From Sediminibacillus dalangtanensis (GTDB taxonomy: Bacteria > Bacillota > Bacilli > Bacillales > Amphibacillaceae), in the NCBI RefSeq assembly GCF_017792025.1, contig NZ_CP046956.1, positions 1,054,001 through 1,118,000 on the forward strand: a stretch of DNA of 64,000 nt, in the 5' to 3' direction. The first letter of the stretch is position 1; the number at the start of each line of letters is the position of its first letter. Positions 1 to 64,000 of this stretch are shown here, piece after piece. Under the pieces are notes generated by a model that was not told the origin of the DNA, searched no databases, and saw only the letters and a list, made by a program, of their open reading frames with translations. Both the position numbers and the translations under genes were made by a program.

Positions 1-1
1 G

Positions 2-454
2 ATTATGGGCCGGTTGTTCGACAAATTTGGTGCCAAGTGGCTGGCGATTATCGGGCTGGCAGATTTGGTCGTCACTACATTTATGTTTACGGACATGACA
101 GGTGACACAACCTTCACTTACTTGGCTACTGTGAACGCGGCTAGAATGCTCGGTGTCGCGATGGTAATGATGCCGGTCACTACAGCTGGTCTCAATCAGC
201 TGCCACCACACCTGATCCCGCATGGCACAGCGATGAACAACACCATGCGTCAGGTTGCCGGAGCTGTTGGTACAGCACTGTTGGTAACGGTTATGACCAA
301 TAATGTACAGCCTGAAAATGGAATCGATGGTGCTGTCCATGGGGTGAATGTTTCCTTTATCGTGGCAGGTATAATCGCGATTATCGGACTCGTTTTGTCA
401 TTCTTCATCAAAAACTCCCGTCCTTCTGTCGGAGAGGATACGGAGCAGGCTTAA
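2..454 (+). CDS. DHA2-family MFS drug exporter, C-terminal part (cut by window edge)
   Basis: The reading frame is open from the window edge and stops at 452-454, so only the last ~150 residues are visible. They contain several hydrophobic membrane segments and a charged C-terminal tail ending EDTEQA. The stretch FDKFGAKWLA, followed by MMPVTTAGLNQLP and HGTAMNNTMRQV, matches the same positions of the complete DHA2 (14-TM) exporter at 61298-62773 (FDKFGARWLA, MMPVMTAGLNQIP, HGSAMANTMQQV). It is therefore a paralogue in the proton-driven multidrug exporter family (EmrB/QacA/LmrB type). The substrate is unknown. A strong terminator follows at once. The ATG at 5 is internal, not the true start. 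Confidence 0.9.
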   Translation: MMGRLFDKFGAKWLAIIGLADLVVTTFMFTDMTGDTTFTYLATVNAARMLGVAMVMMPVTTAGLNQLPPHLIPHGTAMNNTMRQVAGAVGTALLVTVMTNNVQPENGIDGAVHGVNVSFIVAGIIAIIGLVLSFFIKNSRPSVGEDTEQA

Positions 455-470
455 ATGCACTAAATTCAAA

Positions 471-504
471 AAACCAGTCAACTGTTGTGTTGACTGGTTT
501 TTTT
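471..504 (+). terminator. Rho-independent terminator of the MFS gene
   Basis: A perfect 12-bp stem (471-482 with 489-500) and a 6-nt loop are followed by a T run ending at 504. It starts 17 bases after the stop codon. A dispersed repeat begins directly after the T run. Confidence 0.9.
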
Positions 505-748
505 GCTGTAAAGGAAATTATAAAATTAATTGACTGTGGATAATTATTGGCTGAACCAGCCACGTCCAGCTCCAGCGCCTACCCCCTCGAGGTCTTAAGC
601 CCACCCTCTGTGTGGCAAAAAGCGCCGCGCCGAGGCTGTTCTTAAGCTTGTCGGAGGCCCAAACGATGTGGGTCATGCAGGCGTTGCCACAGGACGTGAC
701 AGCTTTAGCCTGTACTCCTTTAAACAGGCGCTTGCGCTTTTGTCCCTA
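505..748 (+). repeat. Modular dispersed repeat, copy 1 (leader + module A + module B + tail)
   Basis: Longest of four related copies in this window (others at 14861, 48796 and 62823). It has a leader (GCTGTAAAGGAAATTATAAA type), module A (contains TACCCCCTCGAGGTCTTAAG), module B (contains GGGTCATGCAGGCGTTGCC) and a tail (GGCGCTTGCGCTTTTGTCC). It starts exactly behind a terminator T tract. The open frame that begins at 668 lies in this repeat and is not counted as a gene. The remaining gap to 848 shows no gene. Confidence 0.85.
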
Positions 749-848
749 TCGAACAGTAGCATAGAGAGGAATGTTTTTTTTGATCTAAGTACAGCGCATC
801 CAACAGTCTCTACATACATAAGATTAACCCTCTTGAAACCACTGGAGG

Positions 849-1478
849 TTAGACTTTCTCTGGATTTAAGCCTCTCCAGAAAAAATCAACGATTTGTTCG
901 GCGGTTTGCGTTGTTGTCGGAAAAATGCCATTTCCGTTCCGATTTCGATAGTTGCCAACCCGCAGCAATGCTACGTAGGCATGGGCAGCAAATGTGGAAT
1001 CAATACTGCTTGTTTCTTTCTTTTCTCCTGCTTCTCTAATCGCTTGTTCAATAGCTTTATATAATTGTTCCTCAGCATGCTGCATTCTGGTTATCTGTTC
1101 TTCTGACAAATTATTTTTTGTTTCGCGCATGAAACTGTCTAAGTCTATATTGAATGTGGCAGTCAAGTGTGCTTCGGCAATTTCCAGCAGGCGTTCGCGT
1201 AACGGAATATCTTTTTGTAAAATCCCTTGGGTTTGTCCATGAATCCGGGTAATTAGTTGTACGATGGTTTCTGTAAACAAGGAAGCCTTGCTTGGATAGT
1301 AATAATATATGGTAGCTTTGGTGAGGTTGGCAGCCTTGGCTACGTCGTCCACGGATACTTCCTGGTAACTATGGGCTAAAAAAAGCTCGATGGCTGCCTG
1401 GAGGATGATGTCGGTTGTCGGTTGTTTTCGGTCACTTGCGCGCGGTCTTCCCAGCGGCCGTTGGTTATTCGCGGTCAA
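849..1478 (-). CDS. TetR/AcrR family transcriptional repressor
   Basis: A 209-residue protein starting at TTG (1478-1476), preceded by AAGGAGAG at good spacing. The N-terminal helix-turn-helix covers about residues 24-68, with the family pattern VDDVAKAANLTKATIYYYY and then PSKASLF. The C-terminal helical domain that binds effector and dimerises is not conserved enough to name a ligand. It is divergent from the MMPL exporter at 1620, and the 140-bp shared region holds a consensus sigma-A promoter with an ACC-N4-GGT palindrome in its spacer. The likely role is local repression of the exporter, and perhaps of itself. TetR family membership is clear; the target is inferred from gene arrangement. 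Confidence 0.92.
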   Translation of the reverse strand: MTANNQRPLGRPRASDRKQPTTDIILQAAIELFLAHSYQEVSVDDVAKAANLTKATIYYYYPSKASLFTETIVQLITRIHGQTQGILQKDIPLRERLLEIAEAHLTATFNIDLDSFMRETKNNLSEEQITRMQHAEEQLYKAIEQAIREAGEKKETSSIDSTFAAHAYVALLRVGNYRNRNGNGIFPTTTQTAEQIVDFFWRGLNPEKV

Positions 1479-1551
1479 TCTCGCTCTCTCCTTATTTCCT
1501 TCTATTTCTGCAAGTATATCATACGTTTTTAATAAAGATATTTCCTGTAAA

Positions 1552-1580
1552 TTGAAAATTAACCAACCGGTATATATAAT
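1552..1580 (+). promoter_or_regulatory. Sigma-A promoter of the MMPL exporter
   Basis: TTGAAA at 1552-1557 and TATAAT at 1575-1580 with an exact 17-bp spacer, 40 bases before the start codon. Confidence 0.8.
1562..1571. promoter_or_regulatory. Candidate TetR operator in the promoter spacer
   Basis: ACCAACCGGT fits ACC-N4-GGT, the pattern seen three times in front of the other TetR gene of this window (60304-60395). It lies between the -35 and -10 boxes, a position where a bound repressor would block RNA polymerase. Assignment to the divergent TetR protein is inference. Confidence 0.45.
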
Positions 1581-1619
1581 TAATATCAGTACTTACTTTC
1601 AATCGGAGAAGGGGATGGC

Positions 1620-3857
1620 ATGAACAATTTTACAGAATGGTTAGGCAAAGCGATAGCAGGTATGAGAACCAGATGGTTAACCGTGGTGATATGGGTTGCC
1701 CTTGTGGCAGTAGTATCGATGGTGTGGCCTCAGGTGAATAAAGAAGAAACAGGATCGAATAATCTGTTACCGGGAGATGCAATGTCGGAAGAGGCTGCCA
1801 GGCTTGCTGATGAACAGTTTCCGGATAATTCGGGTGTTCCGTTACTTGTGGTATGGTACAGAGATGGCGGATTGACAGAAGAAGATTTTTTATCTGTACA
1901 ATCATTGTTCGGCAAGTTGGAAGAAAACCCGCTCGAAAATCAAAAAATGATTCCAGGATTTGGAGAAATGCCTGTGCCGGTATTGCAAGAGGCAGCCTCA
2001 GAAGATGAAATGGCACTAACGACTCCGATATTTTTTAGCGAGGAAGCTGTCACAGATGAACTGCAAGCAGCGATGGTCAGTTTGCAGCAGCGCATAAATG
2101 AGATTTCGGAGGAGCAGGTCTTTGAAAAAGACCTCGAATCTGAAGGGCTTCACGTAAGATTTACCGGCCCGGCAGGCATTCAGACGGATACCACTGCTTT
2201 GTTCAGCCAGGCGGATGTGACCTTGTTGATTGCGACTGTCTTATTGGTATTGGTATTGCTGATTGTTTTATACCGTTCTCCTATATTAGCGGTTGTTCCG
2301 CTGATAGGTGTAGGTTTTGCGTATGGTTTGGTCAGCCCGTTGCTAGGTTTCTTTGCCAGTCAGGGCTGGATTGTCGTCGATGCACAGGCAGTATCGATCA
2401 TGACTGTCCTGTTATTTGGGGCTGGAACAGATTATTGTTTGTTCCTTGTTTCCCGTTACCGGGATGAACTGCAATTGGAGGCGAATAAATATAAGGCACT
2501 GCAGCTGGCGATTGCCAATTCCGGTGGGGCCATTATGATGAGTGCACTTACCACGGCGATTGGTTTGTTGACTTTATCGCTGGCGCAGTATGCTTCTTAC
2601 GATCGATTTGCTGTTCCCTTCAGTCTTGCGATTGTTATTATGTGTATTGCTGTGCTAACCTTGCTTCCGGCAATTTTGGCCATTTTCGGTAGAACGGCTT
2701 TCTTCCCATTCATACCAAGAACAGAAAAGATGGCGAAAGAATTAACAGAGAAAAAAGGAAAACCAGTTCGGCAACCAAAAACGAGAAGCAAGTTCAGTAA
2801 AGCGGCAGGTCGACTGGTTACGGAGAAGCCATGGGCAATTATTATTGTCTGCCTTCTTTTCTTGGGCGGACTGGCAGCATTCGTACCAAAAATCGATTAC
2901 ACGTATGGCGTGCTGGATTCTTTTCCAGATGATATGCCGTCCCGGGAAGGTTTTGCTGTAATTGCTGAACACTATCCTCCCGGAGAAATTGCTCCAGTCG
3001 ATATGATCGTCGAGACAGATAGCGGGATAGATGAAATGCAATCGGCTATCGCTGGAATGGACAATGTTGCGAGGGTAAGTGATCCGAGATTTGGGGAGAA
3101 CAATGAGGATTTTGTTCATTACTCCGTCACGCTATCTATCGACCCTTATTCTTCTGAAGCTGTAGCCATGGTTCCGGATTTAAAGGATCGTGCAGAGGAT
3201 GTACTGGAACAGGAGGGCATGGAAAATGCTGATGACCATGTATGGATTGGCGGAGAAACAGCAATTCTTTTTGACACCGAACAAATAACCAGCCGTGACC
3301 AAAATATCATTATTCCGGTCATCCTTGTTATCATCGCTATTTTGCTGCTGGTATATTTACGTTCGATTGTTGCAATGACTTATTTACTGTTGACGGTTGT
3401 TTTGTCTTTCTTTTCCGCATTGGGGCTGGGTTGGCTGTTTATCCATTACGGAATGGATGAGCCGGCGATGCAAGGGCTGATCCCGTTATACGCCTTTGTA
3501 TTTCTTGTAGCACTAGGCGGTGATTACAATATTTTTATGATATCGAGTATTTGGAGAAACCGGAAACGGATGCCGTTAAAACAGGCAATTGCAGAAGGGG
3601 TAGGGGAAACCAGCAGTGTCATTACTTCCGCAGGCCTTATTTTGGCAGGAACATTTTCTGTTTTAGCTGTCATGCCGATGCAGGTGCTTGTTCAGTTTGG
3701 TGTCGTCACCGCCATCGGTGTGTTACTCGATACCTTTATCGTCAGACCGTTGCTCGTCCCCGCCATTACCACCGTGCTGGGAAAATATGCGTTCTGGCCA
3801 GGGGCTTTGTGGAAAAAAACGGATGCTCAACTCCAGAAAAAAAGAAGTTCATGGTAA
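1620..3857 (+). CDS. MMPL/RND-family exporter (YdfJ-like)
   Basis: A 745-residue membrane protein, the usual size for Gram-positive MMPL proteins such as B. subtilis YdfJ. The topology is the duplicated MMPL plan: TM1 near 18-36, an extracytoplasmic loop to about 195, a five-helix bundle at about 200-360, then TM7 near 403-425, a second loop, and a bundle from about 558 to 730. Conserved polar motifs GTDYCLFLVSRYRDEL and GGDYNIFMISSIWRNRKR, at equivalent places in the two halves, carry the aspartates expected to relay protons. The start ATG follows GGAGAAGGGG. It is monocistronic with its own terminator and divergent from a TetR repressor, which suggests inducible export of a lipid or drug. 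The substrate is unknown. Confidence 0.92.
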   Translation: MNNFTEWLGKAIAGMRTRWLTVVIWVALVAVVSMVWPQVNKEETGSNNLLPGDAMSEEAARLADEQFPDNSGVPLLVVWYRDGGLTEEDFLSVQSLFGKLEENPLENQKMIPGFGEMPVPVLQEAASEDEMALTTPIFFSEEAVTDELQAAMVSLQQRINEISEEQVFEKDLESEGLHVRFTGPAGIQTDTTALFSQADVTLLIATVLLVLVLLIVLYRSPILAVVPLIGVGFAYGLVSPLLGFFASQGWIVVDAQAVSIMTVLLFGAGTDYCLFLVSRYRDELQLEANKYKALQLAIANSGGAIMMSALTTAIGLLTLSLAQYASYDRFAVPFSLAIVIMCIAVLTLLPAILAIFGRTAFFPFIPRTEKMAKELTEKKGKPVRQPKTRSKFSKAAGRLVTEKPWAIIIVCLLFLGGLAAFVPKIDYTYGVLDSFPDDMPSREGFAVIAEHYPPGEIAPVDMIVETDSGIDEMQSAIAGMDNVARVSDPRFGENNEDFVHYSVTLSIDPYSSEAVAMVPDLKDRAEDVLEQEGMENADDHVWIGGETAILFDTEQITSRDQNIIIPVILVIIAILLLVYLRSIVAMTYLLLTVVLSFFSALGLGWLFIHYGMDEPAMQGLIPLYAFVFLVALGGDYNIFMISSIWRNRKRMPLKQAIAEGVGETSSVITSAGLILAGTFSVLAVMPMQVLVQFGVVTAIGVLLDTFIVRPLLVPAITTVLGKYAFWPGALWKKTDAQLQKKRSSW

Positions 3858-3860
3858 AAA

Positions 3861-3893
3861 GAGTACCGCCAGCCAAACTGGCGGTACTTCTTT
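3861..3893 (+). terminator. Terminator of the MMPL gene
   Basis: An 11-bp perfect stem (3862-3872 with 3878-3888) with a 5-nt loop follows the stop codon by 4 bases. The T tract is short and interrupted (TTCTTT). Confidence 0.75.
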
Positions 3894-4184
3894 GCATGGA
3901 AGGTAAGAAAGTATGAGTTCTGATGTGATGTTGTCAGGACCTTTCCGTGGTCTTAAGCCAATCCCTGTACAGCAGAAGGAATCCACTCAGAGGTTTCTCT
4001 CAAGCTGATTGGTGGTGAGTAGAGAGATTCCTCGTTTAAAATTGTAGAGAAGTGGAGGGGTTTGCGGAAATGATGGCCAGCCTCATGTATTGAATTAATC
4101 AGATTTATTTGTAACGATAGATAACATTTTTTAATGATTGTTTGATAACAATGGCGTATATTAGGTACAAGAGGTGAAGGGGAA
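3894..4184. other. Intergenic region with a degenerate inverted repeat
   Basis: No gene seen. An imperfect palindrome spans about 3982-4038 (GAATCCACTCA on the left, TGAGTAGAGAGATTC on the right). The AT-rich stretch at 4100-4165 probably holds the promoter of the methyltransferase gene, but no clean -35/-10 pair could be picked. Confidence 0.4.
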
Positions 4185-4796
4185 ATGGGAAAATGGTTTC
4201 CAACAGTCTATGATTTTTTCATGAAACCTTTGGAGAAACATAGGTTTAAGGATATTCGAAGCAATCTTATAGCAAAAGCAAAAGGAAGAGTTCTAGAGAT
4301 TGGTTCCGGCTCAGGAATCAATTTACCACACTATCAGCACTGTGTTGAACAAGTGACGGCTATAGATCCCAATGAACAGATGTTGCAGCGTTCTGCTAAA
4401 TTTGTGCGGCAGGGAAAAGTGCAAGTCCAACTTATAAAGGCAGAGGCGGAGAAACTTCCCTTCGCAGACAATACATTTGATACGGTAGTAGCAACGCTGG
4501 TATTTTGTACGGTTGCGGATCCACAAAAAGCCATTTTAGAAATAAAAAGAGTCAGCAAACCCGGAGCAAGGATACTCTTATTCGAGCATGTTAAAGTACA
4601 TCATCCGTTTTGGGCGAAGATCCAAGATATACTAACACCGGCTTGGAAAAAAGTATGTGACGGCTGCCATTTAAACCGGAACACACTTGATTATATAAAA
4701 CAAGCGGATTTATCTGTCCTTGAATTTAAAAATTACTACAAAGGAATATTTATAACGGTAGATTGTTCATACCAGCCAGAAGTGAATAAGAAATAG
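4185..4796 (+). CDS. Class I SAM-dependent methyltransferase
   Basis: A 203-residue protein with the Rossmann-type methyltransferase fold. The SAM-binding glycine motif VLEIGSGSGINLPHY lies near residues 34-48, the acidic post-beta2 segment is TAIDPNEQM, and a motif II-like stretch is AEKLPFADNTFDTV. The C-terminal DGCHLNRNT pattern resembles METTL7/UbiE-type and phospholipid N-methyltransferases, so a small lipid or quinone-like acceptor is possible, but the substrate cannot be read from sequence. The start ATG has GAGGTGAAGGGG just upstream. It stands alone and converges on the copper-storage gene, sharing a bidirectional terminator. Confidence 0.88.
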   Translation: MGKWFPTVYDFFMKPLEKHRFKDIRSNLIAKAKGRVLEIGSGSGINLPHYQHCVEQVTAIDPNEQMLQRSAKFVRQGKVQVQLIKAEAEKLPFADNTFDTVVATLVFCTVADPQKAILEIKRVSKPGARILLFEHVKVHHPFWAKIQDILTPAWKKVCDGCHLNRNTLDYIKQADLSVLEFKNYYKGIFITVDCSYQPEVNKK

Positions 4797-4879
4797 GTGT
4801 CACCCAGCCTAAATGATTCAAACACAAGCAAATTAGTGAAGTGAAGTTGTTTAGAAGGGCTAATATGTTTATATAGTAG

Positions 4880-4915
4880 AAAAAAGTCTCCGGAATAATT
4901 CCGGAGACTTTTTTA
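4880..4915. terminator. Bidirectional terminator between methyltransferase and copper-storage gene
   Basis: AAAAAGTCTCCGG pairs perfectly with CCGGAGACTTTTT around a 7-nt loop. The A and T runs flank it on both sides, so it can serve both convergent genes. Confidence 0.9.
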
Positions 4916-4931
4916 GGAGTTCCTTACTAAA

Positions 4932-5258
4932 TTAAGCAACTTTACGGCAAGCATCTGCACACTTCATGCAGATATCCGCACATTTCTGGCAATGTTCTTG
5001 TTCGTGCTTTTTACATTCATTTCCACAGTCTTCGCAAATTTTTGCACATACAGAAGCAAGTTCCGCTACATATGGTGTACCACGCGTAATTGCTTGAGCC
5101 AGGTAACCGCAAATATCCGCGCATTCACGATCAAGGCGAATGCATGGTGCCATCATTTTCACGTCGTCTTCCTCTAGACAGGCATCATAACAGTGGTTGC
5201 ACTGTACCATACAGTCATGTAAAGTGTTGAGAAGCTCTTGATATTTTTCGTGTGCCAT
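4932..5258 (-). CDS. yhjQ: Four-helix-bundle copper-storage protein (Csp3/YhjQ family)
   Basis: A 108-residue soluble protein with 16 cysteines at 16, 20, 23, 27, 39, 46, 50, 71, 75, 78, 82, 90, 93, 97, 100 and 104, mostly in CxxxC and CxxC spacing along predicted helices. This matches cytosolic copper-storage proteins of the Csp3 type (B. subtilis YhjQ has the same length, and I recall the same CIRLDRECADIC core). In this family four-helix bundles form a tetramer whose cores are lined with Cys thiolates that bind many Cu(I) ions. There is no signal peptide, so it is cytosolic. The start ATG is preceded by GGAGGGA. No copper exporter or chaperone gene lies next to it. Confidence 0.9.
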   Translation of the reverse strand: MAHEKYQELLNTLHDCMVQCNHCYDACLEEDDVKMMAPCIRLDRECADICGYLAQAITRGTPYVAELASVCAKICEDCGNECKKHEQEHCQKCADICMKCADACRKVA

Positions 5259-5441
5259 TTTATCGTCCCTCCATTAAGTATATTACATATAATCATCTTC
5301 CCCGTTTGAAGCCAGATTAAACCGATAGTTATCTGACAAGGAATATGCGAGGGAATCTGATGCTTAAACCCTCGCAATGGATAACGAATGAACTTGGTGG
5401 ACAAGTACACAATAATGCCATAGGTCATTATGCATAGGAGA

Positions 5442-5482
5442 AACATTACCTTTGTCTTATTGACTGCGACAAAGGTAATGTT
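5442..5482. promoter_or_regulatory. 15-bp perfect inverted repeat upstream of the mtl promoter (candidate MtlR site)
   Basis: Arms 5442-5456 and 5468-5482 are perfectly complementary around 11 bases and contain TTTGTC-N11-GACAAA. It ends 8 bases before the -35 box of the mtl promoter, a usual place for an activator, and has no T tract. B. subtilis MtlR sites also contain TTG/CAA-type half-sites, but the spacing differs, so the assignment is inference. Confidence 0.5.
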
Positions 5483-5490
5483 AGTGTTTC

Positions 5491-5519
5491 TTGAATGGCG
5501 TTTACATGTGACTTATGAT
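5491..5519 (+). promoter_or_regulatory. Sigma-A promoter of the mannitol operon
   Basis: TTGAAT (5491-5496), 17-bp spacer, TATGAT (5514-5519), 44 bases before the mtlA start. The spacer contains GGCGTTTACA, which matches one half of a CcpA cre box, so catabolite control is possible but the site is degenerate. Confidence 0.65.
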
Positions 5520-5563
5520 GATAACGTCTGATATTATCTTATTTTATTGAAAGGAAGTATAAT

Positions 5564-7501
5564 ATGGCTCAATCATCTGTAAAAGTTGCAATACAGAAGT
5601 TTGGTAATTTCCTTAGTTCCATGGTATTACCCAACATTGGTGCTTTTATTGCCTGGGGTTTGATTACGGCATTGTTTATTCCGGATGGAATCATTCCGAA
5701 TGAAGAGCTTGCCAAGTTAGTTGACCCGATGGTTAAGTACTTATTGCCGCTGTTAATCGGTTATACTGGCGGTAAATTGATTCACGATCAACGCGGAGGG
5801 GTGGTCGGCGCGATTGCCACCATCGGTGTGATTGTCGGAGCTCCCGATACGCCAATGTTCCTTGGCGCGATGATCATGGGTCCTCTTGGGGGATATGTGA
5901 TCAAAAAATTTGATCAGTTAATCGAAGGGAAAATCAGAACCGGTTTCGAAATGCTTGTCAATAACTTTTCTGCCGGTATTCTTGGTGGATTGCTTGCAAT
6001 CCTGTCTTTCCTTGCGATCGGCCCGGCTGTAGACGGATTCACGCAAGTGTTGGTTGTAGGTGTCGACTGGTTAGTAGGCGCGGGCTTATTGCCATTGACA
6101 AGTATCCTGATCGAACCGGCAAAAATCCTGTTCCTGAACAATGCAATCAACCACGGGGTGTTGTCTCCGATTGGCCTTGAGCAGGTACAGAATGCAGGGA
6201 AGTCTGTGTTATTCCTGCTAGAAGCCAACCCGGGACCAGGTCTGGGTGTCTTGTTAGCCTTCTCTCTCTTCGGAAAAGGTTCTGCTAAACAATCTGCTCC
6301 AGGAGCAGGAATCATTCACTTCTTGGGCGGTATCCATGAAATTTATTTCCCATATGTATTGATGAAACCTATGTTGTTCATCGCTGTTATTCTTGGCGGA
6401 ATGAGCGGCGTATTTACGTTGGTACTGTTGGGCGGAGGCCTTGTGGCTCCTTCCTCGCCGGGAAGTATTATTGCTATTACAGCTGTCACTCCACCACAGG
6501 CAATGTCTTATGTCGCCAACTATGCGGGTGTGATAGTGGCTGCGGTAGTTTCATTTGTTGTTTCGGCAATTGTGCTTAAATCCGGAAAGCAGTCAGAAGA
6601 AGATATTGATCAAGCAACCAAAAAGATGGAAGAAATGAAAGGAAAGAAAAGCTCTGTTGCAGGCTCTGTATCTTCGGGAGCTGCAGAAAACACAGCGGAA
6701 CATGGTGTGATGCCTGAAGAGGTAGACAAAATCGTATTCGCCTGTGATGCCGGCATGGGTTCGAGCGCCATGGGAGCTTCCTTGCTGCGTAAAAAGGTAA
6801 AGGAAGCTGATCTCGATGTGGCGGTGACGAATACGTCGATCAGCAACCTGCCGAGTGACGCGCAAATCGTCATTACACAGGAAGAGCTGACACCACGTGC
6901 TCAAAACAAGCTGCCGAACGCTTACCATATTTCGGTGGATAACTTCTTATCCAGCCCTGAATATGACAAGCTGATTGACAGCTTACAAAGCGGGGTATCA
7001 GAAGAACTGGCTGAACTTACGGAAGATTCTCAGGAAGAGGTAACAGAACCAGATCCGGGAAAAGCAGATGATGATGATGACTTGCTTCTCGAAGAGAACA
7101 TTTTTATCGGCCAGGAATTTGACTCGAAAGAGGACGCAATTCGCTTTGCTGGGGAAGCATTGGTGAAAGCGGGCTATGTAGAAGAAAGCTATGTTGATGC
7201 CATGATTGAACGGGATAACATAACATCCACATACATGGGGAACAATGTAGCGATTCCACACGGCACGGAAGATGCAAAAAAAGCGGTGCTCAAATCTGGT
7301 TTCACAGTTGTACAGGTACCGAATGGTGTCGATTTTGACGGAGAAGAAACAAAATTGATTTTCGGAATCGCAGGAAAAGACGGTACCCACTTGGAAATCC
7401 TTTCAGGAATTGCAGTCATTTGTTCGGAAATGGAAAATATCGAACAGATGGTCCAGGCAAAAACAGCGAAAGAACTGAAGGACATCATCAACAGTAAATA
7501 A
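5564..7501 (+). CDS. mtlA: Mannitol PTS permease EIICBA
   Basis: A 645-residue protein that imports mannitol and phosphorylates it to mannitol 1-phosphate. The membrane EIIC domain spans about residues 1-345. The EIIB domain follows at about 387-480, with phospho-cysteine Cys394 in the loop CDAGMGSS. After an acidic linker (about 485-515, with a run of five aspartates) comes an EIIA domain to the C terminus, with phospho-histidine His566 in [10 protein letters not shown]. subtilis splits EIICB (MtlA) and EIIA (MtlF); here EIIA is fused, as in E. coli. The start ATG follows AAAGGAAG. First gene of mtlA-mtlR-mtlD; activation by MtlR is expected from the family. Confidence 0.95.
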
Positions 7502-7515
7502 GTGCAGCATAGAGG

Positions 7516-7547
7516 AGAAAGGCGGGGGTATTCCTGCCTTTCTGTTC
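7516..7547 (+). terminator. Weak terminator/attenuator between mtlA and mtlR
   Basis: AGAAAGGCGGG (7516-7526) pairs with TCCTGCCTTTCT up to 7543, with one G-U, followed by a poor T tract. It could lower mtlR-mtlD expression relative to mtlA. Confidence 0.55.
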
Positions 7548-7668
7548 TACTTTCAGCCCAAAAACTGGAATGAGGAACAAGAAGAGGTTCGCAAGCATTT
7601 TCTTGTTTTCCTGTATAGATGGACCAAGTACTTAGAAGAACATTTTAATGTAGAAATGAGTGGGTAAT

Positions 7669-9756
7669 ATGTTTATTACATCACGAGAAAAATCCATCAT
7701 CAATCTGATTGTTAGAACCTCAGGAAAGCATACCGCACAATCTTTGGCTGCGTTTCTCAATGTAAGCGTAAGGACGATTCAGCGTGATTTGAAATCAGTA
7801 GAAAAATCATTGCGACAATTTCAGTTGGGATTGACCAGAACGTCGAGTGATGGGCTCGTCATCGCTGGAAAAAATGAGCATATTTACCGTCTGATGCAGC
7901 ACCTTTCCAGTCTGAATCCGACAGATGAAACGCCGGAGGAGCGAAAACTTTACCTGTTGATCACTTTGCTGCAGGATGGGCCGTCTTTTAAGACGCAGGT
8001 GCTGGCAAAACAGCTAGGCGTCAGCACGGCGACTTTGAGTGCTTATTTGGATGATTTGGCTGCCTGGCTGGAGAAATTCCGGGTGAGGCTTTCGAGGAAA
8101 CGTGGAGTAGGCGTGGAATTGAACGCACAGGAGTCCGACAAAAGGAAGGCTCTGGCCGGCTACTTTTCCGTGCATTTCCATGAAGAGCTGATCGAGCAAT
8201 TATACTTGCTGCAAAAAGGGAATCAGGTAGAGGGACCTGTGTTGAGTTACTTTTCCCCACAATATCTATTGGAAATAGATACGTTGGTTAGCCGAACGAT
8301 CAATAAGGGACAATCCAGACTTGCCGACAGCGATTACATCGGTTTGGTTATTCATATTTGTATCACCATGCAGCGATCGGAAAATCAATATCTATTGGAG
8401 GAAAATGACCAATCTGTGGACAAATCCTCCATGGAGTACCAGGGAATGAAGCAAATATGCGAAGAGTTGAAACAGAAGTATGGGGTGCCTCTTACGGAAA
8501 AGGATGTGCTATTTCTGTCGGTTATTTTAAAGGGGTCCAAGCTACAGGCTGCTGATGCCATTGAATACGACAGCATCATGCTGGGCAGGTTGATCAAAAA
8601 TGTCATTGCGGATGTTTCCAAACAGCTCCATGTCCATTTGGCGGATGACTTCTCGCTATTTCAGGGTCTGCTCGCGCATATGGAGCCTTCTTTGTTTCGC
8701 CTGCAACAAGAAATGGAATTATTCAACCCTTTGACCGAAGATATAAAGCGGAAATACCCGGTATTGTTCATGGCTGTCAAAAAAAGTTTGGAAGATAACT
8801 TTGAAGATGTCCGGTTTCCGGATGAAGAAGTAGCTTTTATCGTACTTCATTTTGGCTCGGCAATGTTGATGAATGAGGAGAAGACATCGATACAAGCGGT
8901 GGTTGTCTGTCCGACGGGGATAGGTGCTTCGAAAATGCTAGCGAGTCGTATTCAGCAGGAAATCCCGGAAATTGAAAAAGTAGATATATTATCGATCAAC
9001 GACTTTCAACATGCGGATCTGGATTCGTTTGATATCGTCATTTCTACCGTGCGGCTGCCTTTTACAGAATTTGATTACATCCTGGTGAGCCCTTTGCTCA
9101 GCGAAGAAGACACGGAAGCGATCCATGATTTTTTACAACGAAATCTGGAAAAAATGACAAGCAAAAAACACTATCTGCGACCAGCGGAAGAAAATGGATC
9201 TGTAAACCATTCAGAGCAACCGGCAATTCATGATTTGTTGAAGGAAATCAAGGAGGTCCACTCCAGCATAGAAGGAATTCTTGCTAATCTTCGGGTTTAC
9301 CGCCAGCAGCAATCGACTGATCACCGGGAAGTATTGTGGAAAATGGTCGAACAAGCTGAGGACGACAACCTGCTGGAGGATTCGAAAAAAATCGTGAAAG
9401 AGCTTGAGGAACGTGAAAAAAGAGGCGGCTTAGGGATTCCGGGGACGAACATGGGCTTGTACCATTGTCGGGATGATCATATTCAAGAATTGATTTTTCA
9501 AATATCTCATCTAGAGCAGCCTTGTACCATTAAAGGAATGGATGGTCAGGAAGTGCAAATGAAAAACTTGTTGTTAATGCTTGCACCCGATAGCATGAGC
9601 CCTCGTGAGCAGGAAGTCCTTAGCCTGATTAGCACGAGTATAATTGAAAATGATGTCGCTATGATGATTTTTTCATCATCAAACGAAGCCATGATTCGCA
9701 AAAAATTGGAGGACCTGTTTTTGGATTACCTTCAAAATAACTTGATAAAGGAATGA
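7669..9756 (+). CDS. mtlR: Mannitol operon transcriptional activator
   Basis: A 695-residue PRD-type regulator: N-terminal DNA-binding helix-turn-helix (SVRTIQRDLKSVEK, about 30-45), a second winged helix, two PTS regulation domains, an EIIB-like domain with Cys414 (VVCPTGIGAS) and a C-terminal EIIA-like domain with His599 in GLYHCRDDH. In B. subtilis MtlR the corresponding phosphorylation sites are Cys419 and His599, from memory of the literature. A GTG at 7660 could add three residues; the ATG at 7669 gives the N terminus MFITSREK, as expected for the family, and puts the histidine at 599. HPr- and EII-dependent phosphorylation would tie activity to mannitol flux and carbon status. It overlaps mtlD. 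Confidence 0.93.
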   Translation: MFITSREKSIINLIVRTSGKHTAQSLAAFLNVSVRTIQRDLKSVEKSLRQFQLGLTRTSSDGLVIAGKNEHIYRLMQHLSSLNPTDETPEERKLYLLITLLQDGPSFKTQVLAKQLGVSTATLSAYLDDLAAWLEKFRVRLSRKRGVGVELNAQESDKRKALAGYFSVHFHEELIEQLYLLQKGNQVEGPVLSYFSPQYLLEIDTLVSRTINKGQSRLADSDYIGLVIHICITMQRSENQYLLEENDQSVDKSSMEYQGMKQICEELKQKYGVPLTEKDVLFLSVILKGSKLQAADAIEYDSIMLGRLIKNVIADVSKQLHVHLADDFSLFQGLLAHMEPSLFRLQQEMELFNPLTEDIKRKYPVLFMAVKKSLEDNFEDVRFPDEEVAFIVLHFGSAMLMNEEKTSIQAVVVCPTGIGASKMLASRIQQEIPEIEKVDILSINDFQHADLDSFDIVISTVRLPFTEFDYILVSPLLSEEDTEAIHDFLQRNLEKMTSKKHYLRPAEENGSVNHSEQPAIHDLLKEIKEVHSSIEGILANLRVYRQQQSTDHREVLWKMVEQAEDDNLLEDSKKIVKELEEREKRGGLGIPGTNMGLYHCRDDHIQELIFQISHLEQPCTIKGMDGQEVQMKNLLLMLAPDSMSPREQEVLSLISTSIIENDVAMMIFSSSNEAMIRKKLEDLFLDYLQNNLIKE

Positions 9757-10904
9757 TGACGTTGAAACAAACCGTTCACTTTGGTGCAGGAAATATCGGG
9801 CGTGGTTTTATCGGTGGTTTATTCGCCGAGTCTGGTTACCATGTTACTTTTGTCGATATTGCTGACCAAATCATTGATAAATTGAATGAACAAAAAAGCT
9901 ATCAGGTTAAATTGGCTACCGAGCAGGAACAAACGACCACAATTGAAAATGTATCCGGCCTAAACAATATGAAGCAGGAAGAGGAAGTGATCGAAGCGAT
10001 CAAGGGTGCCGTATATCTGACCACGGCAATCGGACCGAACATTCTACCGCGGATTGCTCCGTTGATTGCCCGTGGGTTATCAGAGCGTGTCTATGAAACG
10101 GATGAACCCCTCTATGTCATTGCTTGTGAAAACCAAATCTCTGCTACTGATATCTTGAAAAAACATATCTTGGACAATCTGGATGAGGACACCAAAGAAA
10201 GACTGGAAGGCAGGGTGTTTTTCTTCAACTCTGCAGTCGACAGAATTGTTCCTATCCAGGAAGATCCAGAGTCGCTTGATGTTCTGGTCGAGCCATACTT
10301 TGAATGGGTAGTCGAAACAAAACAAACTATCCCGCCAATTGAAGGAATGACGGTCGTTGAGGAGCTGGCACCTTTTATTGAGCGTAAACTATTCACTGTA
10401 AATACAGGTCATGCAGTGATTGCTTACTTTGGTTATCTTGCTGGAAAGAGTACAATTGATAAAACATTGGCAGACGAGACGATTGCTAAGCAAGTACAAG
10501 AAACCTTGAAAGAAACCGGTGCCTATCTCGTGAGGCAGTATGGACTGAATGAAGAAGAACATCTCGCCTATATCCAAAAAAACATCGAGCGCTTTAAAAA
10601 TCCGTACCTGAACGATGCTGTTACCAGAGTGGGCCGTGCTCCGATGCGTAAGCTAGGACCAGAGGACAGGCTGATCCGCCCGGCAACAGAGGCCCAGAAA
10701 GCGGGATTGTCGTTCACAAATTTAGCGAAGGCGATCGCAGCAGCACTGCTTTTTGACTACGAAGAAGATGAAGAAGCCGTGAAAATTCAGGAAATGCTCA
10801 AGGAGCATGGACCGGCATATGTGCTGAAAGAAGTGAGTGGCCTGGATGAAGGCAGTGAAATCAGCAAAAAAGTAATCGAGCAATACCATGCATTGAAACA
10901 ATAA
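9753..10904 (+). CDS. mtlD: Mannitol-1-phosphate 5-dehydrogenase
   Basis: A protein of about 383 residues oxidising mannitol 1-phosphate to fructose 6-phosphate with NAD+, the step after MtlA. The N-terminal dinucleotide-binding motif is HFGAGNIGRGFIG, and the long-chain mannitol dehydrogenase C-terminal domain follows (catalytic region near KLFTVNTGHAVIAYFGYL). It overlaps the mtlR stop by four bases (ATGA), so translation is coupled. The start is ambiguous: ATG at 9753 or 9756, or TTG at 9762, which has the better distance to AAAGGA and gives MKQTVHFGAGN, closest to known MtlD proteins. It ends the operon, with a strong terminator. Confidence 0.96.
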   Translation: MMTLKQTVHFGAGNIGRGFIGGLFAESGYHVTFVDIADQIIDKLNEQKSYQVKLATEQEQTTTIENVSGLNNMKQEEEVIEAIKGAVYLTTAIGPNILPRIAPLIARGLSERVYETDEPLYVIACENQISATDILKKHILDNLDEDTKERLEGRVFFFNSAVDRIVPIQEDPESLDVLVEPYFEWVVETKQTIPPIEGMTVVEELAPFIERKLFTVNTGHAVIAYFGYLAGKSTIDKTLADETIAKQVQETLKETGAYLVRQYGLNEEEHLAYIQKNIERFKNPYLNDAVTRVGRAPMRKLGPEDRLIRPATEAQKAGLSFTNLAKAIAAALLFDYEEDEEAVKIQEMLKEHGPAYVLKEVSGLDEGSEISKKVIEQYHALKQ

Positions 10905-10918
10905 AATTCAGTTATGAT

Positions 10919-10954
10919 GAAAACGCCTGGAGGAATGCCTTCAGGCGTTTTTGT
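10919..10954 (+). terminator. Terminator of the mtl operon
   Basis: AAAACGCCTGGAGG pairs with CCTTCAGGCGTTTT with one mismatch around a 4-nt loop, followed by Ts. Confidence 0.9.
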
Positions 10955-11048
10955 TAGCTTTTTTTATGTAGGGTCGTAATAAATATAAACTACGACATAG
11001 CTTGAATGCGTCTTCCTAACTTCCTACTTTTATTGAGTTGGAGTTCGG

Positions 11049-11175
11049 CGCTGCGGAAATATCCTGCGCTTTCCGCGGGCGGCTGGTGAGCTTCCTCGAG
11101 CTAACGCTCTGCAGGATCTCACCGAGGCCTTTCCTCCCGCAGGAGTCTCCGGGTATTTCCTTCGCTTGGACCAGC
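11049..11175 (+). repeat. GC-rich dispersed repeat (family 2), forward arm
   Basis: Begins CGCTGCGGAAAT, continues GCGCTTTCCGCGGGCGGC, and ends near CCCGCAGGAGTCTC and TTTCCTTCGCT. A close copy lies at 41084-41198. An inverted degenerate copy follows at 11396-11505, so the two form a large palindromic pair. The whole 10955-11730 interval has no credible gene; open frames at 11030-11236 and 11256-11575 lie in these repeats. Confidence 0.8.
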
Positions 11176-11395
11176 TTCCTGTTTCTAACGGAGAGTATTT
11201 TCCATTCTCACTTTTAAATGTATTTTCTTCATCCACTAAACATTGATTGTGTGAGTCAGCAATCTGTCAGAGATAGGAACTGTTTTCGTTTTTCGGAGGC
11301 TTCATTAAGGTTTTGACTCTGCAGAATATTATCCACAGACACAATGTATAAGGGATAAGTTCTTCTATGGAGAGATTCGTTACCAAGCTGCGAGA

Positions 11396-11505
11396 AAATG
11401 CGAGACTCCTGTGGGAATGGAACAGTCTGAAGACCCCGCAGCTGGCGTTTTTCCAGCGAGGAGGCTGAAGCGTTCCCCACGGAAAGCGAGTGTTTTTCCG
11501 CAGCG
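11396..11505 (-). repeat. GC-rich dispersed repeat (family 2), inverted arm
   Basis: The reverse complement starts CGCTGCGGAAAAACACTCGC and ends CACAGGAGTCTCGCAT, the same module as at 11049-11175 in the opposite orientation, but more diverged. Confidence 0.7.
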
Positions 11506-11730
11506 TTGGATTAGCACTCATTCTGTTAAGACTAGGAGGAAGAGACATCAGGGTTATGTCGCAGTTTCTAACCAATACGAAATATTAACAGTGGAAGGGT
11601 AATTATTTTGTCATTGAACGGTTAATGACGGGCGGACCGGATAAAAATACGTTTTTAAACAAAACTAACAGATAGAAGGTTTCATATTCCTATTTACAAT
11701 TCCTCATAACTTTCAGGAAAGGAAGATAAC

Positions 11731-13353
11731 ATGAAAAATCGCTTAATTGATTGGCCGACTTTTATTGGAGCTTTAATAATATTGCTGGCAGTTACCATCC
11801 CGCTAGTCTTGTTTCCTGAACAGGGAGAAGCATTTGTCCTGGCGGCCAATGATTTTGTCACCCAAAACTTCGGCGTTGTTTATTTGCTCGTCGGCTTTGT
11901 TTTGTTTTTCTTTCTGATATACGTGGCGTTTAGCGTGAACGGACACATAAAACTGGGCGAAAAAGACGAAAAGCCAGAGTTTAACACTTTTTCCTGGGCG
12001 GCTATGTTGTTTTGTGCCGGAATTGGTTCCAGTATTTTGTACTGGGGAACGATTGAATGGGCGTACTATTATCAGGCTCCACCCTTTGGGATTGAAACAG
12101 GTTCCAAAGAGGCAATCCAGTGGGCCAGTTCTTACGGAATATTCCATTGGGGGCCGATTGCCTGGGCGATTTATACTCTTCCGGCATTGCCGATGGCTTA
12201 CTTTTATTACGTCCGGAAGAAACCGGTGTTAAAAATAAGTGAAGCTTGCCGGCCATTGATCGGGCGGCTGACTGATGGTCCTGTCGGTAAACTAATCGAT
12301 ATTTTGTTTATGTTCGGATTGATGGGCGGGGCAGGTACTACACTTGCCCTTGGAGCACCGATGATTGCGGAGGGTGTTTCCCGGCTGACGGGCCTGCCCG
12401 CGAATATGACCATGCAGACGATTATCCTGATTTTGTGTACGACGATTTTCGCTATCAGCGCTTATTCGGGGCTGCGGAAGGGTATCAAAGTGCTCAGTGA
12501 TTTGAATCTTTGGCTGGCTATCTTTTTGCTGGCATTCATTTTTGTATTCGGCCCGACTACCTTCATTGCTGAGACGACGACCAATAGTATCGGCTTGATC
12601 TTGGATAATTTTTTTCATATGAGCACGTGGACAGAACCATTCAATAATTTAGGGCCGTTCGAACGTACAGGTTTTCCAGAAGGATGGACGGTATTCTATT
12701 GGGCATGGTGGCTTGTATATGCCCCATTTGTTGGCTTGTTTGTCGCGAAAATTTCCCGTGGCCGGACGATTCGCCAAATGGTTCTTGGAACGATTATTTA
12801 TGGTTCGCTTGGTAGTTTATTGTTTTTTGGTATCATGGGGAACTTCGGACTGTATATGCAGCTTACCGGTCAGTTCGATGTAGTTAGTGTGTTGAATGAC
12901 CAAGGTGCACCTTATGCGATTATCAGCATAATCAATCAACTGCCATGGGCGCCTTTGATTATCCTTGTTTTTACCGTCTTGGCGATTATCTTTCTAGCAA
13001 CCACGTTTGATTCAAGCTCCTATATTCTTGCTTCTGTTGTCCAGTCGGAAGTGGAGGATGAACCATTACGCTGGAATCGTTTGTTTTGGGCATTCACCCT
13101 ATGTTTGATGCCGTTGGTGCTGATGTTTATCGGTGGGTTGTCGACGTTACAGACAGCAAGCATTGTCGGTGGTTTTCCGTTATTGTTTATCATGCTTATG
13201 TTGGCATGGTCGTTCATGAAAGCATCCACCGATGACTTGAAGGCATCCGAACACTATAAACCGAAAACAATCAATCTTGACTCCAAAAAGATATTGCAGC
13301 GGTTGAGGCGAAAGAGGAAAAGGCAGGAAAAGCCTGATGAACCAGAAAGCTGA
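11731..13353 (+). CDS. BCCT-family transporter (glycine betaine/choline/carnitine type)
   Basis: A 540-residue protein with 12 hydrophobic segments and the BCCT signature. The tryptophan-rich segment TVFYWAWWLVYAPFVGLF lies near residue 320 and is followed by AKISRGRTIRQM. GMG-type glycines occur in FMFGLMGGAGTTLALG. The family imports quaternary ammonium osmolytes with sodium or protons; the basic C-terminal tail (RLRRKRKRQ) may take part in osmosensing, as in BetP/OpuD. The start ATG follows AGGAAAGGAAG. It stands alone. A role in osmoprotection fits a halotolerant host, but the exact substrate is not readable. Confidence 0.93.
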   Translation: MKNRLIDWPTFIGALIILLAVTIPLVLFPEQGEAFVLAANDFVTQNFGVVYLLVGFVLFFFLIYVAFSVNGHIKLGEKDEKPEFNTFSWAAMLFCAGIGSSILYWGTIEWAYYYQAPPFGIETGSKEAIQWASSYGIFHWGPIAWAIYTLPALPMAYFYYVRKKPVLKISEACRPLIGRLTDGPVGKLIDILFMFGLMGGAGTTLALGAPMIAEGVSRLTGLPANMTMQTIILILCTTIFAISAYSGLRKGIKVLSDLNLWLAIFLLAFIFVFGPTTFIAETTTNSIGLILDNFFHMSTWTEPFNNLGPFERTGFPEGWTVFYWAWWLVYAPFVGLFVAKISRGRTIRQMVLGTIIYGSLGSLLFFGIMGNFGLYMQLTGQFDVVSVLNDQGAPYAIISIINQLPWAPLIILVFTVLAIIFLATTFDSSSYILASVVQSEVEDEPLRWNRLFWAFTLCLMPLVLMFIGGLSTLQTASIVGGFPLLFIMLMLAWSFMKASTDDLKASEHYKPKTINLDSKKILQRLRRKRKRQEKPDEPES

Positions 13354-13410
13354 TCGGAGTTTGCTAGTGAAGGATAAACGTTCCAATATGCCCTTTAGTT
13401 CTCTTCTTCA

Positions 13411-13434
13411 TAATCCCTCCTATCCATCCGATAT
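13411..13434 (+). promoter_or_regulatory. Possible sigma-D promoter of hemAT
   Basis: CCGATAT at 13428-13434 matches the flagellar sigma-D -10 element. A TAAT at 13411 is a weak -35 with a spacer shorter than consensus. B. subtilis hemAT belongs to the motility/chemotaxis regulon, which makes the guess reasonable. Confidence 0.35.
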
Positions 13435-13475
13435 TAAATAAGAAGGAAATAAAAGGAATATATGGGGGAAAAGTC

Positions 13476-14777
13476 ATGCAGTTAGGGTTTAAAAAGAGAA
13501 AAGAAACAAGCAGGGGGACTTTTATCGACGAAACACTTGTCGGGAACACAAGGATGAACATCGATCATTATCAAGATTTAAAGAAACAAATCAAAATGAT
13601 CAACCTGCAAAAACAGGATTTAGTGGTGCTCGTTTCCTTGAAGCCTTTTGTTCAGGAGAATATCCATGCTATCGTGGAACAGTTTTACCGCAATTTGAAG
13701 CATGAAAGTTCTTTGATGGGCATCATTGAAAGCAATAGTTCGGTCGACAGGCTGAAACAAACACTACTCGTCCACATTCAAGAGATGTTTGACGGGAAGA
13801 TCGACGATGATTTTATTGATAAACGGCTGAAAATTGCTCATATACATTTTAAAATCGGGTTGCAGCCCAAGTGGTATATGTGCGCCTTCCAAGACTTATT
13901 GCTGTCTCTTATTGCCATCATCCACGAAAAAATACAAACAAAAGAAGAATCGCTCAAGGCGATCGAAGCCGTAACTAAAATATTGAGCCTGGAGCAACAA
14001 CTCGTATTGGATGCTTTCCAGCAAGAAAATGAGAAGACCCATCGTGAACAAGAGGAAGAGATGAATCTGTTGCACAGTGAAATCAAGGATACCTCCTCCG
14101 AATTGGCAGCTGTGTTTGAAGAAACCACAGGATCGATCGGAGAGCTGGTGGCTAACTTAGAAGGGATTCTGCGTATTTCTAAAGAGGGAACCGAAACATC
14201 TATGGATGTTGAACAGACATCCATCACCGGAAAACAAGACCTGGAAAGTCAGCAGGAAAAAATGACGGATATTAATGACCGGATGGAAAAAATCAAAAAA
14301 GAAACAGAGAGTCTCCTGGAAATATCCAATCAAATAGGAGAAGTTGTCACCATTGTAACCGGAATTGCAGAGCAAACGAATTTGCTAGCCTTAAATGCCT
14401 CGATTGAAGCTGCCAGAGCAGGTGAACATGGGAAAGGGTTTACTGTAGTCGCCGATGAAGTACGGAAGCTGGCCGAAGAAACAAAGAATTCGGTAGCAAG
14501 TGTCTCCGAGCTTGTTGGAAAAACGGACGCTCAAATCAATGGTGTTTCTTCCTACATTTCGGAAGTTAGGGAGTTAATCCATAACGGAACGGATGACATG
14601 AAACAAATCAATCAAGTGTTTGACACGATTGTATTAAAAATGAAGCAAAGCAAGAATCAAAGTGATTCGATTGAGGTGGAAATCGAAACCTTCAAAAGCA
14701 GTCTGGATGAAGTAAATAATGCTGTGACACATGTAGCCGGATCCATTGATGGGCTGGTGGAATTGACGAAAAAATAA
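13476..14777 (+). CDS. hemAT: HemAT-type globin-coupled chemotaxis transducer
   Basis: A 433-residue soluble methyl-accepting chemotaxis protein. Residues 1 to about 175 form the protoglobin (sensor globin) domain. The heme-ligand region [20 protein letters not shown] has His122 and His124; His124 aligns best with the proximal His123 I recall for B. subtilis HemAT. The C-terminal signalling domain contains the invariant hairpin tip [19 protein letters not shown] and [17 protein letters not shown], which contact CheA/CheW. No membrane segments. The expected role is aerotaxis through oxygen binding to heme. It is monocistronic, with a terminator at 14821. Confidence 0.95.
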
Positions 14778-14820
14778 ATTTAAATAATTCTAGTCTTTCT
14801 TAGCAGTTTCTTCCGATAGG

Positions 14821-14856
14821 ATCATCAGCGTTTTCCACGATGCTGGTGATTTTTTG
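14821..14856 (+). terminator. Terminator of hemAT
   Basis: ATCATCAGC (14821-14829) pairs with GCTGGTGAT (14842-14850, one G-U), followed by six Ts. Confidence 0.75.
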
Positions 14857-14860
14857 TCTT

Positions 14861-14960
14861 TGTATAGGAAATGATAAATTTAACTGTCTGTGGGTCATGC
14901 AGGCGTTGCCACAGGACGTGGCGGCCCTAGCCTGTACTCCTTTAAACAGGTCTTGCGCTT
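14861..14960 (+). repeat. Modular dispersed repeat, copy lacking module A
   Basis: The leader TGTATAGGAAATGATAAATT runs to CTGTCTGTGG and then jumps straight to module B (GGGTCATGCAGGCGTTGCC) and a shortened tail. Compared with copy 1 the whole segment between two TGTGG sequences is missing. It sits directly behind the hemAT terminator. Confidence 0.8.
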
Positions 14961-15288
14961 ATTCTTTAGGTTGTTGGATTTGAAAGTGATAGCGCTAAGC
15001 ATTAGCGCGTGTTATCCATCTACGAAAAAACACCCGCTTTCCGCAGGAAGCTGGAGGGGGGGATTTCAGTAATTCCTTTTTTTTTTACGCTGAATTCTTT
15101 CTTTATGTTCCCTCTGCTGACCTCAGGTATCCTCTTATTCAACCAAGACATGTTTTCTCATCGTTTTTTGCATACCTTCATCTCTGGGAGACAAGGTTAT
15201 GTAAAATATTACACCTGTTTCTGTATATAAGTTCTACCTCTTTCATCTCCTTATATACTCTCAATGAGAATAAAAAAGGAGTGAGGAA
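14961..15288. other. Intergenic region with a family-2 repeat remnant
   Basis: CACCCGCTTTCCGCAGGAAG at 15031-15050 is a fragment of the GC-rich repeat. The rest is AT-rich. The lipase promoter should lie at about 15190-15260, but no consensus pair stands out. Confidence 0.4.
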
Positions 15289-16785
15289 ATGCTGAAAAAG
15301 GTGCTGGTTGTATTTGTTCTGTTGTTTGGTCTACTTCCCGCAGCGGTACTGGCGGGGTCATTTGGAAAAGGGGATCCTCCAGGGAATCCAGGAGAATGGT
15401 ATGTCGGTACAACACCTTCCAATGGTTCGGATGCCAATCATCCCATTTTGTTCGTTCACGGTCTCAACAGTTCTTCCTCCACATGGTGGGAAGAAAATGA
15501 CATGTATGATACAGCTTTTGTAAATGGATTTGAAACAGCGTTTATCGATTTATATCCGACCAGGGATATGTGGGACAATGGAGAGTTGCTTGCTCAGAAG
15601 TTGCAGGAAGTATATTCTTTTTATGGAGAAAAGGTTGTCGTCGTGGCTCATAGTAAAGGTGGGATCGATGTTCAGTCTGCTGTGGTTCACTACGGGGCAG
15701 CACCATATGTCGAGAAAGTCATTACCTTGTCGACCCCACACCACGGCAGCCAGCTTGCTGATCTTGCTTACAGTAGCTGGGCCGGTTGGCTGGCGGAAAT
15801 ATTGGGAAGCAAAAATGATGCGACCTACTCGCTCCAGACTGGTTACATGGCGAATTTCCGATCCATTACGGATCAGGTTACAGGCGAAATTCCTTTTTTC
15901 ACGTTTGGGGGAACGGAGCGAGGAAGCTTTGGCAGCTCACTGTATTGGGGAGGTTTGTATCTGAGCAGTTATGGACCGAATGACGGTACTGTGACAGTCG
16001 CAAGCTCCAGGCTGCCTTATGGAATGGAGATAAGCGCTGGGGCATGGAATCACCAGACCATTAAACAAGGGAGCTCTACCTTTGAACTGTTTTCTGGCTT
16101 TTTATCTGAAACTGGAGAAGAAACTCAAACCTTGAACACACCTTCTCCATTAGAGAAAAACGAACAGGCGGTTCAACAGGATGAGCAGTATGGATTTATA
16201 CTAAGAGGCGGTCAGTCACAAGGGAAACAGACAGAATCTTTTTATGTAGAAAAGGGGGCGGAAGGATTACAAGTCGACTGGATAAGTGATGAAAAAAATC
16301 CACGATTACAACTTGTGGGTCCGGACCGAAAAACATATACAGCCTTTTCCATAGAAGCAGATAAGACGGATTATTTAATGGGAGCGTACCATCATCGGAT
16401 TTTGATATCAAAACCAATCTCTGGTAAGTGGTCGATTTCAGCTGACACTGATCAGACGCAACATTACTTGCTTCAAGCAGCTATCGATAGTCCACTTAAT
16501 AGGAACCTGAAGGTTGAGATGGTGGATAATCAATTTAACGTTGCTGCAATTGATCAAGCAAAACAACCGACTGTAACCGTGAAACTGGAGAAATATAAAA
16601 ATAGTCAGCAACAAACACAGGTGGTACACCATCTTGATCGGGCTTCCAATTACCGCTTGCCAGATTTGGGAGCGGGAGTGTATAACGTAACATTCGATAT
16701 TCAAGGTGAGAGTGGAGGAGAGAAATATCAACGGACGGTTGTAAAATCGATTTATGTAGATGATAAAGGGAGGATGTATCCATGA
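15289..16785 (+). CDS. Secreted alpha/beta-hydrolase (lipase/esterase)
   Basis: A 498-residue protein with a Sec signal peptide (MLKKVLVVFVLLFGLLPAAV, then ALA/G, cleavage near residue 22). The lipase domain starts with the oxyanion motif HPILFVHGLNSSSSTWWE; the nucleophile is Ser122 in AHSKGG (GxSxG with Ala at the first position, as in Bacillus lipases), followed by STPHHGS typical of triacylglycerol lipases. The last ~230 residues are a beta-rich extension of unknown function. The start ATG follows AAAAAAGGAGTGAGG. It is probably extracellular or wall-associated. Natural substrates are unknown; lipase activity is inferred from the catalytic motif. Confidence 0.9.
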   Translation: MLKKVLVVFVLLFGLLPAAVLAGSFGKGDPPGNPGEWYVGTTPSNGSDANHPILFVHGLNSSSSTWWEENDMYDTAFVNGFETAFIDLYPTRDMWDNGELLAQKLQEVYSFYGEKVVVVAHSKGGIDVQSAVVHYGAAPYVEKVITLSTPHHGSQLADLAYSSWAGWLAEILGSKNDATYSLQTGYMANFRSITDQVTGEIPFFTFGGTERGSFGSSLYWGGLYLSSYGPNDGTVTVASSRLPYGMEISAGAWNHQTIKQGSSTFELFSGFLSETGEETQTLNTPSPLEKNEQAVQQDEQYGFILRGGQSQGKQTESFYVEKGAEGLQVDWISDEKNPRLQLVGPDRKTYTAFSIEADKTDYLMGAYHHRILISKPISGKWSISADTDQTQHYLLQAAIDSPLNRNLKVEMVDNQFNVAAIDQAKQPTVTVKLEKYKNSQQQTQVVHHLDRASNYRLPDLGAGVYNVTFDIQGESGGEKYQRTVVKSIYVDDKGRMYP

Positions 16786-16831
16786 CTTTCATGAAAAGGA
16801 GACAGCACTGAGTAGGAAATAAGCAGGAAGA

Positions 16832-16850
16832 GCCAGCTTTTTCAGCTGAC
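16832..16850. terminator. Weak hairpin between lipase and rpsN
   Basis: GCCAGCT (16832-16838) pairs with AGCTGAC (16844-16850, one G-U) without a real T tract. It lies between convergent genes and may end both. Confidence 0.35.
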
Positions 16851-16856
16851 CCGTGA

Positions 16857-17108
<252 letters not shown>

Positions 17109-17188
17109 TTATACCATACTATGGATGAATAAGATAATGGGAAAGTCACCCAATAGAAAAAGGCTTGTACCAGAAAGTCTATGTAAAT

Positions 17189-17554
17189 TCATCTGGCCAA
17201 TTGTTCCCACTGTCCATAGTAATAATAAATCTCTTCCAGCACACTTTGATCATCTTCGGCTTCGACAGCGCCGCGAATGCGGGCGATCGTTCCGTCTATT
17301 TCCAACAGTTGTTCTTTTTCTACACTGAATTGTATGCGCCGTGCGATTTTATCCCAGGCTTTTTCCATCTTGGCGGTTTCCGTCTTTACCTTGCTCCAGT
17401 CTTTGTTTTTTACACCAGCTTCAATAAGTTGAATGGATTCATATAGACGATCATCTTTTCCAAGTGGCTGTTTTAGAAAGGCGCCACTATTCATAACGGC
17501 AATGAAAACAGACAAGGTTAATAATGGAATAAAGTATAAAAGAAACTTTTTCAT
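17189..17554 (-). CDS. DUF4363 family protein
   Basis: A 121-residue protein with an N-terminal membrane anchor (about residues 4-23) and a helical, charged extracytoplasmic domain. The pattern of short helices with conserved Trp (KDWSKV, MEKAWDKI, YYYYGQWEQ) fits DUF4363, whose genes often lie directly downstream of DUF421 genes, as here (18-base gap, same strand). No enzyme motif is visible and the function is unknown. The start ATG has GGAGGGA upstream at good spacing. Confidence 0.75.
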   Translation of the reverse strand: MKKFLLYFIPLLTLSVFIAVMNSGAFLKQPLGKDDRLYESIQLIEAGVKNKDWSKVKTETAKMEKAWDKIARRIQFSVEKEQLLEIDGTIARIRGAVEAEDDQSVLEEIYYYYGQWEQLAR

Positions 17555-17572
17555 CAGTGGTTCCCTCCGTCC

Positions 17573-18301
17573 TTAGTAAGGTCCATCATAGTCGCCCATT
17601 TCAGTTTCCTTTCCAATATTATCGTCAAATTTATCGACATAAAGACGGTCGTTTGGAAGGATTAAAGCGTAGGAAACTTCCTTGATATTCTCGATATTGT
17701 GGGCACGAAGTTGCTGGTGAAGCCAATCCCTGTCTTTTTTTCGCTGCTCAAGATTCTGGTCCAATACCACGCCGTCCTGAATCACTTCTGTGGCCAGGCG
17801 TCCGGGTTTAGTCGGAATCTGCAAATCCTTGCGGGTGACAGGAAGGTATTCCGGTTTTGGTTTGATAGACAGTTCTCCGTTAATTTCGAATACGGCATAT
17901 TCCACTTGTGTGATATCAAAGATTTGTTGACTGCGCAACAGGGTCATCAATTCGCTCAATTTTATCCGCATTTTTCTCAGATTGGTCTCCAAAATCTTGC
18001 CGTTTTCTATTACAACTGTTGGTTCTCCATCGAGCACTTTTCCGAGATACCGGTTTTTAATCGTAATGTATTGTAGCAATCCAGTCAACAAAGCATAACC
18101 AACAAGCCCCAGCCAATGCGCCCATGCCTTGGCGGATAGATCTGTTGCCAGAGTGGCCGCAATGGATCCGATCGTAATGCCGTTGATATAGTCAAAAAAA
18201 GTGAGTTGACCGACCTCTTGTTTGCCGAGCAATCTGGTGAAAATCAGCAAGGTGAAAAATGAAATAATGACTCGGATGATTACAACAACGGTTTCATTCA
18301 T
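17573..18301 (-). CDS. DUF421 membrane protein (YetF/YrbG family)
   Basis: A 242-residue protein with three N-terminal membrane helices (about 5-85), then a cytosolic domain of two repeated alpha/beta units typical of DUF421. The motif RLLGKQEVGQLTFFDYINGITIGS is split by the second helix and is characteristic. An ATG at 18310 would add MPA, but it touches the AAAGGAG sequence; the ATG at 18301 has proper spacing. In spore formers some DUF421 proteins (YetF, the 2Duf protein) affect spore membrane properties, so a spore role is possible. Paired with the downstream DUF4363 gene, probably one transcript. Confidence 0.85.
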   Translation of the reverse strand: MNETVVVIIRVIISFFTLLIFTRLLGKQEVGQLTFFDYINGITIGSIAATLATDLSAKAWAHWLGLVGYALLTGLLQYITIKNRYLGKVLDGEPTVVIENGKILETNLRKMRIKLSELMTLLRSQQIFDITQVEYAVFEINGELSIKPKPEYLPVTRKDLQIPTKPGRLATEVIQDGVVLDQNLEQRKKDRDWLHQQLRAHNIENIKEVSYALILPNDRLYVDKFDDNIGKETEMGDYDGPY

Positions 18302-18501
18302 CGCAGGCATCTCCTTTCTTTCATCATTCTATTTTTTACAGAACCAGAAAATTTATTAGCCTCGATGAGTCATGTTTGACAACCCCTCATAACGGAAATA
18401 ATACAAGGAAAGGAAAAAAGATTCACAATTCCGTAACAAACTTTTGACAAAGATGTGAACAAGATGGATAATAGAGGTAAGAATAAAGGAGGATGAGTTG
18501 G

Positions 18502-18744
18502 ATGGCAACAAAAGCTCAAATTCTCAATGCAACCAAAATAACAGGGGCTGTCGTGCTGACGGCAGGTATTATCATTTTTTTGGCAGGTTTCTTTGCAAGC
18601 GGTTCCAGTATTTTGACGCCGATTGGAATCGGGACTGTGATGGGAGCCGTGTTTATCTTTCTTATGGGTGTTTTCTTTGTAGTGACCGAAGAAATCCTGG
18701 AGAAAATCGAACACCGGAAGCAAATGGGTTCCAAACATGCATAA
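18502..18744 (+). CDS. Small two-helix membrane protein
   Basis: An 80-residue protein with two clear membrane helices (about 12-33 and 42-63) and charged ends (EEILEKIEHRKQ). The ATG at 18493 abuts AGGAGG, so the ATG at 18502, nine bases after it, is preferred. I do not recognise the family. It is single, divergent from the DUF421 gene, and followed by a terminator shared with qoxD. Confidence 0.7.
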   Translation: MATKAQILNATKITGAVVLTAGIIIFLAGFFASGSSILTPIGIGTVMGAVFIFLMGVFFVVTEEILEKIEHRKQMGSKHA

Positions 18745-18774
18745 AAAGAGCACCTGGCAGCAGGTGCTCTTTTT
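18743..18774. terminator. Bidirectional terminator between small membrane protein and qoxD
   Basis: AAAAAGAGCACCTG pairs with CAGGTGCTCTTTTT around a GCAG loop. Perfect, with A/T runs on both sides. Confidence 0.92.
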
Positions 18775-18781
18775 CTATTAT

Positions 18782-19066
18782 TTATACATAACCCCAAATC
18801 ATTGCCAACAGTGTTCCGAATACAGTAAGCAGGGCAATGATGACACCGTAATAAATATTGAGATAAATCGACCCTCTATCCTCTGATTCGCCGGCATGCA
18901 TGAACACGATCAGCTGTAAACCGGCTTGAGTGAAGGCTGTTAAAAGCAATACAGTCATGCCAACGGCAAACGACATATCCAGAAAGTAAACCAGCAGCGC
19001 AACGATCGTCAGGATTAACGAAAAGACAAAGCCCATGACTTGCTTACGTGGGAATAGTTCTTTCAT
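18782..19066 (-). CDS. qoxD: Cytochrome aa3 quinol oxidase subunit IV
   Basis: A 94-residue protein with three membrane helices, last gene of qoxABCD. The family stabilises assembly of the CuB-containing subunit I and has no redox centre. The characteristic segment is FTQAGLQLIVFMHAGES, between helices 2 and 3. It begins one base after the qoxC stop. The usual length in Bacillus is slightly above this. Confidence 0.93.
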   Translation of the reverse strand: MKELFPRKQVMGFVFSLILTIVALLVYFLDMSFAVGMTVLLLTAFTQAGLQLIVFMHAGESEDRGSIYLNIYYGVIIALLTVFGTLLAMIWGYV

Positions 19067-19067
19067 A

Positions 19068-19664
19068 TTACATCATTCCTTTCAAGTAGACGAAACTGAA
19101 TATGAAAATCCAGACGACGTCCAGAAAGTGCCAGTAAAGCGAGAATATGAATGATTTATTTGCCGTTTCCGGAGTGAGGCCCCGTTTTTTGATTTGGATG
19201 AGGATGAACAATCCCCAGAACAAACCGAAGGTGACGTGTGCTCCGTGTGTCCCTAAAGTGGACAGCAGAATCGACGTGAACGCACTTGTCTGCAATGCAG
19301 CTCCTTCTTCAATATACGTGAAGAATTCCACTACCTCGAATCCGACAAAGGCAAGTCCTAACAGCAAGGTAATGCTGAAGAAAGCGATTGTCGCTTTTTT
19401 ATTCATCAGTCGCATTGCATGGACGCCGAGACCAATGGTAAAACTACTGGTCAGCAGGATAAAGGTTTCAAAGATGACCGGCATGATTTCAAAAATTTCG
19501 CTGCCGGAAGGACCGCTTCCTGTCCGGCCTTCTAATGTAAAATAAGAGGCGAACAGGGTGGCGAACAGCATGATTTCAGCCCCAAGGAACATCCAAAAGC
19601 CTAATATATTCAAGTTATTTTGTTCCGTACTGTATTCGAGAGGCTTTGTTTGGTCTACCTTCAT
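19068..19664 (-). CDS. qoxC: Cytochrome aa3 quinol oxidase subunit III
   Basis: A 198-residue membrane protein with five helices, matching the five-helix subunit III of quinol oxidases. Recognisable segments are [20 protein letters not shown] near residue 25 and [19 protein letters not shown]. It overlaps the qoxB stop by four bases, so translation is coupled. It belongs to the proton-pumping terminal oxidase complex but carries no metal. Confidence 0.95.
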
Positions 19665-21610
19665 TGTCGGGCACCTCCCAATTTTTCTTCCGTTTCTTTC
19701 ACTTCTTCTACCGGTATGTGGTAGCCGTGATCCTGTTCAAAAGAACGGTGTGCCAGGCAGGCAAAGATACCAAGCAGCGCAATGACTGCCAAAATCCAGA
19801 TGCTGAATACCAAGGCAAAACCGAGCACAAAGAAGATGGCACTCATGATAAAGGGAACCCCGCTGTTATTCGGCATGTGAATTTCTTTATACTCGCCAGG
19901 AAACAGCTTGTGACCGTTTTTCTTAGAATCCCAGAATGCTTCACTGGAATTGACCTGCGGTGTAATCGCAAAGTTGTAATCAGGTACAGGCGTATGGGTG
20001 GCCCATTCGAGCGAGCGGGCGTCCCATGGATCAGAACTGATGTCTCTGGATGCATAGCGTGTGCTGTAATAAATGTTATAAACGATTGTCACAAATCCTG
20101 CGGCCAGCATGATGGCACCGACAAAGGAAATCATATTCCAAATGCCGAATCCAGTTGCTTCCGAGTACGTGTACATCCGGCGCGCCTGTCCGTCCAGTCC
20201 GGAAATGAACATCGGGAAGAAGGCGACACATGTACCGATGGAAATCAGCCAGAAGGATAATTTGCCGATTCGTTCGTTCAGCATAAAACCGAACATTTTT
20301 GGCCACCAGTAGGTGAGTCCTGCCAGCATGGCAAATACAACTCCTGGAATGATTACCAGATGGAAGTGGGCAACCAGAAACATCGTGTTATGGTATTGAT
20401 AGTCGGCTGCCGACATACCAAGCATGACCCCGGTAACACCGCCGATTGTGAAAATCGGAATGAAGCCTAGCGAATAAAGCATCGGAACAGTGATCGTGAT
20501 TTTCCCTTTCCAAAGGGTGAACAGCCAGTTGAAAATCTTGATTCCGGTCGGTATCGCAATCGCCATCGTCGTGATGGAGAAGATACTGTTGACCATTGCC
20601 CCTTGTCCCATGGTAAAGAAGTGATGCACCCATACGACAAAGGAAAGCACGGAAATCAACACAATCGATGCGACCATCGATTTGTACCCGTAGAGATTCC
20701 GCCGGGCGAAAGTCGGGATGATTTCACTGTAAATACCGAAGGCCGGTAATATGAGAATATAAACTTCCGGGTGTCCCCAAACCCAGAACAGGTTGGCCCA
20801 CAGCATATCCATTCCGCCATCGGTCGTGGTAAAGAAGTTACCGCCGAATAAACGGTCGATGGTTCCCATGGCCAAAGCTACTGTCAATACAGGGAAGGCA
20901 AACACGATGATCAGGTTGGTGATCAAAGCCGACCATGTAAACATCGGCATTTTCATCAGTGTCATGCCCGGTGCCCGCATTTTTAATATGGTTACGATAA
21001 AGTTGATACCGGTAATCAGTGTACCCAGACCAGCGATTTGAATCGCAATCATGTAATAGTTGGTACCAACTGATTGGCTGAATTCATTTCCGGCCAACGG
21101 GAAGTACGATGTCCAGCCGGCATCTGGAGATCCGCCGATGACAAAGGAAATGTTAAACAGCATGGCTCCCCAAAAATAAAGCCAAAAGCTTAACGCGTTC
21201 AGACGAGGGAACGCAACATCGCGCGCCCCGATTTGCAATGGTACGACAAAGTTCATCAAAGCCATGATAAATGCCATGGCCATAAAGATAATCATCACTA
21301 CACCATGGGTGGTGAATATTTCGTTGTAGTGCTGGGAGTCAAGCAACGTATTTTCAGGGAGGGCAGTTTGTGCCCGCATCATGATGGCGTCGGCTCCTCC
21401 GCGGAACAGCATCAGTAAAGCGGAGATTAAATACATCATACCGATCCGTTTATGGTCTACGGTAGTCAGCCACTCGCGCCATAGATAGCCCCATTTTTTT
21501 GTATAAGTGACACCTGCGACGATCGCTACCAAGGTGAGCGTAATGGCCACCATGGATGCATAAATCACAGGACTTGGATGAGGTATGGCAAATCTATCAA
21601 AAAAGTCCAT
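19661..21610 (-). CDS. qoxB: Cytochrome aa3 quinol oxidase subunit I
   Basis: A 649-residue catalytic subunit with at least 12 membrane helices. It carries the heme-copper signature: [12 protein letters not shown] (CuB ligand His and crosslinked Tyr), the His pair in [10 protein letters not shown], and the heme histidines in [10 protein letters not shown]. The N-terminal [12 protein letters not shown] is also typical. It reduces oxygen to water and pumps protons using menaquinol. The start ATG follows AAGGAGT. It forms one operon with qoxA, 71 bases upstream of it. Confidence 0.97.
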
Positions 21611-21681
21611 CCTTTTGTGACTCCTTTCAGGAAATAACTCGAATAGTCTAACCTAACTTGTATTCTGTCAATCTACTAGTC

Positions 21682-22608
21682 TTACTCAGATGGATCATGG
21701 CTTTCATCCATGTTTTCATGGTCCATATCCATGTTTCCTTCTTCCGAGTCTTCTGAGCTGCTGCCATGGTTATGACCGCCATGCTCGCCCTCGGGAGGAG
21801 GAGAGAATTCCAAGTGTGTGCTGGAAAATGTCAACTGTCCAAGATGTCCTGGCTCCAGCAGTTCTTTGTACTTATCTTCCGTAAGCGGTTTTGCCGTATC
21901 TTGGACCTCATCGACCCATTCATCGAATTCATCCGGTGGAACGGCGTTGACGCTAAAAGTGTTTTCCGCAAAACCTTCTCCGCTGAAGTTGGCATTCCTG
22001 CCCATATATTCACCAGGTGCGTCAGCTGCCAGGTGAAGGGTGGTCACCATGTCAGACATCGCATATTTTTGTCCGCCAAGCTGTGGTACCCAAAAGCTGG
22101 TGATAGGCCCTTCCGAGTAAAGCTTGAATTCCAATGCTCTGTCGGTTGGAATGTAAAGGTAATTGACTGTTTCTATCCCTTCTTCCGGATAACTGAAATG
22201 CCATTTCCAGTTGGAAGATTGAGCATAAACAACCAATGGATCTTGATCTTCGTAACCTTCTGGAGTCGCCTCGACAAGATAGTTGCTTCGTACAGAAACG
22301 ATCGAAAGAACGATAACAATAAGGACTGGTATCCCGACAATAATGCCTTCGACAATGTGATTTCCCTCGATATGGGGAGGCTCATAATCGTCGCTTTGAT
22401 TCGAAGCGCGGTATTTGACCAACATATAAATTAAAATGGCAAAAACAGCTATAACGATAAAGGACATAATACCAATCGATAATAGGATGACATCTGCCTG
22501 TGTCTGGGCTTGCGGCCCTTTAGGATTTAAAATCATCAATGGTTCACAGCCGGTCAATACAGTCATGACTGCAAACATAAGTAATATCAAAGTGCCTTTT
22601 ATTTTCAT
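21682..22608 (-). CDS. qoxA: Cytochrome aa3 quinol oxidase subunit II (lipoprotein)
   Basis: A 308-residue protein with a lipoprotein signal (lipobox LTGC, Cys21), two membrane helices (about 40-64 and 88-106) and an extracytoplasmic cupredoxin domain. The CuA cysteine motif of cytochrome c oxidases is absent (NANFSGEGFAENTF at that place), which identifies a quinol oxidase. The last ~40 residues form an unusual tail rich in His, Glu, Asp and Met (EGEHGGHNHGSSSED and MDMDHENMDESHD) that could bind metal, perhaps copper; that is inference. First gene of the operon. The promoter region carries two FNR/Rex-type palindromes. Confidence 0.95.
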   Translation of the reverse strand: MKIKGTLILLMFAVMTVLTGCEPLMILNPKGPQAQTQADVILLSIGIMSFIVIAVFAILIYMLVKYRASNQSDDYEPPHIEGNHIVEGIIVGIPVLIVIVLSIVSVRSNYLVEATPEGYEDQDPLVVYAQSSNWKWHFSYPEEGIETVNYLYIPTDRALEFKLYSEGPITSFWVPQLGGQKYAMSDMVTTLHLAADAPGEYMGRNANFSGEGFAENTFSVNAVPPDEFDEWVDEVQDTAKPLTEDKYKELLEPGHLGQLTFSSTHLEFSPPPEGEHGGHNHGSSSEDSEEGNMDMDHENMDESHDPSE

Positions 22609-22709
22609 GAAAGGTACCCCTTTCTGTTTATTTAGTAGCTTATCAAGCAGCTAAAGCGGTACATGGTCTTTTCATTTAATTATCATAGTACGGCGTATGG
22701 AAAAATACA

Positions 22710-22715
22710 ATTATA
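22710..22715 (-). promoter_or_regulatory. Probable -10 box of the qox operon
   Basis: Read on the minus strand this is TATAAT, directly downstream of the proximal palindrome. The -35 position (about 22733-22738) is weak, which fits a regulated promoter. Confidence 0.5.
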
Positions 22716-22731
22716 TGTGAAGTTTGTCACA
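22716..22731. promoter_or_regulatory. FNR/Rex-type palindrome, proximal
   Basis: TGTGA-N6-TCACA, a perfect match to the FNR core, and compatible with the Rex site TTGTGA-N6-TCACAA. It occupies the -35/-10 spacer of the qox promoter, a repressing position. Confidence 0.6.
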
Positions 22732-22748
22732 AAAGGTTCATGTTTTAT

Positions 22749-22764
22749 TGTGATTTTTGTCACT
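22749..22764. promoter_or_regulatory. FNR/Rex-type palindrome, distal
   Basis: TGTGA-N6-TCACT with its centre 33 bp from the proximal site, close to three helical turns, so two dimers would bind the same DNA face. Confidence 0.55.
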
Positions 22765-22774
22765 GAATGTTCAT

Positions 22775-23205
22775 GATTATATATAGGGAGAAATTGACGA
22801 ATAAGATGTTCGCCTTAAATACGGAACAGCCGCTAGTCTGGTGGGACTTTCTGTTGGTGATTTTGTTTTTTTACAGGGTCTTATTTTAACACTTTTTTAG
22901 AACTACAACGCCATCGATGGAAAAAGGATCCGTCAAACCAAGACAAATTTTTTTCTGTTTGTCTTTTATCATATCCTCCTGCTAGACCGTCATTTAGCAT
23001 CGAAGTATGGCAGTCCGTTTACCCATTATCGAAAAACTACCAGTGAATTCATTCCCTTTATTTACAGAATTTACTCCACTAAGCGTTATGAAATCGCCAT
23101 AATAACAGGGAATGAACATGCAACTTGTTTTGTAATTAGTAATACCATTAGGGGCAAATGGGTAAAGTAAATGGATGTTTTGATCCATACAGCAGGAGGG
23201 ACATT
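22775..23205. other. Intergenic region between qoxA and the SIR2 gene
   Basis: No convincing gene. AAGACAAA (22940-22947) and TTTGTCTT (22958-22965) form a short AT-rich hairpin followed by TTATC. A 31-codon frame with a TTG start at 22794 is judged unlikely. Confidence 0.4.
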
Positions 23206-23994
23206 ATGTCGCTTGAACTACTGTTAAACAAGATAGTCAACAGTGAAGTGATTATTTGGGCAGGGGCTGGCTTTTCTCTTTATGCCGGTATGCCTGCTGT
23301 CGATGAAATCAAACGGGAAGTCCAAGATTCATGCAGTGTCCAGGAGTGGAAACAACTTGAAACGATAAAGCACTTTCCAGATATGGTAGAGGAATTTATT
23401 CGCCTGCGCCATGGTTCCCGCAAACCAATTGTCGAAATCATGAACAGGATGATTGACAAAAATCCGGTGAATCTTTATGTTCATAAGCAACTTGCCGGGA
23501 TTTCTACCATCCATACCATCATCACGACAAATTATGATCGGTTATTCGAACTGGCTTATGGAAACAGATTAGCAACAGTTTTCACAGATGCCCAGTTGGA
23601 AGAAGCAGACGAAAAGCCTGTACAGCTATATAAAATCCACGGTGATATCCGGACTCCGGAAAGTATGTTGATATCCAGCGGGGATTATGCAGATTATGAG
23701 GAAAGGCATACGAGGAAGATTTGGCAAAGACTGAAGTCATTGGCGGCTCAAAAGTCCATTTTGTTCATTGGGTACAGTTTTGCAGATGAAAATAATGATC
23801 TTTTCATCACCAATGTGTTAAAACATCTGGAAAAAAACGACCAACCATCATACTTAGTCATTCCTGATCTGCCGGAGCTGAAACTGACTCATTTACAGAA
23901 GAAAAATATTGAGCCAATCAATCTTACGGGTGAAGCGTTCGTCGATCATATCTATCAGCACGTGAACGGAAGTGGAAAGTCCGTTGAAGTGTGA
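23206..23994 (+). CDS. Stand-alone SIR2-like domain protein (possible NADase)
   Basis: A 262-residue soluble protein consisting of one SIR2_2-type Rossmann domain. Visible motifs are WAGAGFSLYAGMP (NAD-binding glycine motif, about residues 20-32), TTNYDRLFE with Asn109, KIHGDI with His145, and FIGYSFADENNDLF. Asn and His at these places are the catalytic pair of SIR2 NADases used in anti-phage effectors such as ThsA and DSR. The zinc cysteines of protein deacetylase sirtuins are missing. An upstream ATG (23158) has no ribosome binding site; the ATG at 23206 follows GGAGGG. It is single, converging on the HD/channel pair. A defence role is inference from family. Confidence 0.8.
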   Translation: MSLELLLNKIVNSEVIIWAGAGFSLYAGMPAVDEIKREVQDSCSVQEWKQLETIKHFPDMVEEFIRLRHGSRKPIVEIMNRMIDKNPVNLYVHKQLAGISTIHTIITTNYDRLFELAYGNRLATVFTDAQLEEADEKPVQLYKIHGDIRTPESMLISSGDYADYEERHTRKIWQRLKSLAAQKSILFIGYSFADENNDLFITNVLKHLEKNDQPSYLVIPDLPELKLTHLQKKNIEPINLTGEAFVDHIYQHVNGSGKSVEV

Positions 23995-24000
23995 GGTAAT

Positions 24001-24039
24001 AAAAAAGCCCCTTTCTCCTTATAAGTCGAAAATTGGGGC
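24001..24039 (-). terminator. Terminator of the HD gene, between it and the SIR2 gene
   Basis: On the minus strand GCCCC...TTTTC pairs with GAGAAAGGGGC and is followed by six Ts. It also lies just after the SIR2 stop. Confidence 0.6.
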
Positions 24040-24053
24040 AATATGATCAAGTT

Positions 24054-24671
24054 TTATAGAAGGTGGTTGACTTCGTTTAAGGAAACACCAGCTTTTTTCA
24101 ACTTTGATTCTGCCTCTTGCTCGACCAATTGTCGAAACGAGGTTAGCGCCTGATCGAAGTCTGTGTGTTTGCCCAACATGAAACTCATTTTATATTCAAC
24201 TTCCAGCCAGGTAGCAATGTCTGCTTCGTTATGCTGTAGTTGTGCTTCCAGCTTATCGAGAGCATTGGCGACTTTTGCTTCATAACTGGACTTATCCTCA
24301 AACTCCATCCACAGCTGCTGAATATCATTTCCTAAATCACCACCAAGCATCTTACGGATGTTTTCAATTGCCTGAAGCTCCCGTTCTTGTTTTTCCATCT
24401 GTGCCTGCTGGTTGTCCATTGTATCAAAAGCTGGGATATCCGTTGCTTCTGCTTCCACCAGGTCATGAATGGTGATCATTTTCAAAAGCTTTGCTGTATC
24501 GACTTGTTTGCCAAGATATGGTTCCAGAAAAACCGCCATCAACGTCACCCGCCATGAGTGCTCTGCGACACTTTCTTGCCGTCCATTTGATAGCCAGCTG
24601 TGCCGCAGCTCATACTTTAACTTTTCAGCTAATTTAAGTACTTCTAGTATTCGTTTCAATGCTTCATTCAT
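24054..24671 (-). CDS. HD-domain hydrolase (YfbR/HDDC2-like 5'-deoxynucleotidase)
   Basis: A 205-residue soluble protein with an HD phosphohydrolase core: His38 in VAEHSWRV, His69-Asp70 in TIHDLVEAEATDIP, and a further Asp in NALDKLEAQ. The spacing and the HDLVEAEATDIP motif match the YfbR/HDDC2 group, which removes phosphate from deoxynucleoside 5'-monophosphates. It is translationally coupled to the potassium channel gene: its ATG lies inside the last codons of that gene (8-base overlap), with AAGGAGAT upstream. Substrate specificity is inferred from family only. Confidence 0.85.
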   Translation of the reverse strand: MNEALKRILEVLKLAEKLKYELRHSWLSNGRQESVAEHSWRVTLMAVFLEPYLGKQVDTAKLLKMITIHDLVEAEATDIPAFDTMDNQQAQMEKQERELQAIENIRKMLGGDLGNDIQQLWMEFEDKSSYEAKVANALDKLEAQLQHNEADIATWLEVEYKMSFMLGKHTDFDQALTSFRQLVEQEAESKLKKAGVSLNEVNHLL

Positions 24672-25428
24672 GGTTTATCTCCTTCGTTAGAGCGGAACGC
24701 TCTCTCATTTTTTCTTTCTTTAACTCGTTCAGTAGTAAAGCAAGTTGATTCACTTCTGAATAGGTAAGGCTGTCAAAACGATTTAATTGGTTTTGAACAA
24801 ATTCAACTGTAGGATGTTTCGTTTGCTTTTCTTTCACGAAAAAAGTAGTTATCGATCCGGTAAGCATTCCGATTATGCCTATGCCAATTAACATTAAAAA
24901 CACAGCAATCAACCTCCCCGGAGCAGTAGAAGGGGAAATATCTCCATACCCCACTGTGGTGGTAGTGACAATCGACCACCACAGCCCATCCATAAAACTG
25001 TCGATATTTGGCTCAACATATCGCACAATGATGGTTGATATAAAAATTAGCAGGACAGACACTGTTAATACTCTATCTAAGCCATTGGTCCGAAGTATAG
25101 CAAATAGTTGCTTGTAATGATTTTTAGACAACGAAATGATTCGCAAAACTCTATATAACCTAGCTATACGAGCTGTTTGAAAAAGGGCATCAAGTGGCAA
25201 CGCCGCGATAATATCCAAAGGGTTTTTTTTAACATACTCCCATTTTGCAGGACTGATTATTAAGCGGATAGTCACGTCCAGAAAGAAAAACAACCATATG
25301 ACAAAGTGAAGATAAGTCCACCTTTCTTCATCAAGCCAGATAAAGAAAACGGACACAAAGGCAAGAATGGCCATAAATACTTCGTAAGCTAATGTCCAAC
25401 TGGTGTTCCTGAAAAAGTTCCTATTCAT
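24664..25428 (-). CDS. Voltage-gated potassium channel (six-helix, Kch/KvAP-like)
   Basis: A 254-residue ion channel. The selectivity filter is TTTTVGYGD (residues 155-163), flanked by pore helices. An S4-like segment has Arg87, Arg90, Arg93 and Arg96 at three-residue spacing, the voltage-sensor pattern. The short cytosolic C terminus is helical and charged (LALLLNELKKEKMRERSAL), with no RCK/TrkA domain. The ribosome binding site before the ATG is poor. It is in an operon with the downstream HD gene. A potassium or non-selective cation channel is clear from the filter; its physiological role is open. Confidence 0.9.
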   Translation of the reverse strand: MNRNFFRNTSWTLAYEVFMAILAFVSVFFIWLDEERWTYLHFVIWLFFFLDVTIRLIISPAKWEYVKKNPLDIIAALPLDALFQTARIARLYRVLRIISLSKNHYKQLFAILRTNGLDRVLTVSVLLIFISTIIVRYVEPNIDSFMDGLWWSIVTTTTVGYGDISPSTAPGRLIAVFLMLIGIGIIGMLTGSITTFFVKEKQTKHPTVEFVQNQLNRFDSLTYSEVNQLALLLNELKKEKMRERSALTKEINHE

Positions 25429-25600
25429 TGTATCATTCGTTATTGCAGCTTGCTATCTACTATTCTACTAAATTGTGTATAATTATGTAAATATTCTACG
25501 GAACCGGCTTAGGGGCATTTTCTATAAAGGGGGTACTCTACGTTGGTTGAAGGGTGCAGCGTCTAGCTATTCCAAAACGATAATGAAGAGAAAATAAAGA
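25429..25600. other. Upstream region of the channel gene
   Basis: AT-rich region expected to contain the leftward promoter. No gene seen. Confidence 0.35.
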
Positions 25601-25675
25601 GCCTGGGACAAAAGCATGGCCACCAAAGCAAAAACCGAGTGAATTCTAAATGCCAGTCAAATTTGTTCGGTTTTT
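25601..25675 (+). repeat. Terminator-type repeat (family 3), copy 1
   Basis: CCTGGGACAAAAGCAT, then CACCAAAGCAAAAACCGA, then a hairpin whose arms are AAAACCGA (25631-25638) and TCGGTTTT (25667-25674). An inverted copy lies at 26145-26213, so 25601-26213 is a ~610-bp segment with inverted repeats at its ends. The interior (25676-26144) contains a family-2 repeat and no credible gene. Confidence 0.75.
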
Positions 25676-25979
25676 ATTTGTATTTTCTCTTTTTATCCTG
25701 CTGTTTGATGCGTGCTTCGAATCGCTACGTTTTTGTGTTCTGATTTCCACACGATCAAGACAAGATGAACCGTATTTTTCTATTGGCTGATAGGTATCCA
25801 AACAGGGAAGAAAACGAAAAATCAGCATGGTCGTTCCTTATATTCTTTAAAAATCGGACAATAGCATAAGGATAAAGAAGTACTCCTGGTATCCATGCTG
25901 CTTCGCTTTCTATCCGTAACGGCAATAGGCAAAACAGAAATCACACCAGAAGAGAATGTATCTCCTTCAACGGAGGCAA

Positions 25980-26091
25980 GGTGCGCAGACTCCAGCGGGA
26001 TGAGCGCGAGCTGAAGATCCACTTGGCAAAGCGGTATTCTTTTCCAAGTTAGCTAAAAGCCGTGCCCGCGGAAAGCGAAGTACCTTGCCGG
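25980..26091 (-). repeat. GC-rich dispersed repeat (family 2), single copy nested in the inverted-repeat segment
   Basis: Contains GCGCAGACTCCAGCGGGAT and later GTGCCCGCGGAAAGCGAAGT, the reverse orientation of the module at 11049. It lies within the segment bounded by family-3 inverted repeats. Confidence 0.65.
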
Positions 26092-26144
26092 AGTGGAAAG
26101 TGGCACCTTTTTATAAGGGGGAACGTTTTGCTTTTTGCTCATCA

Positions 26145-26213
26145 AAAAAACCGAACGAATGGTGGATTCGTTCGGTTTTCATTTTGGTCAAGATGCTTTT
26201 GTCCCAGGATCTT
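26145..26213 (-). repeat. Terminator-type repeat (family 3), inverted copy; terminator of the ArsP-type permease
   Basis: On the minus strand it reads CCTGGGACAAAAGCATCTTG, ACCAAAATGAAAACCGAACG, then a perfect 14-bp hairpin (26147-26160 with 26166-26179) followed by seven Ts. It begins 8 bases after the permease stop codon and is a complete intrinsic terminator. Confidence 0.85.
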
Positions 26214-26220
26214 TTTATTC

Positions 26221-27405
26221 CTATAGCTTCAATACAAAATGAAGGATCGTTCCAACAGCCAAGAAAGCGATGCAAATCCAGGTGATTATGGTTTTAAACC
26301 GAGAATCCCCTTCCATGCTCATCATTCCAGCATGTGCTCCTGACTGCTTAAATTGTCGGAAAAGCCAGAGAGTGAACAGGGCAATCAAGGCAAAAGCGAT
26401 ATTGAACCAAAAAGTATAATCGACTTGGAAAGGACTTTCGTTCATGATTTGTCGACCGGATTCCGGCAGGATACCTAGTGCGGCAAATCCCCCGTGGATA
26501 AGGAAAGCTGTAATTACAATCGAAACATAAAATATACCAGCTATATAAAGAGCCAACTTCCAACCATAGTATTTTTTGTTGACCATCACGATTGGCGGAA
26601 CAATCAAATCTGAATAAATAAACGCCATGATACCAGCGAAGGTCACGCCACTTGATGCCAAAATGGTTGATATCGGAATGTTTCCCATCGAACCGATAAA
26701 GGTTAATGCAGCAGCCAGCGGAGCGATCAGGGCATTTTCCAATACTACCCAAAAACCACCATCTGTTCCTGCCATGAATAACCCTTCCCAAAATGATTCT
26801 GGAACAACGGTTGCCATGATTCCGGCGATAGTGAAACCAATCGTAATGTCCTTCCATACCATTTGCCAATTCATGACGAACTCATGTCCAACCTGGTACC
26901 ATCCTTTTTTTGTACGGATCTTCTTTTTCCAGTCAAACTCCTCCTGGTGTTCATCTTCTGTGCGGTCGCGGGCAGCTTGAACCCATTTTTTCGGCATGGT
27001 GATACGGGCCAGGATGGAGACAACCATGATCAAAAGAATACCTCCGATGATTTCTGCTACGACAAATTGCCATCCTAAAAAGATATAAATCAAAATTCCT
27101 AATTCTATTACCAGGTTTGTTGATGAAAATAAAAATGCAAGTGTAGCGACAAAATGTGCGCCTTTTTTGAATAAGCTTTTTCCGGCAGCAAGAGCTGCAA
27201 AGGAACAAGAGGAGCTAATTGCCCCGAAAAGTGTTGCAAGTCCGATTGATTTAGCATTGTCTTTTCCAATATATTTGGCTAATTTTCCTTGAGGGATGAA
27301 AGCCTGGATCATCGAGCTGATTAAATATCCGAGTATGAATGCCCATCCAGCTTTCCAAAAAAAGCCGAGGGACGTAATCGCTGATTGTCCGAATTGTTCC
27401 CACAT
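26221..27405 (-). CDS. ArsP/YraQ-type permease (DUF318 family)
   Basis: A 394-residue membrane protein with about 8-10 helices in two homologous halves. The first half carries LFGAISSSCSFAALAAGKSL and the second FIGSMGNIPISTILASSGV, the paired re-entrant-like motifs of the permease_put family (PF03773, which includes methylarsenite exporter ArsP and many uncharacterised YraQ proteins). A central cytosolic loop is very charged (RDRTEDEHQEEFDWKKK). An upstream ATG at 27420 lies inside the ribosome binding sequence; the ATG at 27405 follows GGAGGTGA. No ars genes are nearby, so the substrate cannot be assigned. Confidence 0.82.
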   Translation of the reverse strand: MWEQFGQSAITSLGFFWKAGWAFILGYLISSMIQAFIPQGKLAKYIGKDNAKSIGLATLFGAISSSCSFAALAAGKSLFKKGAHFVATLAFLFSSTNLVIELGILIYIFLGWQFVVAEIIGGILLIMVVSILARITMPKKWVQAARDRTEDEHQEEFDWKKKIRTKKGWYQVGHEFVMNWQMVWKDITIGFTIAGIMATVVPESFWEGLFMAGTDGGFWVVLENALIAPLAAALTFIGSMGNIPISTILASSGVTFAGIMAFIYSDLIVPPIVMVNKKYYGWKLALYIAGIFYVSIVITAFLIHGGFAALGILPESGRQIMNESPFQVDYTFWFNIAFALIALFTLWLFRQFKQSGAHAGMMSMEGDSRFKTIITWICIAFLAVGTILHFVLKL

Positions 27406-27555
27406 AGTAGTCACCTCCATTATTTCTTATCGTAAATACCAAGAACTGTTTCGATGGGATAAAATTCGACTTCTCATGTTTTATTTCCACTCACTTCCTG
27501 CCGCTAAACGGTACGAAGAGCTTATGTATTCTTGATAGGGTGGGGACGAGGAGAA

Positions 27556-27855
27556 TACGCCTATTCGCGCATATATACTGGCGGCAAAAGAAATATTGCC
27601 TGCAAGAATAGCAGGTAACTCGTCTGCTTCTCATCCGGTCTGGCCTGAGATGAATCTGGCGGATGTACGTAAAGGATGCGAGAGCACCACTTGAACGTTG
27701 AAACGATTTTGGAAAATGGGGAATTCGATAAGTTAGTAACCTACCAAACCAGTACAGGAAAATCTTGTACACATTCGCTAGGCGACATCTTGGTTCATTT
27801 GGCATTGCATGGTGAGCATCACCGCGGCCAAATCATCAACGTCTCGGGAACATGA
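27556..27855 (+). pseudogene. Remnant of a DinB/YfiT-like gene
   Basis: Two frames together read like the C-terminal two thirds of a DinB-family protein. The first gives AYILAAKEILPARIAGN and ASHPVWPEMNLADVRKG, ending at a stop near 27692. After a frame change the second gives HLNVETILENGEFDKLVTYQ and then DILVHLALHGEHHRGQI with a stop at 27853-27855. The HGEHHRGQI histidine motif is typical of the metal site of DinB proteins. The start is lost and stops (TGA TAG) occur near 27532. The interval 27406-28016 holds no intact gene. Confidence 0.65.
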
Positions 27856-28016
27856 AAAAGAACATGCGGATTTCATCACGTTTCGTCGTTAAAGAAGCTA
27901 CAGATGCTGATATAACATAGAAGCGGCGACTAATTAGTTGTTTCCTGAAATCGATGGTGGGATAATAGTCCAGAGGATAAATCGAAAAAGGCAGATTAAT
28001 AGAAGGAAGGATACAT

Positions 28017-29264
28017 GTGGCAAGAAATTTTTTACGGTCGGTAAAGCATCGGACAGCAATGGTTTGGAATATTCCTTCATTCCCTATTTTATTGCTTTTA
28101 AATTTTATGGTAGGGCTTTCGATGTCTTTGTTTGTCCCTTTTTCCTCGATATTCGGGTTGGATGTAGTTGGTATGAGCAACATGGCATATGGTGTGTTCA
28201 TGATGATAATGGCTGTAGGGGGAGTGGTCATCAGTACATACATCGGTAAACTGTCGGATCGGAACATAAGCAGGAAGATGATTTTGGTAATTACGTCGGT
28301 CGCTGCGATATTTGGGTACATCGGCTTTGCTTACATTCGTGATTACTATTTATTATCGATGGTGGCGTTTTTTCTGCTTGGCATGGCTTCAGCAACGATG
28401 CCGCAGTTATGGGCACATGCTCGGGAGATATTAGAATCCTCTGAAGTTCCTAAGAGGGAAATCCCTTTTGTGATGAACATATTTCGCATGTTTACGGCGC
28501 TTGCCTGGACAGTCGGCCCGGCTTTTGCAGGTTGGGTACTGGTACTTGTTGACTTCGAAGGACTATTTTTATTGGTGGCGTTTGGCTTTTTCCTATGCAT
28601 CATCGCAGTGGTGGCCTTTATCAAGGATGAACCGAAAAAACAAGATATGTCCGGAAAACAAGTGGTACTAGGGAAATTCATCTTCCGTCCTTATATTTTT
28701 GCCAATATAGTAGCCATGTTTCTGCTGCATGCAGCAACGACAATCAACATGCAGAACATCCCTCAGTTTGTCACTAAAGTCCTCGGGGGTACGGAAGCAC
28801 ATGTCGGGATGATCTTTAGTGTTCCCCCTGTTTTTGAAATACCGTTAATGATTGCTTTCGGTATCCTGGCGACGAGGCTTGATCTAGGATGGCTAATTAA
28901 ACTCGGCTTTTTATTTTCATTTGTTTACTTTTTGCTGTTATGGAACGTGACAGCTCCATGGCAGATATACCCGCTGCAACTATTGAGCGCAGCCAATGTG
29001 GCAATAACTGCTGGTTTGGCAGTGACTTATTTTCAAAATTTCCTGCCAAAAGAACCGGGAACAGCCACAACCTTATATATGAATGCGCAAAAAATCGGGC
29101 AGACAATCGGGTTTTTATTGTTCGGTTATGTTTCCTCCCTATTGAGTTATGAAAATGTATTTATTATTTGTATCATTTTTACGGGAGTCGGATTCCTTAT
29201 CTTGCTTGCTGCCGGAAAGAAAAAAAGTGGCTCTTCTCTTCCCTTGTATGATGGAGTCAGATAA
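28017..29264 (+). CDS. MFS transporter, SetA-like sugar efflux family
   Basis: A 415-residue protein with 12 membrane helices. The loop between TM2 and TM3 has the MFS motif GKLSDRNISRKM (G-x-L-x-D-R-x-x-R-R type). Overall size and the pattern of the N-terminal half fit the sugar efflux (SET) group. The start is GTG at 28017 with AAGGAAGG seven bases upstream. It is alone. The substrate is unknown; sugar efflux is a family-level guess. Confidence 0.8.
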   Translation: MARNFLRSVKHRTAMVWNIPSFPILLLLNFMVGLSMSLFVPFSSIFGLDVVGMSNMAYGVFMMIMAVGGVVISTYIGKLSDRNISRKMILVITSVAAIFGYIGFAYIRDYYLLSMVAFFLLGMASATMPQLWAHAREILESSEVPKREIPFVMNIFRMFTALAWTVGPAFAGWVLVLVDFEGLFLLVAFGFFLCIIAVVAFIKDEPKKQDMSGKQVVLGKFIFRPYIFANIVAMFLLHAATTINMQNIPQFVTKVLGGTEAHVGMIFSVPPVFEIPLMIAFGILATRLDLGWLIKLGFLFSFVYFLLLWNVTAPWQIYPLQLLSAANVAITAGLAVTYFQNFLPKEPGTATTLYMNAQKIGQTIGFLLFGYVSSLLSYENVFIICIIFTGVGFLILLAAGKKKSGSSLPLYDGVR

Positions 29265-29300
29265 AAGGAGAACGGTTTTGAAGGCTGACACATAAAATAG

Positions 29301-29331
29301 GAAAGGATCGGATGTTACTTCCGATCCTTTC
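29301..29331. terminator. Perfect hairpin after the MFS gene
   Basis: A 12-bp perfect stem (29301-29312 with 29320-29331) and a 7-nt loop, without a clear T tract on the plus strand. It lies between convergent genes. Confidence 0.5.
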
Positions 29332-29374
29332 AGGGGAACGACGGGGTATTTTAAACATTGGAAAGGGGAAGGGA

Positions 29375-29770
29375 TTACAGTATATCCAGCTGGGCGACCA
29401 GGGATACCAGGATTTGAATAAGAACCTGGATGGATGCTGCCACATCCGTATCTGTAGTGGTCACCGTGACACCTTCCGAACCATCAACTACAATCAGCTG
29501 ACGGTTGGATTGACCAATGCGAGAGTACTGCAACAGTTCCTCTGTCACCTGAGTAGCACGGGTATCATCCGCAATCGAAATGTGGATGACGATGGCAATC
29601 GCCACCTGAAGGGCAGCCTGCAGTGAAACGGCTACCTGCGTGTCCGTAGTATCCACCGTTACTTCTGTAGAGTTCAATACAAAGATTGCTTCCCTTGAAC
29701 TTTGCTCGAGGTCGGCAATTTGGTCAGCGTATTGGCTGACATGATTTGCTGAGTTGCTATTTTTACCCAT
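29375..29770 (-). CDS. Spore coat protein of the CotX/CotV family
   Basis: A 131-residue protein built of two similar CotX repeats: VTVDTTDTQVAVSLQAAL (about 37-54) and VTVTTTDTDVAASIQVLI (about 101-118), each followed by a hydrophobic beta/helix stretch ending in IHISIAD and LVAQLDIL. This doubled TTDT-AVSLQ pattern is diagnostic for CotX and CotV, insoluble crosslinked outer-coat/crust proteins in Bacillus. It follows the CotW-like gene by 28 bases, in the same orientation, with GGAGG upstream. Mother-cell sigma-K/GerE control is expected but not visible. Confidence 0.9.
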   Translation of the reverse strand: MGKNSNSANHVSQYADQIADLEQSSREAIFVLNSTEVTVDTTDTQVAVSLQAALQVAIAIVIHISIADDTRATQVTEELLQYSRIGQSNRQLIVVDGSEGVTVTTTDTDVAASIQVLIQILVSLVAQLDIL

Positions 29771-29798
29771 TTAAAAATTCCTCCTTGAAATTTTAAAT

Positions 29799-30092
29799 TC
29801 AGGCCTCGGGGCCTTTATTTTTTTGTTGAATTTGTTGCAGTTTTTTTAAGATTTCTTCCGTTTGTGGTTGGAAAGCATTGTTTTTGTTTTGTTGATCGGT
29901 AAGAAATGCTTCTGCCTGTGATTTCAGACTTTCCACCGATTCTTTGATCTGCGCTTTTTCATTCGAAGATAATTCGCGCAGTCGTTTATTCCCTCTTGAG
30001 ATATTAAGCCGGTTAAATAAATCCGAAACATGCATTTGAATCAGATTGCCGGAAATTTCATTTAAATTGCTTTTAAAATGCTCATCCGCCAA
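29799..30092 (-). CDS. CotW-like spore coat protein
   Basis: A 97-residue, highly charged, helical protein. The segment LSSNEKAQIKESVESLKSQA followed by EAFL resembles the SDEE-K-LKETVE-LK-Q-FL core of CotW. It begins with TTG at 30092 after AGGAGGGA and lies just upstream of the CotX-like gene, the arrangement found in cotVWX clusters. The name rests on short similarity plus context. Confidence 0.65.
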   Translation of the reverse strand: MADEHFKSNLNEISGNLIQMHVSDLFNRLNISRGNKRLRELSSNEKAQIKESVESLKSQAEAFLTDQQNKNNAFQPQTEEILKKLQQIQQKNKGPEA

Positions 30093-30246
30093 TATTCTCC
30101 CTCCTTTAGCACTTGTATTGAACTTCTACTTTATATATATTTCTTTTTTGAGGTTAAGGAAGGGTTCCTATCATGGTAGTAAGAAAAATAGATAACTGTA
30201 TCATACAATTTGTCCACTATTTCGGTGTATTGGAAAGAATGAAATA

Positions 30247-30274
30247 GAAAAAGCACAGAATTTTTTTCTGTGCT
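30247..30274 (-). terminator. Terminator of the gerA-type operon
   Basis: On the minus strand AAGCACAGAA-AAAAA-TTCTGTGCTT followed by a T run, directly after the stop of the C gene. Confidence 0.85.
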
Positions 30275-31447
30275 TCATCGGTTTGATATTCGGTTGGGAA
30301 CTTCTTTTCTTAAGGCATTTTCATGCTGTATCTTAACATCCACCTCTACTTCTATATTCATTTTTGCGTAAATTTCCGGCCAATTTTTTTTGATGCGCTG
30401 CCAATCTTTCGGGAACTGTTCGCGTATCGTTCTGCGTAGAAATAAAACATCATGATTTTCTTCTTGCATTTTACGAATCATTTCTGTCGTCAATGTCTTA
30501 ATATGGTTTGCAGTCGCTTTTTCCATTTCCGAGATACTCATTTCTGCAGGGCTGTCCATTATGGATACTTCTTCATTAATTCGGTAATGGACTGTAGGGG
30601 AACTACCATTTACTTTGATTGTGGGTTTACTCGATTGCGTAATACTACTGGTGATCAGGTTCCCTTTTTCCGTGGGTATTTCCAAGATGGATCGCTTACC
30701 TACCTTCCCCGTCAAATACATCCAAGCTTTTGCATCTAATTCAGTAAGCTCCGTTACCAGCTTGTACTGGTCGTAAAATGCCATTTTGTTTACTTGTGCC
30801 CATGCGTTTTGTCCGGAGGCTTCTGTTTTGTTCAAACTAGTATTCATAACCATATTGGCCATAGGCGTAAAAGCCAGTACATCTGGATCCGATTGGTGAA
30901 CTAATAATTCATTTAAATTTACAGGACGATAGGTTGATGACCGATTGGCCACATTAAGAATGTTTTTGACCCCGCTCGCCAGGTTTGACTCGAAAGGGGT
31001 TTTTGAACGTAATAGATTTTCGGCCTTTCCCTTCGCTGTTATGATATTTACGGTTCTTCTTATCTCGAATTCCCGATCAATGGTTGTGATGACATCCTTT
31101 ATTCCATGATTGGCTACTCCTTCCCCAATCAATATCAATTCCATGTGGGAATAGATTGGGGTACGGGGAGAGATTTCTGTCAGCTTAGCCATTGCCTGTC
31201 CAAGTGAGTCAGCTTCAATCGAGTAAGTCGTGTTTTCCTGACTGCCGGTGCTTTGGGATCCTCCTGTTGAAAACTCTTTTGGCAGCGCCCATTGAAAGGT
31301 CACGCGCAGCTTTTCTTCATCCGTTATGTCCAACGCCATCCCCATAAGGAAATTGATATCTGATATTTCATTTCGATCCCAGCAGCCTGTCAAAACGAGC
31401 AACCAAAAGAAAATAAGGATTCCTTTTTTCACTTTAGTTTGCAGCAT
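30275..31447 (-). CDS. Germinant receptor subunit C (GerAC/GerKC family lipoprotein)
   Basis: A 390-residue lipoprotein with signal and lipobox LTGC (Cys22), followed by WDRNEI, the hallmark start of Ger(x)C proteins. The rest is the three-domain GerAC fold; motif RTPIYSHMELILIGEG and the C-terminal helix region KDWQRIKKNWPEIYAKM are typical. It is anchored on the outer face of the spore inner membrane as part of the receptor that senses nutrients and starts germination. It overlaps the B gene by 14 bases. The cognate germinant cannot be deduced. Confidence 0.94.
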   Translation of the reverse strand: MLQTKVKKGILIFFWLLVLTGCWDRNEISDINFLMGMALDITDEEKLRVTFQWALPKEFSTGGSQSTGSQENTTYSIEADSLGQAMAKLTEISPRTPIYSHMELILIGEGVANHGIKDVITTIDREFEIRRTVNIITAKGKAENLLRSKTPFESNLASGVKNILNVANRSSTYRPVNLNELLVHQSDPDVLAFTPMANMVMNTSLNKTEASGQNAWAQVNKMAFYDQYKLVTELTELDAKAWMYLTGKVGKRSILEIPTEKGNLITSSITQSSKPTIKVNGSSPTVHYRINEEVSIMDSPAEMSISEMEKATANHIKTLTTEMIRKMQEENHDVLFLRRTIREQFPKDWQRIKKNWPEIYAKMNIEVEVDVKIQHENALRKEVPNRISNR

Positions 31448-32537
31448 GGTTCCTCACCTTTACCCGTATAAAAAAAGTTAAAAAGATCAGGATTGGAAAA
31501 ATCGCCTGGAATAGTAAACACCAGTAGACCCACTGATCAAAAATGAATAGAAACAGACTTGAGGTATCCGGTAAGAGTGTGACAATACAGATAAACCCAA
31601 CAATGATTAAAAAGAAATCGAGGATTTTTCCGTTTTTATTCCGATTCAAGGTGTGTTTCAATGTTTTGACGGATACGGAAAAAAAGATACCGCTGACCAA
31701 CAGTATCGCTCCGGCCCAGATGGTAACGAGAAAAATTTCCATTCGTTCCATGAACTCGCCCATTTGAATCATGGTGATTAATTCTACTGTTGGATATTGA
31801 AGGCGCTGTAATTCAAACGGAGAAAATACGCCGACTTCTTCTACAATTACAAGGCTTGTCAGTAGAAAGGCGAAAAAGACTCCTGCGAATATTTTTCTAT
31901 GCTTGCGCTTTTCGTTTTTATAGTTAACGAATGGAAACAGCGTAGCGACTAAGAAAACTTGGCCATAGCTGGCGAACGCAACAATCGTACTATATGCAAA
32001 TCCTTTTGCTTGAGAAGGCAGAACCGGTTGATAATAGGGTAAGTTAATTTCCGGAAATACAGAAAGTGCCAGGAAAGTTAAAGTAAAAATCAAAAGAATC
32101 AGTACCATGTTGCTTGCCCGGGCCAGTACTTCGATTCCCAAAAGAGAACAATACAGGCAAAGCATTAATACCAACAGTAGGATAGAAATCATCGGCGTAG
32201 TCGGAAGAAATAATACCTTGAATGTGGTCACAATCATTTGAACGTGAATGATAAATAGTACAAAAAAGTAAAGGAAATAGCAGCCGCCTACAAAAGCTCC
32301 CAAAAATTTTCCGAATAAGTATTGCAGGACAGCAGGAAAGCTTTTGTCTGGAAATTGCTCAGCTATATATAACATCATTTTCATCAAAGCTACTGCCGCA
32401 ATGGTGGCCAAAAGTAAAGGAAGCCATAAATGTTGTCCAACGTGTTCAGACAACACAGCAGGAGCATAAACGTAAATTTGCACAATCAAAGTGAGCATTA
32501 TTAAAGATGTCATCTGGCCATGGGTGATTCGCAACAT
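31434..32537 (-). CDS. Germinant receptor subunit B (GerAB/GerKB family)
   Basis: A 367-residue integral membrane protein with about ten helices of the APC-superfamily spore permease group. N-terminal MLRITHGQMTSLIMLTLIVQ and the motif PDKSFPAVLQYLFGK near residue 65 fit the family. In GerA receptors the B subunit binds the germinant (an amino acid in B. subtilis GerAB). It shares one base with the stop of the A gene (TAATG), so the operon is tightly coupled. Confidence 0.93.
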   Translation of the reverse strand: MLRITHGQMTSLIMLTLIVQIYVYAPAVLSEHVGQHLWLPLLLATIAAVALMKMMLYIAEQFPDKSFPAVLQYLFGKFLGAFVGGCYFLYFFVLFIIHVQMIVTTFKVLFLPTTPMISILLLVLMLCLYCSLLGIEVLARASNMVLILLIFTLTFLALSVFPEINLPYYQPVLPSQAKGFAYSTIVAFASYGQVFLVATLFPFVNYKNEKRKHRKIFAGVFFAFLLTSLVIVEEVGVFSPFELQRLQYPTVELITMIQMGEFMERMEIFLVTIWAGAILLVSGIFFSVSVKTLKHTLNRNKNGKILDFFLIIVGFICIVTLLPDTSSLFLFIFDQWVYWCLLFQAIFPILIFLTFFIRVKVRNHAAN

Positions 32538-34072
32538 TAATCGTCCTTTTTACGATATTTTTTACCGGGATTTCGTTTACTTGGAAATTGTTTAAGAGAA
32601 GGCTGATCAACAGTAAACTTTTGATACCTTGCCTGCTGAAATAATGGAAATCGAAAAATGGTATCGCTTAAACCTTTCGGGAATAATGGGGCATGCGGAG
32701 CTAAGTATGGATAGCCGAACGACCGGAGGCTTGACAAATATAGGTAAAGTCCAAGCAGGCCCCAGACAATGCCGAAAAAGCCGAATGTTGCCGATAAAAA
32801 AATAAAGGCGAACCGGAGAATCCGAAAAGATACACCCAAACTATAGTTTGGAATAATAAAGGAAGAGATAGCTGTAATCGAAACAATGATAATGACCAAG
32901 GGACTGACAAATCCGGCGCGTACTGCGGCATCCCCAATAACAAGTGCCCCGACAATGCTAATCGTGTTTCCGATTGCTTTGGGCAGGCGAAGTCCTGCTT
33001 CCCGCAAAAATTCAAATGTAATTTCCATAAATAAGGTTTCAATTAAAGCTGGAAAAGGGACTGTTTCTCTGCCGGCAGCAATGCTAAGAGCCAGCGCGGT
33101 AGGAATCATCTCATGGTGAAAGGTAGTAAGTGCTATATACAGGCTGGGCAGCAGCAAAGAAACAAATAAGGCGGAAAACCGGATCATGCGCAGCAATGTT
33201 GCAATGTACATGGAATCATAATAATCATCAGGTGCTTGAAGCAGGGAAAACATGCTGATCGGTCCATATAATACAAAAGGAGAACCATCGACGATGATCG
33301 CTATTTTTCCCTCTATGATATTAGCCGCGATTTTATCGGGCCGTTCACTGCTTCCGACTAGCGGCACGATTGCATAAGAGTGATCTTTGATAAAGGATTG
33401 AATTTGATTGCTCGATTGGATGGCGTCTACTTCTATCCGGCTTAACCGCTTTTTAATTTCATTGATGATTTCCTCGCTGGCCACGCCATCCAGATACATT
33501 AAAACAATCTCCGTTTGTGAGATTGTACCAGCTTTTTTCTTTTCCACTTTTAAGTGGTGGCTGAAGATTCTTTTTCTTATCAGAGAAATATTGGTTTGGA
33601 AACTTTCTGTAAACCCTTCGCGTGGTCCTTTTATCGTTGCTTCTGCTGCAGGTTCTTCAATAGCGCGTTCTTTAATATCCTGTATATCGATTACGATGGC
33701 TTCTTTACTGTTAGAAACAAAAACGACAAAATTCCCTCTGGTCAGCGCCTGAATAACATGCTTGAAACTGGTTTCTTTTTTATAGCTGAAAGGGAGGTGC
33801 TCCAGCATGGAAGTTTCCTCTTTTTCGACAGCTTTCTTGAGATAATTTAGAATTTGTTTTACTTTTTTATCGTCGACCAATGTCTCTATGTATGCAATTC
33901 CAAATACTTGTGTGATAGAAAACACTTGTAAATCGTCATTGTTTTTTAAGTAGCGGGAAGAAAGTAAGTCCATATTATCTTGGAGTTTAGTGGAAATCGC
34001 ACTTTCGTCTGTGGTGAAGCGGCTGGCATAGGAAATGTTCCTTGTCTTTTTGTCTTTTCTCCTTTTCCACAT
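32537..34072 (-). CDS. Germinant receptor subunit A (GerAA/GerKA family)
   Basis: A 511-residue protein: a soluble N-terminal domain (to about 290, with LMYLDGVASEEIINEIKKR), then 4-6 membrane helices containing ERPDKIAANIIEGKIAI, IVDGSPFVLYGP and PFPALIETLFMEITFEFLRE, all family signatures, and a basic C terminus. An ATG at 34159 would add 29 residues, but the ATG at 34072 has GGGAGAG at seven bases and lies 35 bases after a sigma-G-like promoter, so it is preferred. The A subunit forms the oligomeric channel-like core of the receptor. First gene of A-B-C. Confidence 0.94.
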   Translation of the reverse strand: MWKRRKDKKTRNISYASRFTTDESAISTKLQDNMDLLSSRYLKNNDDLQVFSITQVFGIAYIETLVDDKKVKQILNYLKKAVEKEETSMLEHLPFSYKKETSFKHVIQALTRGNFVVFVSNSKEAIVIDIQDIKERAIEEPAAEATIKGPREGFTESFQTNISLIRKRIFSHHLKVEKKKAGTISQTEIVLMYLDGVASEEIINEIKKRLSRIEVDAIQSSNQIQSFIKDHSYAIVPLVGSSERPDKIAANIIEGKIAIIVDGSPFVLYGPISMFSLLQAPDDYYDSMYIATLLRMIRFSALFVSLLLPSLYIALTTFHHEMIPTALALSIAAGRETVPFPALIETLFMEITFEFLREAGLRLPKAIGNTISIVGALVIGDAAVRAGFVSPLVIIIVSITAISSFIIPNYSLGVSFRILRFAFIFLSATFGFFGIVWGLLGLYLYLSSLRSFGYPYLAPHAPLFPKGLSDTIFRFPLFQQARYQKFTVDQPSLKQFPSKRNPGKKYRKKDD

Positions 34073-34107
34073 GAAGCAGCTCTCCCGTCGTACAGATTGG
34101 TTTCCTC

Positions 34108-34137
34108 TAGTGTGCACGAAAAGAGAGGGGGTCATGC
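34108..34137 (-). promoter_or_regulatory. Candidate sigma-G promoter of the gerA-type operon
   Basis: On the minus strand GCATGA (-35) and CACACTA (-10) with a 17-bp spacer resemble the forespore sigma-G consensus (GNATGA / CATNNTA). It ends 35 bases before the chosen start of the A gene. Confidence 0.6.
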
Positions 34138-34432
34138 ACTTATCGTTTAGATTAGCCATTTGTTTGGAGGTTTTTAGGAAAAACAGGTAAGGTTATAAAG
34201 TGCTTATCTTTAGATCGGTATCATTAGAAGATTGGAAAAAGTTGTTGTCGAATAATGTAGAAAAATAACTGGGTATTTCATGAAATAATGGTATAATTGA
34301 TGAAAGGAAAACAGGCGTATTCCGGATCTTGTGTTCGACAATAGATGGCAATACTGTTTTATTTTACGTTGTTTCGTTGGCTTATGAGGGGGCAGTAGTC
34401 TGAAAGGAATCCGACAATGAGGAGAACAATCT

Positions 34433-36187
34433 ATGTTTGCTATATTTAAAGATCTTAAATACTTTGATCTTATCTTTAACAGTATTCCCGATATGGTCTT
34501 CATGATTTCTCGCGATAAAAGCGGGGAATTTTATTATGTTACAGCCAATCAGTCTGCTGTCGATAACCTCAAGTTTCCAGCTGATTATGCTGGCAAAAAA
34601 ATAACAGAGCTAGTGCCGGCCTATTCAGCAAAAGTCATCATTTCAATGTACGAGAAAGCTGTGAATACCGGTGACGCTGTTTTATATGAAGAAATAATTG
34701 AATTTCCCGATGATAAAGCGGGAAGTCCCAAGACTAGGCAGGGCTGGGTGGAGTCAAGGCTTACCCCGGTATTCAATGAGCAGGGTGAGTGTGAGTATAT
34801 CATTGCCATCACTAGAGAAATCACTGATCGTAAGAACCGGGAACGGGAATTAAACCGGGTGAAAGAGCAGTTCGAATTGATTTTTCAAAATGTAGCAGAT
34901 CCTGTTTTCACCTTTGATGAGGAAGGCAATTATCAGCATGTAAATCCCGGTTTCAGCAAGCTGTTTGGCTGGTCAAGGGAAGAGCTGGCTGCTAATCCAG
35001 CCATCAGTATTCTCCCGGATGCTGAAAAAGAAAAGGATAAATTCTCTGAAATTCTGACCAGGCTGAAAAATGGAGAAGTAATCGAAAATGATTTTGCTGA
35101 ACGCCAAACGAAAAATGGTTCAACAATTCGTATTCTCGCTTCTTATACGCCTATTCTTGAAGAGGGAAGAATGACCGGCGGGATTGCCGTTTATAAAAAT
35201 ATTACCAATGTCGAAGAATTGCGTGAACAGCTGAAAGAAAGCGAGGATAGGTATCGGATAATCGTCGAGAATTCCAATGACTTGATCGGGGTTACCGATA
35301 GGGAGGGAAAGATTGTCTATGCATCTCCTTCCCATAAACGTATATTAGGATTGCATCCGGACTTCTATGTAGGGAAGTCGTTTCTTTCTTTTGTCTGCCA
35401 GGAAGATATGAGTAAGGTAGAGGATTTTTTGACAAGGATATTGGAATCTGGTGATTCGGATGAAATGGAATACCGCCGTTTAGATAAAAGTGGAAGGATT
35501 ATTTGGGTACATTGCAAAGGCGGACCTGTTAGAAACACAAAGGGGGAAGTCGAGAAAATCGTTTTTGTGTCGAGGGATGTTTCCGAACGTAAACAAAAAG
35601 AGATAGCTCTGGAAACCCAGGCATTGCATGATGAACTGACCGGATTGCCAAACCGTACGTTGTTTGCCAGATACCTGGAAGAGGCAATGAGTGACACCGA
35701 CCGTACCGGTAGACAAACCGGATTAATGATGTTGGACTGTGACAATTTCAAGTGTGTCAATGATGAGCACGGTCATGATGCCGGTGACGAGGTCATCCGT
35801 GAGTTCGCAAGACGGATTGCTGCTGTTATCGGTACGGAACAGATTGCAGCCCGCTTGGGAGGCGATGAATTCCAGGTTTTATTGCCGGAATTAATGGAAA
35901 GGGAAAAAGCAAAATCAATCAGTGAGGGGATCATCGCCGCAATGGAGGAGCCATTTGTTATCAACGAAGTTGCGCTTTATTTGACCACGAGTATCGGCAT
36001 TGCCTACTATTCAGCGAATGAACAAAAAACAAAAGAGGATTTGGTGAAGGAAGCTGATTTGGCACTTTATCAGTCGAAGAATCAAGGAAAGAATAGATAT
36101 ACCATCTATCAAGGGACAGCAAATAGAATAAAGGGTATGAAAAGAAGCTGGCTGAGACGTCTGTTTCAAAAAGCACAAGGTAAGTGA
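34433..36187 (+). CDS. PAS-domain diguanylate cyclase
   Basis: A 584-residue soluble signalling protein: three PAS domains (about 10-135, 140-270 and 275-395, with PAC-type ends such as YIIAITREITDRKNRE and KIVFVSRDVSERKQKE) and a C-terminal GGDEF domain (about 405-570). The catalytic loop is ARLGGDEFQVLL, and DCDNFKCVNDEHGHDAGD supplies the metal-binding Asp, so it should make cyclic di-GMP. The inhibitory I-site RxxD, expected five residues before GGDEF, reads GTEQ and is absent. No EAL domain and no membrane helix. The start ATG follows GAGGAGAA. The signal sensed by the PAS domains is unknown. Confidence 0.92.
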   Translation: MFAIFKDLKYFDLIFNSIPDMVFMISRDKSGEFYYVTANQSAVDNLKFPADYAGKKITELVPAYSAKVIISMYEKAVNTGDAVLYEEIIEFPDDKAGSPKTRQGWVESRLTPVFNEQGECEYIIAITREITDRKNRERELNRVKEQFELIFQNVADPVFTFDEEGNYQHVNPGFSKLFGWSREELAANPAISILPDAEKEKDKFSEILTRLKNGEVIENDFAERQTKNGSTIRILASYTPILEEGRMTGGIAVYKNITNVEELREQLKESEDRYRIIVENSNDLIGVTDREGKIVYASPSHKRILGLHPDFYVGKSFLSFVCQEDMSKVEDFLTRILESGDSDEMEYRRLDKSGRIIWVHCKGGPVRNTKGEVEKIVFVSRDVSERKQKEIALETQALHDELTGLPNRTLFARYLEEAMSDTDRTGRQTGLMMLDCDNFKCVNDEHGHDAGDEVIREFARRIAAVIGTEQIAARLGGDEFQVLLPELMEREKAKSISEGIIAAMEEPFVINEVALYLTTSIGIAYYSANEQKTKEDLVKEADLALYQSKNQGKNRYTIYQGTANRIKGMKRSWLRRLFQKAQGK

Positions 36188-36217
36188 AATCCTGCTGAAA
36201 TAATCAGCAGGATTTTT
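36187..36217 (+). terminator. Terminator of the PAS-GGDEF gene
   Basis: AAATCCTGCTGA (36187-36198) pairs perfectly with TCAGCAGGATTT (36204-36215), followed by Ts. Confidence 0.9.
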
Positions 36218-36272
36218 ATGGTTGATTCTATCAATAGGAAGCATAGCAAAAACTTCTACCTCATTCGTGTGA

Positions 36273-36320
36273 TGGGGACTGACCCTGCCCTCGTTTTACG
36301 AGGACAGGGTCAGTCCCCCA
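36273..36320. repeat. REP-like palindrome
   Basis: GGGGACTGACCCTGCCCTCG (36274-36293) pairs with a right arm at 36299-36318 with a single mismatch around a 5-nt loop. Isolated palindromes of the GGGGACTGACCC kind are scattered in Bacillaceae genomes and resemble REP sequences. It lies 18 bases beyond the cysC stop and could also terminate that operon. Confidence 0.7.
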
Positions 36321-36337
36321 ATGCTCTTACCGAATGC

Positions 36338-36943
36338 TTAGTTTTTTGGTAGGAGGTTTTGTTCTTCCAGGTATTTGATTATGGTTTCTGCCGCCTGTTT
36401 AACAGTGCAGTGTTCTGTATTGATGGTCAGTTCTGGGTTGATAGGGGCTTCATAGGGGGAATCGATTCCCGTAAAATCCTGGATGATCCCTTTTCGCGCT
36501 TTTTGATAAAGTCCCTTTGGATCCCTGCTCTCACACACGTCGAAAGGACAATCTATGAAAATTTCATGGAATTCCCCTTCTTCAAATATCTTTCTAACCT
36601 GGTCCCGGTCTTTTCGATAGGGGGAGATGAAGGCAGTCATAACAATCTGGCCGCTGTCGACAAATAATTTTGCCACCTCGCCGACTCTCCGGATATTTTC
36701 CACTCTGTCTTTCGGGCTGAATCCGAGCTCTTTGTTCAAGCCATGCCGAATGTTATCGCCGTCCAGGACGAAGCTCCTTATCCCTAGTTCATGAAGCTGG
36801 TAATCCAGTTCGTTTGCCAGCGTCGATTTGCCAGATCCAGAATACCCGGTAAACCACAAGGCGCAGCTTTTGTGATTATTCAACTTTTGGCGATCTGATT
36901 TTGTTACCGTGGCAGGATGCCAAATAATATGGTTTTGTCTCAT
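36338..36943 (-). CDS. cysC: Adenylylsulfate kinase
   Basis: A 201-residue kinase that phosphorylates APS to PAPS with ATP. The Walker A motif is GYSGSGKST (residues 33-41); [16 protein letters not shown] binds APS, and the lid region [16 protein letters not shown] is conserved. Length is normal. It overlaps sat by four bases (ATGA), last gene of the cysH-cysP-sat-cysC operon. The B. subtilis operon continues with siroheme genes (ylnDEF); these are absent here. Confidence 0.96.
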
Positions 36944-38097
36944 TTGTCACTCCCCATTTCGATTACAGTTTCCGCCATTCCCTCTATCAACTTGCTTGCA
37001 ACTTCCGGCCTGCTGAATTGCTTCGGAGGCATTTTGCCTTCACGTAGCATTTTTCGCACTTTGGTTCCCGACAGTGCAACATGATGTTCCTTTCCATGAG
37101 GACACGTTTTACTGGTCCCCATCCCTTCACATCTCCGACAGAAAAAGCTATTTTCAAAGCGTAAAATCGTTATGCCGATTTCCTCTTCAGAAAATTGCTC
37201 AAATATCTTTTGGGCATCGTAAGTACCATAGTAATCGCCGACACCTGCATGATCACGGCCGACAATAAAATGAGTACAGCCATAATTTTTGCGGACAAGG
37301 GCATGGAAGACGGCTTCCCTTGGGCCTGCATAGCGCATGGCTGCCGGAAAAACGGCCAGAAAGACTCGGTCCGCAGGATAGTAGTTTTCAAGTAAAATTT
37401 GATAACATTCCATACGAAGGTCACTGGGAATATCACCGGCTTTTGTTTCGCCGACCAAAGGATGGAGCAATAAACCATCAACATTTTCCAAGGCCGTTTT
37501 TTGAATATATTCGTGGGCCCGGTGAACCGGATTACGGGTCTGAAAGCCAACAACGGTTTTCCAGCCGAGCTCGGTGATTTTTTCCCTCGTCTGGATTGGC
37601 TCCAAGTGGCATCCGGTGGAAAATGCTGCTTTTGGTGGGAATTTAATCAACGTAATCGGACCGCCGAGATAAATGTTCGGGCGTTGATAAAGTTTTTTTA
37701 CGCCAGGGTGTTCCTGATCCGTCGTTTGAAATACATTAGCTGCCTCCACCTCTTTGTCTGGTGTGAAAATATCCTCGATTGACATGATGCCGTATATGGT
37801 TTCATCGTAAACGAGGTTGATTGTATCGTGGATTCTGACACGGCTGGCCGTATCGGCATCGACCGGCAAAGTAATGGGAATGCTCCAGGGGAGCCCGGAG
37901 TCCAACCGCATCCCTTCGACTACTGTCTGATAATCTGCTTTATTCATGAAGCCGGTTAAGGGACTATAGGCACCAGTGGCTATCAGCTCCAAATCACTGA
38001 GAGCCATTTCGTCCAATTGAATTTCTTGGTTATTTTCATTCGGGAGATAACTTGTATCTACCCGGTCTACGAGTTTATCACCATGGGGTTTTATCAT
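36940..38097 (-). CDS. sat: Sulfate adenylyltransferase
   Basis: A 385-residue homo-oligomeric ATP sulfurylase forming APS from ATP and sulfate. It has the nucleotide-binding motifs [12 protein letters not shown] and [12 protein letters not shown] and the C-terminal cysteine cluster [16 protein letters not shown] typical of this dissimilatory-type bacterial Sat. The start ATG overlaps the cysP stop by four bases. Its product is used by CysC and CysH. Confidence 0.96.
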
Positions 38098-39197
38098 TTT
38101 TTCATTACCTCCTGGTTGGTTAAGACTACAGGCTTTTCATATAAGGGGTTCGGCTGCTCGGCTGGCTTCCATAAAGACAGAAGCCCGACGAGACCGACAA
38201 AGGCCAAAATCATCAAGACACCTGATAAATCAAAATCAATCATTATTTTCACTAGATTATAAGAAATGACCAAGGAGAATAGCGGAGAGAGCAGCCAGGT
38301 TTTGACCAGCTTGGCAAAAATTGCACGTTTCCATAGCCGCTTTCCCTGATCTGCTGCCCCGGCTCCTAATATACTGCAGGTGGTCACTTGTGTATGGGGA
38401 ACAGGAATGCCGAAAAGCGAGGAGGTTATTACCAGAATAGCGCCAATTCCGGAAATGGCGCTTCCTTGAAGCAAGCTTAAATCGGTAATCTTCTTCCCGT
38501 TCGTTTCGATTACTTTGCTTCCTAGAAAAAATGCTCCGAAAGCGACAAATATACCTCCAAGCATCGTTCCAAGGCCGATTGAAATCATACCTGATGCAAC
38601 CAAAGGGCCGACAGCATTGGCGACGTTGTTCATTCCTGCCGAGAACGCCTCCATAAACCCCGTGAAAATGACCAAAACAGCGAGCGATTTTTTCCAGCGG
38701 TCACTTTGTATAGTTGGAAAAACGGCCTCGATTTTCCGAATCAGTTTATTGGCTGTAAAGGCAAGCAAAAATGCCAAACAGGGAACGAAGAGCCAACAAA
38801 GGACAATGATCAACAATGTTTTAAGATACAGTATCTGAAAGGCTATCCCGACACCTACAATTGCGCCTACGGTGACTTCACTGGTGGATAATGGGATACC
38901 GCCCAGGTTGGCGATAAATAATGCCAACCCAGCTGAACTGAGGATAACAAGTACGATAGGGACGGAAATGATGTTTTCCGGCACGATGTCGGAACCGAGC
39001 GTTTTGACAACTTCTCCACCGCCATATACGGCTCCAAGAAATACCCCGGCTGCACATAAGAACAATGCCATTTTACGCGTTTTGATGGCGCCTGATCCAT
39101 AAGCAATTCCCATGGAAGCAGCGGCACCACTGGCTCCGATGTTTATAGCAAAGAAACCGGCAATCACGAATGCAAGTATGATCATAATCATTGGCAA
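38094..39197 (-). CDS. cysP: Sulfate permease, PiT family
   Basis: A 367-residue membrane protein of about 10-11 helices belonging to the inorganic phosphate (PiT) transporter family. Signature segments are [20 protein letters not shown] near the N terminus and [15 protein letters not shown] in the second half. Inside a cysH operon, members of this family are the CysP sulfate importers known from B. subtilis. The start is TTG at 39197 (or ATG at 39191). It lies 10 bases after cysH. Confidence 0.92.
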
Positions 39198-39207
39198 CTG
39201 CCCCTAA

Positions 39208-39921
39208 TCAGGCTTGATGAAGCCCACACTCTTTTTTGGAGAAATTTGTCCACCGGCCAGACCGAAAATCACTGTCGGATTCAACCGGAACGGTACATTT
39301 TGCACAACCGATGCTGGGATAGTCATGGTCATGCAGTTCGTTGTATGGTAATTGGTTGAGCTTGATATAATTCCATACATCTTCCCATGACCAGTGGATC
39401 AATGGACAAATTTTTATCTTGCCGAATTTCTCGTCTTTGTTTACATAGTTGACTTTGCTTCTGGATGCAGATTGCTCTCGCCGCAGGCCGGATATCCAGG
39501 CATCGACATCCTGTAGCTGCTGTTGCAGCGGTTCGATTTTTCGGATGTGGCAGCATAGGTTAGGGTTTCTTTCCCACAAGTTGTCTCCGTAGTCGGTCGC
39601 CTGTTGTTCAAGTGTCTTGGCTGGCTTTGCCATGATGAGGTTAAGGGCAGGATATTTTTTCTTTACTTTTTCGATAAGCGAATAGGTCTCTGCAAAATGT
39701 AAATCCGTATCGAGGAAGATTACTTTTGCCTCCGGATTCACCTTCGAAATTAAATCAATTAGCACCATCCCTTCAGCTCCGAAACTACAAGCATAGGCAA
39801 TCCGGTCTTTATATGTTCGGTAGGCCCATTTGAGGACATCCATAAAGTCTTTCAACTGTAAATCGAGTTGGTGCTGTTTGCTTTCCTCCCATGTTTCAAA
39901 CGTTAGTTTATCTGTTTCCAT
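39208..39921 (-). CDS. cysH: Phosphoadenylyl/adenylyl-sulfate reductase
   Basis: A 237-residue enzyme reducing PAPS/APS to sulfite with thioredoxin. It has the PP-loop region (AYACSFGAEGMVLIDLI), the paired cysteines NLCCHIRKIEPL and GCAKCTVP that ligate a [4Fe-4S] cluster in APS-reducing members, and the C-terminal catalytic ECGLH. The iron-sulfur cysteines suggest that it can use APS directly, as B. subtilis CysH does, although cysC is present. First gene of the operon. No S-box riboswitch is visible in the leader, unlike B. subtilis cysH as I recall it. Confidence 0.95.
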   Translation of the reverse strand: METDKLTFETWEESKQHQLDLQLKDFMDVLKWAYRTYKDRIAYACSFGAEGMVLIDLISKVNPEAKVIFLDTDLHFAETYSLIEKVKKKYPALNLIMAKPAKTLEQQATDYGDNLWERNPNLCCHIRKIEPLQQQLQDVDAWISGLRREQSASRSKVNYVNKDEKFGKIKICPLIHWSWEDVWNYIKLNQLPYNELHDHDYPSIGCAKCTVPVESDSDFRSGRWTNFSKKECGLHQA

Positions 39922-40072
39922 TATTCTCCCTCCGCTTTGTCCGGCATTGTTTTTCTGCTGAAAAAAAAAGACGCACTGCTTTCTTTTCAGGCATTTTGGG
40001 TGTTTGCCTTAAGGTAATTGTATTCAGACGGTCGCTTGATTGTTAAAAGTGGGCTATTTCGGAAGGTTGTAA

Positions 40073-40196
40073 CGAAATGCTTCTGGGCGAATATACTTGG
40101 TGTAGGCTGTAGGCTTGAAAAAGACCAGCGAACTGGAGACGGTACGGAAGAGTCCGTGTGCCGGCTGGCAAGGCTGAGGAGTGCTTAGAAATTTCG
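40073..40196 (+). ncRNA. Unidentified structured leader RNA upstream of comA (candidate riboswitch)
   Basis: A ~124-nt region closed by a long-range stem: CGAAAT (40073-40078) with ATTTCG (40191-40196), then TTCT (40081-40084) with AGAA (40187-40190). Inside are a CCAG-CGAA-CTGG hairpin (40125-40136) and a second hairpin with CGG/CCG (40140-40142 with 40161-40163) and ACGGA/TCCGT (40144-40148 with 40153-40157). The fold ends 6 bases before the comA ribosome binding site. It does not match the SAM, T-box, TPP, FMN, cobalamin, lysine or glycine consensus as I know them. The opposite strand could also form it, as a cysH leader. Confidence 0.45.
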
Positions 40197-40215
40197 ACGG
40201 TGAGGTGAATGGAGA

Positions 40216-40974
40216 TTGACAGAAACAAACTTACGGTTACCGATAAGAGAGGGCAAGCCGAGAGAAAGCGGCATCACAGTGTTAATCGACAATGGGGCAC
40301 CCTTCCAATTACTTAAAGCTACAGTAGATAATGCCAGTGACTATATCGATTTTATTAAATTCGGCTGGGGAACCTCTTTGCTATCCAAAAACTTGCAACA
40401 AAAAATCAATTATCTAATCAGGAAAGAAATTGATTATTTTTTCGGTGGCACCTTGTTTGAAAAGTTTTTGAGTCAGGAAAAGGTCGAGGCCTTTTATGAC
40501 TACTGTCGCAGTTTTGATTGCAGCTATGTAGAGATTTCCAATGGGACACTCGCTATTTCTAATCATCAAAAAGCGGAATATGTAAGGGAATTTTCCAGGG
40601 ATTTTTCTGTTTTCAGCGAGGTTGGCACAAAAGATTCTTCCGCTGCGTTAAAGGAACATTCCAAAGAATGGTTGTCTAATATACATGAGGACATCGAAGC
40701 GGGAGCCGCTAAAGTAATCACAGAAGCGAGGGAATCCGGAAGCGGCGGTATTTGCGGAACGGATGGCAGCATTCGCGATGATATTTTTGATGAAATTGTT
40801 GCTGCCGGTATACCAATGGAGCGGCTTATATTTGAAGCTCCGACCAAGTCGTTGCAAACTTTTTTTATCAAACAAATCGGTTCCAACGTCAATTTGGCCA
40901 ATGTTGCTTTAAACGATGTGATCAGTCTGGAAACACTGCGACTAGGCCTGCGTTCGGATACCTTTCACTTATAA
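40216..40974 (+). CDS. comA: Phosphosulfolactate synthase
   Basis: A 252-residue TIM-barrel enzyme of the ComA family, adding sulfite to phosphoenolpyruvate to give 2-phosphosulfolactate. Recognisable parts are IDFIKFGWGTSLL (about 46-58), CSYVEISNGTLAIS and SGSGGICGTDGSIRDD. In methanogens this begins coenzyme M synthesis; in Bacillus the homologue YitD belongs to sulfolactate formation for spores. The start is TTG (40216) with GAGGTGA seven bases upstream; an out-of-frame ATG at 40209 is not used. It is divergent from the sulfite-producing cysH operon. No phosphatase (ComB/YitC) gene is adjacent. Confidence 0.93.
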   Translation: MTETNLRLPIREGKPRESGITVLIDNGAPFQLLKATVDNASDYIDFIKFGWGTSLLSKNLQQKINYLIRKEIDYFFGGTLFEKFLSQEKVEAFYDYCRSFDCSYVEISNGTLAISNHQKAEYVREFSRDFSVFSEVGTKDSSAALKEHSKEWLSNIHEDIEAGAAKVITEARESGSGGICGTDGSIRDDIFDEIVAAGIPMERLIFEAPTKSLQTFFIKQIGSNVNLANVALNDVISLETLRLGLRSDTFHL

Positions 40975-41083
40975 CAGGGATCTAGTTCATACTTTGTTGC
41001 TTGTTGATTAGACGTAGTTGAAAGAAACTGCGCAGTAACTTGTTCTCTTCTGTTGTTCTTTACTAGAAAATGTGTAGTTTCCA

Positions 41084-41198
41084 ATGCTGCGGAAATACCC
41101 TGCGCTTTCCGTGGGCGGCTCGAGCTTGCGCTCTCCGGGATCTCACCGAGGCCTCTCCTCCCGCAGGAGTCTCCGGGTGTTTCCTTCGCTAGAACAGC
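41084..41198 (+). repeat. GC-rich dispersed repeat (family 2), second forward copy
   Basis: Close to 11049-11175: it shares GCTGCGGAAATA, CCTGCGCTTTCCG, GGGCGGCT, TCTCACCGAGGCC and CCCGCAGGAGTCTCCGGGT. An inverted partner follows at 41290-41395. The interval 40975-41506 has no gene; open frames over the repeats are discounted. Confidence 0.85.
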
Positions 41199-41289
41199 CG
41201 CCTGTTTCTAATGGAGAGTACTGCCTTTTCTCACTTGGGAATACCGGTTCCTCATTCTATTGGAAATCAGTTGGGCGAGCGGTCTGCTA

Positions 41290-41395
41290 TGAGAGCTCAA
41301 CTGGAAGACGCAGACCCCGTAAAGAAGCGTTCTTTACTTTTGCGGAGTCTGAGGCCGTGCCCATGGAAAGCGAAGTATTCTGCCGTAGCGAGGTT
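41290..41395 (-). repeat. GC-rich dispersed repeat (family 2), second inverted arm
   Basis: Contains GCAGACCCCG and CCCATGGAAAGCGAAGTATT, the diverged inverted counterpart of 41084-41198, with the same arrangement as at 11049/11396. Confidence 0.65.
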
Positions 41396-41506
41396 TTGCA
41401 CTCATCTTTCATCAGAATAAGATAGTTAGTTCGCAATTAATATCGTTTGTGCAGAAAAAATAATCTCTTAGAAAACAGCTTAAATTTTAAAAATGAGGTG
41501 GAGGAA

Positions 41507-41905
41507 ATGAGAGAAACGAATAAAGTTTTTCACTTAGCGATTCCGTGCAAGGAATTAGATGAAACAGTTGATTTTTACGAGAAACTGGGCTGTAAACTGG
41601 CCAGAAGATACGATGACCGGGTCACTTTTGACTTCTTCGGTGATCAAGTGGTTTGCCATTTAAGTCCGAATAACATTGATGAAAATCCGAAAATGTATCC
41701 AAGACATTACGGGATAACGTTCTTAAATCGAGAGGAATATGAACAGGCATTGGAGTATGCCATTGCAGAAAAATTGCCTTTTTATACGGAACCCATGGTC
41801 AGATTTAAAGGAAAACAGGAAGAACACATGACCTTCTTTTTGATCGATCCGGCCAACAATTTACTGGAGTTTAAATATTACCATGATTCTTCCATGGTTT
41901 ATTAA
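41507..41905 (+). CDS. VOC-superfamily (glyoxalase/dioxygenase-like) protein
   Basis: A 132-residue protein of the vicinal oxygen chelate fold: two beta-alpha-beta-beta-beta modules, starting FHLAIPCKELDETVDFYEKL and ending TFFLIDPANNLLEFKYY. Metal ligands are probably the His in FHLAI, the His in PRHYGITF and the Glu in LLEFKYY. The start ATG at 41507 has GAGGTGGAGG just upstream; a frame extending to 41447 has none. It is single, with its own terminator. The substrate is unknown. Confidence 0.85.
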   Translation: MRETNKVFHLAIPCKELDETVDFYEKLGCKLARRYDDRVTFDFFGDQVVCHLSPNNIDENPKMYPRHYGITFLNREEYEQALEYAIAEKLPFYTEPMVRFKGKQEEHMTFFLIDPANNLLEFKYYHDSSMVY

Positions 41906-41916
41906 TCCGAAAAGCT

Positions 41917-41944
41917 AACCCGGCGTAGTTATGTCGGGTTTTTC
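41917..41944 (+). terminator. Terminator of the VOC gene
   Basis: AACCCGGC pairs with GTCGGGTT (one G-U) around 8 bases, followed by TTTCT. Confidence 0.75.
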
Positions 41945-42080
41945 TCGTGGAGCTGTTCATCCCTTGAGTGAGCGGCATCTTGATTTTGTAAATTTCTAAT
42001 CGAGTAATTTAAACAGAAAGGGTAAAGACAAATTTTATATGAATCTGTTGCTGATTAGATTGGTGGAAAAGGGATAAATA

Positions 42081-42330
42081 GAAGTTCATTCAAGGTATGA
42101 AGTTCGAATTATAGTGGAGGCAAGCGAGAAAAGAAGTTCATTCGAGGTATGAAGTTCGAATTATAGTGGAGGCAAGCGAGAAAAGAAGTTCATTCAAGGT
42201 ATGAAGTTCGAATTATAGTGAAGGCAAGCGAGAAAAGAAGTTCATCCAAGGCATGAAGTTCGAATGGGAGTGGAGGTAGGTGCAAAAAGATGTTCATCGG
42301 GCTCGGGAAGATCAAGTTTGGCTTTAGTTT
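42081..42330 (+). repeat. 52-bp tandem repeat, four copies plus a degenerate fifth
   Basis: Units begin at 42081, 42133, 42185 and 42237, exactly 52 bases apart, each starting GAAGTTCAT and containing GGTATGAAGTTCGAATTATA (changed in the fourth) and GGAGGCAAGCGAGAAAA. A fifth, decayed unit begins at 42289. Copies 1-3 differ at only a few bases. The period is not a multiple of three and no frame crosses it, so it is non-coding. Nothing else is seen in 41945-42420. Confidence 0.9.
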
Positions 42331-42576
42331 TGAAAAACCTAAAGAGATTTCGTAATTTTTATAATTGACTATTCTGCCAATTCAAGCGAAAAAAATGGTA
42401 TGATGTAAAACAAGATATTCTACGGTGGGGAGGATGATTGTTAATGTTCATAGGAGGAAATGGCTCTGTCCTCCGCTTGTTTTCCTATGGGCAGGAAAGA
42501 AGAGTTCGAACGGGCAAGTGAGTATGGAGGACCGAATCAGGATAAGTCAAATATAGCAAAGTCGGGAGGAATCCGG

Positions 42577-43449
42577 ATGTATCTTGGAGCTATCGAAGCA
42601 GGCGGCACGAAATTTGTTTGTGCTGTCAGCAATGAACAGTTGGAAATCGTCGATCAAGTCTGTATCCCTACGACCACTCCTCAAGAGACGCTGCGAAAGG
42701 TGTTTTCCTTTTTTAATCAGTATGAATTGCGATCAATGGGGATTGGTTCTTTCGGTCCGATAGATATAAACATACAATCAGCTACATATGGCTTTATAAC
42801 AAGTACACCAAAACCTGGTTGGAGAAATTTTGATTTTCTCGGTACGATCAAAAAACACTACCAAGTACCAGTTGCCTGGACGACAGATGTGAATGCGGCA
42901 GCCTATGGAGAATATAAAAAAGGTAGCGCCAGGGACGATGCAAGCTGTCTATATTTGACGGTCGGCACTGGTATTGGTGGTGGAGCTGTGATCGACGGTA
43001 AGCTGCTTGAAGCCTTTGGCCATCCGGAAATGGGGCATGTGCTTGTTCGCACGCATGAAGAAGACACTTTCCAGGGTTCCTGCCCCTATCATGGCAACTG
43101 TCTGGAAGGCATGGCATCCGGTCCGGCTATTGAAGGAAGGACTGGGAGAAAAGCGCAATCGCTAAAAAAGGAAGATTCCGTATGGGAAATGGAAGCATAT
43201 TACCTCGCTCAAGCTTTGAACAATTATACATTGATTTTAAGACCGGACAAAATAATACTAGGCGGCGGAGTGATGAACCAAATACACTTATTTCCGCTAA
43301 TCCGAACAGCGTTTGAAGAGTTGAATAATGCGTATGTTCCGGTACCGGTTTTAGAGCAATATATAGTAGCACCTGGTTTGGGAGACCATGCAGGCATAAC
43401 AGGCTGTTTGCTGTTGGCATCAACCTTAGAAGTGGAAAAGGAAAGCTGA
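42577..43449 (+). CDS. ROK-family sugar kinase (fructokinase-like)
   Basis: A 290-residue kinase. N-terminal AIEAGGTKFVCA is the phosphate-binding DxGGTK variant of ROK fructokinases (GmuE/YdhR, ScrK). LYLTVGTGIGGGAV is the second phosphate loop, the ROK zinc site is GSCPYHGNCLEGMASG with HPEMGH before it, and adenosine binding is near ILGGGVM. It phosphorylates fructose (or mannose/glucose) with ATP. The frame is open to 42460, but the ATG at 42577 follows GGGAGGAA and starts exactly at the domain. It is followed after 33 bases by a GNAT gene on the same strand. Confidence 0.9.
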   Translation: MYLGAIEAGGTKFVCAVSNEQLEIVDQVCIPTTTPQETLRKVFSFFNQYELRSMGIGSFGPIDINIQSATYGFITSTPKPGWRNFDFLGTIKKHYQVPVAWTTDVNAAAYGEYKKGSARDDASCLYLTVGTGIGGGAVIDGKLLEAFGHPEMGHVLVRTHEEDTFQGSCPYHGNCLEGMASGPAIEGRTGRKAQSLKKEDSVWEMEAYYLAQALNNYTLILRPDKIILGGGVMNQIHLFPLIRTAFEELNNAYVPVPVLEQYIVAPGLGDHAGITGCLLLASTLEVEKES

Positions 43450-43482
43450 CAGAGCATTGTGGATATTGAAGGAGGGGGAGGT

Positions 43483-44229
43483 ATGAGCATTCCTATACCA
43501 GACGATGAGTCGCTGTTCAACAATGTTAAATACCTGCAAGGAACGGACTACTTGACCATTGAAGGAACGGAGGACTTGACGGATCGGCAACTGCAGCGAT
43601 TAATCCAGTTGCTGGCTGACCATCCAGAGTTCAGAAAGATTCCGACCATTACGATACTCGTTGAAGGCACTATCTCGGAGCACATGGAAAATATACTTAG
43701 GAGCAGGAGCTTTCATTTACATGATGAAGTTGTCTTTTATCAAAGAAGGCTTGAAGATTTAATAAATGTTCAGTCAGCTTGGACCATACGATCTTTGCAC
43801 GAGCTAAATCAAAAAGACTTTCTAAAGGTTTGGGAGAAGGTCATTTCTGGTTCTTTGAATGCGTCTTCAATTCTTTCGATGGAAAAACAGATGGACAGTG
43901 TCAAAGCTGAACTTGGCAGCCGGTATAAGGATTCCTGTCTTGTAGCTTTTGAAGAAAAGAAACCGATTGGGATACTAATGCCTCACATCGAACCAGGTAC
44001 GGAACTGGAAGGACGATTGTTTTACTTTGGCCTTGTGCCCGATGAAAGAAATAAACGACAAAGCAGGGGGCTCCACTTGCATGCCTTAGCTAGATTGAAG
44101 CATGATTTTCATGCTGCCGTGTATGTTGGAAGTACAAGTATAAACAATCTTCCGATGAGAAAGGTTTTTGAGCAGAACGGCTGCCAATGGCTCGGCAAAA
44201 AACTGGTTTATAAACGTACAGCAACTTAA
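43483..44229 (+). CDS. GNAT-fold acetyltransferase-like protein
   Basis: A 248-residue protein: an N-terminal half without clear motifs and a C-terminal GNAT-like half with FYFGLVPDERNKRQSRGLHL in place of the acetyl-CoA loop (R/Q-x-x-G-x-x) and the terminal beta-strand pattern NLPMRKVFEQNGCQ. The ATG at 43483 follows GGAGGGGGAGG. It is probably cotranscribed with the ROK kinase. Acetyl-CoA binding is likely; the acceptor is unknown. Confidence 0.75.
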   Translation: MSIPIPDDESLFNNVKYLQGTDYLTIEGTEDLTDRQLQRLIQLLADHPEFRKIPTITILVEGTISEHMENILRSRSFHLHDEVVFYQRRLEDLINVQSAWTIRSLHELNQKDFLKVWEKVISGSLNASSILSMEKQMDSVKAELGSRYKDSCLVAFEEKKPIGILMPHIEPGTELEGRLFYFGLVPDERNKRQSRGLHLHALARLKHDFHAAVYVGSTSINNLPMRKVFEQNGCQWLGKKLVYKRTAT

Positions 44230-44327
44230 ACCGGGAAGTTCGGCTATTTGCTGTATTTTCTAACCGGGCAATTAATTAATAGGTATAAAAGGAAAGTTCG
44301 GAAACGGCATAAAGAGGAGGAGATCGT

Positions 44328-44498
44328 TTGAGCTCAAATAGTAACTTGATCATTCCAGCGGGTTTGTTTATTGGATTAGGCTTTGGCATGTTATTTCACA
44401 ACCCTGCCGCAGGGATTTTCATCGGTTTAGGAGCGGGCTTTTTGCTGCGCTTTGTACTTTCTTTATTTGAAAACAAACAAAACACCGGGGGAGACTAG
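44328..44498 (+). CDS. Small hydrophobic membrane protein, 56 residues
   Basis: A TTG start at 44328 with GAGGAGGAGAT just upstream. The protein has two glycine-rich hydrophobic segments (LIIPAGLFIGLGFGMLF and GIFIGLGAGFLLRFVLSL) split by HNPAA, ending ENKQNTGGD. The stop (44496-44498) is one base before the ATG of the next gene, so the two are coupled. Family not recognised. Confidence 0.7.
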   Translation: MSSNSNLIIPAGLFIGLGFGMLFHNPAAGIFIGLGAGFLLRFVLSLFENKQNTGGD

Positions 44499-44499
44499 A

Positions 44500-44736
44500 A
44501 TGAAATTCAAGGCTGTAAGAATAATGTTCATTTTAATTGTCATCGGCTCTTCAGGCGTCAACCTACTGGCTGGAGACTCTGACTTGCTCCCGTATACGAT
44601 GCTTGCGGGAGCAGCTTTACTTTTATTGAATGGAATGAGTGAACTTAACAGATCCAATCCGACTAATTGGGGGTATATGAGTTTAGCGGTGTCTTTGTTT
44701 TTATTGATCGTATCCATTGAAGGATTTTTAAGTTAG
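44500..44736 (+). CDS. DUF3953-like small membrane protein
   Basis: A 78-residue protein with three hydrophobic stretches. LPYTMLAGAALLLLNGMSEL followed by WGYMSLAVSLFLLIVSIEGF resembles the DUF3953 group. The ATG at 44500 follows GGGGGAG; longer frames upstream overlap the preceding small gene. Function unknown. It forms a two-gene unit with the 56-residue protein. Confidence 0.7.
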   Translation: MKFKAVRIMFILIVIGSSGVNLLAGDSDLLPYTMLAGAALLLLNGMSELNRSNPTNWGYMSLAVSLFLLIVSIEGFLS

Positions 44737-44863
44737 AGATTCTTTTTCCTGAATATCAGCGTTTATTCTAGTCGTAGAGGAGACATGGACTGCAAACGAA
44801 AGAAAAAATTCGCAGTGCCATCTTTCCAGCTTTGTTTGAACTTGACTAAAAAGAGAGACTTGA

Positions 44864-45192
44864 TTGAAAAACACAACCACCACGACAAACCGACTTAACA
44901 TCAGACCGCTTATGAAAGGGACGCATTCAAATGGGGGAGAGTCGGCTACACGGTTCACAATCAACTTTGGCGGAAAGGCTATGGAACCGAAGCGATCAAG
45001 GCTGCCTTGCAAATGGCGTTAACAGATTTGGGGTACCACCGGATCGAAGCGCATATCAACTTGGATAACAACCCGTCGATTAATCTCGCTGTCAGCTGTG
45101 GGATGGAATACGAATGCACAAGAAAAGAATTTATTTATGAATTTGATCAATGGACAGACAATCATGTTTATCATATGAATGCTAATGGATAG
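44864..45192 (+). pseudogene. GNAT (RimJ/RimL-type) acetyltransferase with internal deletion
   Basis: The first frame (from TTG 44864) gives TTTTTNRLNIRPLMKGTH, the usual N terminus of RimJ-like enzymes. After a frame change, RVGYTVHNQLWRKGYGTEAI, LQMALTDLGYHRIEAHINLD and NNPSINLAVSCGMEYE continue with the C-terminal half, including the acetyl-CoA loop RKGYGTEA. About 60-70 residues normally between these parts are missing, so this is a decayed gene. A second, intact RimJ-type gene lies at 58981. Confidence 0.8.
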
Positions 45193-45218
45193 TAACTATT
45201 CTTCTTGGAGGAAAGATA

Positions 45219-46037
45219 ATGCCGTATTGTTGCGTAGAAGGTACCGAGTTTTATTACCAGAAAATCGGACAGGGAATGCCAATGTTGATGCTTCATGGGT
45301 TCGGTCCAGACTCAAGATTGATGGGCGGTTGTATGGAACCTGTTTTTGAAAGACGGAATGGATACCAGCGGATCTATGTCGACCTCCCTGGGATGGGAAG
45401 GACAAAAGGGAAGCCCGGAACCGAAAGTGCCGATGGCTTTTTGAGATTGATTATTGGATTTATTGATGAGGTTATAAAAGGGAAGCCTTTTTTAATTGCT
45501 GGGGAGTCTTACGGTGGGTATCTGGCCCGCGGACTGCTGGAACATAGACGGAAACAAATAAAAGGGGCTGTGTTTATTTGTCCTGTGATTTTTCCTGACA
45601 AGCAAAAGCGGACCCTGCCGGAAAAGATACAAGTCTACCGAGATGAAGTGTTTCTTCAATCACTCGATCGTGAAAATAGGGAAGCATTCATAGAAGAAAA
45701 TACGGTGCTTAACCGTAAAACATGGGAACGTTTCCGAGAAGAAGTATTAGCGGGACTGCGGATGGCCGATGGGGAGTTTCTTGCCAAAGTCCAGGACAAC
45801 TATCAGTTTACTTTTCCAATTGACACGGTGGTTTTTTCTGAACCAATTCTGTTTTTATTGGGAAAGCAGGACGCAGTTGTCGGTTACAAGGATGCGTTCA
45901 AGCTGGATGGAACATTTCCGCGCGGTACGTTTGCTGTACTGGATAAGGCTGGACATTATCTGCAGATCGAACAAGCGCGATTGTTTGAAGTCCATATGCA
46001 TGAATGGTTCGACAGGGTGGAGCAAGGGAACATGTAG
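45219..46037 (+). CDS. Alpha/beta-hydrolase
   Basis: A 272-residue protein with the alpha/beta-hydrolase fold: oxyanion loop LHGFGPDSR, nucleophile Ser97 in AGESYGGYLA, catalytic acid probably Asp in GKQDAVVGY, and His in DKAGHYLQIEQ. No signal peptide, so cytosolic. The ATG follows TTGGAGGAAAG. The downstream MFS gene begins 23 bases after its stop, so an operon is likely. The substrate is unknown. Confidence 0.88.
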   Translation: MPYCCVEGTEFYYQKIGQGMPMLMLHGFGPDSRLMGGCMEPVFERRNGYQRIYVDLPGMGRTKGKPGTESADGFLRLIIGFIDEVIKGKPFLIAGESYGGYLARGLLEHRRKQIKGAVFICPVIFPDKQKRTLPEKIQVYRDEVFLQSLDRENREAFIEENTVLNRKTWERFREEVLAGLRMADGEFLAKVQDNYQFTFPIDTVVFSEPILFLLGKQDAVVGYKDAFKLDGTFPRGTFAVLDKAGHYLQIEQARLFEVHMHEWFDRVEQGNM

Positions 46038-46060
46038 CGGCCGGAGGGGAGGAGAATAGG

Positions 46061-47296
46061 ATGCAACATCAGAAGGCAAAGAAACATGCGATGTTATTGT
46101 TGGTCGGGGTGGGGATTTCTTCCTTTGGAGACTTTATTTATTTGGTTGCCATCAATGTTCTCGTCCTTCAGTTGACTGGGTCGGCGGCCGCTGTTGCAGG
46201 GCTATGGATAATGGGTCCTGTTGCTTCTATTTTGACGAAATTCTGGTCTGGAAGTTTGATAGACCGGTTGAACAAACGGAGGCTGATGATCCTGACAGAT
46301 GTTTTTCGCGCTTTGTTAGTAGCTGTCATTCCGTTTATAACTACTATAGGGCTTATATATTTCTGTTTGTTTTTCCTGTCTGTAGCCAAGGCATTCTTTG
46401 AACCAACCTCCGTTTCTTATATAACCGGAGTGATACCAAAACAGCAGCGGAAACGCTTCAATTCTTTCCGCAGTCTTGTCACTTCCGGCGCTTTTTTAGT
46501 CGGTCCTGCCATTGCTGGTGTGCTGCTTATGGTGACGACAGCGAGTATTGCTATCTGGATAAATGCCGTTTCTTTCTTGCTTTCTGCCTTTTTTCTAAGC
46601 TGGCTGCCAAATCTGGAACAGAAAGAAGATACTCCCGGAACGTTTGCTTGGAGGTTCCTCAGAGAGGACTGGCAGCAGGTCATCGATTTTAGTAAAAAAC
46701 ATGCATATGTCATGTCGATTTATTTGTTTGCCCAGTTATTCACGGTGGTGGCATTGGGAATGGATGCGCAGGAAGTCGTCTTTACTCAGCAGGTGCTCGG
46801 TTTGACAGAGGCGGAATTTGGATTGCTTATCAGTATTACCGGGGCTGGTTCTATCGTCGGGGCAGCCACCATATCGATTCTTGCAAAGAAACTATCGATC
46901 CGGCTGTTGGTTGCCAGCGGCTATTTACTGGTTGCGGCAGGTTATCTCATTTATGCACTGTCCTTTTCTTTTTGGTCGGTGGCTGTTGGATTTATTATTC
47001 TTGGATTCTTTAATGCTTTTTCGTCTACAGGTCTTCTGACGTTTTACCAAAATAATGTACCATTATCAATCATGGGCAGAATCACCAGCGTGTATGGTAC
47101 CTTACAAAGTCTGTTGCAAATCGTGTTTATTTTGTTGATTGGGTTTACCGGAGACTTGGTTCCGTTACGTTACAGCATTATTGCTGCTTCCTTGTTGACG
47201 GTGGCCTTGAGTGTCGTCATGACAGCATTGGTTTACCAGCCTTCCCGGAATCGGCATTTTGCAGAAGAATCAGAAGCTGCAGAAATGGCCAATTAA
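46061..47296 (+). CDS. MFS transporter (MFS_3/EntS-like)
   Basis: A 411-residue protein with about 12 membrane helices. The N terminus GVGISSFGDFIYLVAINVLV and the loop SGSLIDRLNKRRLMILTDVF match the MFS_3 group, which includes siderophore and macrolide exporters. The ATG at 46061 follows GGAGGGGAGGAG; the frame extends upstream into the hydrolase without a ribosome binding site. It lies between the hydrolase and SDR genes, all on one strand with short gaps. Substrate not assigned. Confidence 0.85.
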   Translation: MQHQKAKKHAMLLLVGVGISSFGDFIYLVAINVLVLQLTGSAAAVAGLWIMGPVASILTKFWSGSLIDRLNKRRLMILTDVFRALLVAVIPFITTIGLIYFCLFFLSVAKAFFEPTSVSYITGVIPKQQRKRFNSFRSLVTSGAFLVGPAIAGVLLMVTTASIAIWINAVSFLLSAFFLSWLPNLEQKEDTPGTFAWRFLREDWQQVIDFSKKHAYVMSIYLFAQLFTVVALGMDAQEVVFTQQVLGLTEAEFGLLISITGAGSIVGAATISILAKKLSIRLLVASGYLLVAAGYLIYALSFSFWSVAVGFIILGFFNAFSSTGLLTFYQNNVPLSIMGRITSVYGTLQSLLQIVFILLIGFTGDLVPLRYSIIAASLLTVALSVVMTALVYQPSRNRHFAEESEAAEMAN

Positions 47297-47315
47297 GTAG
47301 ATTGGAGCTGATCAG

Positions 47316-47861
47316 ATGAATGAAAAACACGCTTTGGTCATCGGGGGAACAGGTATGCTGGCAAAAGTGACATTATGGCTGGCAGACAACCATGCCAACG
47401 TTTCCGTGATTGGCAGAACGCAAAAGAAACATCGGGACTTGATAGAGAAGGCAAGTGACCCGGCACAGCTCAACAACATCGCAGTAGATTATTATGATTT
47501 GGGCGCACTGGAAACCAAACTGAAACAAGCTATGGACAGGTATGGGCCGATCACCGTTGCGGTCTGTTGGTCGCCCTTTTATCCTGCTGTCGAACGGATT
47601 TGTCAGGTGATTTCCGAAAGGACAGATAACTGGCAGCTTTACCATGTAAAAGGAAGCAGGCGATATTTTGAAGATGAACCATTAAGCGTGCCAGCATCCT
47701 GTCAATATCGCAGTATTTACTTGGGGTTTGTCTTAACGGGAAATCTATCAAGATGGTTGACTCACGATGAAATAGCTGGTGGTATAATAGAAGGTGTGAA
47801 GAAAGATGAAGCTAGAGTTGTCGTCGGGACGATTCATCCTTATGAGAATCGCCCTCGCTGA
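47316..47861 (+). CDS. Short-chain dehydrogenase-like NAD(P)-binding protein
   Basis: A 181-residue protein. ALVIGGTGMLAKVTLWLAD is a Rossmann dinucleotide motif of the SDR type, followed by VSVIGRTQKK, where the arginine suggests NADP preference. The usual catalytic Tyr-xxx-Lys is not clearly present, and the protein is shorter than classical SDRs (~250). The enzymatic role is therefore uncertain. It is the last gene of the 45.2-47.9 kb cluster; the LysR gene begins 23 bases later. Confidence 0.75.
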   Translation: MNEKHALVIGGTGMLAKVTLWLADNHANVSVIGRTQKKHRDLIEKASDPAQLNNIAVDYYDLGALETKLKQAMDRYGPITVAVCWSPFYPAVERICQVISERTDNWQLYHVKGSRRYFEDEPLSVPASCQYRSIYLGFVLTGNLSRWLTHDEIAGGIIEGVKKDEARVVVGTIHPYENRPR

Positions 47862-47884
47862 ATGGATGAAAAGAGGTGCATACC

Positions 47885-48781
47885 GTGGATATCAGACATT
47901 TAAAATATTTTATAGAAGTTTGTCAGTACAACAGTTTTACTCGAGCCGCGGATCATTTATACGTAACGCAGCCTACCATCAGCAAGATGATAAAAAATCT
48001 TGAAGCGGAGCTGGGCGTTGAGCTTTTTGATCGATCAAAAAAGCAGTTAGAACTGACGGATGCTGGACGGATTATATTGGAACAAGCCCACACCATCGAT
48101 AAGGCGTTTGACAATTTGCAAACAGAATTGGATGATCTATTAGGATTGCAAAAAGGGCATATTCGTATCGGTTTACCTCCGATCATGGATGCCGATAAGT
48201 TTATTCGTATTCTAGGAGACTTTCATCAACTGTATCCACAAATAACATTTCAACTTATAGAAAACGGGATGAAAAAAATCGAAGAAGATATTTACCATGA
48301 TGAGTTGGACGTGGGAATCACCGTGTTGCCAACAGTGGAAGATGAGTTCCATTACTTTTCTTTCATGAAAGAAGAATTACGAGTAGTAATCCCTGAATCC
48401 CATCCGCTCGCTTCCAGAAAACAAATAAAGTTGGAAGAATTGAAGGAACAGCGTTTCATATTGTTCAACAAGGACTTTGCGCTGAATGATCAAATTTCAG
48501 AGGCTTGTAGAAATGCCGGATTTATTCCACGGGTAGTAGCTGAAAGCTCCCAATGGGACTTTATCGGGAAAATGATCGCGACAAATTTAGGTATTTGTAT
48601 ATTGCCTTACAGTGTTTCCCAGCTTCTAAAAGAAAATGTGCAGACAATAAAAGTAGTAAAGCCGACAATTGAATGGGACTTAGCTGTCATATGGAGAAAA
48701 AATCATTACTTGTCTTATGCGACAAGAGAGTGGCTGGAATTTACCCAAGAGCGATTGACATTAGGAAACACCTCGGAATAG
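47885..48781 (+). CDS. LysR-family transcriptional regulator
   Basis: A 298-residue regulator with the N-terminal winged HTH (DIRHLKYFIEVCQYNSFTRA, then VTQPTISKMIKNLE) and the C-terminal periplasmic-binding-protein-like effector domain. The GTG at 47885 follows AAGAGGTG at six bases; the GTG at 47876 lies within the ribosome binding sequence. The closest look is to the CidR/CcpC group, which senses acetate or citrate, but the effector cannot be read. The final codons overlap the left arm of the terminator. Confidence 0.92.
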   Translation: MDIRHLKYFIEVCQYNSFTRAADHLYVTQPTISKMIKNLEAELGVELFDRSKKQLELTDAGRIILEQAHTIDKAFDNLQTELDDLLGLQKGHIRIGLPPIMDADKFIRILGDFHQLYPQITFQLIENGMKKIEEDIYHDELDVGITVLPTVEDEFHYFSFMKEELRVVIPESHPLASRKQIKLEELKEQRFILFNKDFALNDQISEACRNAGFIPRVVAESSQWDFIGKMIATNLGICILPYSVSQLLKENVQTIKVVKPTIEWDLAVIWRKNHYLSYATREWLEFTQERLTLGNTSE

Positions 48782-48795
48782 AGGTGTTTTTTTTT
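48766..48795 (+). terminator. Terminator overlapping the end of the LysR gene
   Basis: AAACACCTC (48766-48774) pairs with GAGGTGTTT (48781-48789) and is followed by Ts to 48795. The left arm and loop are coding sequence. A dispersed repeat follows immediately. Confidence 0.92.
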
Positions 48796-48978
48796 GCTGT
48801 ATAGGAAATTATAAATTTAATTGTCTGTGGATAATTATTGGCTGAACCAGCCACGTCCAGCTCCAGCGCCTACCCCCTCGAGGTCTTAAGCCCACCCTCT
48901 ATGTGGCAAAAAGCGCCACGCCGAGGCTGTTCTTAAGCTTGTCGGGGGTGAGCAAGGCGCTTGCGCTTTTGTCCTAGC
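48796..48978 (+). repeat. Modular dispersed repeat, copy lacking module B
   Basis: Leader GCTGTATAGGAAATTATAAA, module A with TACCCCCTCGAGGTCTTAAG, then directly the tail GGCGCTTGCGCTTTTGTCC. Very similar to copy 1 (505) over leader and module A. Nothing else is seen up to 49127. Confidence 0.88.
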
Positions 48979-49127
48979 GTTTTACAGAATCAATGGGTTT
49001 CTAGTGTGGACTGAAGCGATTACATAGATAAAATCTATCCGTTCCATAAAAAATATCCATTTTACGAATCCTTTCCGGCAGTCTTACACTCAATATGTAC
49101 ACAAAAAAAGAAGGAAGGATCGATCCA

Positions 49128-49670
49128 ATGATTGATGCAAAGAATCCAAAAGAAAGCTTGATCGTCAATACGGATCAGGTAATGATCAATGATCTGAATA
49201 ATTATAATACATTGTTTGGCGGCGTGTTGATGAAAAAATTGGATAATAACGCTACCTTGTCGGCAAGGCGTCACGCCAGAGTCAAAGAATGCGTGACAGC
49301 CTCGACAGATTCTATTGATTTCCTGCACCCAATCCATCAGACCGATTCGGTTTGTGTCGAATCATTTGTTTCATACACGGGAAATAAATCGATGGAAATT
49401 TTTTGTAAGGTCATTGCCGAGGATATGCTTACAGGCGAGCGAAGGATGGCAGCCACGGCATTCTTAACGTTTGTTGCACTTGACGAAAACAAAAAGCCGA
49501 TTAAAGTACCGGAAATCATCCCGGAAACCGAAGAAGAAAAATTTCTTTACGAGTCAGGGAAAGAGCGTGCAGAAATCCGTAGACAACGTAGAAAGCACAG
49601 CAAGGAACTAACGGAAAAAATCGGCATACGAAAGCCGTGGGAAAGAGGAGTGAAGGTGCATGACCAATAA
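49128..49670 (+). CDS. Acyl-CoA thioesterase, hotdog fold (YkhA-like)
   Basis: A 180-residue protein of the acyl-CoA hydrolase hotdog family. NNYNTLFGGVLMKKLDNNAT carries the conserved N-x-x-G-x-LF-GG and acidic/Asn catalytic region, and DFLHPIHQTDSV is the second strand motif. The C-terminal ~50 residues are basic and helical (REIRRQRRK type). The ATG at 49128 is preceded by GGAAGG at ten bases; an ATG at 49095 has no site. It hydrolyses medium/long acyl-CoA in family members. It overlaps the next gene by 11 bases. Confidence 0.88.
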   Translation: MIDAKNPKESLIVNTDQVMINDLNNYNTLFGGVLMKKLDNNATLSARRHARVKECVTASTDSIDFLHPIHQTDSVCVESFVSYTGNKSMEIFCKVIAEDMLTGERRMAATAFLTFVALDENKKPIKVPEIIPETEEEKFLYESGKERAEIRRQRRKHSKELTEKIGIRKPWERGVKVHDQ

Positions 49671-50034
49671 ATTAGCTAGTCTGACAGAAATCTATCAGGC
49701 AAAGGCAGATATAGAACAATTAAAACAGCAAAAACCGGAACTGTATGAACAACTTCTTCACGTAGTGAGCCTTACAAGACAGCTTCAGATCAAATACGGT
49801 TATTTGGGTTCCTTGTTGATGGAGGAAAGCACACCAAAATATCAACCGAAATTTGTAAGGGAGTCCGTTCTCAGTCTTTATCTTGAAGAAGTAGAAAAGC
49901 TGAAAAAACATCAGGACATCGGGTTAGTGAGGGATATCATCGAGAGGAACCGCCAGGTAAGCGAATCGAAAATATGCCTATTGTTGCTTGGAGCCAAGCC
50001 AGAGCTGCTTCAAGGATCCATGATTATGAATTAA
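49660..50034 (+). CDS. Hypothetical protein coupled to the thioesterase
   Basis: A 124-residue soluble, mostly helical protein (KADIEQLKQQKPELYEQLLH) without recognised motifs. It starts within the last codons of the thioesterase gene, with GAGGAGTGAAGG upstream, so translation is coupled. Real coding is supported by the site and overlap. Function unknown. Confidence 0.75.
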   Translation: MTNKLASLTEIYQAKADIEQLKQQKPELYEQLLHVVSLTRQLQIKYGYLGSLLMEESTPKYQPKFVRESVLSLYLEEVEKLKKHQDIGLVRDIIERNRQVSESKICLLLLGAKPELLQGSMIMN

Positions 50035-50088
50035 GAAAGACGGACTGTTGAGCTTTGTATGGTTGCTGAATAGAGGATAGCAAAAGAT

Positions 50089-50129
50089 AAGCTGTTCCGC
50101 ATCCGCTGCAGGAACAGCTTGGTTTTTTT
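50089..50129 (+). terminator. Terminator after the thioesterase operon
   Basis: AAGCTGTTCC pairs perfectly with GGAACAGCTT around 12 bases, followed after GG by seven Ts. It lies between convergent genes and partly overlaps the end of dacC. Confidence 0.88.
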
Positions 50130-51651
50130 AGAATTTATGCTTTGCCAGTGTCATGGCAATGTCGTCTTCGATAGCAGTGATACCAGAACGAGCACCTAAA
50201 TAATTGTTTACCATGATGGAAAAGATCAGTTTTTCTCCATCTTTGGCAGTTACATAGCCAGACAGCGTTGAAACGCTATTCAATGAACCTGTTTTTGCTT
50301 TCACATTTCCTTTTGCAGGTTCTTCTTTCATCCGGGAACGAAGGGTTCCACCGACCAAGCGATCGGAAATGCCCGCTACAGGGAGAGATTGCTCCCAGAC
50401 TGGGAACCAGCTTTTTTCTTGGGCGTTGTACAATAACTGCGACAGACTATTGGCAGGGATATAGGTTTTATGCGACATACCTGATCCGTCACGCAGTTGA
50501 ACAGTATTGGTATCTACACCCAATTTTTTCGCAACAGCCTCGGTCACCTGCAGGCCTTTTTCCCAGCTTCCTTCTCCATGCGCTACTTTTCCCATCTCTT
50601 TTGTCAAGATTTCTCCGTGTCCATTGTTGCTTAACTTCATAAACGGAACCAACAGCTTCTGTAAAGGCATGGATTTCTTTTCGGCAAGCTTCGTTGCTTG
50701 CTTAGGGGTTTTATGGAAAACAGTATTTTTATTCCCGATAAAAGAAATGCCTTCTTCAGCCAGCGTCCGCCGAAAAACATTCAATGTATAACCAGTGGGC
50801 TCCCAAACGGAGGACCACGATTTAGATGTCGATCCGTTTAACGGCATGCTACCCTCAATGACGATTTCGTTTGTCCCGTGCTGGCGTGTAATGGAAATAT
50901 CCTTCGAATCATCTTCCGCAACCATTCTGGTCTGGTTGTTGATCGTTAGGTAGTCATTCTCAGGCGTCATATGGATGTTAGCAGGTTCTCCAATCTGATC
51001 AGAAGGTGTTACCTCGACAATGACCGTTCCGGCATCATAATCGGAATCAGGAGACAGAGTAAGAGCAGATACCTGGGCACCGGTATAGAATGGTTCATCC
51101 GACCAATTTAAGTCTTCAGACAAACGAACGTCATCATACCAAGTGTCATCTCCAATCAGCTTGCCTTTAATTTTGTGAATGCCTCGTTCATGCAATTCTG
51201 CTGCAAATTGCTTTAAGTCTTGCTCCAGTAATGTCGGATCCCCTTTCCCTTTGAGATAGAGATTGCCATGTAATACATTGCCTTTTACTAATCCATCAGT
51301 CCATACCTCTGTTGTAAATTGGTAGTCCGGTCCCAATGTTTCCAAGGCGGCAGTACTCGTCAACAATTTCATATTGGAAGCAGGCCGCAACCGTGTATTT
51401 CCGTTTTGTGCGTAGATCAATTCGCCTGTTTTGGCTTTTCGGACGCTAACTCCCGTCACAGTACCGGCGAGTTTATCATCTGCCAGAATTTCATCTAACT
51501 TTTGTTTTAATGTAGTTGTCTCTGCTGTTTGGCTCTTAGGAGGATCTTCAGAAGCAGTGAGTTGGAAGTTGATGGTTTGTCCGGTTAATGGAAGGAAGAC
51601 TAGAATTGCAAATACTAGCAGCATTAAGGTACGCTTTTTAATGATAGACAA
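50128..51651 (-). CDS. dacC: D-alanyl-D-alanine carboxypeptidase/endopeptidase (PBP4, peptidase S13)
   Basis: A 507-residue secreted penicillin-binding protein with an N-terminal signal/anchor (about 7-25). Active-site motifs are Ser92-x-x-Lys95 in ASNMK, S-x-N as KLSNNGHGE, and the KTG box in KAKTGSLNS. The long insert between the SxxK and SxN motifs is the mark of family S13 (E. coli PBP4, B. subtilis DacC/PBP4a). It trims or cuts peptidoglycan stem peptides outside the membrane. The start is TTG at 51651, with AAAGGATG nine bases upstream. Single gene. Confidence 0.95.
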   Translation of the reverse strand: MSIIKKRTLMLLVFAILVFLPLTGQTINFQLTASEDPPKSQTAETTTLKQKLDEILADDKLAGTVTGVSVRKAKTGELIYAQNGNTRLRPASNMKLLTSTAALETLGPDYQFTTEVWTDGLVKGNVLHGNLYLKGKGDPTLLEQDLKQFAAELHERGIHKIKGKLIGDDTWYDDVRLSEDLNWSDEPFYTGAQVSALTLSPDSDYDAGTVIVEVTPSDQIGEPANIHMTPENDYLTINNQTRMVAEDDSKDISITRQHGTNEIVIEGSMPLNGSTSKSWSSVWEPTGYTLNVFRRTLAEEGISFIGNKNTVFHKTPKQATKLAEKKSMPLQKLLVPFMKLSNNGHGEILTKEMGKVAHGEGSWEKGLQVTEAVAKKLGVDTNTVQLRDGSGMSHKTYIPANSLSQLLYNAQEKSWFPVWEQSLPVAGISDRLVGGTLRSRMKEEPAKGNVKAKTGSLNSVSTLSGYVTAKDGEKLIFSIMVNNYLGARSGITAIEDDIAMTLAKHKF

Positions 51652-51888
51652 GTTTTCACATCCTTTCTTAAAGTGTTTGAATAGTTAAATAATAATGGAT
51701 TTATATCCTAATATGGTGATTTTTTTGGAAAACAATTCCGATTACCTAGTTGGGTGGAAGCTTTTATGGCTTTTGCAGGAGGTATATAGTTGGAGCCTTT
51801 ATTCAGCCTATTAAAAAAGTGTAGGAAAAAGAAGTGGTTTCTATACAAGTGTTCATCGAAAACATAAGCACGAAAAGGAGAGAAGGAG

Positions 51889-52677
51889 TTGGAAAAGAAA
51901 CGAAGATTATCCCCAGGTGTAAAACAGTTCGAAATCGAGTCCAGCAAAAATGAACATTACCAGCTGATGTTGAGTGTCCCGGACAAGGAGGTACCGATAG
52001 AAGGATTTCCTGTATTTTACGTGTTGGATGGAAATGCTTTCTTTCATACGATACGTGAAATGGTACGTGTGCAATCGCATAAGCCGGACAAAACCGGAGT
52101 CGTTCCGATGGTTATAGTTGGACTCGGCCATCCAACAGAAAAGGACTTTGATCCAGCATACCGAATCCGAGATTATACCTTTCCGATTAAAAACGGAAAA
52201 GTTCCCCCTCAATTTTCTGATTATGAAAATGGACAGGCAGAAGCTTTTGCGAATTTTATTGAGTCAGAAGTCAAACCGTTGATTTCAGAATATGTATCCA
52301 TTAATACACAGAAGCAGGCGCTGTTTGGCCATTCTCTAGGAGGATTGTTCGTTCTTTATTCACTATTCAACTATCCTGGTTCATTTCAACGTTATGTCGC
52401 ATGCAGTCCGTCTTTATGGTGGGATGATCGGGGAATATACCGTTTTTTTGAAAGATGGCAAAATAGGATAAAACGAACAACAACAGATACAAGGATTTTT
52501 ATGGCAGCAGGATCATTGGAAAGGGACTTCATGCGGGAAGACGTCAGGCGGCTCGCCGATAGGTTTGCTGAATGGTCTCCTTCCTTGTTTTCCGTCTATC
52601 ATGAGGCGGAAGGGGAAAACCACATATCCGCTGTCCATAGTGTGATAAGCAAAATCCTCCGCTTTGTCTCCTCCTGA
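51889..52677 (+). CDS. Esterase of the siderophore esterase type (IroE/BesA-like)
   Basis: A 262-residue alpha/beta-hydrolase of the esterase D/Fes-like group: VFYVLDGNAFFHTIREM, nucleophile Ser149 in FGHSLGGLF, the following ACSPSLWWDD, and the C-terminal His in EGENHISAVHS. These are the motifs of enterobactin/bacillibactin trilactone esterases. TTG start at 51889 after GGAGAGAAGGAG. No siderophore synthesis or uptake genes are near, so another ester substrate is possible. Confidence 0.85.
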   Translation: MEKKRRLSPGVKQFEIESSKNEHYQLMLSVPDKEVPIEGFPVFYVLDGNAFFHTIREMVRVQSHKPDKTGVVPMVIVGLGHPTEKDFDPAYRIRDYTFPIKNGKVPPQFSDYENGQAEAFANFIESEVKPLISEYVSINTQKQALFGHSLGGLFVLYSLFNYPGSFQRYVACSPSLWWDDRGIYRFFERWQNRIKRTTTDTRIFMAAGSLERDFMREDVRRLADRFAEWSPSLFSVYHEAEGENHISAVHSVISKILRFVSS

Positions 52678-52725
52678 AGGCAACGAGCCGTAGGTAGATC
52701 AATTGAACCGTTACAAAAGCCCCGG

Positions 52726-52788
52726 GAAAGGGATGAGAAGTCAGAATTTTCCTTCTTTTGGTCCCTTTCTCGTATCCTCTTTTTTTTA
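52726..52788 (+). terminator. Probable terminator after the esterase gene
   Basis: GAAAGGGA pairs with TCCCTTTC and AGAAG with CTTCT in one extended imperfect hairpin; a T run follows only about ten bases later. The rest of 52678-53037 is AT-rich promoter region. Confidence 0.4.
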
Positions 52789-52928
52789 TAAAATGAACAT
52801 ACTTCTTCACACAGATGAACGGATGCTTATGTACAACCTCATTAAGCTTTCTTTGAAAAAATTCCCTTATCCCCAATGACTTTATAAAACAAACATGTTA
52901 AAAATTTTCTGAAAAAACAAAAAATAGC

Positions 52929-52957
52929 TTGTTTTCTTGAATTTTATTCCCTATAAT
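52929..52957 (+). promoter_or_regulatory. Promoter upstream of the Opp-type operon
   Basis: TTGTTT, 17-bp spacer, TATAAT, 80 bases before the first gene. Confidence 0.55.
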
Positions 52958-53037
52958 AATGCTCATCATCCTTTTTATCCTAATTTTTCTATTTGTGATA
53001 AAAAATGTAATATAACATAAAACAGGGAGGGAGAATA

Positions 53038-54045
53038 TTGGCTGATACGTTACTAGAGGTTAAGCACTTAAACACGTCTTTTCGAATTAACGATAATTAT
53101 TATGCTGCAGTAGATGACGTGTCGTTGACGGTAAATAAAAATGAAGTGTTGGCTATTGTCGGTGAGTCTGGTTCTGGAAAAAGTGCTTTGGCTTTTTCCA
53201 TCATGGGGTTACATAATCGGGCGAAAATAGAAGGCGGCATATTTTTTAAACAACAGGATTTGGTTGGATTGCCGAAGAGCAAGCTCAATAAGCTCCGCGG
53301 CGACGAACTTTCCATGATTTTTCAGGACCCACTAACTGCTTTAAATCCTCTCATGAATATTGAAGATCAAATAGGGGAAACCATTCTGCTTCACCATAAG
53401 AAGTTATCCAGAAAAAAGCGGAAAGAAAGAGTGATCGATTTACTGAATCAAGTGGGCATCCCTCGTCCTGAACAAATCTGTGAGCAGTTTCCTCATCAAC
53501 TTTCCGGGGGGATGAGACAACGGGTAATCATTGCCATTGCAATAGCAAACAATCCGGAATTATTAATCGCCGATGAACCGACAACAGCATTGGATGTAAC
53601 CATCCAGGCGCAAATTTTAGATTTAATCCAAGACTTAAAAGAAAGCATGCATACCGGAATCATTTTGATTACACATGATCTAGGGGTAGTGGCTGAAATG
53701 GCGGACAGGGTCGCAGTGATGTATGCAGGCCAGATAGTGGAGCTAGCAGACGTCCATACGCTATTTGAAAAACCGCTCCATCCTTATACACGATCACTTT
53801 TGCATTCGGTTCCGAATGAGGGACAGGATAAACTTCATGTCATACAAGGGATAGTTCCTTCACTCCAGCATCTTCCGAGACAGGGCTGTCGGTTTGCAGA
53901 GCGTATCCCGTGGCTGGATGGTTCTGCGCATGAGGAAAATCCAGAATTGCATGAAGTGAAGCCAGATCATTTCGTGCGGTGCACGTGTTATCGCCATTTC
54001 CATTTCCCGGCTGAAAGGGAGGGGTGGACGCATGGCATTTCTTGA
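53038..54045 (+). CDS. Peptide ABC transporter ATP-binding protein (OppD/AppD type)
   Basis: A 335-residue ABC ATPase: Walker A GESGSGKS (from residue 42), signature LSGGMRQR, Walker B LLIADEPTTALDV, and the extra C-terminal oligopeptide/dipeptide domain with HPYTRSLLHSVP and the cysteine-containing CRFAERIPW and FVRCTCY, which can hold an iron-sulfur or metal site in some homologues. TTG start at 53038 after GGGAGGGAG. It powers peptide or nickel import together with the next four genes and overlaps the F-type gene by 14 bases. Confidence 0.95.
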   Translation: MADTLLEVKHLNTSFRINDNYYAAVDDVSLTVNKNEVLAIVGESGSGKSALAFSIMGLHNRAKIEGGIFFKQQDLVGLPKSKLNKLRGDELSMIFQDPLTALNPLMNIEDQIGETILLHHKKLSRKKRKERVIDLLNQVGIPRPEQICEQFPHQLSGGMRQRVIIAIAIANNPELLIADEPTTALDVTIQAQILDLIQDLKESMHTGIILITHDLGVVAEMADRVAVMYAGQIVELADVHTLFEKPLHPYTRSLLHSVPNEGQDKLHVIQGIVPSLQHLPRQGCRFAERIPWLDGSAHEENPELHEVKPDHFVRCTCYRHFHFPAEREGWTHGIS

Positions 54046-54955
54046 AGTGAAAAATTTAAAAGTCCACTTCCCGGTCAGGGGTGGATTGTTCAACCGGAAA
54101 ATAGATGCTGTCAAAGCAGTGGACGGTGTATCTTTTACGATTGAACAAGGAAAAACCTACGGATTGGTGGGGGAATCCGGTTCAGGAAAAACAACTACCG
54201 GACGAGCGATCATCGGCTTGAACAAAATAACGGCGGGACAGGTGATTTTCGAAGGGCAAGGTTTAACGGGTAAAAGCTCCAGGGTGCAAAAAGATGTACA
54301 AATGATCTTTCAAGATCCTTACTCCTCTCTGAATCCGAGGAAACGTGTGCTGGATCTTATCGCCGAACCGCTCCGGAACTATGAAAAGCTAACCAAACAG
54401 GACGAGCTGGAACAAGTGATACAGCTCTTAAAAAAAGTGGGACTAAGCCAGGATAGCATCTGGAAATATCCGCATGAATTTTCAGGTGGTCAGCGGCAGA
54501 GAATCGGAATTGCCCGGGCGATAGCATTGAAACCGAAACTGATCATAGCCGACGAACCAGTTTCTGCGCTCGATGTATCTGTCCAAGCCCAAGTGCTGAA
54601 CTTTATGCAGGAAATCCAGGAGGAACTAAACCTTACATATCTGTTTATCAGCCACGATTTAGGAATCGTCAAACATATGAGTGACCGAATCGGGATTATG
54701 TACAAGGGCCGTTTTGTCGAAGAGGGAACAACAGGAGAGATATTCAATAGTCCGCAACACATATACACAAAACGACTGGTCGCGGCGATTCCAGACATTG
54801 ATCCGAAAAAACGGTCTTTGCAAAAACATCTGCGCCAAGAAGTACAATCCGAATACAAACGCTCTTACCATGATTATTTTGATGAACAAGGGCATGTCTA
54901 TGATTTGCGTAACATCTCTGATTCCCATCTAGCAGCATTGCCGGAGAAAGGTTGA
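54032..54955 (+). CDS. Peptide ABC transporter ATP-binding protein (OppF/AppF type)
   Basis: A 307-residue second ATPase: Walker A GESGSGKTTTGR, signature FSGGQRQRIGIARAI, Walker B LIIADEPVSALDVSVQAQ. It forms a heterodimer with the D-type subunit. Its C-terminal extension lacks the cysteines typical of many DppF proteins. The start ATG lies inside the preceding gene, with GGGAGGGG upstream. Confidence 0.95.
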   Translation: MAFLEVKNLKVHFPVRGGLFNRKIDAVKAVDGVSFTIEQGKTYGLVGESGSGKTTTGRAIIGLNKITAGQVIFEGQGLTGKSSRVQKDVQMIFQDPYSSLNPRKRVLDLIAEPLRNYEKLTKQDELEQVIQLLKKVGLSQDSIWKYPHEFSGGQRQRIGIARAIALKPKLIIADEPVSALDVSVQAQVLNFMQEIQEELNLTYLFISHDLGIVKHMSDRIGIMYKGRFVEEGTTGEIFNSPQHIYTKRLVAAIPDIDPKKRSLQKHLRQEVQSEYKRSYHDYFDEQGHVYDLRNISDSHLAALPEKG

Positions 54956-54962
54956 TGATCCT

Positions 54963-55925
54963 ATGTGGAAATTCATTGTTAGAAGATTGTTTATTACCAT
55001 GCCACAGGTTTTATTGCTGAGTGTCTTGGTGTTTCTAATGGCTCAGATGATGCCCGGTGATGCTCTCTCTGGACAAATCGACCCGAACATCGATCCAGCG
55101 GCAATCGAGGCACAACGAGAAAAACTTGGCTTGAACGACCCTTGGTATGTGCAGTATGTGGATTGGGTAGGTTCTGCTCTTCATGGCGATCTCGGTCAGT
55201 CTTTCCGTCACAAAATGCCGGTAACGGACCTGATTGGACAGCGGCTCGCCAATTCGTTTTGGCTTGCTGTTGCAACCCTGATTCTAACCTATCTAATTGC
55301 AATACCGCTTGGCATTATTAGTGGCAGATACAATGACACACTTCGTGACCAGCTGATTACCGGTTATACCTATATAGGATTTGCTACTCCACTGTTTATT
55401 TTTGCTTTGGTGTCTTTATGGGTCTTCGGATTTAAACTGGAATGGTTTCCGACTGGTGGCAGCGTGGCACCAGGACTTGAGCCAGGAACCTTCCCTTATA
55501 TTGTGAGTAAACTGCAGCACCTTTTATTGCCGGCCCTGTCCATGGCTTTGATTACCACGGTGAATACTGTCCAATACTTGCGCAGTGAAATCATCGATAC
55601 CAAGCAAAAAGACTTTATCATCACGGCAAGAGCAAAAGGGGCGCCGGAATCCAGAGTCTATCATCGCCACATCCTACGAAACTCCCTGCTACCGCTTGCT
55701 GCATTCCTTGGTTTTGAGATCACTGGTTTGATAGGTGGGACCATTTTTGTAGAAACGATTTACAGTTACCCGGGAATGGGATTGTTGTTCATGGATTCTA
55801 TCACGCTTCGTGATTATAGCGTGGTCACTTCGGTCGTATTGCTACTGGGAGTAGTCTCCATCTTAGGTGTGCTGCTGTCGGATATCATTTTAAGTATGGT
55901 AGATCCGAGAATCCGTATTAAATAA
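54963..55925 (+). CDS. Peptide ABC transporter permease (OppB/AppB type)
   Basis: A 320-residue integral membrane protein with six helices and the BPD_transp_1 EAA loop (ARAKGAPESRVYHRHILRNS). The N-terminal MWKFIVRRLFITMPQVLLLS and the conserved MPGDALSGQIDP are typical of OppB/DppB. It begins 8 bases after the F-type gene. Confidence 0.95.
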   Translation: MWKFIVRRLFITMPQVLLLSVLVFLMAQMMPGDALSGQIDPNIDPAAIEAQREKLGLNDPWYVQYVDWVGSALHGDLGQSFRHKMPVTDLIGQRLANSFWLAVATLILTYLIAIPLGIISGRYNDTLRDQLITGYTYIGFATPLFIFALVSLWVFGFKLEWFPTGGSVAPGLEPGTFPYIVSKLQHLLLPALSMALITTVNTVQYLRSEIIDTKQKDFIITARAKGAPESRVYHRHILRNSLLPLAAFLGFEITGLIGGTIFVETIYSYPGMGLLFMDSITLRDYSVVTSVVLLLGVVSILGVLLSDIILSMVDPRIRIK

Positions 55926-55945
55926 AAGATAAAGAGGTGATACAC

Positions 55946-56845
55946 ATGGCTGAATTACAGGCTGGCGCCACTGGTAGGCAGGAAAAAAGCCCTTCCGCAT
56001 TAAAAATTATGTGGAGAGAATTGGCCAGGGACAAGGTCGCATTGATATCTTTCATTTTCTTGCTGATGGTAACAGTTTTTGTATATGGCATCTCCTTGTT
56101 TTTGAATCAGGATGAAATCGTGGCAGTCGACTTGTTTGAAATTCATCAGCCTCCAACCGGAGAATTTTGGCTGGGCACTGATTATGGTGGCAGGGATGTG
56201 TTTGGCCAATTGATTATCGGTACGCGCAATTCTCTGTCTATCGGTATTCTGGTCACCTTGATGACCGGTATCATCGGCGTACTATATGGGTTGATTTCCG
56301 GTTACTTTGGCGGAACGGTTGATAACATCATGATGCGGATTGTTGACTTCTTTCTTATCCTCCCCTTTTTGATGATTGTCATTGTATTTTTGGCCATTGT
56401 TCCAAAATATGATATTTTTTCGTTTTCTTTGATTATGACGTCCTTTTTGTGGATGGGGATTGCCAGGTTGATCCGATCCAAAGCTTTGCAGGAACGGGAG
56501 TTGGATTATGCACAGGCATCCAAATCGCTGGGAACTCCGGAATGGAAAATCATGTTTTCGCAGGTCCTGCCAAATTTAAGTTCTTTGATTATCGTTACCA
56601 TGACGTTGAATTTAGCTGCGAATATTGGTTTGGAGTCCGGGCTGTCTTTTTTAGGATTCGGATTTCCGGAAAGCACGCCAAGTCTTGGCACTTTGCTTGG
56701 TTATGCAAGGAACCCGCAAACCTTGGAGTTCAGATGGTGGATTTGGGTTCCTGCAGCAGTGTTGATTTTTGTTCTAATGTTAAGCGTACGCAATGTCGGA
56801 GAAGCACTGAAGCGTGCTTCCGACTCAAGGCAGAGGAGAGGATGA
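55946..56845 (+). CDS. Peptide ABC transporter permease (OppC/AppC type)
   Basis: A 299-residue permease with N-terminal OppC domain (LARDKVALISFIFLLMVTVF), the sequence HQPPTGEFWLGTDYGGRDVF characteristic of OppC/DppC, and the EAA loop QASKSLGTPEWKIMFSQVLP. The ATG at 55946 follows AGAGGTGA; a GTG at 55937 lies inside that site. It overlaps the small ORF that follows (ATGA). Confidence 0.95.
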   Translation: MAELQAGATGRQEKSPSALKIMWRELARDKVALISFIFLLMVTVFVYGISLFLNQDEIVAVDLFEIHQPPTGEFWLGTDYGGRDVFGQLIIGTRNSLSIGILVTLMTGIIGVLYGLISGYFGGTVDNIMMRIVDFFLILPFLMIVIVFLAIVPKYDIFSFSLIMTSFLWMGIARLIRSKALQERELDYAQASKSLGTPEWKIMFSQVLPNLSSLIIVTMTLNLAANIGLESGLSFLGFGFPESTPSLGTLLGYARNPQTLEFRWWIWVPAAVLIFVLMLSVRNVGEALKRASDSRQRRG

Positions 56846-56934
56846 AGGACGTTCAATTGATACTCACATCAATAATCTTGTTATTGATGATGTGTATAGA
56901 TAGTCAGTTCACTAGTGCTGACACACCATTTTAA
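56842..56934 (+). CDS. Possible 30-residue hydrophobic peptide inside the Opp operon
   Basis: The ATG (56842) overlaps the stop of the C-type permease gene as ATGA and is preceded by GAGGAGAG. The frame encodes a short N terminus, a hydrophobic core (LILTSIILLLMMCI) and DSQFTSADTPF, then TAA 14 bases before the binding-protein ATG. It could be a secreted or membrane peptide, a coupling ORF that keeps ribosomes on the message, or chance. Not recognised. Confidence 0.45.
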   Translation: MKDVQLILTSIILLLMMCIDSQFTSADTPF

Positions 56935-56948
56935 GGGGAGGAAATTAG

Positions 56949-58775
56949 ATGAGAAAAAAACATTATGGCAAGCTGTTGTTCTTGTTGATGCTGGCCTTTC
57001 TGTTCTTCGTTTTGGCGGCGTGCAGTGACGAGGATGCAGGAGCGGAAGTCGAAGGAAAAGACGATGCGGAGAAGGGTGAGTCTGCACAGGACGAGGTTTT
57101 CTCGATTGATGATTTTGAACAAATCAAGACCAATCAAGGAGAGGCAATCGAAGGTGGAACGCTTAACTTCGGCTTGGTTTCCGATACCGCTTTTGAAGGT
57201 ACATTGAACTTTAATTTTTACTCCGGAAATCCAGACGCACAGGTGATTAGCTGGTTCGATGAATCGTTGTTGGACGTAGATGAAAATTATGCCTATACGA
57301 ATGATGGAGCTGCAACGCTTGATGTAGACCGGGAAGCAAAGACAATCACATTCAAAATCCGTGATAATGTCAACTGGCATGATGGCGAGCCTGTGACAGC
57401 TGAAGACTGGCAGTTTGCCTATGAGGTGATAGGCCACCCGGACTACGACGGAATTCGTTATGGATCGGATTTTACGATTATCAAAGGCATGGAAGCCTAC
57501 CATAATGGAAAAGCAGATACGATATCCGGAATTGAGGTCATCGATGAGAAAACGATGAAAATAACGTATGACACCTTTACCCCGTCGCTTTTGTCGAGCG
57601 GAATTTGGTCCTATGCGATGCCAAAACATATCTTTAAAGATATTCCGGTTGCAGACATGTCTTCCTCCCCGGAAGTACGTGAACACCCAATCGGGATGGG
57701 GCCGTTTAAAGTAGATTCTATTGTACCCGGTGAATCCGTGACGTTCGTGAAAAACGAAGATTACTGGCGGGGAGAACCGAATCTCGACGGGGTTACGCTA
57801 AAAGTAATCAACCCGAATGTAGTCGTGCAGGCACTGGAAAATGGAGAAGTGGATTTGGTGGATAGTTTTCCAACCGATCAATATCCGGAAAATGCGGATA
57901 TGTCCAACGTAGAGTTTGTCGGTGACGTGGATCTTGCTTATACGTATATCGGATTTAAATTAGGGAAGTGGGATGCAGACGCCGGTGAGGTGGTCCCAGA
58001 TCCGGACGCAAAAATGGCAGACGTTGATCTTAGAAGAGCCATGTGGCATGCCGTAGACAATGATGCGGTCGGCAAGAAGTTTTACAATGGTCTTCGCTGG
58101 AACGCCAGTACACTCATTCCGCCTTCCCATCCTGACTACCATGATGATAGTATCGAAGCACCAACTTACGATCCTGACAAGGCGAATCAGCTTTTGGATG
58201 ATGCTGGCTATGAAGATGTCAATGGTGATGGTATCCGCGAGGACAAAGATGGCAATGAACTTGTGATCAATTTTGCTTCGATGTCAGGCGGTGACACTGC
58301 AGAACCGTTGGCTCAATACTATATCCAGGCGTGGGAAGCAGTAGGTTTGAAAGTTGAGTTGCTTGATGGACGCTTACAGGAATTCAATACTTTCTATGAC
58401 CGTGTGGAAGCGGATGATCCGGAAATCGACATTTATCAGGGTGCATGGTCTGTAGGGTATGATGTCAATCCGGCTGGTTTATACGGAAGGGATGCCGCTT
58501 TTAATTACACCCGTTATGCAAGTGAAGAAAACGACGCATTGCTGCAGGAAGGTGTATCGGAAAAAGCATTCGACGAGGCATATCGTCAGGATGTCTACAG
58601 TAAATGGCAGGAGCTGATGGTGGAAGAAATTCCAGTATTCCCGACCGTTTACCGGGCAGTGATCATTCCGGTGAACAACCGGGTGCAAAACTATGCTGTC
58701 GACTTCAAAGAAGGTGTCGGCATCTATCGTTACCAACTAGCGGTAACCCAGGAAGAGGCAGTAACTGCTGAATAA
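56949..58775 (+). CDS. Peptide ABC transporter substrate-binding lipoprotein (SBP family 5)
   Basis: A 608-residue lipoprotein: signal peptide, lipobox LAAC (Cys25), an acidic linker, then the family 5 binding-protein fold. Typical segments are NVNWHDGEPVTAEDWQFAYE and VRFDRRAMWHAVDN-like DLRRAMWHAVDN near residue 360. Loop YDVNPAGLYGRDAAFNYTRY is near the ligand site. The ATG follows GGGGAGGAAAT. Last gene of the D-F-B-C-A operon; a peptide ligand is likely but unproven. Confidence 0.94.
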   Translation: MRKKHYGKLLFLLMLAFLFFVLAACSDEDAGAEVEGKDDAEKGESAQDEVFSIDDFEQIKTNQGEAIEGGTLNFGLVSDTAFEGTLNFNFYSGNPDAQVISWFDESLLDVDENYAYTNDGAATLDVDREAKTITFKIRDNVNWHDGEPVTAEDWQFAYEVIGHPDYDGIRYGSDFTIIKGMEAYHNGKADTISGIEVIDEKTMKITYDTFTPSLLSSGIWSYAMPKHIFKDIPVADMSSSPEVREHPIGMGPFKVDSIVPGESVTFVKNEDYWRGEPNLDGVTLKVINPNVVVQALENGEVDLVDSFPTDQYPENADMSNVEFVGDVDLAYTYIGFKLGKWDADAGEVVPDPDAKMADVDLRRAMWHAVDNDAVGKKFYNGLRWNASTLIPPSHPDYHDDSIEAPTYDPDKANQLLDDAGYEDVNGDGIREDKDGNELVINFASMSGGDTAEPLAQYYIQAWEAVGLKVELLDGRLQEFNTFYDRVEADDPEIDIYQGAWSVGYDVNPAGLYGRDAAFNYTRYASEENDALLQEGVSEKAFDEAYRQDVYSKWQELMVEEIPVFPTVYRAVIIPVNNRVQNYAVDFKEGVGIYRYQLAVTQEEAVTAE

Positions 58776-58792
58776 TTCATGAAGCTAGAAGT

Positions 58793-58870
58793 GCTGGGAT
58801 AAAAGAACAGTGACCAAAGCAAAAACCGAACGAATTCGAAGTTTTATTTCGAATCATCGTTCGGTTTTTC
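58793..58870 (+). repeat. Terminator-type repeat (family 3), copy after the Opp operon
   Basis: Conserved lead CTGGGATAAAAGAACAGTGA and CCAAAGCAAAAACCGAACGA, then a hairpin ending CGTTCGGTTTTTC. The arms contain AAAACCGAACGA/ATTCGA and the complementary right side. It serves as the intrinsic terminator of the Opp operon. Same family as 25601 and 26145. Confidence 0.82.
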
Positions 58871-58980
58871 TAGTAGCATGAAAAATGAGGAGATTGTCGA
58901 CGAAGTTAAATGGATTAGGATATAGTATATGTAACGAAGGTGAAGACAAATTTTAAAGCGAATCCAAAAGGAGGGAGCCC

Positions 58981-59553
58981 ATGCTTCATAATGAGGAAAA
59001 ACTGTTGCTGGAAGGCAAGGACATTTATTTGCGCCCGTTCGAAAAGGGTGATGCTGCTCAAACACTTCAGCTGCAAAAAAGGAACAAGGAATTTTTTGAA
59101 CGGTTTTCGATGACTCGAAGTGAAGCTTATTATACCTTGTCTACTCAACAGAAGTTAATGGAATCGTTTCGTGCGAAAAGAGAGGCAGATGAAGCGTATC
59201 ACTTTGGAATCTACCAAAAGAGTGACCACCAGCTGGTAGGGAACATTCAGTTGTTACAGGTTGTGCGCGGTTCTTTGCAAAGTTCATTTATCGGTTATTT
59301 CGTTGATGAGAGCCACAATGGAAAAGGGTATGCCTCCGAAGCAGTAAAGCAAATAACTTCCTATGCATTTAATGGATTAAAATTACACCGAATTGAAGCC
59401 GGGGTCATGCCGCACAACAAAGGATCAATACGGGTGTTGGAGAAGGCGGGTTTTCACCGGGAAGGAATAGCCAGAAAAAATGTGTTCATTAACGGGAAAT
59501 GGGAAGATCATCAAGTATTGGCTCTTCTTAACCCCGCTGATTCGGTTTCCTGA
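58981..59553 (+). CDS. GNAT acetyltransferase, RimJ/RimL type
   Basis: A 190-residue N-acetyltransferase. N-terminal LLEGKDIYLRPFEKGDAAQT is typical, the acetyl-CoA loop is ESHNGKGYASEAVKQI, and the family ending LHRIEAGVMPHNKGSIRVLE continues into KAGFHREG. RimJ-type enzymes acetylate protein N termini or small amines; the target is not known. The ATG follows AAGGAGGGAG. It is 17 bases before the HAD gene, probably one transcript. Confidence 0.92.
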   Translation: MLHNEEKLLLEGKDIYLRPFEKGDAAQTLQLQKRNKEFFERFSMTRSEAYYTLSTQQKLMESFRAKREADEAYHFGIYQKSDHQLVGNIQLLQVVRGSLQSSFIGYFVDESHNGKGYASEAVKQITSYAFNGLKLHRIEAGVMPHNKGSIRVLEKAGFHREGIARKNVFINGKWEDHQVLALLNPADSVS

Positions 59554-59570
59554 CATGGAGGAGGTGCAAT

Positions 59571-60227
59571 ATGATACAGGCTGTTCTGTTTGATCTGGAT
59601 GGCACCATGCTGGATCGTGAAAGGAGCATCCGGTTATTCATCCAAGGTCAGTATGACCGGATGGAGAACTATTTAAGAGATGTGGATAAAACAGATTTTA
59701 TCGAAGCTTTTTTGAAATTAGACGCCGGCGGATATGTTTGGAAAGACAGGGTGTATCAGCAGCTGGTCAGTAAATTTTCAATTCGCTCTGTTTCCTGGCA
59801 GGAATTGCTGGATGATTACATAAGCCAATTTAGACACAGTTGTATCCCTTTTCCCAACCTTAAAGTAGTCCTGGAAACCTTGAGATACAAGCGGTTAAAG
59901 TTAGGAGTCATCACAAACGGCCGTTATCCTTTTCAACTGGATGCAATCAAGGCGCTCGGTATCGAACGATATTTTGATTTGCTGTTAATTTCTGAAAAAG
60001 AAGGAATCGGGAAACCGGATCCAGCTATTTTTCATAGAGCTTCAAAGCAGCTGAACGTTCCGCTGGATAAATGTTTATTTGTCGGTGACCATCCGGAAAA
60101 GGATATGGAAGCGGCAGGAAAAGCAGGGATGGTTACTGTTTGGAAGAAAACGACAGGCTATAAAGCGGAAAAAGCGGACTATACCATTCGCCGTTTAGAA
60201 GAATTACTTGAGTTAGAAGTTGTTTAA
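59571..60227 (+). CDS. HAD-superfamily hydrolase (phosphatase-like)
   Basis: A 218-residue protein. Motif I FDLDGTMLD has nucleophile Asp8 and Asp10, motif II is GVITNGR, motif III is the Lys in GIGKPDPAIF, and motif IV is VGDHPEKDMEAAGKAG. A cap domain lies between about 15 and 85. It is a small-molecule phosphatase of the YjjG/Gph type; the substrate is unknown. The ATG follows GGAGGAGGTG. Confidence 0.92.
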   Translation: MIQAVLFDLDGTMLDRERSIRLFIQGQYDRMENYLRDVDKTDFIEAFLKLDAGGYVWKDRVYQQLVSKFSIRSVSWQELLDDYISQFRHSCIPFPNLKVVLETLRYKRLKLGVITNGRYPFQLDAIKALGIERYFDLLLISEKEGIGKPDPAIFHRASKQLNVPLDKCLFVGDHPEKDMEAAGKAGMVTVWKKTTGYKAEKADYTIRRLEELLELEVV

Positions 60228-60250
60228 CGATGGCAACCATGGAAAAGAGG

Positions 60251-60293
60251 TAGGAACAGGAGAAGAGATGCTCTCCCCTTGTTCCTATTTTTT
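60251..60293 (+). terminator. Terminator of the GNAT-HAD operon
   Basis: TAGGAACAGGAGAAGAG and CTCTCCCCTTGTTCCTA form a long stem with two mismatches around ATG, followed by Ts. Confidence 0.85.
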
Positions 60294-60303
60294 ATCTCAA
60301 TAG

Positions 60304-60395
60304 ACCAATTGGTTTTGTTGACAAAAAGCGTGATGTATCATAAGATAATCCTCATGATTAAATGACCAGTTGGTACTAAAAAGTAACCGCTTGGT
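60304..60395. promoter_or_regulatory. Three ACC-N4-GGT operator-like palindromes
   Basis: ACCAATTGGT at 60304-60313, ACCAGTTGGT at 60365-60374 and ACCGCTTGGT at 60386-60395. The first touches the -35 region, the other two follow the -10 box, and the last two centres are 21 bp apart (two turns). They resemble the AGACC-type boxes of the lmrAB/TetR regulon in B. subtilis. Probably bound by the TetR protein encoded next. Confidence 0.65.
60318..60346 (+). promoter_or_regulatory. Promoter of the TetR-DHA2 operon
   Basis: TTGACA (60318-60323), 17-bp spacer, TAAGAT (60341-60346), flanked by the operator-like palindromes. Confidence 0.75.
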
Positions 60396-60410
60396 TTTGG
60401 GGGGAGACAG

Positions 60411-61298
60411 ATCAGTAAAAAGCAGGTTTTAAAAGAAGCGGCAATTCGACTATTCGCGGAAAAAGGCTACCATATGACCTCCATACAGGAAATCGCTCTA
60501 GAGACGGGGGTTTCCAAGGGAGCTTTTTACAAACATTTTGCCAGTAAAGAAGCGTTACTAATTGAATTGGTTAAGGACTGCCACAATAAAATGTTTCTAA
60601 AAGCCCATTCTGTTCAAGTTGACGGGGCATTGACCGGAAAGGAATTACTACAAAAGCGAATAGAAATTGAGCTCGAACAAACTCGGAAAAACAGTTCGAT
60701 TCTCTTTACCTTGTTCAAAGAATTCCCTCCTGGAGAGTCGAATGAAATTTCTCAAATGATGAAAGAGTTCCATATGAAATTAATTCAGTGGCATAAACAA
60801 TGTCTAATCGAGGCATTTGGAGACAGCGATGCGATCTGGGATATCGTCGTGATGTTCGAGGGGATATTGAAAGAGTATATATCGCTGCTGGTATTCAAGC
60901 AGACCCAAGTACCAGTGGGCCGATTGGCTCATTTACTGACAGATGTTTTAGAATCTATGATTAATCGAGCAAAAAATCTGGAACCTATTCTCAACGAAGA
61001 GACGGTGTTACCGGACAAACAGAATGATAATCCTGCCATCCTGAAACAACAGCTGCATAAACTAATGGAGTCTGTCAGACAAGAGGCTGAAACACTTCTA
61101 GTACCGGACAAAATGAAGAACGATACATTAGCGGCTCTGAATCATCTTTCAGAGGAAATACAAAAAGACAAACCGCAGATATACTTGCTTGATGCATTAA
61201 TTGATTATTTAAAACAGCAGGATTGTTTAGTAAGCAGTATTCTGCAAATCGAGCACACACTAAACAGATTATTGAGGGAAGAAGGAGAAGATAGATAA
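60411..61298 (+). CDS. TetR-family regulator (start codon uncertain, possibly ATC)
   Basis: About 295 residues, longer than most TetR proteins because of a C-terminal helical extension. The HTH reads KQVLKEAAIRLFAEKGYHMT, then SIQEIALETGVSKGAFYKHF. The first in-frame ATG (60474) would delete helix 1 of this domain. In frame upstream there is no ATG, GTG or TTG; an ATC at 60411, four bases after GGGGGAG, fits the expected protein start (ISKKQVLKEA). Either a rare ATC start is used, or a recent mutation damaged the start. It shares one base (TAATG) with the exporter gene, as in lmrA-lmrB. Confidence 0.8.
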   Translation: MSKKQVLKEAAIRLFAEKGYHMTSIQEIALETGVSKGAFYKHFASKEALLIELVKDCHNKMFLKAHSVQVDGALTGKELLQKRIEIELEQTRKNSSILFTLFKEFPPGESNEISQMMKEFHMKLIQWHKQCLIEAFGDSDAIWDIVVMFEGILKEYISLLVFKQTQVPVGRLAHLLTDVLESMINRAKNLEPILNEETVLPDKQNDNPAILKQQLHKLMESVRQEAETLLVPDKMKNDTLAALNHLSEEIQKDKPQIYLLDALIDYLKQQDCLVSSILQIEHTLNRLLREEGEDR

Positions 61299-62773
61299 TG
61301 GCAGAAGAAAACCAACAAACAAGCCAGCCTGATATAAAAATCGGTCCGATGCTAGCCGTCATGTTAATCGGTGCATTCGTCGGTTTATTGAATGAAACTT
61401 TGCTGGCAACCGCATTGCCATCCATCATGGCTGATTTTGGTATTACAGAAAATAAAGTGCAATGGCTGACCACAGCTTTTCTACTGACGAACGGGGTGAT
61501 GATCCCGATTTCCGCTTTTTTAATTGAACGATTTACGACAAGGAAGTTGTTCATGACTGCTTTCAGTATTTTTGGGTTAGGTACATTGATCAGTTCACTG
61601 TCCCACGTATTTCCTTTACTACTAACGGGCCGGGTTATCCAGGCTGCAGGATCGGGAATCATGCTCCCGTTGATGATGACCGTCATTTTAACCGTGATCC
61701 CGAGAGAAAGGCGTGGTGCGGTTATGGGAATGGCGGGAATCGTCATCTCGTTTGCCCCGGCAATCGGACCGACGCTGTCCGGATGGCTATTAGAATACTT
61801 TTCATGGAGGGCGCTGTTCTATATTGTGCTGCCCATCGTGATTTTGACCATTGTGTTTGCTTACTTTTCAATGAGGAATGTCACTAGATTAACCAAGCCC
61901 AAGATCGATATTTTGTCGATTATCATGTCATCATTCGGTTTCGGCGGATTGTTGTATGGATTCAGCAGCGCTGGGGAAGATGGCTGGAGCAGCTCCAAAG
62001 TACTTGTTTGCTTGATCGGCGGTGCTATTATCCTGGCATTATTCATATGGCGCCAGCTAAAACTGGCTACACCGCTGTTGCAATTCAAAGTATTTAAATT
62101 CAACATTTTCAGCCTATCCCTAATCATAACCATGATCGTATTGATGTCGATGATCGGTGCAGAAACATTGCTGCCGCTATACATGCAGAATTTACGTGGT
62201 TTTACACCACTTGAGTCCGGCCTGATGTTGCTACCGGGTGCGATTGTAATGGGAATCATGTCGCCGATTACAGGGATGATGTTCGATAAGTTTGGAGCGC
62301 GCTGGCTAGCGGTGCCTGGTTTGGCTATAGTTGCAGTCACAACCTATATATTCACGAACTTGTCGATGGACACCTCGTTTACCATGCTTGCTATTGTGTA
62401 TGCTGTTCGTATGTTCGGTTTGGCGTTAGCCATGATGCCGGTTATGACAGCCGGACTAAACCAAATTCCAGATGAATGGAATGCCCACGGTTCAGCCATG
62501 GCGAACACAATGCAACAGGTGTCCGCATCGATTGGCACAGCTATCCTTATCACCGTGATGACAACTGCTGCCAAAAACTATCAGCCGGATATGTCTTCAC
62601 TGGCAGGACTATCCCAGGCGGATGCGAAGCAGCAGGTAGCCAATAGTGCGCTGTTGCATGGCTATAATAGCGCCTTTTTGTTTGCTTCCATCCTTGCTTT
62701 GGCCGGGATGCTGCTCGCACTGTTTTTAAATACGAAAAAAACTGACGAGAAAACGACGACAGTAGAAGAATAG
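61298..62773 (+). CDS. DHA2-family multidrug exporter (LmrB/EmrB-like)
   Basis: A 491-residue protein with 14 membrane segments. The TM4-5 region holds LTGRVIQAAGSGIMLPLMMT (DHA2 motif B with Arg) and the motif C-like GIVISFAPAIGPTLSGWLLE; the early motif is NETLLATALPSIMADFGI. A drug/proton antiporter of the inner membrane. It overlaps the TetR stop by one base, so the operon is regulator-exporter. The C-terminal third is similar to the truncated exporter at the start of the window. Confidence 0.93.
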   Translation: MAEENQQTSQPDIKIGPMLAVMLIGAFVGLLNETLLATALPSIMADFGITENKVQWLTTAFLLTNGVMIPISAFLIERFTTRKLFMTAFSIFGLGTLISSLSHVFPLLLTGRVIQAAGSGIMLPLMMTVILTVIPRERRGAVMGMAGIVISFAPAIGPTLSGWLLEYFSWRALFYIVLPIVILTIVFAYFSMRNVTRLTKPKIDILSIIMSSFGFGGLLYGFSSAGEDGWSSSKVLVCLIGGAIILALFIWRQLKLATPLLQFKVFKFNIFSLSLIITMIVLMSMIGAETLLPLYMQNLRGFTPLESGLMLLPGAIVMGIMSPITGMMFDKFGARWLAVPGLAIVAVTTYIFTNLSMDTSFTMLAIVYAVRMFGLALAMMPVMTAGLNQIPDEWNAHGSAMANTMQQVSASIGTAILITVMTTAAKNYQPDMSSLAGLSQADAKQQVANSALLHGYNSAFLFASILALAGMLLALFLNTKKTDEKTTTVEE

Positions 62774-62779
62774 CAGTAG

Positions 62780-62818
62780 CGGCATACTTCTGGTAATCCA
62801 GAGGTATGCCGTTTTTTT
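62780..62818 (+). terminator. Terminator of the TetR-DHA2 operon
   Basis: CGGCATACTTCTGG pairs with CCAGAGGTATGCCG (one G-U) around TAAT, followed by seven Ts. Confidence 0.93.
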
Positions 62819-62822
62819 AAAA

Positions 62823-62910
62823 GATAAGAAAGTATAAATTTCAGAGATGTCTAGCTCCAGCACCTACCCCCTCGAGGTCTTAAGTCCACCCTCTGTGTGG
62901 CAAAAAGCTT
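62823..62910 (+). repeat. Modular dispersed repeat, truncated copy (leader + part of module A)
   Basis: A degenerate leader (GATAAGAAAGTATAAATTTC), then CTAGCTCCAGCACCTACCCC, CTCGAGGTCTTAAGTCC and TGTGTGGCAAAAAGCTT, after which similarity to copy 1 ends. Directly behind a terminator T tract, like the other three copies. Confidence 0.8.
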
Positions 62911-62995
62911 TACAGGAAAAGTAGAAGAAAGGATAACTCGATACAGCATAACGAATAATGTCGGTTCCCACATTTTTTCGCTGAAGATTTCAGGT

Positions 62996-63214
62996 TTACG
63001 AGTTTTCTTTATCTGCTCTTTTTCCTGAAGACTGCCGGAATGGACTGCAGCCGTATCGACTTCCATACTTTTCCTTTCGCCAGCGGACCACTACCTCGTG
63101 CATCTCATTGGTAAGGCGAAGCAATTCCTCATCTGACAAACTGTGCGATTTTTCATAAACTACATACATTTCCCTTCTTAGCTGCTCCATCTTTTTTTCT
63201 AGCTGTTTCAACAT
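62996..63214 (-). CDS. Spo0E-like aspartyl-phosphate phosphatase
   Basis: A 72-residue protein. LEKKMEQLRREMYVVYEKSH and SLSDEELLRLTNEMHEVVVR follow the Spo0E pattern of two antiparallel helices, with LR-x-EM in the first and the S/T-x-x-L/M-D/H signature in the second (TNEMHE here instead of SQELD, so it may be less active). Spo0E proteins dephosphorylate Spo0A~P and delay sporulation. The C-terminal ~25 residues are extra. The ribosome binding site is weak. Confidence 0.7.
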   Translation of the reverse strand: MLKQLEKKMEQLRREMYVVYEKSHSLSDEELLRLTNEMHEVVVRWRKEKYGSRYGCSPFRQSSGKRADKENS

Positions 63215-63615
63215 ATTACTTCTCTACTTTCTTATGTAGATTGATTCATTACCACCATGCTTTTCAACAATAGCTGATCATTTTTCCTCAGAGACTTTTC
63301 GTAGAACCTTGTGTCTTGAGATGAAAAATTGGAAGGACTTTTGTTTGTAAAGCAATTTTATTTTCCACTCTGTACAGCAGTATCGCTTATGGGAAGCTGG
63401 TAAGAAAAAAGTTGTTATCTGACATTGTATTATCAAGGAAAGTTCACTCCTATTCAAGGGAACGTGTGTTCTTATTGTATAAGAACAACAGTGAATAGGC
63501 AAGCATACGATAGATGTATTTTAAAATGAAGTATAAAACGAAAGTAGACAGGATGTGGGACGATGTGAATCTTGAGGATGATACAGGGTCTGGGAAGTAC
63601 CGAACGAAAACCGAT
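63215..63615. other. Intergenic region with a small palindrome and a family-3 repeat fragment
   Basis: TGTTCTTAT-TGT-ATAAGAACA (63467-63487) is a perfect 9-bp palindrome without a T tract, possibly an operator. GGTCTGGGAAGTACCGAACG at 63589-63608 followed by AAAACCGA is a decayed family-3 repeat. No gene seen. Confidence 0.5.
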
Positions 63616-63768
63616 TTAGTGAATTGATTTTGTTTTTTGGAATTCATTGAGCAGCTTATCCAGTGCCTGGGAAATTTTTAGGACTTCATTCCCGTCCGGC
63701 TCACTGCTATAGGCTTTATACATCTTCAATCTTAATTGTTCTATCTCTCTTTCTAGATCTTTTTTCAT
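63616..63768 (-). CDS. Spo0E-like small phosphatase, 50 residues
   Basis: ATG at 63768 with AAGGTAGGG upstream. The protein has a first helix DLEREIEQLRLKMYKAYS and a second helix NEVLKISQALDKLLNEFQ. The SQALD motif matches the Spo0E SQELD signature, whose Asp is needed for dephosphorylating Spo0A~P, and the length is typical of short Spo0E-like proteins. No flanking gene shares its transcript. Confidence 0.8.
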   Translation of the reverse strand: MKKDLEREIEQLRLKMYKAYSSEPDGNEVLKISQALDKLLNEFQKTKSIH

Positions 63769-63941
63769 AAATTATACCCTACCTTATCTATGATTCTATT
63801 GAAATAGTATCTTTTTTTTCGAATTAATTCAATTAAAAGTAGTACCTTTTTCACAAAAATTCCTTTATTTGGATACAGAAACGAAAATTAGACGGATGAC
63901 ATACAATGAGATGTAACCATAGGGAAGGAGGTTCAGAATAT

Positions 63942-64000
63942 GTATCATCCATGGCAGATGCCTTCAAATCCCCCATCTGATTGGTGGGAAAGGGGACAAA
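63942..64000 (+). CDS. Start of an unidentified gene (cut by window edge)
   Basis: ATG at 63942 with GGAAGGAGGTT upstream, open to the window end. The 19 visible residues (MYHPWQMPSNPPSDWWERG) are rich in Pro and Trp. Not recognised. Confidence 0.6.

What the first reader, a model, noticed from the sequence alone, without database searches (positions are those of the whole stretch)
505..62910. A dispersed repeat family sits directly behind the U-tract of intrinsic terminators, four times out of four
Copies at 505, 14861, 48796 and 62823 all begin 0-5 bases after the T run of a Rho-independent terminator (MFS gene, hemAT, LysR gene, TetR-DHA2 operon), always in the same orientation as the terminated gene. 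The terminator sequences themselves differ, so the hairpin is not part of the repeat. This is the target choice known for class C group II introns and a few transposons, and it suggests a small non-autonomous element that recognises terminator hairpins. Position and orientation are seen directly; mobility is inference.
Basis: partly seen in the sequence, partly recalled or inferred. Interest (0 to 1): 0.72.

Follow-up and report, generated by a model that had tools for sequence, protein, structure and literature searches.

The report
Small repeats inserted behind transcription terminators
A short, gene-less DNA element has copied itself about a hundred times around this bacterial chromosome, almost always landing right behind the hairpin that ends a gene's transcription and facing the way the replication fork moves, which points to a jumping element that recognises hairpins in single-stranded DNA.

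Summary
The host genome has about 95 copies of a 239-nt (short form 177-nt) element with leader YTGTATAGGAAATKATAAATTTAA, plus about 20 with a second leader. 84 of 90 type I leaders directly follow a terminator hairpin and T-tract (29 of 270 shuffled sequences, 108 of 1500 random positions). At two of the six misses a group II intron separates terminator and repeat. In a same-genus genome 28 of 30 matched sites lack the element, and 22 of those 28 keep the terminator; clean junctions show insertion without target duplication. So terminator and repeat are separable.

New here: copies follow the replication fork (type I 85 of 88; 26:0 between convergent genes), as expected for insertion into the lagging-strand template. 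The core module sits behind terminators across Bacillaceae (57 of 117 copies at the expected spacing, 44 of 3000 random). The long form contains Rfam "Bacillaceae-1 RNA" in antisense.

Target choice matches bacterial-C group II introns, but by the tests run the element is not an intron, MITE, REP or IS200/IS605 relic. The mobilising enzyme is unknown; I favour a structure-guided reverse transcriptase or ssDNA transposase acting at forks.

The parts
472..504 (+). Intrinsic terminator (hairpin + T7) preceding copy 1
   Evidence: sequence; also present without the repeat in genome G004
507..745 (+). Copy 1: type I leader, long form (239 nt)
   Evidence: nhmmer with own-genome model
658..724 (-). 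Bacillaceae-1 RNA (RF01690) module inside copy 1, antisense to the element
   Evidence: Rfam 60.6 bits
14822..14855 (+). Intrinsic terminator preceding copy 2
   Evidence: sequence; terminator kept without the repeat in G001 and G004
14861..14961 (+). Copy 2: type I leader joined to the Bacillaceae-1 module (middle missing)
14887..14946 (-). Bacillaceae-1 RNA module inside copy 2, antisense to the element
   Evidence: Rfam 49.1 bits
48766..48795 (+). Intrinsic terminator preceding copy 3
   Evidence: sequence; conserved at the empty site in G001
48798..48974 (+). Copy 3: type I leader, short form (177 nt)
   Evidence: empty site in G001
62780..62818 (+). Intrinsic terminator preceding copy 4
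   Evidence: sequence; conserved at the empty site in G001
62819..62910 (+). Copy 4: type II leader (AAAAGATAAGAAAGTATAAATTTCAGAGATG), right-truncated
   Evidence: leader by inspection; core by nhmmer

Best explanation
A family of small non-autonomous mobile elements (about 177 or 239 nt; leader YTGTATAGGAAAT..., 3' end GCGCTTTTGTYC) that inserts, without target duplication, a few bases behind a hairpin followed by a T-tract, in the strand that serves as template for lagging-strand synthesis. Shown: copy number, defined ends, pre-existing terminator at empty sites, no target duplication at clean junctions, fork-linked orientation, occurrence behind terminators in many Bacillaceae. Inferred: when the lagging-strand template is single-stranded, the palindrome folds into a hairpin that an enzyme recognises by structure, and the element is copied in behind the hairpin's 3' foot, perhaps from an RNA by a group-IIC-like reverse transcriptase using the nascent lagging strand as primer, perhaps as single-stranded DNA. 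I give structure-guided, fork-coupled insertion about 0.75; of the carriers, an RNA intermediate about 0.4, an ssDNA intermediate about 0.3, something else about 0.3.
For: 84 of 90 type I copies behind a hairpin and T-tract. Of 30 copies whose two flanks were both found in G001, 28 lack the element there and 22 of the 28 keep the hairpin and T-tract (at 891539 a weak model match next to the junction is an older relic shared by both genomes). Five junctions that align to the base (1172144, 1254712, 1547044, 1644575, 1695872) show no duplication if the element starts at the base before TGTAT, apart from one more T in the own tract at 1547044 and 1695872 (read by eye). Type I 85 of 88 co-oriented with the fork outside the terminus zone, oriC placed by dnaA at 3.95 Mb; predicted terminators are only 191:108 leading:lagging (Fisher p 2e-11); between convergent genes 26 leading, 0 lagging. 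A second leader type shares the target (15 of 20). Named Bacillaceae: 57 of 117 core-module copies have a terminator 40-69 nt upstream against 44 of 3000 random positions. Two group II introns of this genome entered copies inside the leader. Four second copies sit right behind the 3' end of a first copy (268183, 803358, 2362229, 2457463).
Against: No mobilising enzyme and no autonomous relative found (fetched loci only). The genome's two RVT_1 hits belong to two introns whose reading frames are broken, so nothing now in the genome is shown to be able to move the element. The core stems show no excess of G-U over A-C cells (1 against 42 in helices P1-P3, 25 of the 42 at one pair; an automatic fold of the same alignment gave 121 against 24, but 93 of the 121 come from one pair that conflicts with P1), and the antisense strand folds slightly better (-56.7 against -54.3 kcal/mol, n=94, p 7e-7; long copies -88.4 against -87.0, n=63, p 0.05): no support for selection on a sense RNA. 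Type II and other copies are less strictly oriented (26 of 32 leading). At some type I sites (for example 2193275, 2670401) the hairpin is weak. At 6 of the 28 empty G001 sites no hairpin was found, the alignment ending 38-200 nt short of the model start. Gene orientation rests on a simple ORF script.
Confidence: 0.6

Rival explanations
1. SINE-like parasite of a group IIC intron reverse transcriptase: the element RNA is reverse transcribed by an intron-encoded RT that binds terminator hairpins, primed by the nascent lagging strand.
For: Same target and same strand preference as reported for bacterial-C introns (PMC8919778, passages); an intron family that mostly sits behind terminators (by eye) is present in this genome, G001 and G003, and 26 of 101 genomes have a DNA match to it, many partial; defined ends and no target duplication.
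Against: Bacillaceae-1 matches occur in 68 of 101 genomes, intron matches in 26; both intron copies here are broken; no sign of sense-RNA selection; no 5'-truncation series was evident, shortened copies mostly keep the leader.
Confidence: 0.3
2. Single-strand DNA transposition by a Y1/HUH transposase in trans (IS200/IS605 or RAYT type).
For: No terminal inverted repeats by inspection, no target duplication; strand bias towards the lagging-strand template; internal hairpins; one open RAYT-like gene at 2919718-2920338.
Against: No fixed short word at the left flank; the RAYT gene is flanked by its own GGGACAGTCCC-type repeats (by eye) and no element hit lies in the stretches of the three Y1 loci; five relatives with 34 or more Bacillaceae-1 matches (G006, G029, G034, G064, G070) have no RAYT match, though Bacillaceae-1 is only a proxy and other Y1 genes were not sought there.
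Confidence: 0.22
3. No targeting: the element inserts anywhere and only copies behind terminators survive, because that is where insertion is harmless.
For: Selection against insertions in genes and promoters must act on any such element (inference, no call).
Against: Spacing from the stem is narrow (5-9 nt in 74 of 84), and at convergent gene pairs, where both orientations should be about equally harmless, the count is 26:0.
Confidence: 0.08
4. Conserved functional 3' UTR module (for example an sRNA or attenuator) inherited with its terminator rather than a mobile element.
For: Bacillaceae-1 is listed in Rfam as an sRNA gene; stems P2 and P3 carry compensatory changes; 2 of 30 sites, neither with a type I leader, hold the element in G001 too (1535350, 2014003).
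Against: 28 of 30 matched G001 sites lack it; the type I leader is found in 2 of 61 genomes.
Confidence: 0.05

Closest known systems
Bacterial-C (IIC) group II introns
   Same: Reported to insert directly behind terminators and preferentially in the lagging-strand template (PMC8919778, passages).
   Different: No group II intron match in the element copies of the window, no RT, 177-239 nt; an intron of this kind is found inserted inside the element as a separate entity.
Bacillaceae-1 RNA (Rfam RF01690)
   Same: 67-nt module of the long form; 94 matches in this genome.
   Different: Lies antisense to the element and is absent from the short form; in other species it also sits in other repeats without a terminator directly before it (by eye).
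IS200/IS605 derivatives and REP/RAYT systems
   Same: No terminal inverted repeats, no target duplication, hairpins, strand preference (family features partly recalled).
   Different: No fixed left target word; the RAYT gene here has other flanking repeats; GTAG/CGTC tagging as in PMC3733652 (passages) was not tested systematically.
IS1272-type inverted-repeat-replacing insertion (PMC5678879, passages)
   Same: Target is recognised as an inverted repeat.
   Different: There the target hairpin is replaced; here it is kept.
bcr repeats of the Bacillus cereus group (PMC6542083, passages)
   Same: Short dispersed repeats of Bacillus with mobile features.
   Different: Reported with TTTAT motif repeats and a recombination-like mechanism; sequences were not compared here.

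Membership tests
Group IIC intron | Catalytic group II RNA core | tested here: not met
   The Rfam scan of the window at gathering scores gives only Bacillaceae-1, while the same library finds the real intron in L195
Group IIC intron | Insertion behind a terminator hairpin | tested here: met
   84 of 90; empty sites
Group IIC intron | Bias to the lagging-strand template | tested here: met
   85 of 88 type I; 26:0 at convergent pairs
MITE (DDE-mobilised) | Terminal inverted repeats | tested here: not met
   Consensus ends YTGTATAGG... and ...GCGCTTTTGTYC are not complementary (inspection)
MITE (DDE-mobilised) | Target site duplication | tested here: not met
   Five junctions aligned to the base, by eye
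IS200/IS605-derived element | Fixed 4-5 nt target at the left flank | tested here: not met
   Left flank is a T-tract with variable last bases
IS200/IS605-derived element | Y1 transposase gene flanked by the same ends | tested here: not met
   Three Y1 loci in the genome; no element hit in their stretches L192-L194
REP/RAYT | RAYT gene flanked by the repeat | tested here: not met
REP/RAYT | GTAG-tagged short palindrome | not tested
   no systematic test run
Bacillaceae-1 RNA | Match over the Rfam gathering score | tested here: met
   long form and the deleted copy 2
bcr repeats | Sequence identity to bcr1-bcr18 | not tested
   consensus sequences were not at hand

The most novel reading that the evidence does not exclude
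A bacterial SINE: a non-coding element spread across Bacillaceae that is copied into the lagging-strand template behind terminator hairpins by a reverse transcriptase working in trans, so that terminators are the genome's landing pads for a whole guild of retroelements (introns and SINE-like passengers), which even nest in one another.
Probability: 0.27. Interest if true: 0.88.

Novelty: new variant of a known kind. Interest (0 to 1): 0.68.

Why it matters
Insertion behind terminators and fork-linked orientation are reported for group IIC introns. Finding both in a tiny repeat without a gene means that structure-guided, fork-coupled insertion is open to elements that carry neither ribozyme nor enzyme. 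It also gives Rfam's unexplained Bacillaceae-1 RNA a context as a module of a mobile element, and it offers a natural collection of about a hundred insertions, many with known empty sites, for working out how hairpins are chosen.

Tried and rejected
Tried without result: an autonomous version with an ORF between leader and 3' end (among 242 leader matches in the fetched loci, 56 had no 3' end within 320 nt; by the look of the list these are truncated or divergent copies, cut-off loci and chance matches, and no candidate was seen); plasmid and phage records with the short form (no match); viral contigs (one contig, L377, read in part: none); exact type I leader pattern in named genomes (none, records near the window's genome may be left out). 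RAYT as partner: disfavoured. Sense-RNA selection: not supported. A first covariation fold on an automatic alignment was poor, so named helices were counted instead; helix P4 there was matched to the wrong partner arm and its counts are ignored. The first terminator baseline scan timed out and was redone with a gap-free stem score. The first coordinate map flipped minus-strand loci wrongly (11326 conflicts) and was rebuilt without flips (0 conflicts). Of 132 nhmmer rows at least two copies are split in two rows (1068861/1068889, 4015393/4015475), so the total is a little lower. One search used 80 of the 120 named stretches; one search used all 120 (137 copies: 117 scored, 9 too near an end, 11 later units of tandem arrays). 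One search scored 17 hand-picked empty sites; one search replaced it with all 30 sites that have both flanks. An early idea that a G004 copy (L145) is orthologous to the window copy at 14861 was dropped: the syntenic G004 site is empty.
Full report
The four copies. In the window the repeat starts right behind a hairpin and T-tract at 507, 14861, 48798 and 62819. Copies 1-3 share one leader (type I, YTGTATAGGAAATKATAAATTTAAYTGTCTGTGG); copy 4 has another (type II, AAAAGATAAGAAAGTATAAATTTCAGAGATG). Copy 1 is the long form, copy 3 the short form, copy 2 has lost its middle and copy 4 its right part.

Genome-wide. The window lies at 1054001-1118000 of a 4.10-Mb single contig. The type I leader has 79 matches with up to 3 mismatches (0 for the reversed control pattern) and 90 with up to 6 in the stretches then fetched. 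Models built from 55 long and 16 short copies have consensus lengths of 239 and 177 nt and give 132 rows of hits, 94 with a type I leader; 20 more have a type II leader and 18 rows neither. The ends are not inverted repeats (inspection), and the long consensus has no stop-free stretch over 79 codons on either strand. The long form carries the Rfam Bacillaceae-1 module in antisense (94 matches genome-wide).

Terminators. 84 of 90 type I copies have a hairpin of dG <= -5 with a T-tract directly upstream; shuffled upstream sequences 29 of 270, random positions 108 of 1500. With a stricter gap-free score 64 of 94 type I and 15 of 20 type II pass, random 50 of 4000. The misses include two copies that are split from their terminator by a group II intron: terminator, then ...TTGTAT or ...TTGAAT, then the intron, then AGGAAAT. 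Rfam matches to group-II-D1D4-4 and Intron_gpII confirm the intron in L195. Related introns in other genomes mostly sit behind hairpins and T-tracts of their own, judged by eye, with L229 and L234 as exceptions and L231 unclear. So intron and element share a landing site, and the intron entered the element.

Empty sites. The same-genus genome G001 shares synteny. For 30 copies both flanks were found on the fetched parts of G001. At 2 of the 30 (1535350, 2014003, neither with a type I leader) G001 holds the element too. At 28 it does not; 22 of these 28 keep a hairpin with T-tract at dG <= -5 by the junction, and at the other 6 the alignment stops 38-200 nt short of the model start and no hairpin was found. 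At 891539 a weak model match beside the junction is an older degenerate relic that both genomes share. At 1172144, 1254712, 1547044, 1644575 and 1695872 both junctions align to the base: no duplication if the element starts at the base before TGTAT, apart from one more T in the own tract at 1547044 and 1695872. The 41 matches that cover at least 146 of 184 bases are 91-100% identical, while flanks to G001 are 81-97% identical, so most of the spread is likely younger than the split. The type I leader is in 2 of 61 genomes (this one 80, G004 4).

Replication. dnaA lies at 3949919, and copy orientation flips there and near the terminus. Outside 1.85-2.06 Mb 85 of 88 type I copies, and 26 of 32 other rows, run with the fork. 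ORFs of 450 nt or more in the same stretches are 218:72 leading:lagging; predicted terminators in the window and 0.4 Mb of relatives are 191:108 (the leading strand of the relatives is taken from synteny). Between convergent genes, where each site could offer one terminator per strand, type I copies are 26 leading, 0 lagging. Ten type I copies with the fork have an oppositely oriented ORF upstream; several of those ORFs look spurious, but at 1119786 the ORF looks like a transporter gene (by eye), and the palindrome in front of it, also present in G001, ends in a T-tract without serving as its terminator. That favours recognition of the DNA hairpin.

Across the family. Of 117 scored copies 78 have a terminator within 160 nt upstream (random 257 of 3000) and 57 at 40-69 nt, about the leader's length (random 44 of 3000). 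Bacillaceae-1 itself is in 68 of 101 genomes but often in other repeats.

Mechanism. No duplication, defined ends, a structure-defined target and fork polarity speak against ordinary DDE elements and fit a single-stranded target. IS200/IS605 is disfavoured by the lack of a fixed left target word, RAYT by its own flanking repeats and by its absence from some repeat-rich relatives. A group-IIC-like RT working in trans fits target and polarity best, but the introns here are broken and the stems show no mark of selection on a sense RNA. I commit to structure-guided, fork-coupled insertion and leave the enzyme open.

Literature. Searches (open-access full texts only; listings seen) returned no title or abstract start that describes this element; passages were read of PMC2864571, PMC8919778, PMC5678879, PMC6542083, PMC2267715 and PMC3733652. 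Supplements were not read.

Noticed in passing
G000 1655217-1657160 and 2584014-2584997 (loci L195, L196): Two copies of one group II intron, both inside type I repeats between TGTAT (or TGAAT) and AGGAAAT; both RT frames are broken, the second copy also has a large deletion.
   Followed up: yes
G000 just upstream of the copy at 2086926 (minus strand): The junction stretch TTTTTCACTGTA occurs three times in a row before the leader, as if the left end had slipped or been copied repeatedly.
   Followed up: no
window 25590-25649, 26130-26220, 58794-58840: Another dispersed family (GGGACAAAAGCAT...AACCGAACGAATTCG) with inverted arms; similar CCGAACGA...TCGTTCGGTTTTT hairpins are the terminators in front of several copies of the element.
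   Followed up: no
window 11050-11171 and 41086-41195: GC-rich mosaic repeat (GCTTTCCGCGGGC ... CTCCCGCAGGAGTCTCC), a further family.
   Followed up: no
window 42025-42336: Tandem array with 52-nt spacing.
   Followed up: no
G000 2919718-2920338 (L193): Single open RAYT-like Y1 transposase gene flanked by GGGACAGTCCC-type repeats.
   Followed up: partly
L377 1-220: A viral contig carries the core module with a type II-like leader behind a GGGGTACC...GGTACCCC hairpin.
   Followed up: partly
G000 891539 and L384: A degenerate older core-module relic lies just downstream of the type II copy and is shared with G001.
   Followed up: partly
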